From Brassica napus (Eukaryota; Streptophyta; Magnoliopsida; Brassicales; Brassicaceae), in the NCBI RefSeq assembly GCF_020379485.1, contig NC_063448.1:46943218-47007217 (forward strand): a stretch of 64,000 bases of DNA. Reading direction: 5' to 3'. How positions within the stretch are numbered: position 1 is the stretch's first letter; each line of letters begins with the position of its first letter. The translations under genes and the position numbers were made by a program. Positions 1-64,000 of this stretch are shown here, in pieces. The notes beneath the pieces were generated by a model. That model saw nothing but the letters and a program-made list of their open reading frames with translations, ran no database searches and was not told the DNA's origin.

Positions 1-479
1 TACCAAAGATAACATTTTGTTGACTGCTAAGCAGTTCAACAAAGTTTGAAGGCTCAGTGAATGGATTAAAATCCATTTCCCAAGTGAATGAGGAGAGAAA
101 AAAACAGATGAGAATCTGTTGGAGGAAGAAAGAAGGAAGGAGTTTTAAAGATGGAAGAGAGATGGAGAATACAATAGCAGTGTTTTAAAGATGGAAGAGA
201 AAAAACAAATAGAAAGAAAGAATCCATTCAAGAAAGAAATAACAGATAGAAAGAAAGAATGGAGTTGACATATATCTAATTTCTATTAATTACCATTGCA
301 TAACCGTAATCAAATACAAACCACACACAACCGTAATCAATTCAATTTCAAAAACGAAGCAAATCATTCAACTACCTAACTCAACCACACTCAAACCTTT
401 TCTCAATTTAACATCACTTCTATTAAATACGAACATCAATGCCCACTGACCAAAACATTAAAAGATAAAGACATTTACC
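1..479. other. Purine-rich and AT-rich intergenic DNA, no gene seen
   Basis: The first 250 bases are rich in aaagaaag and ggaagaga runs, and hold a small inverted repeat (atggatt/aatccat near 60-80). The phrase gttttaaagatggaagaga occurs twice (about 139 and 182). I see no open frame with coding character and no clear transposon end. Confidence 0.5.
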
Positions 480-1149
480 TGTATTGGTCGAGTAAATGCA
501 ATCCTCAGCTTCGACGATTCTTCCTCAGTAACCTTGATCCATGCAACTCAACCAACATACACGCAGAAAGAAAACAAAAAATAGTATCAGGGAATCAAAT
601 TCATGACCCTAACTAATATAATTTCATTCTTTATCAATTCAGACCAGAACCATTGATGACCCTCGATTCTGTTCAGTTACGGATCAATTGGTGAACATAA
701 AACAGAGACACAAATCACATGATCATAAACAATCTATTCAACTCAGACAAGAACGACACTCAATATCAAAAACGATCAGTTCATACTATCTCCATTCAAT
801 TTCACATGATCATAAAAAATCAGTTCATACTATCTCGATTCAATGTCATACCATCTCAACTCAATTATAAACGAGCTACGCATATAACCACAGCTTTTTA
901 TCAAACGTTCAATGCATTAGACTGATCAAATCGTGTTGAAGTTTTACCTGTATTGCTGACGAGAATCACGGACCCTTCGTTGTAGTCGTCTTGTTTGACG
1001 AACCTTCGTCTCTTGCTCAGTCCATCTGATGAAACAAAGACAGAGACAAATCATGAGGATAGAACGAACAGAACAAACTAATAAAAGGCACCATAGATAG
1101 CTTTACCTTGCTTTTGATTTCGTAGAGGAGAGCTCGGGCCCTGAGAGAG

Positions 1150-1150
<1 letters not shown>
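480..1150 (-). other. Exon-like pieces on the minus strand, unidentified
   Basis: Three minus-strand segments end in GT-type donors: near 1107 (...AAAGCAAG/GTAAAG), 951 (...AATACAG/GTAAAA) and 480 (...AATACAG/GTAAAT). The middle one follows a good acceptor (tttgtttcatcag/) at about 1030 and reads GLSKRRRFVKQDDYNEGSVI in one frame. The last reads KVTEEESSKLRIAF in one frame. The two share the same donor context. I recognise no family. This could be a transposon-carried gene fragment, an untranslated leader with introns, or chance. Confidence 0.25.
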
Positions 1151-2114
<964 letters not shown>

Positions 2115-2971
2115 CTAGGGTCGGCATAGACTACGCCCAAAATTTTTATTTAAAATTTAATTTTAATTATATACTTAATTGCTTATTTTAATATATAATA
2201 TATTAAAAATATAAGTAGCTAAACAATTATAAAATTACTAGGTGTCTTCTTGCACCATGTGTAGTAAAAAAATTTAAAATATTTTTTAACAAATAAATAT
2301 AAATTATATTTTAAAATAAAATTTTATTAATATTGAAAAACTTTCTTTTTCGTATCAATATTATAATATAAATTTAATTTAATTAAACATAAAAATTATA
2401 TTTAAGAATATGCGTGTATATATTTGAAATTATAATCTTAGATAGATTTTTCTATCGATTTATTTTAATTAAATATATTAAATAAATTTGTAAAAGTTTC
2501 ATAATTGCCAAAAATTAAAATTAAACAAAATTTATAAAATTTGTAGATATATAAACAAATAATGATTTTACGATTAAATTTTTATAATTTTCTAAAAAAA
2601 TTGTATACATTTTTGAAAATTTTAGTAATCAAATTTTATAATTTAAAAATATATAATTAAATTATATTTCGAAATTTATAATGCCATATTTGAATATATT
2701 TATTTTAATGATAATTTATGAGTTATTCGGTTATTCCCATATTCTAAAAAAAATTCCAAAAATATATATTGACATTAAATGTAATATATGAGTTATTACC
2801 ATATTTTAAAAAGTTTACCAAAAATATAAATTAACATTAAATGCAATTGTCCGTGTCATATTAAGTTATAAGACATGTCATCAATTTCAGTAGTCATGTC
2901 ATATTTGTTTTGTGAAATTGATTGTATAAAAGACATGTGGCAAAATCACTTCGCAAATATAGTCTAGGAGA
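2115..2971 (-). mobile_element. Non-autonomous Helitron with two tandem 3' ends
   Basis: Read on the minus strand, it starts TCTCCTAGACTATATTTGCG at 2971, after a host A. The first 40 bases lead into a tract (tgccacatgtc) that I know as typical of Brassicaceae Helitron 5' ends. It ends CTAG at 2115, followed by host T, with a short GC hairpin just before. That gives TC...CTRR ends in an A^T target. A second hairpin-plus-CTAG end followed by T lies inside at 2238-2264 (cacatggtg hairpin). No coding capacity is seen. The rest is AT-rich filler. Confidence 0.65.
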
Positions 2972-3591
2972 TTTTAAATTATTCATTGTTTTTTTTGTTA
3001 TTGGTAATTATATATAAGGTGATCAGCTGAATGAACAAAAATTAATCAATTTTTAGTTATGCTGTTAAATTGGTTAAATCGTAGAAATGTTTAATTTCAC
3101 TTAAAACTATTTATAATTTAAAATAAAAATTTTGATTTATGTTGAGATTTTATATAAGATATAATTTTGTGTAAATTTTATTTCATTGTATGTTAAGTTG
3201 GATGTGAGTATAATTATGTCATCTACGTACCAAATTTCAATTTCAAAAATAAAAATGACGAAAATTCTTAGAATTGTTACCGTTTTAATCTGGAATTGTA
3301 AAATTTTATAGTGTTTTAGTTGTTATAACATCATTAAAACATAATAGTGTGGTCCATCTGTGGTGATTTAATATTACAACACGTTATTAGATCACCATCT
3401 GAATAATATAATTAAAACATAATATAAAACTAGTTTAATTAATATTAAAGCATAATATAATTAAAAACATAATTAAAACATAATATAATTAATATTAAAA
3501 TATAATTAAAACATAATATAATTAATATTAAAACATAATATTAAATCACCATCTGTATAATATTAAATTATAATTAAAACATAATAGTGTG
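2972..3591. other. AT-rich DNA with degenerate tandem repeats
   Basis: No gene. The words gtgtggtccatctgt and taaaacataatataattaa recur from about 3345 and again after the MITE to about 4260. This suggests an old AT-rich repeat that was split by the MITE insertion. Confidence 0.5.
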
Positions 3592-4117
3592 CAGAGCTGG
3601 GAATTTGGGTCATTACCCGCGGGTCCCGCCCCGTTTGATCCGCCGCGGGGCGGGTGCGGGTCGATCGATTTACAAATTTCAGCATGCGGGTGCGGATGCG
3701 GGTTGAGTCGATTTTTAGCGGAGCGGGTGCGGGTCAACCAAATTTGAGTCGCGGGTACCCGCCGATCCGCAAAATAAAAAAAAATATTATTTTTTTTCTA
3801 AATTTTTTTTTAAAATAATTAAAAATAAAAATAAAAATATGTAAAAAATATATAAATTAATGAAAATTATATAATTTAAATTATAAATATATAATTTTTA
3901 TTATAAAAAGTAATTAATTGATAATAAAAATAATTATTTATTAAATTTAATATTATCTGCGGGCCCCGCGGGTTACCCGCAATCTTAGCGGGGCGGGTGC
4001 GGGTTTAAGATTTTTCTTTCGCGGGTTATGCGGGTCGGAATTTTGAGTTTAAAAAATAGAGTCGATCCGCGGGTTGGCGGGTCATGCGGGGCGGGTTGAC
4101 CCGCGAACCCAGCCCTA
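3592..4117. mobile_element. hAT-like MITE, GC-rich termini, 8-bp TSD
   Basis: The ends are cagagctggg and, inverted, tagggctggg. They are followed inward by long runs of GCGGGTC/GACCCGC-type motifs, with an AT-rich centre. The flanking 8 bp atagtgtg is repeated exactly on both sides (3584-3591 and 4118-4125), which is the TSD length of hAT elements. No transposase is present. The open frame inside (63 codons, minus strand) is repeat-derived. Confidence 0.85.
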
Positions 4118-4125
4118 ATAGTGTG

Positions 4126-4810
4126 GTCCATCTGTATGATTTATTATTATAACACGTTATTATTAAATAGTGTAAGATATTATGTTTTAAGTATCATAAC
4201 ATAATTGTGTGGTCCATCTGTGTTTTAAGTATTATAACATAATAGTATTATTAACTGAATGAACATTTAAAAATATTTAGTTTACTCTCAACTGGAAATA
4301 ATATTAACTTTATTGCTAATGTTTTTGTTATTTTTTGACCAAAATATATTTTTGTTATTCTTATTAGAGATCATCTGGTCAGCTTACTATTAAAAATATT
4401 TCCATGTATATGTAGTTTTTAAAGTTTGCTATAAGCATACATAATATTTTACACTTACCAAAAATACTTTAGACTAAACATATTGCTTTTATAAGTTTTT
4501 TCTTTGTTCTTTAATTTATATATTTTGTCGCTTATATGTAAAATGTAGTTGTCTTTCGTTTACAAAAGTTATGATATTTTATTGTCCAAGACGTTAAATT
4601 TCTTTTAGAATTTGCTGCTCCATAGCAAAATGAAACGAATTGAAAAATATAAGGCATATCCATTAATTAACATCAAGCTTCTTCACAAGATTACACACAC
4701 TTTTGTTTTCTAATAAAACTTGAAACATTGGATTTCTTACTTATTGAGAGAGTAACAACTATTTTGTTAGTTAGAGTTGATTTTAGACCGTATATGCTCA
4801 TAGCCTACAT
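4126..4810. other. AT-rich intergenic DNA
   Basis: No gene seen. The first part continues the gtggtccatctgt repeat region. The rest is AT-rich single-copy-looking DNA leading to the 3' side of the POLAR-like relic. Confidence 0.5.
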
Positions 4811-4813
4811 ATA

Positions 4814-5330
4814 CACATACAATGTCTTTCCACCAAGAAACTTCAGCTTCTATGACATGAAGACTTTTATTAGCGTCTTCTAATGAAGTCTGCAGCTCTT
4901 TTATATAGTCTATTGTCTATTCTCCATGAGCTCATGTAGCCTTCTCTCCAGCTCATAAGGACATAATCCTTGTTGTTACTCCAATGGTCATGAACACGTG
5001 TCTGAACCTAGTTCCTTCTAAATCATCACTCTTCTCTGAAGTCTCCTGTAAATCATTTCACAATAAGTCAATAACAGTTACATTAGAGAAGACAATCAAG
5101 ATAAATATTATATGGGAGTGAATGCGTTTGAGTTGAGACAAAGAATCAAAATCTTTAATCACTTGAATCTAAGGACTTTAATGTGAAGTACTTTACCATG
5201 AGCTTGAAATAGTTACCCTCTTCTTCTTGAAAAATATGAAGAAGCTCAAACTCAGCTTGACGTTATGCTTCAAACTTATCCATTTCTCCTCCAAAATCTT
5301 CTTCCCCAAACACGTAATGTTTTTAAAGAC
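4814..5330 (-). pseudogene. Relic of a POLAR-like coiled-coil gene
   Basis: Minus-strand pieces show coiled-coil coding sequence in broken frames. About 5197-5330 reads EMDKFEA, a stop, then RQAEFELLHIFQEEE, ending at a donor (ctcatg/gtaaag). The next piece begins after an acceptor (atttacag/) at 5046 and reads ETSEKSDDLEGTRF. After a frameshift it gives YELERRLHELMENRQ and, in another frame, DYIKELQTSLEDANKSLH followed by VSWWKDIV. The ELERRLHEL ... SWWKD pattern resembles the POLAR family (cortical polarity proteins of stomatal lineage cells), but I recall that family only in outline. At least one stop and two frameshifts make it non-functional. Confidence 0.5.
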
Positions 5331-6130
5331 CTTTTATATCCAGTGCTTAAACTCCCTTATCTGCAGTTTTAAAGATAAAATTAAGAGACAAATTAATCGA
5401 TGGATTGTTAATACAGTGATCGATTCTTCTATGATACCAAATTCAACTCAGAATTAGCATTATAATTCTTCAATCAACCAACATTCATGTCAATCATTTT
5501 ATTATACACATTGGACCTAACATAGTCAAATGAGATTTCTAATCATCAATCAATTTTTGGGCAAAGTAAAAAATGTTACCGGAATCATAGTCCTTGGCAA
5601 TAAGTCTGTAGATTGGCCAACTCCCTGATGAACATCCTCTGAGAAATTTCTGATCATCATCAAATCATAGTCTCTCACATGGGCGTTCTTCTTCACTCTG
5701 AGGTAAACAACCGAGACAGGGCTCTTCGTGTCCGTCGACACCTGATGCGAATGCAAGCTGCTCTCACTCCTTCACCACCATCATCGGAGAATTCAAAAGG
5801 CTCGGTGGATTCAAATTCTAAAGAGAACTGATGAATTTCACGGATACAACCTCACATATAAATAGTTGAAAATTCACCGACTGGAATAATGGGAGATGCA
5901 ATGAATCAGAAATCGTGGAAGGATTTAAGAAGCTTGATAAATGCGATGAATCAATACCTCTCGTAACGTTTCAGGGGATAAAAACAGAAGACTAAACGAC
6001 ACAACCAAAGCTTGGCACGGAAACTCCTCACGACGATACGTCTCACTCAACATCCTAAAACTCTATTTTTGGTCTAGATTCGTTAGAGATAGAAGCAGAG
6101 GATGAACACTAATTTTCCACGTCGCCTTTG
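5331..6130. other. Intergenic DNA, possible upstream part of the POLAR-like relic
   Basis: A minus-strand frame (5550-5756, 68 codons) and the flanking GC-moderate DNA look more gene-like than the surroundings, and could be 5' exons or leader of the relic downstream. I recognise no domain and do not call a gene. Confidence 0.3.
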
Positions 6131-6156
6131 GCGAAGAAGATCGGACATCTTGGTCT

Positions 6157-6235
6157 CTCTCAATCGGACTGAGATATTAACATACAAAACTGAATAATAA
6201 TAAAAAAGAGTCCAATAAATGCATAGAAAAAAAAA
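6157..6235 (+). mobile_element. 79-bp insertion with poly(A) between 26-bp direct repeats
   Basis: A 26-base word starting gcgaagaagatcggacatct (6131-6156) is repeated at 6236-6261 with one mismatch. The 79 bases between end in a run of nine A. Direct repeats around an A-tailed insert are the signature of target-primed reverse transcription. A simple tandem duplication is the alternative. The insert codes for nothing. Confidence 0.5.
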
Positions 6236-6282
6236 GCGAAGAAAATCGGACATCTTGGTCTTTTTAAACTCTTAAATTGATT

Positions 6283-9018
6283 TTTTTTTTTTATCGGCTA
6301 CCCATGTGAGTTAGATCAAGTGGTGGCAGACGAGCCGATTCTCCGAAGAGCATTTCCGTCTGTCTGAGTCTGATCTATATGGGAAAAAATATATCCTCTA
6401 CTTCTTGCTTCTTTCGCTAGCGCATCCGCTCGACCATTCCTACTCCGAGGAATATGAGACAAACTTACATCCTCGAAGTCTTCATGTAGTCTTTGGAACA
6501 TCTCGATCTCTGTTGCAAAAGTTGGCCACTCCACCGGGTTCGTAGTCATATCCACAAGGTCCGAACAATCCGTCTCGAACCGTATCGAAGGTATCCTCAT
6601 GACTCTCATACATGAGATTTCCCAAAGTAAACCTTGCATCTCAGTATGCAAAGCTGAGAGGCTTCTGTTACACGCCTGTAATCCGAAATGTTCAGAGCCC
6701 AACTGATCCTTAAGACTCCACCCTAAGCCACTAACGCTGCCATTATTGATCCATGATGCATCAATTTGACAGGTAGGGATTTAGGGTATCCAAGGGGGCA
6801 CTATCTCTCTCTCTATAGTAGAGGGGTCGTCATGATCCTCATTTACTTCCTCCTTTTCATTAGCCTTCCTCCAACATTCCGCCTCAAGGGACGCATGTTG
6901 GATAGTATCCATCGGGGATACGACTTTCCCATTAAAGAGTTTGTCGTTCCTCGCCTTCCAAATGTACCAACAGATCCATGGGAAGGTATCGAATTGTGGT
7001 CTCAGTGGAGCCACTTCTTTTCTCTTCCAAAACAGAAAGTTCATGTTTTGGTATATAGATGTACTCGAGAAGTAACCCGGATGGGACGGATAGTCCGATA
7101 AAGCCCAAACCTGAAGGGCAGGGGGGCATTCAAAAAGAAGATGATTTATCGACTCCACTGGATCAGCACATCTAGGACAACTCTTATCGGCGCCCAGGTG
7201 TCTATACGCTAGCCTTTTTGCCGTCGTCACACAGCCCGATATTGCTTGCCACAGGAAATGTTTCATTTTGGTCGGGGTCTTTAGCTTCCATACATGGCTA
7301 TGAAGGCTCGTAATACTCGGTTCTATGGCCCCTTCATGTGTGAGGCTCTGATTGGTTGCATGGAGAAGATCGTAACCGGTTTTAACTGAATAGACTCTTG
7401 ATTTTGTGTGGTTCCAAACATATCCATCCGGGGCCGAAGAGTATGATATTTTTAGCCCCAATATCAACGGGATATCCTCCGGGTGAAAAAATCTCGTAAA
7501 AGCTGTATATCCCACTCCTTGGTATCAGTCCTAATAAAGGACTGAACAAGAAGTTGAGGTAGTCTGTACACAATATGGCTAGTAGGTCTGGGTGGTCTAG
7601 CCACTGAGTCTGGAATCCATGCCTCACTCCAGACCCTTGTATCTCAACCCGTACCAATAGTTTTCCGTAATCCCGAAATGAGTAGAGGTTTTGCTGCCAT
7701 GATACTACGCCATCCATATGATGGTGAGTATGTTCGTCGATCTTCCAAAGGAGAGGTGTGGTTGTAGTATCTTTCTTTTAAAACATGTGCCAATAAATAG
7801 TTTGGGTAATGAATTAATCTCCATAATTATTTAACAAGAAGCGCTATATTGAAGTCATGAAGCGCTATCCAATGTAAACCTCTGCTGTTTTGTTTTGAGC
7901 TCCACCAAAAATTTGAAGTTGTGCTCCTTAGTTTATCAGTAATGCCTTGTGGGAGCAAGTAACTCGACATCACATATGTTGGTACTGACTGAGCCACCGA
8001 TTTAATTTGGACCTCTTTCCCCCATTTGGAGAGGAGTCTAGATGACCAATTGCTGACTCGCCCATTTAGTCGATTTTGTACAAAAGAGAACACTTTCATT
8101 TTCGAGCCACATATTTTCTCGGGTAGCCCAAGGTAAACCTCCATGCCTCCTTCCGAAGAAAAACCAAGAGCTTCTTATATGTCTTGCTTTAGAGACAACT
8201 GTACTCTATTTCCAAAAAAGAGCGAGGATTTTGACGCATTTAGTCGTTGTCTTGATGCCTTCCCATATATGTCTAGAATGTGTATGATCTCCTTGCATTA
8301 GCTTAATTCTGCCTTACATAAGAAGAGACTGTCATCTGCGAATAGTAGATGGGAGATCCTTGGGCTCGCCCTAGCAACCCGAAGGCCTTCAATCTTCTTT
8401 TCCGCTTCTGCTCCGTTTAAAAGTGAGATCAAAGCCTCCGTACACATGATGAACAAAAAGGGAGAGAGAGGGTCTCCTTGTCTCAACCCTCTCCTAGGTA
8501 AGATTCGCCCTCGTGGTTTTCCATTGACTAAAATTGGTATGTGACCGACGTGACACAACACATAATGAGGTCAACCAGTCTTTCATCAAACCCCATCTTT
8601 AACATCAAGGTTGCAAGGAAGTTTCATTCCATTCTGTCATAAGCTTTGCTCGTATCCGTTTTAATAGCCATAAAGTCTTCTCTACATCTCTGGTTCATCT
8701 GTAGGGCGTGAAAATTTTTTTGTGCTATCAAGATATTGTCAGTGATCAAGCGTTTTGATACAAAAGCAGACTGTGTTTCTGAGATCAAGCGTGGGATAAC
8801 CCTCTTAAGTCTCTTGCAAAGTAGCTTAGATATAATCGTGTAGCTAACATTACAAAGACTAATAGGTCTGAACTCAGTCATGTCTCGAGGTTTCTTCCTT
8901 TTAGGAATGAGGCAAATATTTGTCTGGTTCAATAGTGGGTCGAAACTGCCCCTCGCAAAGAAGTCTTGTACAAGTCCACTAATGTCTTCACGCATGAATT
9001 TCTGAAACAATTTTCTAT
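6283..9018 (-). mobile_element. 5'-truncated L1-type LINE, 16-bp TSD
   Basis: A non-LTR retrotransposon on the minus strand. It is bounded by an exact 16-bp target duplication (aactcttaaattgatt at 6267-6282 and 9019-9034). The 3' poly(A) appears as a T run at 6281-6292. Only the reverse transcriptase C-half, zinc-knuckle and RNase H portions remain; ORF1 and the endonuclease are missing, as expected from 5' truncation during reverse transcription. Confidence 0.93.
6316..9018 (-). pseudogene. Broken LINE ORF2 (RT, zf-RVT, RNase H)
   Basis: In translation order: RT fingers with CLIPKRKKPRDMTEFRPISL and SKAYDRME (9000-8624); then a W-to-stop change (TGA) followed by [12 protein letters not shown] and the catalytic FADD (8561-8298); the thumb region EVYLGLPEKICGSK (8144-7827); a zinc-binding RT-associated domain with SCPRCADPVESINHLLFECP (7515-6781); and an RNase H-like domain with ETDCSDLV and RADALAKEA (6702-6316). 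Several stops and frameshifts separate the pieces, so no full protein can be made. The structure matches plant L1 ORF2 C-terminal halves, whose full proteins are usually well over 1000 residues. Confidence 0.9.
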
Positions 9019-9034
9019 AACTCTTAAATTGATT

Positions 9035-9382
9035 AATCATATAGCTAACGGAAGATGTTGTCTTTGTGCCCGCATGATTGTGGTTAGGTTATAGTCTAGA
9101 CTTGAAAATATGGTAACACTTTTTCAAGGTTTGAGTCTCCTTTGACATAATATGACAAATAAATAAAAAGTTTGAATTTGAATTTCCTTGCAGTTCACGT
9201 GATAGTTTAATAACATAAGATCCGACTATTTCTTGCAAGTCAGAAAATATTCCAATTTGGCTCAAACAATGTGATGGTTCTTCAACAAGAAATCTACATC
9301 GTAATACTAAATGCGTTCATGCATACAAAAAAATGATCTACCGATCAGTCAATAGACATAAAACATGGCTACCTTAAAATAA
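9035..9382. other. Intergenic DNA between LINE and copia element
   Basis: About 350 bases of moderate AT content continuing the host sequence interrupted by the LINE. No gene, repeat or terminus seen. Confidence 0.5.
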
Positions 9383-9387
9383 ATTAT

Positions 9388-9499
9388 TGTTATGAACGAG
9401 ATTGTGAATGACTCATAACCAAGAGATTATGATTTGTAATCTTTTCATTTATCTATGACGGTGTAATCTCCTATAGACTTTTCCATTAATTTCACAACA
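9388..9499 (+). repeat. 5' LTR of copia 1 (112 bp, TATA segment missing)
   Basis: Starts TGTTATGAACGAGATTGTG and ends TTCACAACA. It aligns to the 3' LTR (15002-15088 plus 24061-24129) but lacks a 30-bp piece present there, between ctcctat and agacttttcc. That piece continues TATATAAAA and so carries the likely TATA box. Short microhomologies at the edges suggest a slippage deletion. Confidence 0.88.
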
Positions 9500-9513
9500 C
9501 GTTATCAGCACGA
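9500..9513 (+). promoter_or_regulatory. Primer-binding site, tRNA-Ile anticodon-arm type
   Basis: The 14 bases cgttatcagcacga directly follow the 5' LTR and are shared by all three copia elements here. They do not begin with TGG, so they do not match a tRNA 3' CCA end. They are complementary to the anticodon arm of plant tRNA-Ile(AAU) as I recall it, with C opposite the inosine at position 34. Confidence 0.6.
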
Positions 9514-11213
9514 TTGATCTCTAAAACCCTAAGCTAATACCCAAATAGAAAAACCCTAGAACCCTAACTCTAGCCGGCGATCTGACGAACCCTAAACCCC
9601 GATCGCGTCTCTTGTTCCCGCATCTGTTCCAGCTCGCGTCCCCGATCAGCTTCAGCCCAAGGCGTTCTTGATCCTAGCTCAGACGTTCGCGACCCGAGAA
9701 CAGCTCCAGCACACGACCTCTTCCTCGTTCGCGACAGCATCAGACAGCTCGCGTCCGACGATCAAGGCGTTCCCGATCAAGCAACAAAGGACATCTGCGA
9801 CCCGATAGAAGCGACTCGGTCCATTCCAGCTCGCGTCCCGTTCGTGTCCATCTCGCGGCTCAACTCCTTTGGTGGTCCGATTCAACAATCATCTAAGGTT
9901 AAAAGGTAATTCAAAATCTAAGAACCCATAATCGAACATGGATTGATTGATAAAGAATGAAACCCTAAAACCTTAATCTTTATGAATCAAAACCATAGGG
10001 TAATAGATCAAAAATCCTAATTGAGTAAATCGAAGCTCTAAAAGTTTGATACCCCAAACCCTAAATCATGTTCCTACATGATTAAAACCCCAAATCGGTT
10101 TTTACAATTTAAAATCCGATAAACCCTAACCCTATATCTATAAACCCTAAATAATATAAGTATCATAATTAATTATACTATAATTATCAAATCACATATT
10201 AAAACCCTAATCGAATATTTTGAAATCAAAACTGTTTTCGGTTTTGATAATTGAGGTTTTAAATCAGATTGAATCTGATGCTATGTTGCTAGAATTGTTT
10301 GACCGTTAAATTGATAGATTTATTTTCTCATCCTGCTTGGTTAATTGTTCATCTGATTTAAAATTGTTTAAACCAACCAGCCTGTTAAAACATTGATTGA
10401 ATCCGATAGGTTGCTAGCTTGCTTTGCTTATATAATCCGATAGGTTGATAGATTGAATGAGATTTACTTGTTTAAAATCCGAATGATATGATCTGAGGTT
10501 TAATATCATCTGTTAGGATTGATAGTTTTGTAATCTGATTTGTTTTAAATAAAAACCCTAAATAATCCGTATGATAGGTTATATTGATATGATTTAGATG
10601 TCTTTGAGAATTGAGAATTGAGAATCCGTAAGCTAGGTTGATAGATTCATGATAAAATCTAATGTCTTGAGGTTTATGATTGTATCTTAAGTTCGATTAA
10701 ATTGATTGATCTGATTATATGTTTTTGAGGTTTGATAAATTCGGATACTAAATAAATTATTTACACATTGTTTGTGCTAAATACCAATCAGCCTTGAAAC
10801 TGATTCATTGAAATTCATGCTTGAAATCTATATTCTAGTATTGCTAAAATCAGCCTTGAAACTGATTCATTAAAATTCATGCTTGAAATCTATATTCTAG
10901 TATTGCTAAAATCAGCCTTGAAACTGATTGAGTGCTTAATAAATCTTTTTATTAGTCTTGATAAAATCCATTGATTGTTAAACCATAATTGCATGATTAA
11001 TTGAATCCGTTTTTGCTAGTCTTGATAAACCATATTATTATGAGCGCATAGAAATAGTATTGCTGAGATTTGCTAGAAATTGACTGATTGATTAAATGCC
11101 TTTAAGATTGATAGTCTCATTATCCTCACAAGATTGAAATCCGAATTGATTGTTTTTAAGAGTAAGGCCGCATGAAAATTATACCTAAATATTGAGTGAT
11201 ATATGATTTGAGA
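9514..11213 (+). other. Noncoding leader of copia 1
   Basis: About 1.7 kb without coding potential between the primer-binding site and the gag relic. The first 700 bases are dotted with aaaccctaa/aaaccctag words (about nine to 10560). Later parts contain a tandem pair of near-identical units of about 63 bases (10793-10920, cagccttgaaactgattcat). Copia 3 also has a long AT-rich leader. Confidence 0.7.
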
Positions 11214-14200
11214 TGTCGAAAATCAACCTGGATTTTGCTGCCCTAAATCTCTCTAGAGATAATTATTTACGGTGGGAGTTGGATACCAAGATTATCCTAA
11301 AGTCAAAAAGACTTGGTGAATGTATCATAGAAGGCAATAATGCCAATGAGAAAGATTGATGCAGGGCAAAATTAATTATTAGCCATCATCTTATTAAGAG
11401 TCTCAAAGATCAGTATCTGACTATAGAGAATCCTCTAGACCTTTGGACAGAGTTAAAAATCGAGATATGATCACCAAAGAACAGTGTTATTACCAAAGGC
11501 CCTATTTGATTGGAGGAATCCCAGAATCCAGGACTATAAGTCCGTGAATGAATCTATTGCTAGCTGGGTAAAATAATGGATTACTGATGAGAAACAGTGA
11601 ATTGAGACCTTCTGGATTAACCCCATTACTTGATACCAATAAGGCCGCAGAAGGAAAAAAAAGGTAACCACGTGGAGGGTGGAAAGGACATGGCCATGGC
11701 CACTATAACACATTTGGCCGTCGGAATCACTATGGCAGAGGCCGTGGGTATCAACCCAATTTGAGCCATGGTCAAGGCAGTGGTTGTGGTATATCCTTTA
11801 AATCACAAAGCTCGACCAAATCAGTGTGCCATAGATGTGGAATGGGGAACCATTGGGCTAAGATACGAAGGACTCCCAAACATTTTTGTGACCTCTATCA
11901 AAGAGAGTCTGAAAGGAAAGAATCCTGAAACCCATTTGGTCTATAAAGATAGTGAATAATTTCGAACATGATCAAGATAATCTTATGGAATATGAGACTT
12001 ATTGTTGCCTAAAAGAATCAAGTTGATAATCTGATTTCGACATCAAACTTGTGTGATTGCTTTGCTTGTATGATTTCTCTGATTTTTATCTTCTTGAATT
12101 TATTTCTATTACATTGTCTTCTTAGATTAAATGAATGAATGATTTTTCTATATGAGTACACTGAAAAACGCCAATATAAGTACTAAAGCATGTATCACCA
12201 GTCTGAAAGAAGACTATGGCTAGGCTAATATATTATTGCCTAAGGGTATGCATCTAGAAATCAGAGATGTCTTATATTCACCCAGCTCTAAGAGCAAGAG
12301 CAGCATATTGAGTTTTAAAGATATAAGAATGAATGGTTTCCATATTGAAACAATGGGCGAAGGAAACAAAGAGTTCCTTCAGATATATGTATAAAATCGC
12401 CCAAGGCCATAATAAGTCCTAAAGACTATACCTGCATTCTCTACTGACCTAGACTATGCATAGATCAGTATGATAGAGGCTAAAAGCCTGCGAAAATATA
12501 CACTTTATGGCACGACCGGATTGGCCATCCTGGTCCAAACATGATGCGAAAATTGATATTCAAAAGGCACACATTGAAAGGAAGAAAGAGTTATCCCAAA
12601 GAATCTCACGTGTGTAGCATGTACACAAGGGAAACTCATTAGGCCGTCACCAGTAAAACGGCTACGAGCCCCTTTTTCATAATAAAGACTATATGTCTAA
12701 ATAATACTGTTGAATAAATGTCTCAAGCGTTTAAATGATTATGGTATGTCCATGGGGGTAAGTGTGGACAATTCTGTGATACATGTCCATATCAATAACG
12801 GCTTGGTTGAAATTTTTTAAAATGCAAATAGCTGATTGATAGACCATAACTTATGAGGTCAAAACTCCCATTCACAGCTTGGGCCACACGAAATTTACAT
12901 GCACCTAAGTTAATACGCATCAGGCCATTTAGTGAGCATAGATATCCCCTATCACAATTATTAACGGGTCAAGAGCCAGACATACTCCATCATAAAACAT
13001 TTGGATGTGTTGTCTATGTACTAATTGCTCCATCGCAGAGAACTAAGATGAGACCTCAAAAGGAGGATGGGGATATATGTTGGATATGATTCTCCCACAA
13101 TAATAAAGTACTTTGAGCCAACTATGGGTGATTATATTTGAGGCCAGGTACACAGATTATTTTAAGACCAGGAGGAGAAAAATAATAAAGCTGGGAAAAG
13201 AATGGTAAAAGAAATAAAATGGAATCAACCATCAATGTCTTGGCAAGATCCTCGGACTAAAGAATGTGAAATAGACGTCCAAAGATTATACATTTACAAA
13301 GCTAGCTAATCAAATGTCAGACACATTTGCTGACCCGAAAAAGAACGACTAAGTCATATATAAACCATCTTGTAAAGCACCAACGAATTTGATGTCCAAG
13401 AAGAGACACAGTCAAGTTGCTACAGAGTCTAGACAACGTATGAAACGTGATAGACCAAATAGGCTCCAAAAGATAAGAATCCTCGGAAACAAAAGAAAGG
13501 TGCAGAGAATGATAATCAAAATCCAAATCCGAGGTTACTAAGGAAACCATCCCAGACATGGAGATAAGGCCGGCCGGCTCTAAGGTACAGGTACCAAACA
13601 ATGTAGCTTGGGACGCCAAGCTGCAAAGTATTAAAGGTCCTGATAATAATGAATCTCAATCGATTATATCATGTCTGGAACATAATGGAACCAATAAGGA
13701 ATGTCGACATAAGATGATTTATTTGCATACAAGGTAGCACTTGAATTTATGAATATAAGCGAGGATCATGAACCCACGTCAATATAAGAGTGCGCATTCG
13801 TAGAACATATTGGATTGAATGAAAACGTGGGGTTAAATAGTTTAAGGAAGAAATGCGTATTTGACCATATGATTAAGACGCCATATGATGTTAAAACCAA
13901 TAGATATAAATGGGTCTTGTGAGGAATAGAAGTCGTGAGATATAAAGCTGATGTTGCACAAGGATTCTCACAAAGACCAGTAATAGATTATGAGGAGACA
14001 TACTCCCATGTGGTGGATGCAACTACTTTTAGATTTCTCATAAGTCTGGCTATATAAAAGAAAAAATTAGACGTGCATCAAATTGATGTAGTGACTGCAT
14101 ATTTATATGGTCCACTGGATAATGAAAGTACTAGAGGGTATTGAGCTGAAAGTACATCAAGTTCTCAAGAACAATATTGATAATCATCAAAGTATATGAT

Positions 14201-14860
14201 CTGAATATCCTAGTAACCTCTTAATACAATTTCCCAAACAGTTGAATATCTCAAGAAAGAGTTTGAGATGAAAGATCTTGGAAAACAAAGTTTTGTTTGG
14301 GATTACAGCTTGAGTACATTAACAATGAAATCCTTGTGCATCAAATAGTATATACAGAAAAGAGTACTCAAGGGATTTAATATAGACCAGTCTCACCCAT
14401 TATCTAGCACATGGCGTGAGATCACTTGTTTTGGACACTGATCCATTCAGTCCAAAGGTGGAGGATAAAGAAGTCCATTTAGTCCTGAGATGGACGATGC
14501 AGAAGTCTTGTTTTAGACACTGATCTGATTGGTCCATAAGAAGGACGATGAAGAAGCCTTCGATTTTGGTTTATTTTATACTAACCAGTCCAAAGAGGGG
14601 TTATTTGGTTTTGTTGATTTGTTTTCAGACAGGTTATGTTTTACACATGGTGGTACACGCATATCACAGCAACATCATCCAAGATTTCGTATGTGTGTAT
14701 TTGAGGTCAATGACTCAATATGTTCGATCAGATTGTGGCATGGCCGATGGTAAAGAAGAACCAACTATCATGTTCGAAGACGAAGCATATTCTGCCCAAG
14801 ATCTTCATCACCCACGGATTACAGAAAATTGGAGAGGTCCAAGGGACCTTCAGTAATGTC
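11214..14860 (+). pseudogene. Decayed copia gag-pol
   Basis: Gag begins MSKINLDFAALNLSRDNYL at 11214 and hits a stop after about 44 codons. A zinc knuckle at about 11829 reads CHRCGMGNHWAKIR, with the last Cys of CX2CX4HX4C lost. An integrase C-part survives at 12853-13089 (RIRPFSEHRYPLSQLL, FGCVVYVLIAPSQRTKM). RT fragments lie around 13870-14400 (the positions of YKWVL, VAQGFSQRP, FRFLISLA are recognisable in shifting frames). RNase H remnants lie at 14600-14830. Stops and frameshifts occur throughout. The 3' noncoding block with cagggggag follows. Confidence 0.85.
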
Positions 14861-15001
14861 CAAATCAGGGGGAGTAATGTATGTTGTACTCTTTTTCCTT
14901 CACCATGGTTTTGTCCCAATTGGGTTTTTCTGGTAAGGTTTTAATGAGGCAACATTAAAGCACATTACAAGCTCTAAATGATTATGGCATCCAAGGGGGA
15001 G
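14861..15001 (+). promoter_or_regulatory. Copia 1 conserved 3' block and polypurine tract
   Basis: Downstream of pol, a block beginning gttgtactctttttccttca and containing ccatggttttgtcccaattg and ggtaaggttttaatgaggca is shared with the other two copia elements. It ends in ccaagggggagtg, the polypurine tract that primes plus-strand DNA beside the 3' LTR. Confidence 0.75.
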
Positions 15002-15088
15002 TGTTATGAACCAGATTGTGGATGGCTCATAACCAAGAGATTATGATTTGTAATCTATCCATTTATCTATAACGGTGTAATCTCCTAT
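15002..15088 (+). repeat. 3' LTR of copia 1, left part
   Basis: Begins TGTTATGAACCAGATTGTGG and matches the 5' LTR up to ctcctat, where the CACTA element is inserted. The last three bases (tat, 15086-15088) are the CACTA target duplication. Confidence 0.9.
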
Positions 15089-15114
15089 CACTACAAGAAA
15101 ACAGCGACATACTG

Positions 15115-15590
15115 AGGGAAAAAATCGTCGGTATGTCGTCGGAATAACGTTATTTCGACGACATGCCGACGAAACAAGTCCTCGGAAATAACTCATCGGA
15201 AATTCATTTTTCCTCGGAAATCCCTCGTAATTTTCTGACGGAGTTCCGAGGAAACAAATTTCCGAGGAAATTCTGAGGACCACCTGTTCGTCGGAAAGCT
15301 CCTCGGAATATACCGAGGGAGAGCTTCCTCGGGATATTTCGATGGATTTTCCGATGGTCCAATCCTCGGAAGTTCCGAGGAACGGGTCCCTCGGAAAATT
15401 CTGAGGAACGGTGTCCCTCGGAATATTCCGTGGAACATTTCCCTCGGTATATTCCGAGGAACATGTCCCTCGGTATATTCCGAGGAACGGGGTCCCTCGG
15501 TATATTCCGAGGAACGGGGTCCCTCGGTATATTCCGAGGAAAATGTCCCTCGGTATATTCCGAGGGACCCCGTTCCTCGGAATTTAAAAA
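15115..15590. repeat. CACTA 1 left subterminal repeats
   Basis: Many copies of the palindromic motif ttcctcgg(a/t)ata/ttccgagg, becoming a regular array (gtccctcggtatattccgag, spaced about 36 bases) at 15440-15570. In En/Spm elements such subterminal repeats bind TnpA. The sequence motif differs, but its position and density fit that role. Confidence 0.85.
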
Positions 15591-15807
15591 AAATTAATTT
15601 TTTTTTAAAAAAATAAAAATTTTGAAATTTAAATTCGAAAATATAAAATTAAAATTAAAATTGAAATAATTAAAATTAAAATTAAAATTAAAATTCAAAT
15701 TTGAAAATATTCAAAGTTTCACAAATAAAAATAAAACATTCCGAGCTTTTGGAAAAAAAAAACTACGGGTCTGGCACGTCCGGGAACACCTCGTTCGGGT
15801 ACATCCT

Positions 15808-17382
<1,575 letters not shown>

Positions 17383-17389
17383 AATATTT

Positions 17390-17796
17390 AATAAATATAG
17401 AAATATATAAATTAATTTTTTTTTTTTTTAAAATCCCAAATAATAGTTTTTAATCACAAAAAAGATTTATAGATATTAAAAATGTTTAATAAATATATAA
17501 AAATAGTTTAATAATTACAAAAAATAGTTTTAATAATATTAAAAATGTTTAATAAATATAGACATTTATATAATATAAATATATATATATATATATATAT
17601 TTTTTAAAAATCCCAAATAATAGTTTTTAATCACAAAAAAAGTTTTATAGATATTAAAAATGTTTAATAAATATATAAAAATAGTTCTAATAAACAAAAA
17701 ATAGTTTTAATAAATAAAAAATAGTTTAATAATTACAAAAAATAGTTTTAATAATATTAAAAATGTTTAATAAATATAGAAATTTATAAAAAAAAA

Positions 17797-17831
<35 letters not shown>

Positions 17832-18180
17832 AAAATCCCAAATAATAGTTTTTAGTCACAAAAAAAGTTTTATAGATATTAAAAATGTTTTGTAAAATCC
17901 AAAAAATCAAATTTATATACAAAAAACGTTTTGTAAATCCAAAAAATCGAATTTATATACAAAAATCGTTTTGTAAAATACAAAAATCGAATTTATATAC
18001 AAAAGTCGATTTTATAAATACAAAAAAATAAAAAAATTCTAAATCAATTCAACAAAACAAATTATTCAACCAAATCACAATTCTAAACCTATTATACAAC
18101 CAAATCACAATCCTAACCAATCACCCTAACAAAAATCTATCAAATCTACACAAAAACCTAACAAATAGAACCTAAGAGAG
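17390..18180. repeat. AT-rich part of CACTA 1 with TA microsatellites
   Basis: Repeats of aaaatgtttaataaatata and aaaaatcccaaataatagtt recur three times, each near a (TA) run (17577-17600, 17800-17827). This looks like a decayed tandem duplication inside the 5' leader or intron of the tnpA-like gene. No coding capacity. Confidence 0.7.
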
Positions 18181-18479
18181 TGAGATAGGGTCCTTACATG
18201 ATTTGTGTAAGAGAAGGGGGAGATCGCCGGAGATATCGTCAGAATTCAGTGGGAAATCGCCGGAGAGGAGAGAGGAGCCGCGCAGAGGAAGAAGAGAGAA
18301 ATGGGGAAGAAGAAGCGGCTCGTGGTTATAAAACCTAGGGTTCGACGGATACTATTCGTCGGAATTTTGGCGGAATTCTAATTTCAATTTTCGCGAAATA
18401 TTTGCCCGGTTAAATGAAAATATTCTGAGGAAATTCCGACGGATACTAAAATATCCGTTGGAATTCCGTCGGAATATTC

Positions 18480-19995
18480 CGAGGAAATACCGAGGAACTA
18501 GTGTTTGGGGTTTCAAAACATCATTTTTTTTTGCCGTATTTCATTTCAAAGACTTCATAATCAGTCTAAGACACTTAATAAGGGTTATATAAGCGTTATT
18601 CAAACCGCAAAATGTTGTTTTCGGTTTAAAACCCCTATTTCCTCAGAATTTCCTCGGAATATTCCGAGGGAATTCCGAGGAAACCCTTATCTTCCTCGGA
18701 ATTCCGTCGGAATATTCCGAGGAAATGGCGAGGAACTAGTGTTTGGGGTTTCAAAACATCAAATTTTTTTGCCGTATTTCATTTCTTATACAATTGTAAT
18801 GCATACCATTGAGGATTCTTTGTATAGATGATCATAAACCATGAAATAACAAATTTCAAAACGAATTGAAAGTATTCCCTTTACCGTTCATTAAAGTGTA
18901 TAAGTGTTTCTCTTATGTTGTGGGGATTTCGTTCATACAATCGGAAAAGTGTTTATTATAGGGTAAGGAACAAAATTTTGACTTCATAATCAGTCTAAGA
19001 CACTTAATAAGGGTTATATAAGTGTTATTAAAACCGCAAAACGTTGTTTTTGGTTTAAAAACCCTATTTCCTCGAAATTTCCTCGGAATATTCCGAGGGA
19101 ATTCCGAGGAAACCCTTATCTTCCTCGGAATTCCGTCGGAATATTCCGAGGAAATGTCGAGGAACTAGTGTTTGGGGTTTCAAAACATCAATTTTGTTTT
19201 GCCGTATTTCATTTCTTATACAATTGTAATGCATACCATTGAGGATTCTTTGTATAGATGATCATAAACCATGAAATAACAAATTTTAAAACGAATTGAA
19301 AATATTCCCTTTAACGTTCATTAAAGTGTATAAGTGTTTCTCTTATGTTGTGGGGATTTCGTTCATACAATCGGAAAAGTGTTTATTATAGGGTAAGGAA
19401 CAAATTTTTGACTTCATAATCAGTCTAAGACACTTAATAAGGGTTATATAAGTGTTATTCAAACCGCAAAACGTTGTTTTCGGTTTAAAAACCCTATTTC
19501 CTCGGAATATTCCGAGGGAATTCCGAGGAAACCCTTATCTTCCTCGGAATTCCGTCGGAATATTCCGAGGAAATGCCGAGGAACTAGTGTTTGGGGTTTC
19601 AAAACATCAATTTTTTTTGTCGTATTTCATTTCTTATACAATTGTAATGCATACCATTGAGAATTCTTTGTACAGATGATCATAAACCATGAAATAACAA
19701 ATTTCAAAACGAATTGAAAGTAATCCCTTTACTGTTCATTAAAGTGTATAAGTGTTTCTCTTATGTTGTGGGGATTTCGTTCATACAATCGGAAAAGTGT
19801 TTATTATAGGGTAAAGAACAAATTTTTGACTTCATAATCAGTCTAAGACACTTAATAAGGGTTATATAAGTGTTATTCAAACCGCAAAACATTGTTTTTG
19901 GTTTAAAAACCCTATTTCCTCGGAATTTCCTTGGAATATTCCGAGGGAATTCCGAGGAAACCCTTATCTTCCTCGTAATTCCGTCGGAATATTTA
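18480..19995. repeat. Internal tandem array of CACTA 1, about 420-430-bp units
   Basis: About 3.5 units. The landmark gacttcataatcagtctaag occurs at 18551, 18980, 19410 and 19828, giving periods of 429, 430 and 418. Each unit contains a gccgtatttcatttcttata part and a block of the ttccgagg palindromes found at the element ends. The first unit is internally deleted, and the last is cut off next to a poly(A) run at about 19997. Confidence 0.93.
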
Positions 19996-20018
19996 TTAAA
20001 AAAAAAAAAAAATCGATG

Positions 20019-23000
20019 CTACTCTGTTTCCGAGTCATCATCACCAGATGAATCTAAATCTGGATCTTGGTAAAACTCTCCAATCACTGGTTCATCCTCT
20101 GCGTGAACGACGGCTTCCTCTCCGAAGTCGGTTAAATCGACTACAAGGCCAACTCCAGCTAAATCTTCTGCTGCACTTAAGTTGCCGGATCTGCTTGGTT
20201 GTAGTGGGTCTTCCAGCTCAGAACTTCCCTGAACTCGGCCCCTCGGGTTGAGTCTTGTAACAGTAACCCATGGATCATCTCTGTTCCTTACCCGGGGGTA
20301 CTTGATATAACAAACCTGTAACATTTAAAAAATTATTAGTAAAATTATAAATTAATACACATGATGATGAATCATTCTAAATAATTAATATTTAATTACC
20401 TGATCGGCCTGAGAAGCAAGAATGAAAGGATCATAATATTGCAGCTTTCGCCTCGAATTTACTGATGTAACACCAAATGCATCTGTTCTCACACCTCGAT
20501 CTAGAGTGTTGTCGTGCCAATCACAATAGAAAACAGTACAACGCAATCCAACCATGCCCAAATACTTGATTTCCAAAATCTCACGTATGTGTCCATAATA
20601 TACATCATCTCCTGATGCAGAACAAACGCCAGCATCATAAGTCGTACTCGAACGTCTCCTCTTCTGAGTTGTGAATGCATATCCTCGAGTACAAAATCTC
20701 GGATATGACTTCACAACAAATTTTGGTCCAACGACCATCTCGCGTATCCAATCGTCAAATGTTTCACCTCTGGCCAAACCAGCAGACACCTAGATTAATA
20801 GCACATATATATGTTATATCAATAAATATGAATTAGTATAAATATGTGATAAATGATATTTTAATTTGTTTAAAGCACTCACATAAGTAAACATCCATCC
20901 AGAAAATTCTCTCTGCTTCATTTCTTCTAGCTCGTCCTCTGTGGCGTATCTATATTCGAACCGCTTTTCTGCCATGAAAATCCTGTACATATGATGACAA
21001 TAATATAATTAATTAAGATTTAAATTTCAACTTGTTAAAATGAAAATTTGTAAGCTAATTTATTTACCTCTCATATTGAAGAACATCTTCGCAGTTGGTG
21101 AGCAAATATGTTTGCAAATTACTGCGCTCCTGCTCAGTAAGTCGACGATCCTTTGGTTTTCCGTTAAGTCGTCCAACGTCTGTGAAAATGTCTGGAACCG
21201 TAACATGATATGTTGCCCGTTCGCCTCTATCATCATGCCGAGCAGGTCTTCTGTTTTTGGTCTGAACTTCTGCTGGAAAGTAGTTCTCGGCAAAGTTTGA
21301 AGTTTCTTCATTGATCATCTGTGCGACTATAGAACCTTCCACCCTACTTAAATTTTTCACCATCTTCTTCAAATGGAACATATACCGCTCATACAGATAC
21401 ATCCATCTATACTGCACAGGACCACCAAGTTCCAATTCTCTTGCCAGGTGAATAACAAGATGCTCCATAACATCAAAAAATGAGTGAGGAAATATCTTCT
21501 CAGGGTTGCACTGAATCACGGCTATGTTAGTCTTCAAATTTTCAATACCTTCAAGAGTCACTGATCTCGTGCATAAATCGCGGAAGAAACCACTTATCCC
21601 TGCAATTGTTTCATGAACATTTCATGGTAATAGTTCCTTGAAGGCAAACGGAAGGAGGCGCTGCATCATTACATGGCAATCGTGGCTTTTCAAGCCAGTA
21701 AACTTTTCTTCCTTTCTGTCGATACAGTTACGCAAATTTGATGCGTAACCGTCTGGAAATTCCACATCGTTTGAAATCCAATCAAAGAACGCATCTTTTC
21801 CCTCTGCATCAAGTCAGTATATGGGAAAAGGAGCCCTACCATTCTCATCAACATGAAGTTCTGAACTAGCACATATATCGACTAAATCCAGTATTGACTT
21901 CAAATTATTCTTTGTTTTACCTTGAACATTAAGGATCGTGTTCATGAGATTGTCAAAAAAGTTCTTCTCAATATGCATGACATCTAAATTATGTTTTAGC
22001 AGATGATCCTCCCAGTATGGCAGATCCCAGAAAATACTTTTTTGTGCCAGTTATGTAGGTCTCCAACAGCATCTACCGGAAAACGCTCATGTCCACCGAC
22101 GTCTGGCGTCCTTTCTGCACCAAAATCTCTTAGTTGTATCTTCAAATCTTTCCCACAAATTTCCGGAGGTGGACTGTCAAACACCCTCTTGTTCTTCGTA
22201 AACAAATTCCTACTCCTACGATATGGATGATCAGGTGGTAGGAATCTCCTGTGACAGTCAAACCAACACGTTTTCCTTCCGTGTTTTAGTTGGAAAGCAT
22301 CAGTGTTATCTTGACAATATGGACATGATAGCCTTCCATGCGTTGTCCATCCAGATAACAAACCATATGCTGGAAAATCACTTATTGTCCACATTAGTAC
22401 TGCCCGCATTTGAAAGATTTCTTAACACGAAACATCGTATGTTTCAGCACCTTGAGCCCATAGTTGTTGCAACTCATATATTAGTGGCTGAAGAAACACA
22501 TCAAGTGATATCTTAGGATGCTCTGGTCCGGGAACGAGAATCGAGAGAAACAAAAACTCTCGTCGCAAGCACAAGTTTGGGGGTAGGTTGTATGGTGAAA
22601 GAATGACGGGCCATAGAGAATACTGTCTTCCACTCTTGCCAAACGGGCTGAAACATTCAGTACATAATTCAAGGTAGACATTTCTTCTCTCATACGCAAA
22701 GTCGGGATACTTTGATTGGAAATGCTTCCACGCTTTTGCATCTGAAGGATGTCTGATCTCACCATCTGTTGAGTGCTCCGCATGCCATCTCATTGGTTGC
22801 GCTGTGCGTTCAGACAGATACAACCTCTGCAACCTTTCCGTCAAAGGCAAATACCACATCCTTTTATATGGCACTGGAACTCTTCCACTCGTATCTTTAT
22901 AACGAGGCTTTCCACAAAATTTGCATGTAACCCGCTGTTCATCCGCCCTCCAATAAATCATGCAGTTGTCGCTGCATACATCTATTACCTGATACGATAA

Positions 23001-23611
23001 ACCAAGACCAGCTACGAGTTTCTGAACCTCGTAGTATGAACCAGGAGCTACATTATCCTCGGGTAGAATACATTTTACAAAATCAGCAATCGCATCCACA
23101 CAGTCTTCAGCTAAATTATAATCTGTTTTAATGGCCATCAATCTTGTAGCAGATGATAAAGCTGAATGACCATCTCTGCAACCTTCGTACAATGGTTGCT
23201 TTCCAGCATCCAACATATCATAAAATCTCCTAGCTTGTGCATTGGGTAAATCTTCCCCTCTAAAATGATCATTTACCATCTGCTCAGTACCTACACCATA
23301 ATCTACATCCGTTCTAATTGGTTCTTCTAATCTAACTGCTGGCTGAGGTTCGCTAGTACTACCATCTTCATAATCACATCTTCATAATCAGTTTCCTCAT
23401 GATGATACCAAATTTTGTAACTTCGTGTAAACCCACTCAAATATAGATGAGTCCAAACATCCCACTCTTTAATAACCTTTCTATTTTTACAATTAGAGCA
23501 AGGACATCTTAACATACATGTTTTTGCTTCCGGTTGTCGGTGAACTAACCCCATGAATTCGGTTATACCTCGTTGGTATTCTTCCGTAAGCAATCTCATG
23601 TTCGGATCCAA
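20019..23611 (-). pseudogene. tnpD-type transposase of CACTA 1
   Basis: Reading on the minus strand: a transposase-associated N-terminal domain (23611-23327, with CMLRCPCSNCKNRKV); the tnp2/Transposase_21 core (23279-22422, with KFCGKPRYKDT and HAEHSTDGEIRHPSDAKAWK); its continuation in another frame (22409-21996, ISDFPAYGLLSGWTTHGRLS, CPYC zinc ligands); a DUF4218-type region (21561-21064, FFDVMEHLVIHLARELELGG); a DUF4216-type region (20789-20385, FYCDWHDNTLDRGVRTDAFG); and an acidic C-terminus (20324-20019). Frameshifts at about 23320, 22415 and 21990-21560, plus stops, break it. Full-length family members exceed 1000 residues. Confidence 0.9.
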
Positions 23612-23754
23612 ATGAGGTCGATCGATCCAAGAACGAAAATAATTTGAAGAAGAGATGTTTTTTTATGAATCAAATTCGTGTGTAAAGAGAGTAAGAGGGA
23701 GGATGGAGATATGGAGTGAATGAAGAGGAAGAGGGGTGCTTGTATTTATAGTTG

Positions 23755-24045
23755 AAATCCTACCGACAGCCCGAGGAAATTCCGACGGAATTCCGACGCC
23801 AACGGCTAGTTCGTCGGAATTTCCTCGGAATTTTTAAAATCCCCCAACGGCTCTCTAACGGCTATAATATATCTTCGGAATTCATCGGTTTAGTATTTTT
23901 CCTCGGTATTCCATAAGAATATTCCGACGGATTAGTATTTCCTCGGAATTCCGTCGGTATATTCCGAGGAAATTCCGAGGAAACCAAATTTTGTGTTTCC
24001 TCGGAATTTCATTTTCCGTCGAAATGTCCGTCAGAATACCGCTGT
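23755..24045. repeat. CACTA 1 right subterminal repeats
   Basis: Counterpart of the left array: repeated ttcctcggaatt, ccgtcggtatattccgagg and related words up to the right terminus. These are likely transposase-binding sites. Confidence 0.8.
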
Positions 24046-24060
24046 TTTCTTGTAGTGTAT

Positions 24061-24129
24061 ATAAAAAACCTATATGTTATGAATAAAGATAGACTTTTCC
24101 ATTACTTTCACGCAGCAATTTTCACAACA
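24061..24129 (+). repeat. 3' LTR of copia 1, right part
   Basis: Continues the LTR after the CACTA element: ataaaaaacctatatgttat, then agacttttccatta and ends ttcacaaca. Joined to the left part it would restore a TATATAAAA motif at the insertion point. The copia TSD attat follows. Confidence 0.9.
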
Positions 24130-24134
24130 ATTAT

Positions 24135-25103
24135 GATAACAATTATGATAATATCATCGTCAATTCGATATTTATGGATATAAAACCTATTAAAAGTTTA
24201 GGAAAGAAACACCCGAAACAGTAGTCAATTAGTTCACATGTTTTTTTCCTGTGTGCTTTATCCCGTTCATTTTTTGCTTTGTTCGTTTATAAAATAACTT
24301 AATCGATGCACTAGTAGTCTTGTTCACGGTTTAATCGGTTTGTAAATACTGAATATATTTCATTAAGATGAGAAGTTACACCAGAAAAAAAATATAAGTA
24401 TTTCATTAGTAATGTTATTATCATAGTATTACAAACTGGTTGTTTTCGTGTTTTAAGGCTTTTTGGAAAACTAGACAGGCAAGGGTCCTACCCACGTGTG
24501 TTTTAAATAGCTTTGGACAATGTTTATTCTATTTTCTGTGTTTGTAGACAAATGAACAAGTCGTTGTTCTGTTTTTCCCAACTTATATAAATACGATGGC
24601 CTAATTGATTTCTGTTATCTTTCTTGATTTAGTGATTGCCAACTTGATAATAACAACTAACAAGGATGAAACAAAATCATAATCATGTTTAGTAGCAGAC
24701 TCGAATGGTGTTATTTTAGTTTGTAAGTTCAGGTCTCAGATAAGTGGTGAGAGTATGACGACGACTTTTGGAAAACTTAGAAAATGATAAATTAATAAAA
24801 ATGACGAATTGATCACCTTGCTAGCGCATGTTTCTAGAATCTATTATCTATAGCTAATCAAGTTTAGACTGTGATTAGCCCGCGCTTAATCAAAGTCAGC
24901 TTAATCAAAGTCTAGGGATCTAATTGCCACTCAATAATTGATTATCAAAAAGTGGCTTTCTTAAAAGGTAATTGTGGAGAACAAAGGAAAGAACAACCAC
25001 TTGTCCACTACCCTCGTAGCATGTGAGCCTTGAGCTAGATTGGTTTTTATGCATTGGATAGATCAAACGAAAGTTGAAATATCACTTAGTATACAAGTAT
25101 TAC
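24135..25103. other. Intergenic DNA between copia 1 and copia 2
   Basis: Roughly 970 bases of AT-rich host sequence. A direct repeat of gcttaatcaaagtc (about 24887 and 24900) is the only structure seen. No gene. Confidence 0.5.
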
Positions 25104-25108
25104 TCGGT

Positions 25109-25316
25109 TGTTATGAGCCGCATATGTTGAAAATTATAAAGGATGTGGGGTCCGTTGCACTATTTGCACAGTGAATTTCTTTTCTGAACACACCATTCCT
25201 TTTCCTTCTAATAACACATCCTCTCTTATTATCAGTGTTATCTTCTCATACGGATATAAAATTTTGCCCTTATTTAAATTTTCTCGATACAATAAAATTC
25301 TAGTTTTTTTATAACA
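25109..25316 (+). repeat. 5' LTR of copia 2 (208 bp)
   Basis: Matches the 3' LTR apart from a handful of substitutions and a missing 27-bp segment. In the 3' LTR that segment holds the TATA motif within a palindrome. Without it this LTR has no obvious TATA box at the expected place. Confidence 0.93.
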
Positions 25317-25330
25317 CGTTATCAGCACGA
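25317..25330 (+). promoter_or_regulatory. Primer-binding site of copia 2
   Basis: cgttatcagcacga immediately after the LTR end ataaca. It is identical to that of copia 1 and copia 3 although their LTRs are quite different, so it is under functional constraint. It does not contain the TGG expected for a tRNA 3' CCA end. Confidence 0.65.
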
Positions 25331-25906
25331 TCACTCTGCGATTCGGTAAAAATTATTTGTATCATTTATACCATGTTATAATGGTTGGTATACCGCCTCT
25401 ACTATTATTTATATCATATTATAATGGCCGGAATACCGCCTATATTATTTACTATTAATTTAATTTATTTATTGGTCGGCTGAACCGCCTTATATTCTGT
25501 TTATTATTTATTGGTCGGCCGAGCCGCCTTATATTGTGTTTGTTATTAATTGGTCGGCCGAGCCGCCGTATAATTTATTTATTACTCTGCATTGATCGGC
25601 TGAGCCGTCGCATGATTTGTTGTCATAACATAAATATTTCATTGCTATAATTTTTACTTTTATGAAATTTTATAGATTTGATTAACTGTTTAATACGATA
25701 TTTTCAGACTGATTTTTAGTGCACTCGATTTAACCCCAACGGTCACAAAGAATTTTTTTCAAAAATTTCCCCTTTCTCCAACGGTCATGAACAGTAATTT
25801 TCATCTATAAATACAACTCATTTTCACTCCATTTCATCATCCAAAACATTTCATCTTCTCTCAAAAATTTCAAATCGCTCTCCTCCGATTTTTTATTTCA
25901 AGAAAG
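25331..25906 (+). other. Leader of copia 2
   Basis: AT-rich untranslated region. A unit containing tggtcggc(tc)gagccgcc(t)tata is repeated about five times between 25380 and 25620 at roughly 60-base spacing. Then a line of single-copy leader runs into the small ORF. The repeats could be a structured packaging or dimerisation region; that is inference. Confidence 0.6.
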
Positions 25907-26074
25907 ATGATTCGCGCACTTTTGTTTTTATGTGCCATTTTTATTTGTGTTTCTTTTTATGGTTTATCCGTTGGAGAATTTACTCCAAGAGAATTTAGGA
26001 TGAATATCGGTTTACTTTTCTTTACATCGCTTCTCTTTGTAATTGCATGTATGATTAATGTAAACGGTTTTTAA
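25907..26074 (+). CDS. Small membrane-peptide ORF in the copia 2 leader (55 codons)
   Basis: An ATG in good context (agaaagATGAT) opens 55 codons and ends at TAA. The product begins MIRALLFLCAIFICVSFYGL, followed by a short polar stretch (SVGEFTPREFRMN) and a second hydrophobic run (IGLLFFTSLLFVIACMINV). That makes two predicted membrane segments or a signal peptide plus one. It sits 47 bases before gag. I know of no such product in standard copia elements, and its function is unknown. It may act as an upstream ORF that limits gag translation, be a captured host fragment, or be removed by splicing (an acceptor-like ttgtgttttag lies just before gag). Confidence 0.45.
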   Translation: MIRALLFLCAIFICVSFYGLSVGEFTPREFRMNIGLLFFTSLLFVIACMINVNGF

Positions 26075-26121
26075 ATTATGAAGTTCTAATAAAATTATTA
26101 TTTTGTGTTTTAGAAATACAA

Positions 26122-27081
26122 ATGGCAAACATCGAGAAACTCCAGTTCCCGGCTCTGAAAGTAACCGGCGAAAACTATGTCAGATGGGTCACAAATGTGA
26201 AACCCTATCTTGTAATAAAAAAGATAACCGAAGCGATAAAAGTCGGTAACAAATCGCCACCCGAACATATAGCCGAAGCGATAATCTTCCTGAAGAAGCA
26301 CTTAGATGAGAATCTAACTCACGACTATGGAGACGTTGAGGACCCAGCCGTACTATGGCAAGCCTTGAAAGACAGATTCGATAATCAAAAGGAAATCAAT
26401 CTCCCTCACGCTCTTGAAGAGTGGAAAACCCTCAGGTTTCAGGATTTCCAAAGGGTTAGAGATTACAATTCCACTATCTTAAGGATAGTTGCACAATTAA
26501 AATATTGTGGTAACCCTGTCACCGAAGCAGAAATGCTTGACAAGACATACAATACTTTCCACAAAGAACACAACGTCTTATCCCGAATTTACAGAAAATG
26601 TGGGTACACCAAATTTTCTGAATTGATGGTAACACTCATGTTGGCTGAAAAGAACGATGAGTTACTAATCAAAAACCATAATTCCCGACCTACGGGAGCC
26701 AAGGCATTTCCCGAAGTGAATGCTACGGCGGTAGAATATTCGGGAAGGAGAAACCAGACCAACCGAGGTCGTGGTCGGCGTTTCAACAACAAACGTGGAA
26801 AGCCTTACTATCCTAAAAGTATTAGATCTAACAAATGGGTTAGATCTGAACAACCTCCTAAAGGCAAAGAAACCGAAGAGGATACCACAAAGAAAAGTGA
26901 GACTGTATGTTACAGATGTGGATGTAAAGGACATTGGTCCCGTACCTGTCGTACTCCCCCACATTTGTGCAAGTTATATCAAGAGTCCATAAAAGGAAAG
27001 GCTAAAGAGGTGAACCTCACGGAAAATGTTGAAGGGACCTCATACCTTGAATCCTCCGACTTCGCTAATGAGCTGGACTAG
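26122..27081 (+). CDS. gag: Copia 2 Gag (319 aa)
   Basis: Capsid/nucleocapsid protein that packages the element RNA. Starts MANIEKLQFPALKVTGENYV, the typical N-terminus of the plant copia Gag (UBN2/Retrotran_gag type). The central domain includes VLWQALKDRFDNQKEI and LPHALEEWKTLRFQDF. A basic region rich in RGRGRR/NNKRGK follows. A CCHC zinc knuckle starts at about residue 263 (CYRCGCKGHWSRTC, CX2CX4HX4C) for RNA binding. The frame is intact and ends at TAG. The ATG is preceded by an acceptor-like tttag. Pol lies downstream in a separate frame after a 199-base AT-rich spacer, so Gag can be made alone. Confidence 0.92.
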   Translation: MANIEKLQFPALKVTGENYVRWVTNVKPYLVIKKITEAIKVGNKSPPEHIAEAIIFLKKHLDENLTHDYGDVEDPAVLWQALKDRFDNQKEINLPHALEEWKTLRFQDFQRVRDYNSTILRIVAQLKYCGNPVTEAEMLDKTYNTFHKEHNVLSRIYRKCGYTKFSELMVTLMLAEKNDELLIKNHNSRPTGAKAFPEVNATAVEYSGRRNQTNRGRGRRFNNKRGKPYYPKSIRSNKWVRSEQPPKGKETEEDTTKKSETVCYRCGCKGHWSRTCRTPPHLCKLYQESIKGKAKEVNLTENVEGTSYLESSDFANELD

Positions 27082-27280
27082 ATTACTCCTGAAGAGAATC
27101 GAAATGCCTATGATAAGAGTATTGAATAGTTTTCAGTATTACCATGTATAATTATTATATTTCATGTTTTAAACAAATAATGATGTTTTTAACGTCATCT
27201 TATTGTATAATTATTATGTGTTTCCTTATATGAATGAATTTTATGTTTTTCTTTTATTAATATTTATGACAATTTCAGAA
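27082..27280 (+). other. Gag-pol spacer with intron-like 3' end
   Basis: AT-rich, stop-containing segment between the gag stop and the first protease ATG (27281). It ends in a T-rich tract and gacaatttcag/aaATG, a good plant 3' splice site. This could be an intron that is removed to make Gag-Pol. Alternatively, pol is reached by reinitiation. Confidence 0.45.
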
Positions 27281-27784
27281 ATGGATCAGAATGGTAATGA
27301 AGCAAAATCCAAGAAACGGATTCGTGAAATATGCATACCAGATAGTGGAACAACGCACACTATTCTGAGACAAAAGAGATATTTCTCTGATATAAAACCG
27401 ACAAGAATTGTCGTCAATACAATATCAGGTCCTGCAGACGTGATTGAAGGAACTGGTAAAGCAAATTTTACTTTACCGAATGGAACAAAATTTTCCATAA
27501 ATAATGCTCTATATTCTCCAAGTTCTAAAAGGAATTTATTGAGTTTTAAAGATATATATCTTCACGGATATGATACTCAGTCTGCAACTGAGGATGGAAA
27601 GAAATACATGTATGTAACTTCTGAGAAATGTGGCAGAAAACACATATTGGAAAAGTTTCCAGAACTTCCTTCGGGGTTACATCATACTTATATCGATGAG
27701 ATCGAATCAAATCTTTTAGTAAAACAGAACCCAGAAGAGTTCACATTATGGCATGATCGCCTTGCCATCCAGGCACTACAATGA
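27281..27784 (+). CDS. Copia 2 protease and GAG-pre-integrase region
   Basis: The frame is open from 27203, but the first ATG is at 27281. It holds the aspartic protease motif DSGTTHTI near the start (catalytic Asp), then NALYSPSSKRNLLSFKDI, typical of copia proteases. It then enters the gag-pre-integrase domain (FTLWHDRL). One G is missing at about 27763, where the expected reading continues into GHPGT. As a result the frame ends after a few wrong residues at TGA, while the integrase frame opens at the overlapping ATG. The lesion is a single-base deletion. Confidence 0.85.
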   Translation: MDQNGNEAKSKKRIREICIPDSGTTHTILRQKRYFSDIKPTRIVVNTISGPADVIEGTGKANFTLPNGTKFSINNALYSPSSKRNLLSFKDIYLHGYDTQSATEDGKKYMYVTSEKCGRKHILEKFPELPSGLHHTYIDEIESNLLVKQNPEEFTLWHDRLAIQALQ

Positions 27785-30700
27785 TGCGTAAAATCATAGA
27801 AAGTTCACATGGTCATTCACTGAAAATCCAGGAGATTTCTCAAGGGAATAAAATGACATGTGTTGCATGTTCTCTAGGAAAATTGATCGTAAGACCATCG
27901 CCAACCAAAATCGATAAAGAATCACCAAAGTTCCTTGAAAGAATTCAAGGTGATATATGTGGACCGATACATCCACCATGTGGACCATTCCACTATTTTA
28001 TGGTATTAATTGACGCATCCAGTAGATGGTCACACGTTTGTCTATTATCATCTCGAAACATGCCATTTGCGAGATTTCTAACTCAGATAATCAAACTGCG
28101 GACACAGTTCCCTGATTATAATATTAAAAAGGTTAGATTAGACAACGCTGGTGAATTCACATCCCAAGCATTCAATGATTATTGTATGGTAACGGGAATT
28201 GAAGTTGAACATTCTGTGGCTCATGTTCATACGCAAAATGGTTTGGCTGAATCGTTAATTAAGCGTCTGCAACTGATTGCAAGACCATTGATCATGAAAT
28301 CAAAACTTCCAACCTCTGTATGGGGACATGCTATTTTGCATGCAGAAGCACTCATTCGAATCAGACCGAGTGCATACCACAAGTATTCCCCACTACAATT
28401 AGCGTTTGGTCGAGAACCAAATATTTCCCATTTAAGAATCTTTGGTTGTGCAGTATATGTGCCTGTAGCACCACCACAACGAACAAAGATGGGACCACAA
28501 AGAAGGTTGGGAATATATGTTGGTTGTGACTCTCCATCGATTATAAGATACCTAGAACCACAGACTGGTGACGTCTTTACAGCACGTTTTGCTGATTGTC
28601 ATTTTGACGAAAATGTATTCCCAGTTCTAGGGGGAGAAAACAAAAATGTTGGAAGTGATATAAAATGGAGTGTACCATCATTGTTATATCTTGATCCTCC
28701 CACTAAAGAGTCAGAACTAGAAGTTCGACGAATTATGCATTTACAGAGTATAGCTAACCAGCTACCTGATGCATTTGTAGATACCAAGACGGTAACTAAA
28801 TCTCATATACCAGCTGCAAATGCTCCTGCTCGTATCAAAATGCCAAATGAACAAGAAAAGGAGGATGACACACGAGAGCCAAAAACACGCCTGAAGCGTG
28901 GTAGACCTGTTGGTTCTAAGGATAAGAATCCTAGGAAACAGAAGAAAGCTGAAATATATGATGCACCCAAAATAGCAGAAAATATTTTGGAGGAAATAAA
29001 TGATAAGGATTCTGATGAATCAGAGCATCATGAATCAAAGCATCATGAATCGAAAGATAATCATGAGATTTCTATTAATTACATCCATAATAAAAGGATA
29101 TGGAATAGAAATGAACAAAATGACCTTGATGATGCTTTCTCATATATTGTGTCAAGTGAAATAAATGAAGAAATCGATGATCCAGAACCAAAATCTGTCT
29201 ATGAATGTCAAAAGAGACATGATTGGGAACAATGGAAAATTGCAATACAAGCTGAACTTGATTCGCTTAATAAACGAAAAGTATTTGGATCTATTGTGCT
29301 CACACCTGCAGATGTGAGACCAGTTGGGTACAAATGGGTTTTCGTTCGAAAGCGAAATGAGAAAAATGAGATTACGAGATACAAAGCTCGTCTAGTGGCT
29401 CAAGGTTTTTCTCAAAGACCTGGAATCGATTATGAAGAAACGTATTCTCCAGTTATGGATGCCATTACATTTAGATTCCTGATGAGTCTAGCAGCTGATA
29501 AAAATCTAGAGATGCGTCTCATGGATGTTGTTACAGCTTATCTATACGGATCATTAGATACTGATATCTACATGAAAATCCCTGATGGATTTAAAATGCC
29601 AGAAGCATTAAGTTCCAAACCTAAAGAGTTATGTGCAATAAAATTGCAAAGATCATTATATGGGTTAAAACAATCTGGACGTATGTGGTACAATCGTCTC
29701 AGTGAACATTTAACAAAAGAAGGATATGTGAATGATCCTATATGTCCATGTGTTTTCATCAAGAAAACAATATCCGGATTTGTAATAATCGCGGTATATG
29801 TTGATGATCTTAACATTATCGGAACTCAAAAGGAAATACAAAAGGCATCAGACTATCTCAAAGGAGAATTTGAGATGAAAGATCTGGGACAGACACAATA
29901 CTGTCTTGGCCTACAAATAGAACATTCACAAAATGGTATATTTGTGCATCAATCCACATACACTAAAAGAGTGTTGAAACGATTTAACATGGATAAATCA
30001 ACTTCTCTTAGCACCCCGATGGTCGTTAGGTCACTTAATATTGAAAGTGATCCATTTCGACCACCTGAGGAGAAAGAAGAGATACTTGGTCCGGAAGTAC
30101 CATATCTAAGTGCAATTGGAGCGCTGATGTACCTTGCAAATTGTACACGGCCTGATATATCATTTGCTGTGAATCTTTTGGCAAGATTCAGCTCATCTCC
30201 AACCCGAAGACATTGGAATGGGATCAAACATGTTTTTCGTTACCTCCAAGGGACCATTGATTTAGGCTTATTTTATCCTAAAAGTTCAAAAGGTCAAATG
30301 GTTGGTTTTGCAGATGCAGGATATCTTTCAGATCCACTCAAAGCCCGATCGCAAACAGGATACGTTTTTACGATCGGAGGCACTGCTATATCTTGGCGTT
30401 CCCAGAAACAAACGCTCGTGGCTACTTCTTCAAATCATGCTGAGATCATTGCACTCCATGAAGCAAGTAGAGAATGTGTATGGCTGAGATCAATGAGCCG
30501 ACACATCTGTTCAAGCAGCGGGATTGGCGAAAATACGGAGCCAACTATTTTATATGAAGATAATGCAGCATGTGTTGCTCAAACAAAGGACGGATATATC
30601 AAAAGCGATAGAACGAAGCATATTCATCCGAAGTTCTTCTCATACACTCAAGAGCTCGTGAAGAAGAAAGAGATTGAAGTAAGATATGTCCAATCATGCG

Positions 30701-30795
30701 ACAATGCAGCTGACCTCTTCACAAAATCACTTCCGACTTCGATATTCAGAAAACATGTTCGTAACATTGGAATGCATCATCAGAAGGATTTATGA
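27781..30795 (+). CDS. pol: Copia 2 integrase, reverse transcriptase and RNase H (1004 aa)
   Basis: A long intact frame. The integrase core carries the DDE residues in IQGDICGP, RLDNAGEFTS and QNGLAESLIKR (first 170 residues). A linker rich in DESEHHESKHHESK follows. RT begins around KWVFVRKRNEKNEITRYKAR, includes RLVAQGFSQRPGIDYEETYS, and has the catalytic YVDD at residues 673-676. RNase H shows GFADAGYL, SSNHAEIIALHEA and YEDNAACV (D-E-D). It ends HHQKDL. The ATG here overlaps the upstream stop only because of the single-base deletion, so the native start was further upstream in a fused polyprotein. Confidence 0.94.
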   Translation: MMRKIIESSHGHSLKIQEISQGNKMTCVACSLGKLIVRPSPTKIDKESPKFLERIQGDICGPIHPPCGPFHYFMVLIDASSRWSHVCLLSSRNMPFARFLTQIIKLRTQFPDYNIKKVRLDNAGEFTSQAFNDYCMVTGIEVEHSVAHVHTQNGLAESLIKRLQLIARPLIMKSKLPTSVWGHAILHAEALIRIRPSAYHKYSPLQLAFGREPNISHLRIFGCAVYVPVAPPQRTKMGPQRRLGIYVGCDSPSIIRYLEPQTGDVFTARFADCHFDENVFPVLGGENKNVGSDIKWSVPSLLYLDPPTKESELEVRRIMHLQSIANQLPDAFVDTKTVTKSHIPAANAPARIKMPNEQEKEDDTREPKTRLKRGRPVGSKDKNPRKQKKAEIYDAPKIAENILEEINDKDSDESEHHESKHHESKDNHEISINYIHNKRIWNRNEQNDLDDAFSYIVSSEINEEIDDPEPKSVYECQKRHDWEQWKIAIQAELDSLNKRKVFGSIVLTPADVRPVGYKWVFVRKRNEKNEITRYKARLVAQGFSQRPGIDYEETYSPVMDAITFRFLMSLAADKNLEMRLMDVVTAYLYGSLDTDIYMKIPDGFKMPEALSSKPKELCAIKLQRSLYGLKQSGRMWYNRLSEHLTKEGYVNDPICPCVFIKKTISGFVIIAVYVDDLNIIGTQKEIQKASDYLKGEFEMKDLGQTQYCLGLQIEHSQNGIFVHQSTYTKRVLKRFNMDKSTSLSTPMVVRSLNIESDPFRPPEEKEEILGPEVPYLSAIGALMYLANCTRPDISFAVNLLARFSSSPTRRHWNGIKHVFRYLQGTIDLGLFYPKSSKGQMVGFADAGYLSDPLKARSQTGYVFTIGGTAISWRSQKQTLVATSSNHAEIIALHEASRECVWLRSMSRHICSSSGIGENTEPTILYEDNAACVAQTKDGYIKSDRTKHIHPKFFSYTQELVKKKEIEVRYVQSCDNAADLFTKSLPTSIFRKHVRNIGMHHQKDL

Positions 30796-30940
30796 CTGCT
30801 CATTCGAGGGGGAGCTTACGTAGTTGTACTCTTTTTACCTTACTATGGTTTTTCCCATTGGGTTTTCCTAGAAAGGTTTTTAACGAGGCAACGAAGACGT
30901 TAAGCGAGAGTGGATAGTGACACCGGTCCCCAAGGGGGAG
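30796..30940 (+). promoter_or_regulatory. Copia 2 conserved 3' block and polypurine tract
   Basis: A first G-run (tcgagggggag) follows the pol stop. Then comes the block gttgtactctttttacctta ... cccattgggttttcctagaa ... aacgaggcaacga, conserved in the other two copia elements. The tract caagggggag, next to the 3' LTR, is the plus-strand primer. Confidence 0.8.
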
Positions 30941-31175
30941 TGTTATGAGCCGCATATGTTGAAAATTATAAAGGATGTGGGGCCCGTTGCACTATTTGCA
31001 CAGTGAATTTCTCTTCTATATAAACGATCGTTTTGATCGTTTATAAACACACCATTCCTTCTCCTTCTAATAACACATCCTCTCTTATTATCAGTGTTAT
31101 CTTCTCATACGAGTATAAAATTTTGCCCTTATTTAAATTTTCTCGATACAATAAAATTCTAGTTTTTTTATAACA
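30941..31175 (+). repeat. 3' LTR of copia 2 (235 bp) with palindromic TATA segment
   Basis: Contains tataaacgatc/gatcgtttata, an 11-bp stem with a 5-base loop (31019-31045), overlapping the likely TATA box tatataaa. This segment is absent from the 5' LTR. The LTR ends ataaca and is followed by the TSD tcggt. Confidence 0.93.
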
Positions 31176-31180
31176 TCGGT

Positions 31181-31814
31181 TTAATTATTAGTTCTGCGTA
31201 TCAACAATGTACCTTGTTAATATATATAAGTATCCCTTTTGGTGAGCATGAGTTTCTCAGGCCAGAGTCTGAAGTACTTTGTTACCATTTCAGCCTTTCA
31301 GGTAAACTATGATTAAAATTATTGTATACGAGTCAAGCCATCCTCCATCAAGGCATCAACTAACATGGATCTCTAATTACTTAACCGCCATAAACTGGTT
31401 AGTTTGTCCCCACTAATAAGAATTCTACTCACTAGAAACCCTCGTCAATTAGTTTGTATCTATGATTTAGAGTTCTAGTCAATAGAATAGACATGGCATT
31501 GTTTAGGTAAACGTTATTCACGTACGCTTATATACCACTCTACCGTCCTGGTCGAAAACTCCGAAAACATCTATCACAATTGTTTGTAGACGTTAAAACC
31601 AAAGAGAAAAAATGTTTGTAGAGGCAAGAACCGACACCAGGACAATGATAAATGGATCTTAAATTCTTAACTATAACAAAATACACATGTATTACTAAAT
31701 TAGTTTTGAGTCTTTTGACCCAAACAATTACAAAATTACTACTACTAGTAAACTGCGTGATTATTACCATAAACAGCCTGGTAATTGGTAAATACATTAA
31801 ATAATGTTGGAACG
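31181..31814. other. Intergenic DNA between copia 2 and copia 3
   Basis: Host DNA of moderate AT content. No gene, repeat or terminus recognised. Confidence 0.5.
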
Positions 31815-31982
31815 TGTTATGAAAATAAGGAGAAAGTATGTATTTTTATTAGACAGTAAAAAACTCTTTATATAGGAAATTACATAAGTATTAAATCATA
31901 ATAAAATATGGGCTAGGAAATACAAATACATAAAAATATGTGCATTCGAATATGGGATTCCACCAGACCTTGGTTTATAATA
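31815..31982 (-). repeat. 3' LTR of copia 3
   Basis: 168 bp matching the right-hand copy. On the minus strand its TG start has mutated to TA (ctccctc/tattataaacc). The polypurine tract caagagggag lies just inside at about 31983-31992. Confidence 0.85.
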
Positions 31983-31992
31983 CTCCCTCTTG

Positions 31993-32125
31993 AAAGACCA
32001 TCTCCGAAGTGGTTTGTAATACGCTTTGGATGCTGCCTCATTAAAACCTTACCAGGAAAACTCAATGGGATAAAACCATGGTGAAGGAAAAAGAGTACAA
32101 CACGTATTGCTCCCCCTGTTGATTA
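31993..32125 (-). promoter_or_regulatory. Copia 3 conserved 3' block
   Basis: The minus strand reads cagggggagcaatacgtgtt, gtactctttttccttcacca, tggttttatcccattgagtt and ggtaaggttttaatgaggca. This is the same block found downstream of pol in copia 1 and copia 2. Confidence 0.75.
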
Positions 32126-34190
32126 CATCTCTGGATGTCAATAACGCCTTAGTAATTAGATCCACCAAATCTTCGCTTGAGTGAACTTGGACGTACAAAC
32201 AACCTGTATCACCAAAATAATTTACCCTTCTTCGGGTAGGTTAATATCAAATGGACCCAAGTCTTTAGTTCCTTGTAGGTAACAAAAATATGTATAATCC
32301 CGTTCTAGTGCCTTTGGGTCGATCATGAGCTATATCTAGCTAATAGATTACGGCAAATTATTTATCTAGCCTTGTATGGCTCGCCAAATCCGTCAAAACT
32401 TTATGGCATTTAGACATGGCATTTCGGGACCAAAGATCTCCTCATTTTCTTCATTGGGGGCGAAATTATCTTTTTTTAACTGAGGAACCTTATAATTATG
32501 GGACTTGTCAATTCGTAAGCTTAGTACATATCAAACTTCTTGAGCATGTTATCTATGTATGTCATTTGATGCATAAGGATTTTCTTTTCAAGGTGCTCAA
32601 TGTATAATTCAATATATAATCTTGTTTTCCCAAAACCTTTCATGTTGAATTCGAATTCTTTCTTGATGTATTCTATCTTTGGGAAATTTCTCCAGAGGTT
32701 CCTAGGATATTCAATTCGTTCACATAAAGATATTCAATATTGTTCTCGAGAACTTGATGTGTTCGGTAGTTCGATACCCTCTGGAACTTTCACATAAATT
32801 TCGTTATCCAGTGGACTGTATAGATATTTATTTTATTTGCCAGACTTATAAGGAATCAGAATGTCGTTGCATCCACCACATAAGAGTATGTCACCTTTAT
32901 AATTGATTCCAGGTCTTTGTGAGAACCTTGTGCAATTTCGTCATTCTTATTATGTTTTCTCACCAAAGACTTACTTATGTCCAACTGGTTTGACTACATC
33001 TCTTCTCTTAAGAGATTTCATATACCAAGTCTTATAGCATTATCAATTTGCTTAATCAATTTCTCTGAGTGCACTCTATGATAGACGTTGGTTTCATGAT
33101 CCTCGCTTTTGTCAAGCGCTTTTGTATTCAAATATTATATCATCATCGACGTCGATGTTATTTTACCGGTTCCATTTATAATCCAGACATGACATAATGC
33201 ATTTAGATCTTATTATTTTCAGGTACCTGATCTTTATTCATGGTCATGTCTAAGGTTTCCTTTGGACAACCTTAATTTCGGATCTGCCATTTCAATTTTA
33301 TGCTCTTTTCATTTTCGAGTAATACATGTATGGATCCGTCTTATCTTAACTAAGTCCAATATCAATTTTATTAGAGCATAACCCACTGGTATATTTTAGT
33401 TTGGGTCATCAAACATGTCTGGCAATTGACTTGTTTAAGTTCTGAGAATGATTCATTCTTTGGACTCTTATTCTATATTCATATTTGATGATCATTATTC
33501 ATTCTCGAAATCGTTTACCAGCTTATTATTTCTCTCCCTGATGTAGGATATACGGATTTATCTAATCCATGGCTTAGCCTTAATCATATCTCTCGTGGCC
33601 TTATGTATTCTTATGGAGATTTATATCAAACGTATACACTTAATTCAATTTCACATCTCATCTTATAACTTTGTGGTGGAGCAACTTATTTAAGTTCTCT
33701 ATATGGAAACATTAATTCTTGACACTTTATCAAATTCATGGGAGAGTCTCTATTTGTTCTTTGGCATTATGCGAATAAATTTTGCTGCAACTTTATAAGG
33801 ATTCATAAATCCACCGGTATCACAAATTACTCTTGCAAACTTATTGCAGATTTTGACAAGGATATGTACAACCATATGTCGTCACATATGATGGATGATC
33901 AGTCCATCCGTGGGTGATCAAGCCCACGAAATTCTTTGCTTAATTTCGAAATATCATGGTGAATACTCATATTATCAATTATGTTATTCAAAGGGGCAGC
34001 ATATCTTAAACCATTCAATAGAATGTCGCATACTTAACTGGAATGACATGACCGGTTTGCCAATCATTAATCTCCATATAATCTTTCTGTTGTGCAATTT
34101 CGTTTTCAGATTTGATTTTGGCCGAGTTCTATTTGGGCTATTGTTGTCGTGGATGCTTAACTTAGTTAGGGATTATGGGATTTTCTGATT
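32126..34190 (-). pseudogene. Decayed pol of copia 3
   Basis: Only short homology blocks survive. Near 32915-32950 the minus strand gives TRFSQRPGINY, the RT motif that reads VAQGFSQRPGIDYEE in copia 2, in a shifted frame. Other pieces (for example LDHPRMD near 33910) resemble gag-pre-integrase and RT in broken frames. No open frame of any length is coding here. Confidence 0.7.
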
Positions 34191-36566
34191 CTCCCCCTCG
34201 AGATAATAACACTTAATGTTTATTTATCTCGTATTGAATCCCAAACTTAGGTAATTTTATATCAAATTTTGTTCCCTTAGACACTAAAAGTGTGCAACAA
34301 ATAGCCAGAACTAAATTAAGTCTAATTAGATTAATAGATATTTAAATTCGACCAAGATAGATTATTCAAAAGACTTTCACCAAGGAATTTTGGCCAAGAG
34401 GATTCGGCCAAGATGATTTTACCAAAATGCTTTGGCCAAGAGATTCTATTAGTTTGACTAGATTTCATATTTAACCAATAGAAATTTCAATTTGGCCAAG
34501 CTTTTGCCTTCGGTCAAAGTCTTTTAAAGGTTGGCGAAGAGAATTTAGACTTTGCATTTGATCAAGATTTAAGCTAGGCCAAGCTTCTACATTTGGCCAA
34601 GGCTTTAAAGATCATGCGATTGTTCATTAGGCCAAACATAAGTTTCGGCCAGGCAAAATCCGAATGGTTCTAGGATTCTTATAGATTTCGGCAAATGACT
34701 AATTTTATGATTAGATTTTAAGTTTTAAACAAGTGATCATGTCTTAAAATTTGGCTAAGATTTCTTTTGGCCAAGGCTTTGAGAAATGATCCTACAAATG
34801 TTCATATGAACATGTATAGTCTTGGCCAAGCCAAATCCAAACAGTTTTAGGATTTTGTTATGTGTTTCGGATTTGCTAGAATTTTGAGCATATGATTCAA
34901 GGTTTAAAAACACATATAGGCCAGACAATGTAATTGAATCAAGTTTAGCATATGATGAAGTTTTGATCCTACGGTCAAGCTTTTAATCATGCGGATAGGA
35001 TTTTATGCAATCTCTATGTTTTAAACAAGCAAGGCATCATTTTCAATCAAGTAATCAGCTAGCAAATCAGATTTCGATCATGTGAGCATGTGACTGAGCA
35101 AATTAAATCTAGGTTCCATGCTACATGCAATCGGATTTTATCTTTAACAATCAATCCAGATTTTAGTTTCTTAGCATGCGAGCTAGGCGATCAAACAAAT
35201 CAGATTTTGGGTTTGAAGCATGCGAATCAGATTTGGTTAAGACATACGATTCCGATTTTAAACATATCATGTGATCAAGCAACCAAATCAGATTTCAATC
35301 AATAGCATGTGATCAAGGCAATTTCTATTTCTCTAGGATTTAATCATGCGATTTCAATTTCCTACGTCTAATCGATTTTAATCAATTAGCATATGAATAA
35401 TTTCAATCTAATCATGAAATTTTATCCCTAGGTTCATATGATCAAATTATGGAATTCTAATTTAAATTTATTAAGTTTTAAATTTTCAGGAAATTCCGAT
35501 AAACATGCGATCATATTTTAGGTTAAATTTCAAATCCTAATTCTAATAGGATTTAGACACAAGAACATCTAATTATTCTTAGTCTAATTATGCAACCTCA
35601 AACATGTATTTATGCATGAAAAATATCAAGTTATACAAGCATGAAATCGGCCAAGACAAAAACCCTAATAACTTTGTAACAACCTTGTAACAACCTTCCT
35701 ATTTTTTTTAAGGGTTCTAGGTTTTAGCATGCAATTTCAGTTTTAATGTTTATGTTTCGATTTCTAACATTAAAATATGTAATTTCTATTAGAGATCAGA
35801 TCAAACAATTAGGTTTTATCAATCCTATCATGTGATTAACAAAATCAGATTTTAAACCTAAACATGCGATTTAATTTTCTATGTCTACCATGCGATTTTG
35901 ATTTTAATGTTTAGCATATGATTTGCAAACCCAAAACATGCAATTTCTATTAACAAACAGATCATACAATCAAGTTTTAATAATCCTAGCATGTGATTAG
36001 GTGGTCAAACAAATCAAATTTCAATTAAGCATGCGATTTGCAATTTTATGCCTAGCATGCAATTTCTAATTTAAAAAACATGCAATCAGATTTTCTTAAA
36101 CAAACAATCAGATTTTAAAGCTTTAAACAGCATGTGAAAACAAGTTTTAGAAAGTTTTCATCAAGAGGGTTTTAATTTTAAAGCTATGCGATTTTTAGGT
36201 TTAAGCAAATTAGGTTTTAGATGTTTAGGAATCGGTTTTTCAAGCATACCAAGTATGCGATCTGATTATTGACATAATCAGATCAGAAACTATAGTTTTA
36301 GGTATATGATTCAACTTTTAGAATTATTAGAATCATATTAGATAGTATAGGTTTATACAATTTTTGGTTTTAAGCATGACATTCGATTTTCATGTCATGC
36401 GATTTTAGGTTTAGATTAGTTCTTAGGTTTAAAACTTATGACCATGTTTTACAAAGTTTTAAACATGTACTTTATGATTTATAAGGATATAAATCGAATT
36501 ATGTATTCATAGTTGGTAGGGTTTCGATTTCTATGATCACATATTAAGGTATATGCGATCGGTTCT
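34191..36566 (-). other. Noncoding leader of copia 3, left part
   Basis: AT-rich region full of loosely repeated words (ttggccaag in the first 700 bases; catgcgattt and caatcagatttt in the rest). No coding capacity. It continues at 44456-44995 on the other side of CACTA 2. Confidence 0.65.
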
Positions 36567-36589
36567 CACTACAAGAAAACATAATCTTA

Positions 36590-37020
36590 ACGAGGGCGGT
36601 TTTCCTCGTGAGTTCGCCGTAAAAGAGGCTTTACGACGAATTAGCGAGGAACCACGTTTGCTCGTTACTCATCTGTCGTGACACATATTTCCTCGCTAAT
36701 TCGTCGTAACTTAGCAAGGAATATATTTCGCCGTAAAGACGAAGTAGATCATTTCGTCGTAAAGACCACGTCAATATTCCACGTAAGGAGGTCGCTATAT
36801 TTCCTCGTAAATACCTCGAAACGAGTTCCTCGTAAACTACACGTAAATACCTTGAAAGTGTTTCCTCACAAAATACACGGAACGACCACGAAAAGATTTC
36901 CTCGTAAAATACTCGTTTATCTTTCCTCGTTATTTCTTCGTAAATGTTTTCTCGTAAAATACTCGTTTACTATTTCTCGTCATTTCCTCGTAAGGTTTCC
37001 ACGTAAATAGGTCGTACATT
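36590..37020. repeat. CACTA 2 left subterminal repeats
   Basis: Dense short repeats of ttcctcgtaaa, acgtaaatac and acgaggaa in both orientations, followed by an AT-rich stretch to about 37190. The right side has the same motifs at 44130-44440. These are likely transposase-binding sites. Confidence 0.8.
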
Positions 37021-37197
37021 AGCTACGAATTTACTTCGTTTTTATTATTTTACAGAATTTAAAAATATAATTAAAAAATAATTAAAATTATTTAATTTAT
37101 TAATAAAATTAAAATTTAAAATAAAAATAAATCAATATGAAAATATTTTATATATAAATAAGTTTTGAATTTATAATAAAACAACCGGAAAAAAAAA

Positions 37198-38870
37198 CTA
37201 AGGGTCGTTCATCGCCTGGTAGAATTCATCACTCCTCCTCGTAACATCCGCCTCGTTATGTACGTCGGATGACTCGTCTCGAATGGGATGTTGTTGTCGC
37301 ATGTTCCTCAACATAGACTCCCATTCCGGATTTGTGGCCGCTGTAACGTCCAAGAAGCCCTCGACTCCACCCATACGAGATTTTGTCGCGGCCAACTCGT
37401 TACGCAGATGAGCGGACTCTCTACGCAGCTCAGTGACTTCATCATCCCGTCGCTGACCATAAGACGATGTCGCTTTCGGAACATCGTTGACGGAACCAAT
37501 CCCCAACGTCCGTCCCTTTTTTTTAGGGTCAACCTTAAAAACAAAAAATAAATATTGTTAGTAAAAATTTAAAGTTATATTAAATGAATAATAAAAAATT
37601 AAAATTTTTGAAAATTTACCTCGTCGTAAATCTTATCCACTTCAAGTGTGGATAAGGTGACGGGTACTCCGTCAGTAGACTGCTGGGTCAGCTGAGTCTG
37701 GCGGTCTTCAACCCGAGCAACCACGTCGTTGTAGATTTGCTTGGACTTGCCATCTCGTAAAGTTCCATAAGAGACGGAAGATGTCTCGTCTCTTTGGCCT
37801 AAAAAACATTTAAGAATGTTAGAATAAAATATATATATTAAAAAATTTATTTAATAAAATATTTAATTACCATTTCCAAACGGACACCGGCGTGGAGTTT
37901 TTGGCCCGTAGTGTGAAGCATCGGCCCGTTTCCGTGCTCATCGACCGTGTTACGGGAGTTAGAGCAAGCCTGGGCGATTCTAATGGAATCAGGAAGGCGC
38001 CAATAACGGATGAGGCCATCCCACACATCCGTTGTGAGCTCAGCGGGTTTGCCACGCTCATACCCCTTCACGATCCAGTCACCCTTCCAGTTGGAGACCG
38101 TGTCCAACAAGCGAAATTTCGCCTTCGCGTTAAACTTCTTCCTCACCCTCTCAGTGATCCCCAAGGCCCAATTATATTTTTGCTGTTGGAAAAAATAATT
38201 TAACAATTAGTTTTTTAGAAAGTATATATATAAATCATGAAAAAATTAAAGTATATATAATTAATTAATAGAAACTTACAGCGTAAATTTTGAACCACGT
38301 CTTTCTGACGTAGTGAGGCGTCTTACTCCAGTTCGGATGTGCCATGGAGAAGTAACCTTTGATCGTGTCGGTTACGTCCGATGCAAGACATCCGTCAACC
38401 CCCCACCTGGAAAATACAAATTTAAAATATAAATTATTTTTTAATGTTATAAAATAATTTTAAACGAATTAAAAAAAAATTAATGCAACATACCACAAAG
38501 TTCCGTCCGGTCGGTCGGGTTCGATGACTGGTAAACCTTCTCTGCCTGGCAGACGGAGAATGTCCTCTACATTGTACTGCGAGAAAGGAGCACTCGGAGG
38601 CACCATCAAATCGGGATGAATATCGGCGGCCATCAGAGGTGCCATCGGAGGAGGCACAGGAGGAGGCATCGTCGGATGAGCCATCGGGGAAGGCACATGA
38701 GGAGCCGATGGTGCACTAGAAGAAGTAGACCCAGAGACTCTCTGAGTGTACTGAGTCTCGGGGACAGTCTCCTGACCCGAAGAACCGGGGGCTGAAGAAG
38801 AGGCCGGTTCTAAACGACTACCCGGCTCACCGAAGATCTCTCTGTAATGGGCAATAAGTCTTCCTTTTCA
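37198..38870 (-). pseudogene. tnpA-like gene of CACTA 2
   Basis: Exon-like blocks on the minus strand. 38870-38469 is Pro/Ser-rich, including PPVPPPMAPLMAADIHPDL and EDILRLPGREGLPV, which parallels RQPGRDHLPYLTPYPYG of CACTA 1. 38400-38280 is a short block. 38206-37847 is a conserved core (FNAKAKFRLLDTVSNWKGDW, IRYWRLPDSIRIAQACSNSR). 37506-37198 is a C-terminal coiled coil ([20 protein letters not shown]). This is a plant En/Spm tnpA-type protein. Intron borders are plausible, but an intact spliced frame was not verified. Confidence 0.65.
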
Positions 38871-38879
38871 AACCTGAGA

Positions 38880-40370
38880 AAAAAATTAAATTTTTAAAAT
38901 TAACATCAATAGTATATTTCCCAACATTATCCACCTAATGAACACTAAATAACATAAAATCCGTAAACCTATCTAAATTCCCTATACTAATCATCTAATC
39001 TATCCTAAACTAACCAACTTAGAGAGGCTTACCATTGCTACGAAATTGAGAGGAAGTGGAGAGGAAGTAGAGAGGAAAGAAAGAGTGAGCGTCCGGGGGT
39101 ATATATAAGATTACATATCGTCGTAAATTCGTTATAAGGTTACGACGAAATAGCGAGCAGTTACAAAGGCCAGTGTTTTTCAATACGAGGAAATTGCGAG
39201 GAATCACAAAGGCCCGTGTTTTTATATACGTGGTATTAACGACGATTTTGCTTACGTGGAATTAACGAGCCTTGCTTTCCTATAAATATACCCACAACTT
39301 TCATTCTCAAACCACACACAAACTCCCAAATCACACTCTATCTCAAATCACATTCCTCAGCAAAATCATATTCAAATTATAAATATTTGAAGAAAATAGG
39401 AAAAGGAGAAGATATTAGAATTCATGTGGGCGAGACTTACGTATTATAATTGCTGGAAGTCTTGTCACATGTTAATCTGGTATTTTTCTCCTTTTCGTTT
39501 TTTTTCTAGTTTTTACACTGCGAGGTATTTACGACGATTTCTGCTTACGTTGTATTTACGACGATTTCATCCAACGTGGTCTTTACGACGATTTGAACTT
39601 ACGTGGAATTAATGAGTGTTTTGTTTAAAACTTTTTACGAGGTGTTTACGACGATTTCTGCTTACGTGGAATTAACGAGTATTATGTTTAAATCCCTAAA
39701 ATCCGAAACCTCTAAACCTCAAACCCCAAACCCCAAACCCCAAACCCCAAACCCCAAACCTGAAACCCCAAACCCAAAACCTCAAACCCCGAAACCTCTA
39801 AACCCCAAACCCCAAACCCCAAACTCGAAACCCCAAACCCCAAACCCCATATTCCAAACCCCAAACCCCAAACCCCAAACCCCAAACTCAATATTCCTTA
39901 TTTTCATATATTCCAAACTCCATCTTTATTTTTAAATTTCTTCGTTATTTCCTCGTTGGCTTACGAGGTATTTACGACGATTTCTGCTTACGTAGAATTT
40001 ACGACGATTTCTTATACGTGGTGTTTACGACGATTTGTGCTTACGTGGAATTAACGAGCCCCACGTTCTTTATTTTAATATTTCGTCGTTATTTCCTCGT
40101 TGGCTTACGAGTCCTTAACGACGATTTGTGCTTATGTGGAATTAACGAGTGTTATGTTTAAATCCCTAGAATCCTAAACCCTAAACCTCAAACCCTATAT
40201 TCCTTATTTTCTACTTCATATATTCCAAACCCCAACTTTATTTCCATTCCAAACCACAATTCTCACATTTGCTTATTCATAAAACAAACTCCCACATTAC
40301 CTTATTCATAAAACAAACCCCACATTATATTATTCATAAAACAAACTCCCTCATCTTATTCATAAAACAA
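38880..40370. repeat. CACTA 2 internal noncoding region
   Basis: Between the two gene relics. It contains repeats of acgtggaattaacgag and gtatttacgacgatttctgc at 39230-39270, 39525-39690, 39970-40050 and 40105-40150. These are the same motif classes as the element ends. The arrangement parallels the internal array of CACTA 1. It includes the ccccaaa array and several aaaacaaactcccac copies (40278-40360). Confidence 0.75.
39716..39897. repeat. (CCCCAAA)n telomere-variant microsatellite
   Basis: About 180 bases of ccccaaa heptamers with variants, ending at catattcc. Another short copy with true telomere-type ccctaaa words lies at 40165-40195. The plant telomere unit is CCCTAAA, so this is a one-base variant. 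The lysine/proline/threonine open frame through it is an artefact. Confidence 0.93.
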
Positions 40371-40375
40371 ATACA

Positions 40376-43300
40376 TCAATCGGATACATCGACATTCTCG
40401 TCAACACTAGAAACATCATCATTTTCATTAAACTCGTCTTCAACAGCTTCGTCTGTGGCATCATCGGTAAGATCTTCGTACTCGTAATTATGCGGATCAA
40501 TGAGAAGGATTTCATCAATTTCTTGTTCAGGTTCCTCGACTTCATTTATCTGTTCTTCTTGCAATGGTGGTTCTTCTCCACTGATGATTCGTCCTCGAGG
40601 TGTAACTTTGATCACTGCTAACCAATTTATACCTGAATCTCTCAATTCGAGGGTATGGAAGGAAGCTAACTTGGTCTGCTTGTGAAGCTAAGATGAAAGG
40701 CTCGAATTTGTTGTACCTTCGTCCACCGTTGACATCAACTACACAAGGTTAGACCGAACACTTCTGTTGACGACAGGGTCGAACCATTCACATTTGAAGA
40801 GGACGCATTTCAGCTTCAGTATCCCTGGAAATTCGAGTTCAATAATCTCCGTCAAGATCCCGTATAAATCTGTTTCCCCTTTCACACATATTCTATAGTT
40901 ACTGGTCGCCCGCTGTCTACCATACTCATATGTATGAAAAGTATAGCCTCGTGTGAAATACATCTGTGATGTGGTGACCTTTACAAGTGGAAATTGAATT
41001 ACTTCGTGTAACCACTTAGGATAATCTGCATCGTCGTCGTCATAATCAACCTGCAAAAATAAAGAGAATGTTAATGAAATACAGATCATGTATGAAAAAA
41101 AGTTTGAGTTAATACATGATTCCGCAACCACTTAATGAAGTGTTGATCTTTCCTTTTGTCTACGTCACTTGTGGATATACCAGGAAATGTTTCTTCGACT
41201 TGAGAAACAAATAGGCTGTAAAATCACATTTTATAGGAATGAATCTCTCGCAATTATACAATTAATTATACTTATATGTGTTTCGAAGTGTCAATATATG
41301 TTACCTTTCAAAATAACGCATCAATGGATCTTCGCAATTGAGTAGAATATAGGTGTGTGCACTATGAGCGTCTTGTTCACTCGACCACCAAACCTCTTTA
41401 TACTTCCCACCGAGTCGTCCAATCTGGCTAAAGATGTATGGAACACCAGCAACTGCATATGTTGGTGCAACACCACCATCATCATATCTTCTTGGAGCTC
41501 TTCTCCGGGTTCGTACTTTTGACGCAAAGTAGTACGATGTGAAGTGAGAAACTTCTTCCGTCAAACTTCCAGCAATTATAGAACCTTCAACTTTGGCGAG
41601 GTTCTTTGCTTTTCCCTTCAAATATTTCATGGCTTGCTCATACTTATACATCCATCCGTAATGTACAGGTCCACGAAGCAATGCCTCATGTGGGAGGTGG
41701 ACAGCTAGATGCTCCATGACGTCAAAAAATCTGGGAGGAAATATCTTCTCCAAGTTGCACAATAAGATGAGTATGTTCTCCTGAAACAGTTCCACAACTT
41801 CTTCTTTAAGAATGTGTGTGCTCAGATCCCTAAAAAATGCTCTAATGCCTTTTATATTCCAAAAAAAATTAAACACATTGTTAGTCATATATTATTTTGT
41901 AAATTATTATGATATAATACACTACGTACCTGCAAGTGCTTCATGTACGTTTGTTGGAAGTAGCTCCGCAAATGCAAAGGGCAGTAGTCGTTGCATAAAG
42001 ACATGACAATCATGACTCTTCATCCCGGAGAACTTTTGACCCTTTTCAACACATCTAGAGAGATTCGAAACATACCCATCAGGGAACTTCACTTCTGATG
42101 CCACCCAGTTGAACAACACCGACTTTTTTCTGAAGATAATCTGAATATCGGAACGGGAACTTGTCCATTGCTTTTAATATGTAACTCGCTTCTTGAGCAA
42201 ATATCCGGCAAGTCCAACCTCGATTTTATGTTGTCTTTTGTCTTCCCTGGGACATTCAATATTGTATTCATGATGTTCTCAAAGAAATTATTCTCTATAT
42301 GCATCACATCGAGGTTGTGGCGCAGAAGAAGATCCTTCCAATATGGCAACTCCCAAAATATACTCTTCTTGTGCCAGTTGTGATGAACACCGTAAGAATC
42401 AGGCATATTACGAGGGACATGCCAATTACCACCCCAACGAACTGTTTCGTTAGCTCCGTAGTAGTCGATTTGCGCTTCAATTTGTTCTCCAGTTAGATAT
42501 GGAAGAGGAGTGTCTCTCACAACCCTTTTGTGCCTAAACAAATTCTTGTTTCTTCGGTAAGGATGGCCAATGGGAAGAAATCGACGGTGATAATCAAACC
42601 AACTTGTCTTCCTACCATTCTTCAGTTGAAACGCATCTGTCGTTCTATTACAATATGGACAAGCTAATCTCCCATGTGTAGTCCATCCAGACAACATCCC
42701 ATAGGCAGTAAAATCACTTATGGTCCACAAAAGCATCACTAGCACCGTAAAATTTGTCTTCGTTGAACAGTCATACGTCCTCACCCCTGTTGACCACAAA
42801 TCCTTCAACTCTTTTATCAGTGGTTGTAGGAAAACATCCAGGGACCTTTTTGGATGGTTCGGACCAGGTATTAATATGGTCAAGAATAGCAACTTCCGTT
42901 GCATGCACATCTCCGGTGGCAGGTTGTATGGTGTAAGAAAGACTGGCCACAATGAATATTGTCTCCCTGACATTCCGAACGGACTAAATCCATCTGTGCA
43001 TAGTTCGAGATACACATTCCAGATATTGCTAGCGAAATCCGGATGTACTTTGTTGAAATGTTTACAGGCTCTTGCATCTGATGGATGAGTCATTTCACCA
43101 TCCGTCTGAGTATGCTCGGCATGCCATCTCATCTTTCCAGCAGTCTGCTCTGATTGATACAATCTTTTCAATATGTCTGTAATTGGTAGGTACCACATCC
43201 TTTGGTACGGTACCCTATTACGTCTCCGTCCTTGAGGCTTGAATCGTGGCTTCTTGCAGAATCGACATTCTTCTAGCTTCTCATCATCTCCCCAATAGAT

Positions 43301-44035
43301 CATGCAGTTGTCGATGCAAACATCTATCATCTCCGAAGGCAACCCAAGACTATAAACCAGTTTCTGAATCTCATAATAAGAATCAGCAGACACATTGTCT
43401 TCCGGCAAATACTCTTTAAACAAGTCCGCCCATTCGTTCATGCAACTTTCAGGTAGATTGTGATCAGTTTTAATATTCATCATTCTAGCAGCTAACGACA
43501 ATTTAGAGAGACCTTCTCTACAACCACTGTAAAGTGATTGATTCGCGGCGTTTAACATTTCGTAAAACTTTTTTGCATCTATATTAGGTTATTCATCTTC
43601 ATCATGAGCTACGAATGCATCAGCTACCATATCATGAACCCTATCATAATCTACCATCTCCTCCTGATGGTAACTATGTTCATTATGCAAATGATGATCA
43701 ACCGGTTCTTTTTCCTCAAAATTGCTATTACTACTACTAGCTTCATTCTGATCATAATTAAAATCTTCTCCATGTTGAAACCAGATATAGTAATTTGGCG
43801 TGAAACCTCTATTTATTAAATGCTTCCAAACATTTTCACGGTTTGCCAGTTTCGAATTGTTGCATTTCCGACAAGGACAGAACATCTTACCACTTTCTTG
43901 GGCGAGCGGTGTTGAATATGCTTGATGCATAAATGTCTCCAGACCCGCAAGGTATTCTTTCGTCACTCTCCTGTTAGCATCTCTATGCATATACATCCAC
44001 TTCCGCAACTCGTAAATAGTCCTGGAGCCAGCCAT
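40376..44035 (-). pseudogene. tnpD-type transposase of CACTA 2, lightly damaged
   Basis: ATG at 44035 (MAGSRTIYELRKWMYMHRDA), giving the transposase-associated domain (CPCRKCNNSK). A single in-frame TAA at 43589-43591 splits it from the 489-codon Transposase_21 core (43558-42089), which has KKPRFKPQGRR, HAEHTQTDGEMTHPSDARAC and the CPYC ligands. A one-base loss in an A run at about 42120 shifts the frame to LFNWVASEVKFPDGYVSNLS (42119-41922). DUF4218-type (41888-41301, FFDVMEHLAVHLPHEALLRG) and DUF4216-type (41131-40739, FKCEWFDPVVNRSVRSN) regions and an acidic tail (40645-40376) follow, partly across introns. Few lesions are visible for a protein of this size. Confidence 0.92.
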
Positions 44036-44455
44036 TTTTTTTTCTTTCACGTTTTTTGTTGTTGGTGTGTTTAAAATGATGTTCAAACATCCATATTTAT
44101 AGGAAATTTCGAATCAGGTAGTTGTAATTTTCCAATGAATTTACGACGAAAATTAATTAGGTGGCAAAAAAAAACTTGTAACACCTACAAAGTTGGTGGA
44201 TTCAAAATTTCCTCGCTAAATACACGTAAACTATTTCCTCGTAAATAACACGCAAAGTTTACGTCGTATTTACGAGGAAATAGTTTTTCCTCGTAAAATA
44301 CTCGTCAAATTACATCAACTTTACAACGGAACACTTTTGTCGTTACGTTACGAGGAAATAACGATGACTTTTGTTTTCCACGTAAGTTCCTCGTAAAATC
44401 GACGTAATTTTACGAAGATTATTTTTCCTCGTTAAGCATGTGTTTTCTTGTAGTG

Positions 44456-44995
44456 TCACTCTTTTATGGTTCGAGTTTATTTACATTAAACTCGACCTCT
44501 AAGTAGTTTTAAAGTTTGAGATAGTTTACCTATGAACTCCTTTTGATCTGAATGGGAAAGAGAGTTTGATCGCACGGGCAGCAACTCCTCTCGGCTTGAA
44601 CTCCTTGTTGATATTAGATTTTAATTCCCTCGGCTCATGAAACAACACGAGGAGCATTAGATAACATGAACGCCAACAAGATAACATGAATCAACTAAGG
44701 TATAATAAACTTATCTTGCACAGGAGTTGAGTTCGGCTAGAAAATCCTTGTTGGAATCGGATTTGGTTTCCAAATCAAATTGGCGCGCACTGTATCTTTG
44801 CGTGAGGGTGCGTCGGTGGTCAGATCGACAAGCGGTTTGCACTGACGGATTCGTCTCGGCGAGGGTTTCGATTTGATATCTTGATCGCCTGCTAGGTCCT
44901 CACGGTTTGAGAGAACGACCTCTTTGAAGTTCCGAGACAGATTTCTTTGCGTTTAGGGTTTGATGATTTTCGGCTGGGGCTTAAGGCTAAAGACT
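44456..44995 (-). other. Noncoding leader of copia 3, right part
   Basis: Continuation of the leader next to the primer-binding site. The minus strand has gene-leader character (ctaaacgcaaagaaatctgt, several ccgagac words) but no coding frame. Confidence 0.6.
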
Positions 44996-45010
44996 ATCGT
45001 GCTGATAACG
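44996..45010 (-). promoter_or_regulatory. Primer-binding site of copia 3
   Basis: On the plus strand atcgtgctgataacg, the sense of a tRNA-Ile-like anticodon arm. On the minus strand it reads cgttatcagcacgat, directly after the LTR, and is identical to copia 1 and copia 2. Confidence 0.65.
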
Positions 45011-45180
45011 TGTTATGAAAATAAGAGGAAAATCTGTATCTTTATTAGACAATAAAAAACTTTTTATATAGGGAATTATATAAGTATGAAATTATAATAC
45101 AAATATGGAGTAGAAAATACAAATACATAACAATATAAGTTTTCGAATATGGGATTTCCACCTCATCTTGGTTTATAACA
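45011..45180 (-). repeat. 5' LTR of copia 3
   Basis: 170 bp, TGTTATGAAAATAAG... ending ggtttataaca. Matches 31815-31982. Both copies keep a TATATA motif (ctttttatatag on the plus strand). Confidence 0.88.
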
Positions 45181-45750
45181 GGACAATTATATTCCATATA
45201 GTGACTGATATCAGAAATTAATGCTGACAAACCTCAACCCATGCGCTTAGAGAAAAGAAGATCTGTATTTACTTTTGTCACAAAAAAAGATTTGTATATC
45301 ACTTATTTTTTAACTTAGATTTGTATATTACTTGACAATCCAACAAGCTTTGTCGTGGATCGAGATGAGACAGCAGAGAAATGCCCATCTCTTGTTTCAA
45401 CACAGCAACTTTTATACCATAATTCCTATCTACATTTTTTATTTAAATATTAGTTTTTGTTGGTCTTGTTGTGAATCTAACGTTTTGTTCTTGTCGTAAT
45501 ACGTCAGGCTTGTAAAAACCACATATATATTCTAAGAATAATCATATTCTCATTAGAAATATTTCATCCAATACTTGCTCAACTAAACAGTAATGATCAC
45601 ATCTTGAAAAAAAACATTGCATCAAAGACTGCATTGAATATATATAGTACAAAACATTGCATTGAATAGATTCAGCTGGACGTAAGATCAAGAAAAAAGA
45701 TTCAAATGAGCGTATTTTGTTTCCCTATATATAATGGATAGTAAGAAGTG
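45181..45750. other. Intergenic DNA
   Basis: No gene. Contains one arm (45234-45251, tcaacccatgcgcttaga) of an 18-bp inverted repeat whose other arm is at 47207-47224. Confidence 0.5.
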
Positions 45751-45759
45751 GATAATCTA

Positions 45760-46528
45760 GGTGAGATGAAGCTTTCGTCGGTACTATATGGGGGTTTTAA
45801 TTATCTTTTTGGGTTTTGCCTCTGGGAAGCCTCGGATCTTTAAGTAGGCTTCGCCTGCTTTGTTTCCGAGAGAAGGTGACTCTTTTAGCATCTTTCTTGC
45901 CGGCTCCTTCCCCGCATCGTACGATTCTCTCGTTCGATGGCGGTTCTGTCTCTGGGTTCTTGAATGGTGACTCGGCTTGATTTTGTGTTTGATGGCTTGA
46001 TGTGACGGATGAGATCTCGATTTGTTCGGTTGATGCTCTCCGATGATCTGAAATCAAGGGATGATGGTGTATGAAGGGTGAGTGAAGGATTTTAATCGTC
46101 TAGGTGATGGCTTTGTTTCTGGATGAGGTCTCGACTTCTCGTCTGACGCTCTCCGGTGAAAACAAGCAAAGGTGATGAAGTGGTGAGTTTGGGTAAGCGC
46201 TTGCTCCCGACGAGGTCCGGTGAAGCGCCATTCAGTTTTCGGCGAGGTCCGGTGAAACGCCGTCCAGTCTCCAGCGTGATTCTCCTTGGCGGTTTCGGTG
46301 TGGGATCTTCTGACGCGTGTCGTACCTCGCTGTTGAGGTTTCGACACATGTGTCGCGTCACATGTTTTGGTTTGGGTCTTTTTTGGGCCTCTCCGGAGTT
46401 TGGGCCAGTGTTGGGCCATTAAGTTTTTTTGGGTCTGGGTGTTATGTTTCAATTTTATTGTTTAGTTTTCTGTTTGTAGTTGGACTTTTGTCTTTTTATA
46501 ATAATATTATCAGATAGAAAAAAAAAAA
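45760..46528 (+). mobile_element. Non-autonomous A-tailed retroposon, about 770 bp
   Basis: Flanked by the 9-bp direct repeat gataatcta (45751-45759 and 46529-46537), with an 11-A tail at the right end. The body is GC-rich compared with its flanks and has no reverse transcriptase. Its open frames on the minus strand (up to 132 codons) are basic, without a recognisable domain, and probably not genes. The size and structure fit a Sadhu-like or LINE-derived non-autonomous retroposon; I cannot assign the family. Confidence 0.65.
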
Positions 46529-46537
46529 GATAATCTA

Positions 46538-46937
46538 AAAACACGTGTGGTCCAACAGGTGATGTGACCCACGTGCGAATAAAAATGGTCAGTGGCTTGT
46601 GTATGGTTAGGACAGCGGCACAACACATGCTGCCCGTCATTGTGAAATTGGAACCGTCTTGATACTTTACTGACGCACAATTGCTGTGTACTTTCGTATA
46701 TATGATGATAAGTCATGCACCTTGCCATCTGTATTGATAAAATTGTCTAAATACATCCCTTAAATATCGGGCATCAGTTTTTGGGTGCACGAAGATGTTG
46801 TAATCTGGTTCAGTTGCACGCACGCCGTATTAAACAAATAAAACTGTAATTATACCATTCCGTTAAAATTCAAATCTAAAGTTTAATCTCCCATCGTCAC
46901 ACACACACATACACACATATATATATATATATGTTTC
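46538..46937. other. Intergenic DNA with short AC and AT runs
   Basis: Host sequence. A cacacacaca-type run and an (AT) run lie at 46898-46932, just before the SINE. No gene. Confidence 0.5.
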
Positions 46938-46955
46938 AACTACGAAAGTATCATT

Positions 46956-47160
46956 TTTTTTTTTAAAGGGTTAAACCCGGATCTATTAAAGACACAGACC
47001 TAACCCCCAGATGGAGGTACAACCCACGGATAGACCCTCTCCTGGGCATTCAAATGAGCCTAAAGCAATAGCCCATATCCGTGTGGCCAGCGGGGTTCGA
47101 ACCAGGGTTCGCCGTATTGGATTTATTCCCTCAAGCGCCACTGGACTACCACCACTGGTT
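46956..47160 (-). mobile_element. tRNA-derived SINE, 18-bp TSD
   Basis: Exact target duplication aactacgaaagtatcatt (46938-46955 and 47161-47178). The minus strand contains RNA polymerase III box A (tagtccagtgg) near its 5' end and box B (ggttcgaaccc) about 35 bases on. It ends in a poly(A) (T run 46954-46964). The length of about 205 bp and structure fit Brassicaceae tRNA-related SINEs. Confidence 0.93.
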
Positions 47161-47178
47161 AACTACGAAAGTATCATT

Positions 47179-49151
47179 ATATATATATTGTATTGTATGT
47201 TATTGGTCTAAGCGCATGGGTTGATGTTATGTTCGTAATTTGAAATCGTAAAAAATGATTTATATCATGTTTTTGGTATTAGCACATGCTGATTTTGGAT
47301 ATGGAGAAATTATGATTTAAGGTTCTAGTTAACAAAAAACTGAAAGTTCAAACGAAATCAACGTTTGGTACGGCTGATATCAAAATGGTTTATCAACCAA
47401 AAGAAAAAGGTTTATCAAATTTATGAGTAAAAAAACCCTATATGACTACCAGGATATGCGTTCTACGATATACAAGTTGATATATACCAGTTTCTACAAC
47501 CACTATTAATCCTAATCAAGGATGAAACCAATAATTTGTTGAAGCATGATGTTTTGTTATTGTAGTTTTCTTCCATGCTAATCTATGACCATGCAAAGTG
47601 TATTTAAACCGACAACTAAGTGACTCGAATAGTTGACAATAAAAAGGTGATTGGAATAACACCAATAAATAGTCTTTATTTTCAATCAAATTAAAGATGA
47701 GGTTAACGGAAAGCAGCCTAAAGCTCTCATAGCGACACTATACACGTTTAATAGTCGACGGCTACACAAAATCATTTAACCCATGTGCTCTCCTCTTTCT
47801 TACTATCTTCTTTATTTTTGTGGTCGATATAAATTTGTCTTTTACATGGCAATTCTTAGTTCCTTACCCTCGTCTTACGACTACACTAATTTAAGATTTC
47901 AATTCAAACTTGGCTGTCACCTGCACATTTTCCTTGAGCACGGAGTAGTTTAGGCTAATATACGCAAATTGCAGCTATTCAATACCACCATTGAAATAAT
48001 GCTGGAAATATTAGTTTAACTGAATATGTATTTACAAACGTATATGTAGGAGTAATACTTTGTCGATGTAAATGAAATGTAATAATTTTAGAATAAAGTA
48101 CTTTACTAAATCCTACAATATTTGTTATTATGTGGTCAGAGTATACTGTTAAGTAATTAAAAGGATGATCTCTAATTGTACATATCTTCTGAAGTATATC
48201 TATTCAAAGATTTTCATTGTCTACACAATTGAATGCATCACATGTGCAACAAAAATATAAGATGTTGGTGGGGTTAGTGTACAAGTATTGAAAGTTGGAG
48301 ATAATGTAAAAACCACATGACATGTGTCAGAAAACATTATGTTTCATGAATTTGCTTCTTTTTTTTTTTTTTAATTTGTTTTTGCTATCACTGTTCTTCC
48401 AAAATACTAACAGTTTCACCTAAGTCAGTACCTTTTGGCCGACCAAAAACAAAGAAGAAGATTTTACTGCCTTTTTAGTTTTTTTTATTCACTTTGTTTT
48501 CTTTTACCTAAGTAATAATTTTCTTCTAGAGGAATCAAACATGAGGAAAGGAAAATATACATTTGGTTGATTATTATATTTATATATACTTCTCCTTTCA
48601 GAACGGAGCATGTGACTGAGTCATTTATGTTCATGTCTTTATGTCTTTCTCAGCCATGTGATCTATTCTCTAGTTTTTTATTTCCTTTTTAACCTTCTTT
48701 TACATCACCAAAATCTAACCAAATAACCATATACAAAAGAAGAAAAAGAAACAATCATATATGTGTCATAACAAAGCGAATTCAATTCCAATCACCAAGC
48801 TAACTCCAAACATAACAAAACAAAAAGCTTTAAGCATATCTCCCATAGTTGCATTTGCCCTCCAATTCATATCATTAATTAACCAAACACCTAAACATTA
48901 ACTCGATCTTGTCATCATGTACTTGCTCGATTATCAAGAAACTGAAATGTATTACGATTACAGAGCTCAATCACTGTAACAGAGAGATTCAAGATAAAAA
49001 AAAATGGATATACACGATGAAATGTTAAAATGACAATAGTAAAATATTCAAACCGCAAACGATACAGTGAAAAACAATGAGGAACATTTTTTGTTTTTTA
49101 AAATTTTTGATAAAGAAAAAGAAAGAAAAAGGAAAAAGACAGTTTGGCCAA
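47179..49151. other. Intergenic DNA downstream of the bHLH gene
   Basis: About 2 kb, AT-rich. It holds the right arm of the 18-bp inverted repeat (47207-47224) and the likely 3' untranslated region of the bHLH gene just left of 49152. No other gene seen. Confidence 0.5.
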
Positions 49152-49787
49152 CTAACCAAGCACATGTGTTTGTCCCTCTTCATGTTCTGTCGGAGAGCTG
49201 ACGGCGGAGAGAAGAGCAGTCATGGCGCGAATCTGCATCTCCATGGCAGCTATATAATCAGTGGTCTCTTCCAAAACCACCGGTAACGTCTGTTTACGGC
49301 AACCGGGAACTAACCGGCTCAAAACCTTAACTTTCCTCTGTACAGCTGGCAATCCTTTAGCTTTAATCCTCATAACCGTCGCCGCTCTCTGTTTCTTCGA
49401 CCTGAGACTCCCGGTAGCGATTACCGGCTGAGTCAACGCCGGGTTCGCGATTCTCTGCCGTTTGTGTTTCCTGAACTTGAGTTTGACCGCCTTGGACAGT
49501 ATCGCTCGGCTCCATAGCGTTTTGCCTCTCGCCGCGACGGCTAACGCTCTGTCGGCGACTTCGCGCACGGCTCTGCCGTTAGGATTGGGTGACGGTTGGC
49601 TGATACGAAGCTCGCGAAGAGCGTGGCCGAGGTTCGTGGAGTAGATCTGTTGCTGCTTCTCCGATCTCCATTTCTCTAACGATGGAGGCGGAGACGACGG
49701 AGATTTCTTCTTACACTTACGGCGAGAGAGATCGGAGCCAGAGCTCGTCGTCGTCGTCTGATTGGAAAGCGGAGAGATGGAGTCCAT
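49152..49787 (-). CDS. AIF3: AIF-type atypical bHLH transcription factor (211 aa)
   Basis: Nuclear regulator of the ATBS1-interacting-factor/IBH1-like group. These lack a normal E-box-binding basic region and act by forming heterodimers that restrain brassinosteroid- and growth-promoting bHLH factors. Start MDSISPLSNQTTTTSSGSDL; conserved KWRSEKQQQIYSTNLGHALR; RAVREVADRALAVAARGKTL with WSRAIL; basic KLKFRKHKRQRI; HLH roughly 145-196 (AVQRKVKVLSRLVPGCRKQT, LEETTDYIAAMEMQIRAM); tail GQTHVLG. It is a single uninterrupted coding exon, as in the family. The minus-strand leader appears to hold a 72-base intron. A PP2C relic follows at 51171, matching the Arabidopsis At3g17090/At3g17100 order as I remember it. 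This favours AIF3 (bHLH147) over AIF2. Family certain, paralogue likely. Confidence 0.9.
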   Translation of the reverse strand: MDSISPLSNQTTTTSSGSDLSRRKCKKKSPSSPPPSLEKWRSEKQQQIYSTNLGHALRELRISQPSPNPNGRAVREVADRALAVAARGKTLWSRAILSKAVKLKFRKHKRQRIANPALTQPVIATGSLRSKKQRAATVMRIKAKGLPAVQRKVKVLSRLVPGCRKQTLPVVLEETTDYIAAMEMQIRAMTALLSAVSSPTEHEEGQTHVLG

Positions 49788-49831
49788 TCAATCGCTGATC
49801 ACGTCAGAGGTGATGGATCGGAATCGAGGAT

Positions 49832-49903
49832 CTGTATTGGACGAATCGAAAAATCAAAGAGATGAATATAATCGAGAGAGATGATTAAATGATTAGTTTT
49901 TAC
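49832..49903 (-). other. Predicted intron in the 5' leader of the bHLH gene
   Basis: On the minus strand a donor (gaaaag/gtaaaaac) and a T-rich acceptor (cgtccaatacag/atcctcg) bound 72 bases, 45 bases upstream of the ATG. Leader introns are common in plant regulatory genes. Not proven without transcripts. Confidence 0.55.
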
Positions 49904-50149
49904 CTTTTCTGTGGAGAACGGAACGGAGGAAGAAGAGATGAGGTGTCAGAAAGGATGTGGAGAGGAAAGACGATTTTTTTTTTTTTTTTGTTAACAAAAG
50001 GGAAAGCAACGAATCGCATTTTTAGTCCTTCTCTTCCCCCATGTGATGCACTATCCTATCCTGTTGAATTATATTATTATTGTTTTGTTTGACGATAGAA
50101 ACACGGACCTAAAGAAAAAAAAAAATCTAAATGGGGTTTCTTTGAGGCA

Positions 50150-50250
50150 GGCCTATACTGAATTTAAAGGCCCGTTAATTAATTTCACTAAGGCCCATTA
50201 ACGGCCACAAAACCCTAGCTCTGTCAAATCCCATGTGTATAAATAAGAAA
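50150..50250 (+). promoter_or_regulatory. Site II / telo-box / TATA promoter for the snoRNA pair
   Basis: On the plus strand: ggcccg (50169), the site II-type aaggcccatt (50190-50199), a telo-box aaaaccctag (50209-50218) and a TATA motif tataaata (50238-50245). In plants, site II elements plus a telo-box mark ribosomal protein and snoRNA gene promoters. It points away from the bHLH gene, so the region is divergent. The snoRNA candidates begin about 280 bases downstream. Confidence 0.7.
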
Positions 50251-50521
50251 CACTTTCAGCAGAGTTAAATCTCCAACCTCTCCCGTGCATGTATGCTGTA
50301 AATTAACTTTTTATATGTGAATAATCTTTTTTTTTTTATCTGATTAGATTCGCCTCTTTGATTGATTACCTTGTAGAGTTTTTGATATCTATGGGATGTT
50401 TTACTAGAGAGGCGATTAATTTTAGCAGGGGCGTTGAGTCGCTTCGCCTATGTGAATCAGGCTTAGCGAATAAGCTTGTGCTAGATTTTATATCTAATCG
50501 TTTTTTTGAGTGTTTTCTTTT

Positions 50522-50609
50522 AAGGATCCAATGATGGCATGAAATCTTTGAGACCTGATTTTTTATTTATTGATGAAACGCTATAAGCATTTATAAGCTG
50601 AGGATCTTT
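50522..50609 (+). ncRNA. Box C/D snoRNA candidate 1 (18S rRNA guide)
   Basis: An 8-bp terminal stem (aaggatcc 50522-50529 with ggatcttt 50602-50609, one G-U pair) closes box C atgatgg (50531-50537), box D' ctga (50555-50558), box C' tgatgaa (50571-50577) and box D ctga (50598-50601). The 12 bases directly before D' (aatctttgagac) are complementary to the conserved 18S rRNA segment GUCUCAAAGAUU near its 5' end. By the fifth-nucleotide rule the target is the last C of GUCUC (about C38 in plant numbering). I recognise no target for the second guide (agcatttataag). It would be processed from a longer transcript together with candidate 2. Confidence 0.82.
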
Positions 50610-50654
50610 AATATCTTTTTACACATTTGTTTTCATGTTAGGAATCGTAATTTG

Positions 50655-50752
50655 AGAAAGATGATGAATATGCACTGGGCTCTGAGTTGTTGATTGACAT
50701 TCAACTTCTTTTTGATGCATAACGCAGCCTAGAAAGCTTAATCTGATTTTTT
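50655..50752 (+). ncRNA. Box C/D snoRNA candidate 2 (25S rRNA guide)
   Basis: A perfect box C atgatga (50661-50667) is followed after 14 bases by D' ctga (50682-50685). A C'-like tgatgc (about 50713) and box D ctga (50743-50746) come next, with a weak terminal stem (agaaag against tttttt). Before D', gcactgggc is complementary to GCCCAGUGC of 25S rRNA. The fifth nucleotide points at the third C, the position I know as yeast Cm2197 (snR76 target). It lies 45 bases after candidate 1, which is typical of plant polycistronic snoRNA clusters. The 3' end is less certain than for candidate 1. Confidence 0.68.
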
Positions 50753-51170
50753 ATTGTTTCATTATATATTCGTCCGTTTTGCTTTTGTTTTTGTAAGTCT
50801 TGTTTCTTTGTAAACATAGTTATTATTACTTTGATCAGAGATGCTTATCACATTTGTACTAAATGTTATAATTATCAAGAGGAATAACTAGAAATGCCCG
50901 TTGTACATAGAAATATAATTATATTTAAGATAATCATCAATACTATATCAGCACACTGGAAAATACAACCTGTATGAATTTTTTTTTTATTAATTAAATA
51001 TATTTACAAAAGTATCATTATAAAAATTGAAAGTTGCATGTAGAATCCTGTGTAAAACATTGGAAAATGGTTTTGTGATATGTATGTTTAATGTTCAAGA
51101 GAGATTAGACTTGGATTGAGTTTTAGTGTGGCCTTTGTAGAGTAGTTCATGGTTCAAAAACACTAATCTC
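50753..51170. other. AT-rich DNA between snoRNA pair and PP2C relic
   Basis: No further C/D or H/ACA gene could be recognised. AT-rich, with T runs that may include the 3' end of the snoRNA precursor and the lost 3' region of the PP2C gene. Confidence 0.45.
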
Positions 51171-51889
51171 TCAGTGATGAATAGCCCGTCTCACTTTCTT
51201 GTCAATCTTCCTTAGATTTGAATATCTGATCTCTTGCTTCCTCGCTGCCTCTTGGAGAGCCGCTTTTACAGTCTCTTTACGCTTCCCTGTACAGAAAGAT
51301 ATAACGCAACTAGCAAAAGTCCAACAGTATCAATTACATATCGTAATAGACATTTTTGGATTCTACTGACTTCACGTCTATCCGAAATCTATCCAGAGTC
51401 TAGACAGAATCAAAAAATGATACGTTTTAGCTATCAATTCTCAGGAAATGTGTTTAACAAGATGAAAGATGTGATCTTACTGAATTGAATAAAATGAGTG
51501 AACTCAAATACAGCATCACTCTCTCCTCAATAATCTTACCCAATCACTCGATAAACCTCTCTCATCCTCCTCCCCAGCTATTATATAGATAAAGTAACTA
51601 AACCATAATTACTAATTATTAATTGCTCTTATCCTCTCTCTTTCAATGCCCACACTTATCAGAAAACTGCAAATCACTTGCAGGTCGACAATTTGCTTGA
51701 GAGACAAGTTACTCTAGAAACTTACAGAGCGGGGATGGTTATGAACAATTTCAACTGCTTTTTCGTTGCTCAAATGTTCTCAAAGACCATCAGATGCAAA
51801 AATGAGGAATGAATCATTGTGGTGCTGATGGTGACAGTATGGTCAGGGCTGCATTGCAGACATCAACGTCTTTTCATTGGCTCTGCAAG
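51171..51889 (-). pseudogene. 3' exons of a clade-D-like PP2C phosphatase
   Basis: Minus strand. The exon 51889-51726 reads NDSFLIFASDGL, a stop where Trp is expected (TGA), then EHLSNEKAVEIVHNHPRS. It ends at a good donor (/gtaagt). A 439-base intron follows. The exon 51286-51171 starts after acceptor gtacag/ with GSVKRL, loses one base, then reads VKAALQEAARKQEIRYSNLR and KIDKKVRRAIHH before a premature stop. The normal family ending (HDDITVIVV) is lost. The 5' part of the gene is missing where the duplicated repeat begins at 51890. The motif SDGLWEHLSN...ALQEAARK...RY is that of plant D-clade PP2Cs. Confidence 0.85.
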
Positions 51890-53103
51890 TCTGAACTTTT
51901 GACCCCTTGATTATATGATATATAATGACCTCTTGACTATAACGACGCTTGATTATATCAATGTCCCCTATCTTGTTATGTCTACGTAAAGTTATTGCAG
52001 ATAATATCATGGTTTAAAAATTAGCTTAACAAGAGCTCATTATATAGTGAGCAATATGCTACGGACTGTTTTCATCACTACAATAAGGATGTGCGGCCTT
52101 AACTCCTTTTTACACTTTTGTAGTAGCTAAGTCAGCCTCTCAACCAATCGATCAGCACTTAAAGAAAAATGGAACGTTTTTAAAGAGAAGATAGAGCTTT
52201 AGAAAGTGTATTCTTATTGAAAACTCGTTATGTTACAAATGAGGGATAAATCCCTTTATATACATATTCACCTTCTTAATGGATGGTTAAGATCGAACTG
52301 ATCTAACGACTCAGATCATTTCCTTCTTATGAAGTTACTCACTATATACCCTCCCCTTAACGTAGTGGGCACTTCGGTTATTTTCTCTGTTCGGTTCGAG
52401 TTCGGTTCGGTTTGGTTAGTTCGGCTCTAGTGTTTTTCCAATTGAAATAAACCATAGTTAGTTTGGTTTGGTTTGGTTCAGTTTGTGTTCGGTTCGGTTT
52501 ATATTCGGTTCGGTTTGTATTCGGTTCGGTTTGTTTTTGGATTAGTTTAATTAGGTTCTTCTTAGTTTAATTTTTTAAGAGAAATTATGTTTTAAAACAT
52601 AAATTATGTAAACATAAATTATGTGAACTAAGTTAAATATAAAACTGAAACAAATTCTTTTTAAAAGTCACAAAAAGTATATAAGAATTAAAACAAATGA
52701 AAGTTAACTAAAATAAAAAAAACCAACATCATTAATAATGTCTCTTATATCATTATTAAAAAGTCTGTAATGAATCATCTTCCATGTGACGTTGTGGAGA
52801 ACAACTTTTGTTTTTAGTAAAATTTGCTTTAGGTTTTAGATTTAGATTTAACATCCACGTTTACATATACAAAAATATAAACATACAAACTTTTCTATTT
52901 TTTTTAAATCAAATATTTTGATGATTATATATTAGGTTAGAAGAATATATGTTAATGAATAAAAAATGAAAAATATGTTTAGTATATTGGTATTATTAAT
53001 ATTTTAATTTAAATAATTACAAAACACATTGGTTTCTCGGTTCGATTCGGTTTAAACCGAGGGAATCTTCAACCAAATGAGTTTGAAATAGACTTTGGTT
53101 CGG
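51890..53103. repeat. Tandem duplication, copy A (empty Helitron site)
   Basis: Nearly identical to copy B (53104-53480 plus 59557-60484). Starts tctgaacttttgacccctt. It includes an LTR-like block to about 52362, then most of a CGGTT-rich MITE, cut about 90 bases short of its end. At 52268-52270 it shows tatatacatattcacc uninterrupted, which is the pre-insertion Helitron site. No coding genes. Confidence 0.93.
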
Positions 53104-53480
53104 TCTGAACTTTTGACCCCTTGATTATATGATATATAATGACCTCTTGACTATAACGACGCTTGATTTTATCAATGTCCCCTATCTTGTTATGTCTACG
53201 TAAAATTATTGCAGATAATATCATGGTTTAAAAATTAGCTTAACAAGAGCTCATTGTATAGTTAGCAATATGCTACGGACTGTTTTCATCACTACAATAC
53301 GGATGTGCGGCCTTAACTCCTTTTTACACTTTTGTAGTAGCTAAGTCAGCCTCTCAACCAATCGATCAGCACTTAAAGAAAAATGGAACGTTTTTAAAGA
53401 GAAGATAGAGCTTTAGAAAGTGTATTCTTATTGAAAACTCGTTATGTTACAAATGAAGGATAAATCCCTTTATATACATA
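53104..53480. repeat. Tandem duplication, copy B, left part
   Basis: Repeats 51890-52269 with a few substitutions, up to the Helitron insertion point after tatatacata. The remainder of copy B resumes at 59557. Confidence 0.93.
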
Positions 53481-53499
53481 CTAGGGTCGGCCGGCCCTA

Positions 53500-55735
53500 C
53501 GGGCGGAAAGTTATAAAAAAATTATTTTTATATTAATTTATGAAATATTTAAAAATTATTACAGATTAAAAAAATATTATAAACAAACAAATAATGAAAG
53601 AATTATGAGATCATAATAGTAAATATTTTATTTTGAATTATAATGGCCGCAACCTTCACTATTCTTTTGATAAATAGAATTATATTCTTAATATTTATTT
53701 TAGTTTCAAATGTTTAGTTTTATAATATATAGTAATCATTATTTATTATTATATAAATGTGCACATTACAATATATATATTATATAATGATTATATATAT
53801 ACATATATAAATGTTGAAGAAAAAGATATAGAAGAATTATTATCGAAGAAAAGTTAATTTTATCTGTGACGAACATAAATTCGTTAATATGTTTTATCCT
53901 ATAAATTATTGGGATTGTGTAATAAATTTTCTACAAATAACATTAAAACTCATGTAACACAACTAATGTACACAATTATTTTTTACATATATGAATAATT
54001 TGAAATCATATATCTCAAACCAATTAATCAGCTTCTTTCTAGAAGTATTTCCTTAATAACGACAACATGTAAAGATGCTTTAGGTGTTACTCTCTGCTTA
54101 TATATAAACACGATAAATTTAACTTGTATATGATAAATTAAACTGAATGTCTTTAATAACTTTATGGTTTTTAAGAATATTAGGGTGTGCAAAGATGATG
54201 GATTTGAATGTTAAGACTAATTATGTTTGATTTTTTATCTTTGTGTCTATGGTCCTGATTGGCAATAGCTGTAGCTTTAAAATTTTTGCTGTAGAAAAAA
54301 AGCTGTAGAATTTTTGTTGTAGTTTTAAATTTATTGGTGTAGATTTTATGGAAAACTCAAAAAACATTTCTTTGAATATTTGGTTCTAGAAAGCACTTGT
54401 ATAACTGTATGTTATTTCAGGAGCTGTGACTTTTAAAATATCATTAAGGCTTGATTGTTGTGAATTTGGTGTTTTAGAAATATATGGTGCTCTAGAAAGC
54501 ACCTACAACCATTACCAATCACACCCTATATTAATAAGTTGCAGCTTATAACATATTATATTTGGTGGATGAGATGTAGGTGGTGTTCTGGTTGTATGTT
54601 TGCTTTGATAATTATGAATCCATAGTTGATTAGTTAATTATGAATTGCCATAGTTTGGGCTCTCAAGAATAGGTTTGTGGTTTTCATGATTACTATTTGT
54701 ATGAATAGATTGGCCATTACATAATTACATTTTGTTACGTTTTATGTTAGGTTGAATATGATATTGAAGAGCTGAATAATAAAATATTGAAAGTTTAAAT
54801 CAATTTTTTATTTATTAAAACTTAAATGTATAGTTATAATACTCTATTTCGAATATTTCAGTTCATCTAAGGTCGTTGTCTAGATAATTTTGATGCATAA
54901 GTAATTTACGATTTCTGAAGCTAATGTATATTTTTCACTATTACATAAATAGTTTTGGTTTTATTTTTTTACAGTCTTAATATATTATTTTCTTAGAGAT
55001 TTATTATTTTCTTAATTTAATATTTGTAGTTTTTTTGTAAATGAATATATCATTTTAATGGGTTTTCCTCAATGTAGTTAATTTTTTATATTTAAATAAG
55101 GTTATATTTTATAGACCCAAAATAACAATTAACAATAAAAACAACGAAAATAGATATAAACTATTATTTTTCATGTCATCTAACTCCGCGTATTTTTAAT
55201 TTGGGATGAGGAATTTTCTTGTTTATTCTAATACTTTCTGTAATTTATTTATTAGACTTTTAACATTTTTTAGAAATTTAGCTCTTAATGTAAATATGAT
55301 GTTACGATAATATTAAAAATTAAGATAATTTTATGTATTTTGTATTTTACAACATGAATTTTGAAAGAAAATTGATATTTGTTAACATATTGATGTCAAT
55401 AAATTAATTGAATTGAAAATGAATCAATTATTATAAAAATTATTTATGAAGCATTGAACGTCTTTTAAAAGATTTGGTTATAAGATAAATTAATAAATAG
55501 GTTAAACCTAAATTGATGTGTAGTGCTCATGTTGTCCGAGAAGGTAACTTAACATATAGATAACGATAGTACAATTAAGTAGTTTTGAAAGGAATATATT
55601 ATTTCCTATCTAAAGTATTATCGTCACCGTAAACTGTTATTATTGTTATTGTTACTAACCAAATAGAAACAATCTAAATATTAAACGAAAAGTTACATGA
55701 TTCCAACAACTTCCAAACACTATGATACAAAGGTC
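53500..55735. other. AT-rich 3' half of the Helitron
   Basis: No coding sequence. AT-rich DNA with TA runs, interrupted by the MITE at 54251-54526. Confidence 0.6.
54251..54526. mobile_element. MITE inside the Helitron
   Basis: The ends ggtcctgattggcaatagct and, inverted, gggtgtgattggtaatggtt are imperfect inverted repeats. Both are followed by gtag-rich arms and internal gctgtag/ctctagaaagcac repeats. The target duplication is unclear. The size of about 276 bp fits a non-autonomous DNA transposon. Confidence 0.65.
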
Positions 55736-55740
55736 TCTCC

Positions 55741-56495
55741 TCACTTTCTTCTGAAATTTGAGGAACTTGATACGATAAGTTTTACCAAAAAAAAAAAAAA
55801 ACTTGATACGATAAGCAAAGAAAGTCAAAGACCAGTATCCATCTATGTGGACAGCAGCTACAATTCGTAAGAAGTCATGGTCGAGAACCCACTTTTCGGC
55901 TAAGTTTTAAGGCTCATGTCTCCAACACCAGCATTGCACTATCGAATCTTTGTCTCCTACTTGAGATGTGATGATACCGTACAACGTCCAAGCCGCTGGT
56001 GTTGCCCAGTAGTACCATCTCCACCATATCAGTATTTGCTACATACCTAAACTTATAAGTTAGATACATTCTTTTCTTTATTGATTATGTAAGGTGATGA
56101 AGATTGTTACCAGTCTTGGGGTGAGGAAACCAGAGAAGAGATTCCAGAGACTAAGGAAAAAGGACATGCAGATTCCAGCGGTCTGATAGTTCGGTGTCAA
56201 GGCCACAAGCATCATACCATATAGCGTGAAAAATATGAAGCTTGTTAGCATTGAGTAGTAGAACCATAAGAACTTCGTTACAGTCCACTCTTATCCAATC
56301 ATTGAGTAAAGGATCAAACTCCCATTTGTATCGTGTTGTACATGATTTCCACGGCCACCTGCGCTATTTCAAGGGCAAATTCTCATTGTGATCTAACCAT
56401 AGTTCAATTCTTTAAGATATGGCAGAGGAGAATTGAGAATGGTTACCCTGAGAGATTGAATAAGGGATATCTGATTACATTCCAGCAGCTGAGAG
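55741..56495 (-). pseudogene. Captured C-terminal part of a PDR-type ABCG transporter
   Basis: Minus strand, with introns retained. The first exon reads AAGM, a stop, SDIPYSISQ. An intron follows (56445 to about 56360). The next exon reads VAVEIMYNTIQ, then after a frameshift SLILYSMIG, a stop, EWTVTKFLWFYYSMLTSFIF, GMMLVALTPNYQTAGICMSF and LSLWNLFSGFLTPRL. A second intron starts at 56111. The last exon reads QILIWWRWYYWATPAAWTLY, GIITSQVGDKDSIVQ, then frameshifted HDFLRIVAAVHIDGYWS and LTFFAYRIKFLKFQKK. This is the second membrane domain and the end of a full-size pleiotropic-drug-resistance ABC transporter. Stops, frameshifts and the tail insertion make it non-functional. Retained introns show that genomic DNA, not mRNA, was captured. 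Confidence 0.93.
55780..55799 (-). mobile_element. Tail-only retroposition (ttttacc plus 13 A)
   Basis: A 20-base insert, ttttacc followed by 13 A, lies between exact 16-bp copies of aacttgatacgataag (55764-55779 and 55800-55815). This is a target-primed reverse transcription event that copied only the last few bases and the tail. It falls inside the PDR coding relic. The orientation of the A tail is plus. The strand given is that of the disrupted gene. Confidence 0.85.
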
Positions 56496-56499
56496 GGAC

Positions 56500-58254
56500 A
56501 GTGATGGTATCTTCAGGCTTGATTAAGATTTAAAAATAACTATGGTAGCTCTGTATGTTGAGAGAAAGCCTGCATCAAAATTTGATTGTCAATAACATGT
56601 GTTTGAATTTGCGGAGAGGCTGAGGTCACCACACCGACAATAAGAAAGCATGTTACCACGGTACCGATGTCGTCCCAAAGAGATGAAGATGAAGTGAGTC
56701 GGTGTTGCCAATTAAATGGTGCCGATGAATTGAATTTCCTCAACGCCGCCGGCGAGTAAAACCAAACACCACGAAAGATATTCCCACAGGTTCACGGGTG
56801 CTAATTGAGTAATTGTCTTGAACCGTCAATCAATTTCTTCAAATAGAATTGAAAACTCTCATCCTCATCTCAACTCATTTCCTCGCATAGAATCTTTGAC
56901 ATAGCCTTCCGACAAATCCCGCTTCACAGTGTACGGCTGCAGCAAAGATCTTCCACCACCATATGGCTTCTGTTGAGGCAACTGTAGATAAGACAAAAAA
57001 TATGAAAAGCAAGTGTTTATCAAACGATCTTGGGGAGAGAAAATAGAAAGACAAAGCCAAACAAAATCTACATCGTGGTAAACACCAATTAAAAGCTACT
57101 AAATTGAAGTTTTATTAGAATATGTGAGGATGATGTTCTAGGGAAGGATGCCAACCTTTATATAGTGTAGATTCACCGCCTTGCAAAGAGTGACAAATTT
57201 GTTGGCCCATGGAACCATATCATAGCTTCCTTCACTTCTTTGACCACCACCATTCCTTCCCCATATCTCATCCTCGACAGGGAGATGTGGAAACGCTGCT
57301 GCTGACTGCGCGGCAGTAGGATGGAGCCATGCGTTTGCTCCAAATCAATGTGTACCATTCCCAAACTGGAAATAGATTAAATGCTCAGAAACTATACACA
57401 ATCCACACTGCACATAGTCCTTTCAAATGAGGTCCACAACCTATCTCTCATGTCCTCTTCCAATAAAACGGTTGTACCCTGCACATTAGAGGATTTATAA
57501 ATCTCAAAATTTTCCTAATTAAAATTTGAACAGAACAGAAAGCTGAGTACAAAACCTTCTTTCTTTTGCCCTTCTGGTTATTGTATGAAACCCCTTTAAC
57601 CTTACCATATTAGGTTTCACTAGGCTAACCAAGTGCTCACATTCTTCATTTTTCTTTCAAATTTATGGAGGCAGAGTAAGCCTCGGACCATAAGTGGCAG
57701 TGGAGAGTGAAGTGGCTTGGGAGAAGTGGTTGAAGGTCATGGAACCAATTTTGGCTGAGAAGAGCGGTGGTTCATTTGTGTGAAGGGTTGTTTTATAACA
57801 GTCGCTGAGATGAGGCTGAAATCTAACCAAAATGACACCAAGAGGCTCGTTTCAGTTGATACTGCAAATCAATATGCCCAGATGTTAATGGAGGAAGAAA
57901 ATAAAAATGTTATATGAAATCATCTACACACAGAGTTCCTAGGCAACATAATTTTTTTCAAAAGAGAAACTTGAGGCCTCAACCTGATACATGTTGCTTC
58001 CCACTTTTAAGCCAAAATGACAACAATTTCATAATCTTGATCATCAATTCAAAACAACACAAAAATCTACAGCATACACAAAAGTATTCTGCAAATGAAG
58101 AAAGACAGTGACCTTATGAGCATCAGAATTGGTGTAGCGATGAGCAGTTACGTTAGACAACACAAAGCCCTCTGACCTGAGAAAATTGTAGACATGTCAT
58201 CGGTTACTTCTGCTCCAATCTCTGCCACAAAGACACAAACACAGCTGCTAAGAG

Positions 58255-58291
<37 letters not shown>

Positions 58292-58650
58292 CTTTAAATG
58301 TAACACATGAAAATTGCCCAAATCCAGACTTGATAACTACCCGCAGAGTAGAATATGCATTAGACTGAGATAGACTTCCTTCGGATAAGATTAAACGTAC
58401 TGAAGAATCTTATAAAACTGTCTAAACCAAAACAAAATCTTGTTCAACAGATGCAAATCATCAACAATTATAGTGAAGGATTGGTCCAACAAAGATTTAA
58501 GACTGAAATATTATAGCAGCTACAATCTTACTGTAGACAGTGTAGAATCATGAGGAAAGATCAAATGAGAGTTGACGATCAAAACTTATTGATGGGCATA
58601 TCATACTGAGAAGAAGGAGGATCTGATTCAACATGTAGCAACTGCATGAC
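56500..58650 (-). other. Captured DNA of unknown origin in the Helitron
   Basis: Less AT-rich than the left half, with minus-strand stretches of gene-like sequence (for example about 56540-56870 and 57170-57365), but no family I recognise. An (AT) run lies at 58257-58285. Probably exon and intron pieces of one or more captured host genes, or decayed Helitron sequence. Confidence 0.4.
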
Positions 58651-58961
58651 TCAGTCGTTGAAAAGCACACCTTTCGAGTTCAAAACTCTAAAGTAATCCT
58701 TAGGAAGCGCCGTAAGCAAACCTAAATACCAATCACATGAGAGAAGAAACACACATTAATCCATCTTTTGATTAAAGAATGAAGCGAGTAAGAATATGAA
58801 GCCTAGAAGCTTGACAAAAATTGAAAGAAATACGTACCATCACTAAGATTGTTGGTACGGCCAAACTTGTACCTGAGATAACCAGTGTCGCCAAGTCTCT
58901 TCGGGTCGCTGAGTCTCTTCGCGTACAGATGAGGGAGCTCTTCGTTCCCAACCCTAAACTC
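58651..58961 (-). pseudogene. Captured two-exon gene fragment with intact splice phase
   Basis: Minus strand. Exon 58961-58838 reads EFRVGNEELPHLYAKRLSDP, KRLGDTGYLRYKFGRTNN, LSDG. It ends at donor g/gtacgta. Exon 58721-58651 follows acceptor tatttag/, keeps the phase and reads LLTALPKDYFRVLNSKGVLF, ND, stop. The 116-base intron has plant-like borders. The frame across both exons has no defect, and an acceptor-like site (atttaag/) precedes the first exon. I do not recognise the protein. It looks like the C-terminal end of a real gene carried by the Helitron. Confidence 0.55.
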
Positions 58962-59556
58962 TTAAATAATCACTACAACAGAGGAATAAAAAACAAAGTC
59001 TATGAAGGAGATTCGTGGAACAACCTGCAAACATTTGTACGATAAAGCGATGATTAGATAGCTCGTACCGTTTCGATTGATTAGAGCGGTAGGCAAAACA
59101 TCGGAATTGAAGATTTACAAAGAGATGCTTCACGTCAATTGAACAGCCCGAAACTCCATATATAGTTGGTATCTCGAATCTCCATTGTTGCTATCAGATA
59201 ATGAAGAACAACACTGTTGGTTTCAGAAATAGAAGAAGAACATGAACCCCAAAAATTCAAAACGTCAGGATTGAAGATTCAAACAGCTACGCGTTATGTT
59301 GATTAAACATCTCGAAACTCCATTGTTTGTATCTCGAATCTCCATCGTTGGTTTCAGAGAGGGGAGAATCTCCATCGCAAATGGCTTAGAGTCACCGTCG
59401 CAGGAAGAGGGGAGACAACCTTCTTCGTTTCTCGACTTAGGGTTAGAAGCACTTACCTGGACACGTGGCGCCTTCTCCTTGCTCGACTTTCCTAGCTGGC
59501 AGATGACGTGGATAACCTTAGAAGAGAGAAAACCTTACTTTATAATAATAGATAGA

Positions 59557-60484
59557 TTCACCTTCTTAATGGATGGTTAAGATCGAACTGATCTAACGAC
59601 TCAGATCATTTCCTTCTTATGAAGTTACTCACTATATACCCTCCCCTTAACGTAGTGGGCACTTCGGTTATTTTCTCGGTTCGGTTCGGGTTCGGTTCGG
59701 TTTGGTTAGTTCGGCTCTAGTGTTTTTCCAACTGAAATAAACCATAGTTAGTTTGGTTTGGTTCGGTTCAGTTTGTGTTCGGTTCGGTTTATATTCGGTT
59801 CGGTTTGTATTCGGTTCGGTTTGTTTTTGGATTAGTTTAATTAGGTTCTTCTTAGTTTAATTTTTTAAGAGAAATTATGTTTTAAAACATAAATTATGTA
59901 AATATAAATTATGTGAACTAAATTCAATATAAAACTGAAACAATTTTTTTTTAAAAGTCTCAAAAAGTATATAAGAATTAAAACAAATGAAAGTTAACTA
60001 AAATAAAAAAAACCAACATCATTAGTAATGTCTCTTATATCATTATTAAAAAACCTGTAATGAATCATCTTCCATGTGACGTTGTGAAGAAGAACTTTTG
60101 TTTTTAATAAAATTTGCTTTAGGTTTTAGATTTAGATTTAACATCCACGTTTACATATACAAAAATATAAACATACAAACTTTTCTAATTTTTTTAAATC
60201 AAATATTTTGATGATTATATATTAGGTTAGAAGAATATTTGTTAATGAATGAAAAATGAAAAATATGTGGTATAGTATTAGAATTTTAGTATATTGGTAT
60301 TACTAATATTTTTAATTTAAATAATTACAAAACACATTGGTTTCTCGGTTCGATTCGGTTTAAACCGAACCATTCGGGTTGGGGAAATCTTCAACCAAAT
60401 GAGTTTGAAATAGACTTTGGTTCGGTTTGAATCGGTTTCGATTCGGTTTGAATCGGTTCGGTTCGGTTTCTTTGCCCACCCCTA
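59557..60484. repeat. Tandem duplication, copy B, right part
   Basis: Resumes ttcaccttcttaatggatgg exactly where 53480 stopped, relative to copy A. It carries the complete MITE end tttgcccacccctag that copy A lacks. Confidence 0.93.
59653..60484. mobile_element. CGGTT-rich MITE next to the S1-homologue gene
   Basis: The left end tagtgggcacttcggtta and, inverted, the right end taggggtgggcaaagaaacc are related terminal repeats, both leading into runs of (ggttc)n. The AT-rich middle is noncoding. The same element without its right end is in copy A (52363-53103). No target duplication is visible, perhaps because the left flank was rearranged. The right end forms the last codon of the neighbouring gene. 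Confidence 0.75.
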
Positions 60485-60901
60485 GTTTTTTGCATTCCAA
60501 GGAAAACAAACATCAAACATTCCATTGCTTTTGTTAAGTTTGCAAGGTCCATTCTTTCCTATCTTCCATTCACATTGTCTGCAACCAAATTTCTCAAACT
60601 CTCTATCTCTCTCTTGTTTATAAATATCAAAATGATGCCACTCGTTCCCCCAACTAAACCTGCAAAAGAATAAAGTACGGCCAAAGACGTCAGGTTTAAA
60701 GTCAAATGGCCATGATCCACCTGGTGCCAACCTCCGGTCTCCAAGATTATTATTCCCCGATTTACAATTGTACCATAGCGACAAACCACCTCCAATGTCA
60801 TTATGAATCGTCACTATCGTCTTCTGTGCTTGAGTTATGGTTCCACTTATTATGGATATGGTCATTATAAAAAGAACAATGAGGTGTTTTGGATAATCCA
60901 T
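60482..60901 (-). CDS. S-protein homologue (plant self-incompatibility S1 family), 139 aa
   Basis: Small secreted protein. Residues 1-26 (MDYPKHLIVLFIMTISIISG...) form a signal peptide. The S1 domain follows: TIVTIHNDIGGGLSLWYNCK, LAPGGSWPFDFKPDVFGRTL, FFCRFSWGNEWHHFDIYKQE, CRQCEWKIGKNGPC, FDVCFPWN. Six Cys (46, 80, 107, 110, 120, 132) include those conserved in the family. The length is normal for SPH proteins, which are secreted proteins mostly of unknown role; in poppy, family members are the stigma self-incompatibility determinants. A single exon is usual. A TATA box lies 40 bases upstream. The stop TAG is made by the terminal bases of the adjacent MITE, so the last residues may differ from the ancestral end. 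Confidence 0.9.
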   Translation of the reverse strand: MDYPKHLIVLFIMTISIISGTITQAQKTIVTIHNDIGGGLSLWYNCKSGNNNLGDRRLAPGGSWPFDFKPDVFGRTLFFCRFSWGNEWHHFDIYKQERDREFEKFGCRQCEWKIGKNGPCKLNKSNGMFDVCFPWNAKN

Positions 60902-60940
60902 TGTTGCTTTTGTTTGTTTGTTTCCTTAGAATTTTTCTTC

Positions 60941-60950
60941 TATATTTATA
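60941..60950 (-). promoter_or_regulatory. TATA box of the S1-homologue gene
   Basis: tataaatata on the minus strand, 40 bases before the ATG. This implies a very short leader (about 10-15 bases). The ATG context is caacaATGG, favourable. Confidence 0.6.
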
Positions 60951-61764
60951 ATAAAGCACTAGGAGGTTTGTCAATAAAAAAAGCATTAAGAGTTTCCCTA
61001 CCTTATGAAGAGATAGCAAATTTTTAAAATAGTATTCTTTTATTTTACAGTGAAGAATAATCTACATTTTGGTATTACTAAATTTTAGATCTTAGCTTCA
61101 TCGGTTAAAAAACTCACCAACGTAAATACTTGTAATGATTAATTTATTGGTTTAACTATTTTTACATTGATTACATTAATAGACTGAAGCACAATAACTA
61201 AATTACGAACACTATATTGTATGATTAGAGTTTCCACTGATTAAAAATTCTTACAAATTAATTGATGTATATTACATTCCATATTTTAATATGATTTTAA
61301 AGATTGGGTGGAGCAAAATATTTAGATTTCTATCTCAATTCTTATTTCTACTTATTTAATTAAGTTCAAATAATAAGATAAACTAAAAAATAAGATCAAT
61401 TTGAATTGATGACTTCTCCTCAGGATCAAAACCATAAAAACATGACAAAAAAATAAAATTATCTAAAATTATGGAAAAGTTGTAAAATCAGAAAAATCAC
61501 TTCTCAAATAATAGTATAGATGAAACCTACACCAAACTAGTTAACAGAAAAAGGTCAATTTTTTTAAAAAAAGTATGGTTGGAATATAGTTAAATGTTTG
61601 AAATTGTAATCGACAAAAAAAATGTTTGAAATTATAAATAAATATATTAAACAATATAAAAATAAATAATCGAGTTTTCAAATTATTAAACACGTGTTTA
61701 ATCACAATAAATACGTTATTCAAGCAGTTGACTATTGATTCATTAGATTAACTAATAACCTGAC
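60951..61764. other. AT-rich upstream region of the S1-homologue gene
   Basis: AT-rich host DNA. No second gene, repeat or terminus seen. Confidence 0.5.
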
Positions 61765-64000
61765 TTTTTTTTTTTTTTTTTTTTTACAGCAAACATTTAC
61801 AGACTCATGTAGACTCTGTAAACCAAGGTGGTAAAACTACATCCATGTGCACGACGAAAGACAGTTGTTGCCGAGCACTCCGTGCCAAGCTATCCGCCCT
61901 TTTGTTCTCCGTCCTAGGAACATGAACAATTTCTGAGTTGACAAAACTTTGTCGCAAAGTCTTGATATCTTCTAGGTAGCTTTCAAATGCTGGCCATTCC
62001 TCTGGTTCCAAAACCATCTTCACCAGTTGAGAACAATCTGTTGCAAACGTAACCTGAAACTGCCTTAAATTTCGCATACATTCCATCGCCCAAATCAATG
62101 CCTCCATCTCCGAATGAAGAGGTGAGAGGGATGCCCTTACATTTCGTGCTCTCAATAAGCCATCAAACCCTGGCAGCGTGCTATGCCATCCTTGTCCTGA
62201 AAAAAAATCCTTATCTTTCCAAAAACCATCCGTGAAACACCATCGTCCTATGGTCCCTATATCAGGCCGTACTTGTACTTCCTGTACCAATCTACGATCT
62301 TTAATAACTTGTGCCTCAGCCCACAATGTTGATTCCACTTCTGCCAATCTCAGCATGTCTCTTGGGTCCATATCTAAATTACTGAACACTTTGTTGTTCC
62401 GACCCTTCCAAATATACCATAATATCCATGCAAACTGGTGATCCACCATTTTTGGATTAAGTCTCCAGAATAGATGATCCATATTAGCAAAAAGAGAGCC
62501 AATTGGGAAAATGTTTGGATTTGATGGGATCTTGGATAATGCCCACACTTGACGTGCTGGAGGACATTCAAAAAACACATGGTTTATTGATTCCTCCGGA
62601 GCTCCGCACCTGGCACAACAGGTGTCTCCTTGCATCCCTCGTGCTTTTAATGTTTTCGTCACCGCTATACAACCAGATACCAGCTGCCAAAGAAAGTGTT
62701 TTAGCTTCGGAGGACACCTCACCTTCCAACAGTATGCCTTAAGGATATCCACATTAGGGCCATAAAAATCAGGTGGTTTCTCCTTGTCAGGATAAATCCT
62801 TTCTACCTGATATCCTGATTGTACCGTATATTTTCCATTTTTTGTGAAAAGCCATCCATTCCTATCTGCCAACTGATTTATGCCCAATGGTATACTCTCA
62901 ATTATTTTTGCATCTTGTGGATCCACCAAGTCCCTAATTGCCTGTACATTCCATGTGCGTGATTCTTGATTAATGAAATAATCTACAGTGAGGTCCGGGT
63001 ACCTATTATGTAGGTTTTTGTTGGCTGGTCTCGGGCGAGTGGATGGGAGCCAAGGGTCATTCCATACTGAAATAGATGATCATGTTCCTACCCTTTTAAT
63101 TAGTCCTTTATAAACCAGAGATCTAGCAGAAGTAATACACCTCCAGCCATATGACGGGGAGTATGAGCGAATCGGTTCCAGGGGTGAAGAATTCCTGTAA
63201 TACCGTCCTTTGAAGACTCGAGCAAAGAGGGAATTTGGCTTCTCGATCAGCCGCCACAACTGTTTCCCAAGCATTACCGTATTAAAATCAGTCAAATCCT
63301 TAAAACCCAACCCACCATTGTCTTTATGGGCACATACTTTATCCTATGATTTCCAATGCATACCTCTTGTGCTACCTCCTGGGCTCCACCAAAATTGGGC
63401 GACTGCACCTGTGAGCTTCTTCACTGTAGTTTTCGGCAACCGGTACACAGACATCACATGGTTTGGCAAAGCCGTAATCAATGATTTAATGATCACCTCT
63501 TTTCCACCCTTGGTAAAAAACGAAAGGTCCATCCATTAACCCTACTATTCAGCCGTTCTTGTACAAAGCCAAACACTTGTACTTTAGAGCCACCTAGACT
63601 TTCCGGTAGTCCTAAATAAGATCCCATTCCACCTAAATTCTGGATTCCCAAAATATCTCTCAATTCTTGACGGCTAGCCTCTTCAATCTTATGTCCAAAT
63701 TGAATGGAAGATTTCTGAAAATTAATTTGTTGCCCTGAGACAGTTTCGTATTCCTTTAGAATCCTGAGAATAGTCTGACAGTCCTCCTTTTTTGCCTTGC
63801 AGAAAAACAAAGTATCATCTGCAAATAACAAATGAGAGATTGCAGGGCAAGCTCTTGCCACTTTCATACCAGTTAAATGTTTCATCCGCTCTGCCTTTTT
63901 AATATTTGAAATTAATGCCTCCGTACACATAATAAATAAATAAGGGGATAAGGGATCCTCTTGCCGTAAACCTCGCTGGGGGGTTATAAGACCCCGAGGT
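61765..64000 (-). mobile_element. Second L1-type LINE, running off the window
   Basis: The 3' end is marked by a run of 21 T (poly(A) on the minus strand) at 61765-61785. The reverse transcriptase side continues past 64000, so the 5' end and its target duplication are not visible. It belongs to the same broad L1 class as the LINE at 6283 but is less damaged. Confidence 0.92.
61805..64000 (-). pseudogene. LINE ORF2 (RT, zf-RVT, RNase H), partial and frameshifted
   Basis: From the right: the RT region with [19 protein letters not shown], the catalytic FADD, INFQKSSIQFGHKI and YLGLPESLGGSKVQVFGFVQ (63930-63493). A frameshift follows at about 63510, then GGKEVIIKSLITALPNHVMS (63532-63344), one in-frame stop, and GFKDLTDFNTVMLGKQLWRL (63310-63080). 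After another break comes a long intact frame (62929-61805, 374 codons). It holds the zinc-binding RT-associated domain (CCARCGAPEESINHVFFECP) and an RNase H domain with all four acidic sites (FTDGF, SEMEAL, TDCSQL, RADSLA). Only a few lesions are visible, so it is fairly young. Confidence 0.9.

Follow-up and report, generated by a model that had tools for sequence, protein, structure and literature searches.

Which RNA primes reverse transcription in three copia elements that lie close together in the genome of Brassica napus (contig NC_063448.1, forward-strand positions 46,943,218 to 47,007,217, a stretch of 64,000 nucleotides referred to here as the window)? The initial annotation had described an identical site directly past the 5′ LTR of all three elements, and had pointed out that this site lacks the standard TGG start. 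Both observations held. The sequence CGTTATCAGCACGA was found exactly at 9500-9513 (+), 25317-25330 (+) and 44997-45010 (−), each time with the LTR end AACA immediately 5′ of it, and TGG was absent from the first 30 bases past the LTR end in all three elements, named E1, E2 and E3 below. By allowing up to two mismatches, three matches to the site were obtained in the window against 0.25 expected, a number reached in none of 100 shuffles. A second LTR copy was present for each element, and no tRNA gene was detected in the window by ARAGORN.

E1 (+) is framed by the target site duplication (TSD) ATTAT at 9383..9387 and 24130-24134. Its 5′ LTR (9388..9499, TGTTATG...AACA) is followed by the primer-binding site (PBS, 9500..9513), a leader (9514..9542) and decayed remnants of a copia pol detected by tblastn (12604..14787). 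The 3′ LTR is split by a CACTA-type element into a first part at 15002..15088 and a second part at 24058..24129, which begins with three bases that form the TSD of this insert. E2 (+) lies between copies of the TSD TCGGT (25104-25108 and 31176-31180) and consists of a 5′ LTR (25109..25316), the PBS (25317..25330), a gag ORF with a Retrotran_gag_2 domain (26122..27081), a further coding region (27230..30795) whose two overlapping frames encode Pol_BBD, integrase and reverse transcriptase, and a 3′ LTR (30941..31175) preceded by AAGGGGGAG. The domains rve (61-154) and RVT_2 (513-756) stand in the copia order, integrase before reverse transcriptase. E3 (−) has its 5′ LTR at 45011..45180, the PBS at 44997..45010, a decayed reverse transcriptase remnant with 27% identity to that of E2 (32221..32994), and a 3′ LTR (31815..31982) with 86% identity to the 5′ LTR where the two align; the flanks of the element, TGTCC/CGTTC, form no exact TSD.

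The site is abundant in the host genome (997 Mb), where it occurred 3721 times with up to one mismatch compared to 58 times for the reversed pattern; preceded by AACA it occurred 2617 times, compared to none for the reversed control. AACA preceded the site in 95 of 102 distinct complete contexts, a count excluding copy L174, which is the same site as L082. An initiator-type site was not found in 0.31 Mb of collected sequence. In viral contigs, the 15-mer ACGTTATCAGCACGA was present in 73 stretches, just one of which had ACA before it, and these hits were taken as chance; a search of the viral contigs with the E2 reverse transcriptase revealed no relative.

The complement of the PBS equals the anticodon arms of the host tRNA-Ile (positions 27-40) except at position 34, where the PBS has a C, and the tRNA match described in the initial annotation is confirmed. 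The corresponding tRNA sequence GCGTCGTGCTNATAACGCGAA had 61 genome sites, with A at position 34 in 60 and G in one, and ARAGORN called tRNA-Ile(AAT) at seven of eight such sites fetched, with no call at the eighth. When I:C is counted as a pair, pairing between PBS and tRNA-Ile is 14/14. D arms are alike between tRNAs, and the specificity for tRNA-Ile among tRNAs rests here on the anticodon arm. Taking CA as the LTR end places conventional position 40 opposite the first base of the PBS. The initial annotation, which had the primer 3′ end near nucleotide 39-40, is corrected in this respect: position 40 is the 41st nucleotide of this tRNA owing to the presence of position 20a. That the site is no tRNA-Ile PBS, with self-priming or another RNA in its place and a match by chance or shared descent, draws on the fact that the primer is here predicted from sequence. 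This explanation is very improbable given the complete pairing, the exact abutment to the LTR, the 2617 genomic matches and the D-arm match that adjoins the site in some families.

A 5′ half of tRNA-Ile(IAU) as the primer, its I34 pairing with the C of the site, appears to be the best reading of these sequences, and for this part of the explanation our confidence is high. As a prediction it is already known: Neumann et al. (2019, PMC6317226) printed this interpretation for the Bianca elements, described as having a PBS complementary to an edited half-tRNA-Ile, with A-to-I editing named. The claim handed over with the window was in this respect correct, and an independent rediscovery of a published prediction. 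Its further proposal that the C is an adaptation to the edited base has a competitor, since reverse transcriptase would likewise place a C when copying inosine, and the leaders of related elements bear other marks that resemble copies of a modified tRNA. The three elements are most likely members of the large copia lineage Bianca, to which they were likened via that published description (PMC6317226). In addition to the PBS, E2 (E1 and E3 being decayed) has in common with Bianca two ORFs with a gap between them, 148 bp in E2 from the gag ORF end at 27081 to the next ATG ORF at 27230, and 172 bp on average in PMC6317226. A reverse transcriptase match to E2 was found in 26 of 41 PBS-bearing stretches, whose reverse transcriptase tree was built without an outgroup. 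A cut tRNA, as predicted here, is the primer of Drosophila copia and yeast Ty5. In Drosophila copia this is initiator tRNA-Met, and the elements studied here differ in that their predicted primer is tRNA-Ile. Ty5 also has a half-tRNA primer from initiator tRNA-Met (PMC5371799).

The sequence downstream of the PBS raises a second question. The E1 leader is similar to the D arm and acceptor strand of tRNA-Ile read as their complement (CTCTAA..CC..TAAGCTAATA; p = 0.0025, with E1 as the copy tested from its family of three), and no such match was found for E2 (p 0.99) or E3 (p 0.90). When leaders were compared with the complement of tRNA-Ile 1-26, seven of 17 families reached p<0.05 and ten did not (combined p 8e-8); with the shuffling applied to the tRNA, six of 17 reached it (combined p 5e-7). 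L124, L151 and L165 were left out of this test because their site does not follow CA, and the shared site of L082 and L174 was counted twice in it. At another step of the analysis, L089 was left out as incomplete. In L165 the site follows CTCC, which is not an LTR context. As judged from the sequences, the leader in related elements often looks like a copy of a modified tRNA, and no such description was found in the literature; the article on Bianca (PMC6317226), its supplementary files aside, differs in making no mention of D-arm complementarity downstream of the PBS.

A leader of this kind could also persist because pairing with the D arm is under selection, as a bipartite PBS without any copying of the tRNA, in which case C34 and the D-arm bases would be pairing adaptations to the published half-tRNA-Ile priming. 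Bipartite sites are described in Ty1 and Ty3 (PMC5371799), where the element RNA meets its primer tRNA at additional points, as it would here; they differ in that full-length tRNA-iMet primes from its native 3′ end. The energies of leader duplexes with tRNA 1-26, calculated with an assumed tRNA sequence, were more favourable than those of shuffles (19 families, combined p 2e-6). By eye, families in which the loop has decayed still match both D-stem strands (CTCT...CTGAG), and a G opposite U20a can wobble-pair. Pairing selection alone leaves unexplained that the match breaks at position 26, where family A has A or G, and departs at 20a, and we hold it to be rather unlikely.

These departures were most evident in family A (24 copies, again with the L082/L174 site counted twice), in which positions 25-12 each matched in 20-24 copies, except for 20a with one match (G in 21, C in two). 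Position 26 matched in none (A in 17, G in seven). Because the copies share an ancestor, the departures represent few events. T20a was present in 57 of 57 tRNA sites. Genome-wide, 76 D-arm extensions were detected, one of them a tRNA-like gene; the other 75, inspected in part in context, had G (n = 66) or A (n = 9) at 20a and never C or T. The base after the site was T in 62, A in 27, G in ten and C in none of 99 distinct copies with the site after CA, L174 again excluded; as judged by eye, a shift was needed to bring several of the T families into alignment with the tRNA. Copy L184 is a perfect complement of tRNA-Ile 12-40 except at 34, and has C opposite 26. Because sites were chosen by the exact 14-mer, the choice itself ensures the 27-40 match with C34 in these copies.

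Positions 26 and 20a are known modification positions, with bases such as reverse transcriptase would insert there. Because of m2,2G26, reverse transcription halts at 27, and expression of Arabidopsis TRM1a/b in yeast yields this modification (PMC7704012). In PMC2674459, m2,2G was read mainly as U, then as A and C, and inosine as G; m2,2G was seen there in the tRNAs for Asn, Met and Tyr and in no others. In human tRNA-Ile(AAT), mass spectrometry identified acp3U20a, which was read as a U-to-C change (PMC6895100).

Two families include copies with a perfect tRNA patch, the flanks of which are 90-96% identical to those of patchless copies. Within the first 28 nt, L188 differed from L086 by only four adjacent differences, all to tRNA (flanks 143/152 and 134/140 identical). 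In a 20-nt stretch of perfect complement, L185 differed from L092 by six, also all to tRNA (flanks 140/156 and 125/134). Just past the patch, L092 (CTAATA) is closer to the tRNA than L185, and L116 had two changes in the patch stretch that were not towards the tRNA. The same CCAA/ATCC alternation was seen in two families, and for the CCAA patch exchange or an ancestral origin is conceivable. This alternation, together with CTCTAAATCCCTGAG, which is common to many leader families, fits a single ancient capture spread by recombination and without present function, half-tRNA-Ile priming being retained. We consider this improbable, since the 20-nt match of L185 must then have outlasted neutral decay whereas L092, with flanks 92-94% alike by blastn, lost it.

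The course of events that we favour may be depicted as follows: The primer of minus-strand DNA would be mature cytosolic tRNA-Ile(IAU), presumably cut after position 40 and used as its 5′ half; the 14-nt PBS would pair with positions 27-40, and its C with inosine 34. The plus strand would then copy the primer, placing C opposite I34 and normally halting before m2,2G26, which would explain a PBS of 14 nt. Sometimes synthesis may continue through the D arm, leaving a non-C opposite 26 and G opposite acp3U20a, plant tRNA-Ile being presumed modified at both. The leader would be an inherited, decaying and occasionally renewed trace of primer copying, passed on by over-extension, and may also aid annealing of the primer half. 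If plus-strand DNA sometimes copies modified tRNA in this way, reverse transcription itself may be the source of C34. In lentiviruses and spumaviruses, the primer over-extension sequence is a tRNA-complementary stretch directly downstream of the PBS, comparable with that of the matching families here and lying past the modified nucleotide that halts plus-strand synthesis (PMC13191261). There, a full tRNA 3′ end and m1A58 are involved, in contrast to the 5′ half, D arm and G26 here.

The observed basis comprises the site, its complementarity, the genomic A34, the resemblance seen in the leaders of some families, the departures at 34, 26 and 20a, and the patch copies inside patchless families. 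Against the whole stand the lack of a leader match in E2 and E3 and in ten of 17 families, the restriction of m2,2G to Asn, Met and Tyr tRNAs in PMC2674459, the C opposite 26 in L184, and the base opposite 26 in general, which was mostly T (62/99) and not A, the base expected to be commonest. Taken together, half-tRNA-Ile priming with the leader as a copy of modified tRNA is on balance probable. The more specific proposal, that the leaders record the modified tRNA-Ile 5′ half in DNA and are repeatedly renewed from the tRNA, with I34, dimethyl-G26 and acp3U20a written as C, non-C and G, is put forward tentatively, with somewhat more doubt than belief.

For Ty1, the primer tRNA sequence is reported not to be inherited. 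If the explanation is true, the old question of whether retrotransposons inherit the sequence of their primer tRNA would become testable from genome sequence, and thousands of element copies would serve as a natural archive of tRNA modification and reverse transcriptase stops.

The 14-mer that the initial annotation had named was found exact at all three places in the window, each time adjoining an LTR end in AACA, and its occurrence there was far above chance. Element E1 spans 9388-24129 with the target site duplication (TSD) ATTAT, and E2 spans 25109-31175 with the TSD TCGGT. E3, on the minus strand at 31815-45180, has a pair of LTRs and no exact TSD in its flanks. Coding regions for gag, integrase and a copia reverse transcriptase (RT) were present in E2, whereas E1 and E3 retained decayed pol pieces only, with some gag in E1. 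The 3′ LTR of E1 is interrupted by a CACTA-type element (15089-24057) with the ends CACTACAAGAAAA...TTTTCTTGTAGTG, a 3-bp TSD (TAT) and tnp2 and DUF4218 pieces encoded on the minus strand. Pieces of tnp2 transposase, transposase-associated domain and DUF4218 within E3 (41301-44113, minus strand) are probably a second such insertion. The window also harbours RT pieces of a different kind (RVT_1, zf-RVT and RVT_3; 6316-9088 and 61805-63079, both minus strand), presumably LINE-like, a degenerate array of CCCCAAA-like units (39667-39915), and direct repeats (51889-53402 and 52258-59847) with a length of at least 300 nt and 98% identity, which are 1214 and 7290 bases apart.

In the 997 Mb genome containing the window, AACA followed by the site occurred 2617 times, against 0 for the reversed control. 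The tRNA-Ile anticodon arm pattern gave 61 matches, with A at position 34 in 60 and G in one, and ARAGORN called tRNA-Ile(AAT) at 7 of 8 fetched matches. The proposed match to tRNA-Ile was borne out: positions 27-40 are complementary to the site throughout, except that a C stands instead of T opposite 34 (C34). The single G34 is in a tRNA-Ile-like gene, L187 (C475:23048041-23048061), and could be a mutation or mark a gene derived from an edited tRNA. Priming by half-tRNA-Ile is an already published prediction, since Neumann et al. 2019 (PMC6317226) state for Bianca elements that their primer-binding sites (PBSs) are complementary to edited half-tRNA-Ile, and that A-to-I editing at the first anticodon base permits this pairing. 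The two Bianca ORFs are on average 172 bp apart in that report, compared with 148 bp in E2. An RT match to E2 was found in 26 of 41 site-bearing stretches (38 from the same genome and 3 from the window) and in none of the remaining 15. Identity to E2 in the genome was mostly 62-98% and fell below this in a few short pieces; for the E3 RT it was 27%. Among the best 120 of 7770 protein matches to the E2 RT, identity was 72-94% for 119 and 56% for the other; the entries among them that named an organism were from flowering plants.

Directly after the site, many families carried a sequence complementary to the tRNA-Ile D arm. Leaders were sampled from the 3 window sites and the first 100 listed genome sites, minus one with incomplete context (n = 102). 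When a real tRNA gene served as the target, p<0.05 was reached by 7 of 17 families relative to shuffled leaders (combined 8e-8) and by 6 of 17 relative to a shuffled tRNA (combined 5e-7); with an assumed tRNA sequence 8 of 19 passed (combined 2e-6), the families being related and these p-values therefore not independent. One of the passing families was represented in this test by E1, and E2 and E3 showed no significant match to the tRNA. CTCT, the complement of D-stem bases, lay no more than 14 nt from the site in 87/102 copies and at bases 42-56 downstream in 0/50 copies reaching that far. Some leaders extended as far as the acceptor stem's 5′ strand, as in locus L087, where CTAATAGG matches genes that begin GGCCTATTAG.

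In family A, the 24-copy family with the clearest match, positions 25-12 each matched in 20-24 copies, except 20a (match 1/24; 21 copies with G and 2 with C). Position 26 matched in 0/24 (A 17, G 7), position 11 in 9/24 and position 10 in 0/24. Positions 26-12 comprise 15 nucleotides, and the post hoc chance that the two departing ones would be 26 and 20a is 1 in 105; position 34 was left out because the sites were chosen by the exact 14-mer. The D-arm extension occurred at 76 sites genome-wide against 0 for the control, one being the G34 gene L187, and the other 75 had G (66) or A (9) at 20a. All 57 tRNA pattern sites had T20a. In human tRNA-Ile(AAT), acp3U20a is proven and read U-to-C, that is with G inserted, and acp3U at 20a occurs in land-plant nuclear tRNAs (PMC6895100); Arabidopsis tRNAs are reported to have dihydrouridine at 20a as well (PMC12501074). 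At position 26, m2,2G causes a reverse-transcription stop at 27; m2,2G26 is produced by TRM1a/b of Arabidopsis when these are expressed in yeast (PMC7704012). In a study of Arabidopsis cDNAs, which saw m2,2G only in the tRNAs for Asn, Met and Tyr and inosine only in that for Thr, m2,2G appeared chiefly as U, next as A and then as C (insertion of A, T or G), and inosine solely as G (PMC2674459). Across all families the base opposite 26 was T in 62, A in 27, G in 10 and C in 0 (n = 99), a T majority at odds with a simple misreading that puts A first.

Some copies carried tRNA-like patches. L188-L190 and L116 belong to the L086/L102 family, and over the first 28 nt L188 differed from L086 solely by ATCC to CCAA, restoring the tRNA complement, with flanks 143/152 and 134/140 identical. 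L116 had the same four changes plus two not towards the tRNA; in the RT tree it adjoined L102 (support 84/76) amid ATCC copies. L185, of the same family as E1 and L092, carried a 20-nt perfect complement in which all 6 bases differing from L092 were towards the tRNA, with flanks 140/156 and 125/134 identical; directly past this patch L092 was closer to the tRNA than L185. In L184 the complement of 12-40 was perfect except C34, including C opposite 26; its LTR is 90% like that of L090 over 83 bases, the relatives compared being too diverged for a close patch comparison. Exchange between elements might also have produced the patches, or they may be the ancestral state; re-copying from the tRNA explains them simply.

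The titles and abstract openings found in the open literature described no D-arm extension in retrotransposons. Ty1 is a contrary case, the title of one paper reporting that its primer sequence is not inherited. In retroviruses plus-strand synthesis ends before m1A58, and some retain over-extension sequence adjoining the PBS (PMC13191261). On this model, with a putative m2,2G26 of tRNA-Ile in place of m1A58, a halt before the modified base would set the end of the 14-nt PBS, and C34 and the D-arm leader would both be products of copying the primer tRNA.
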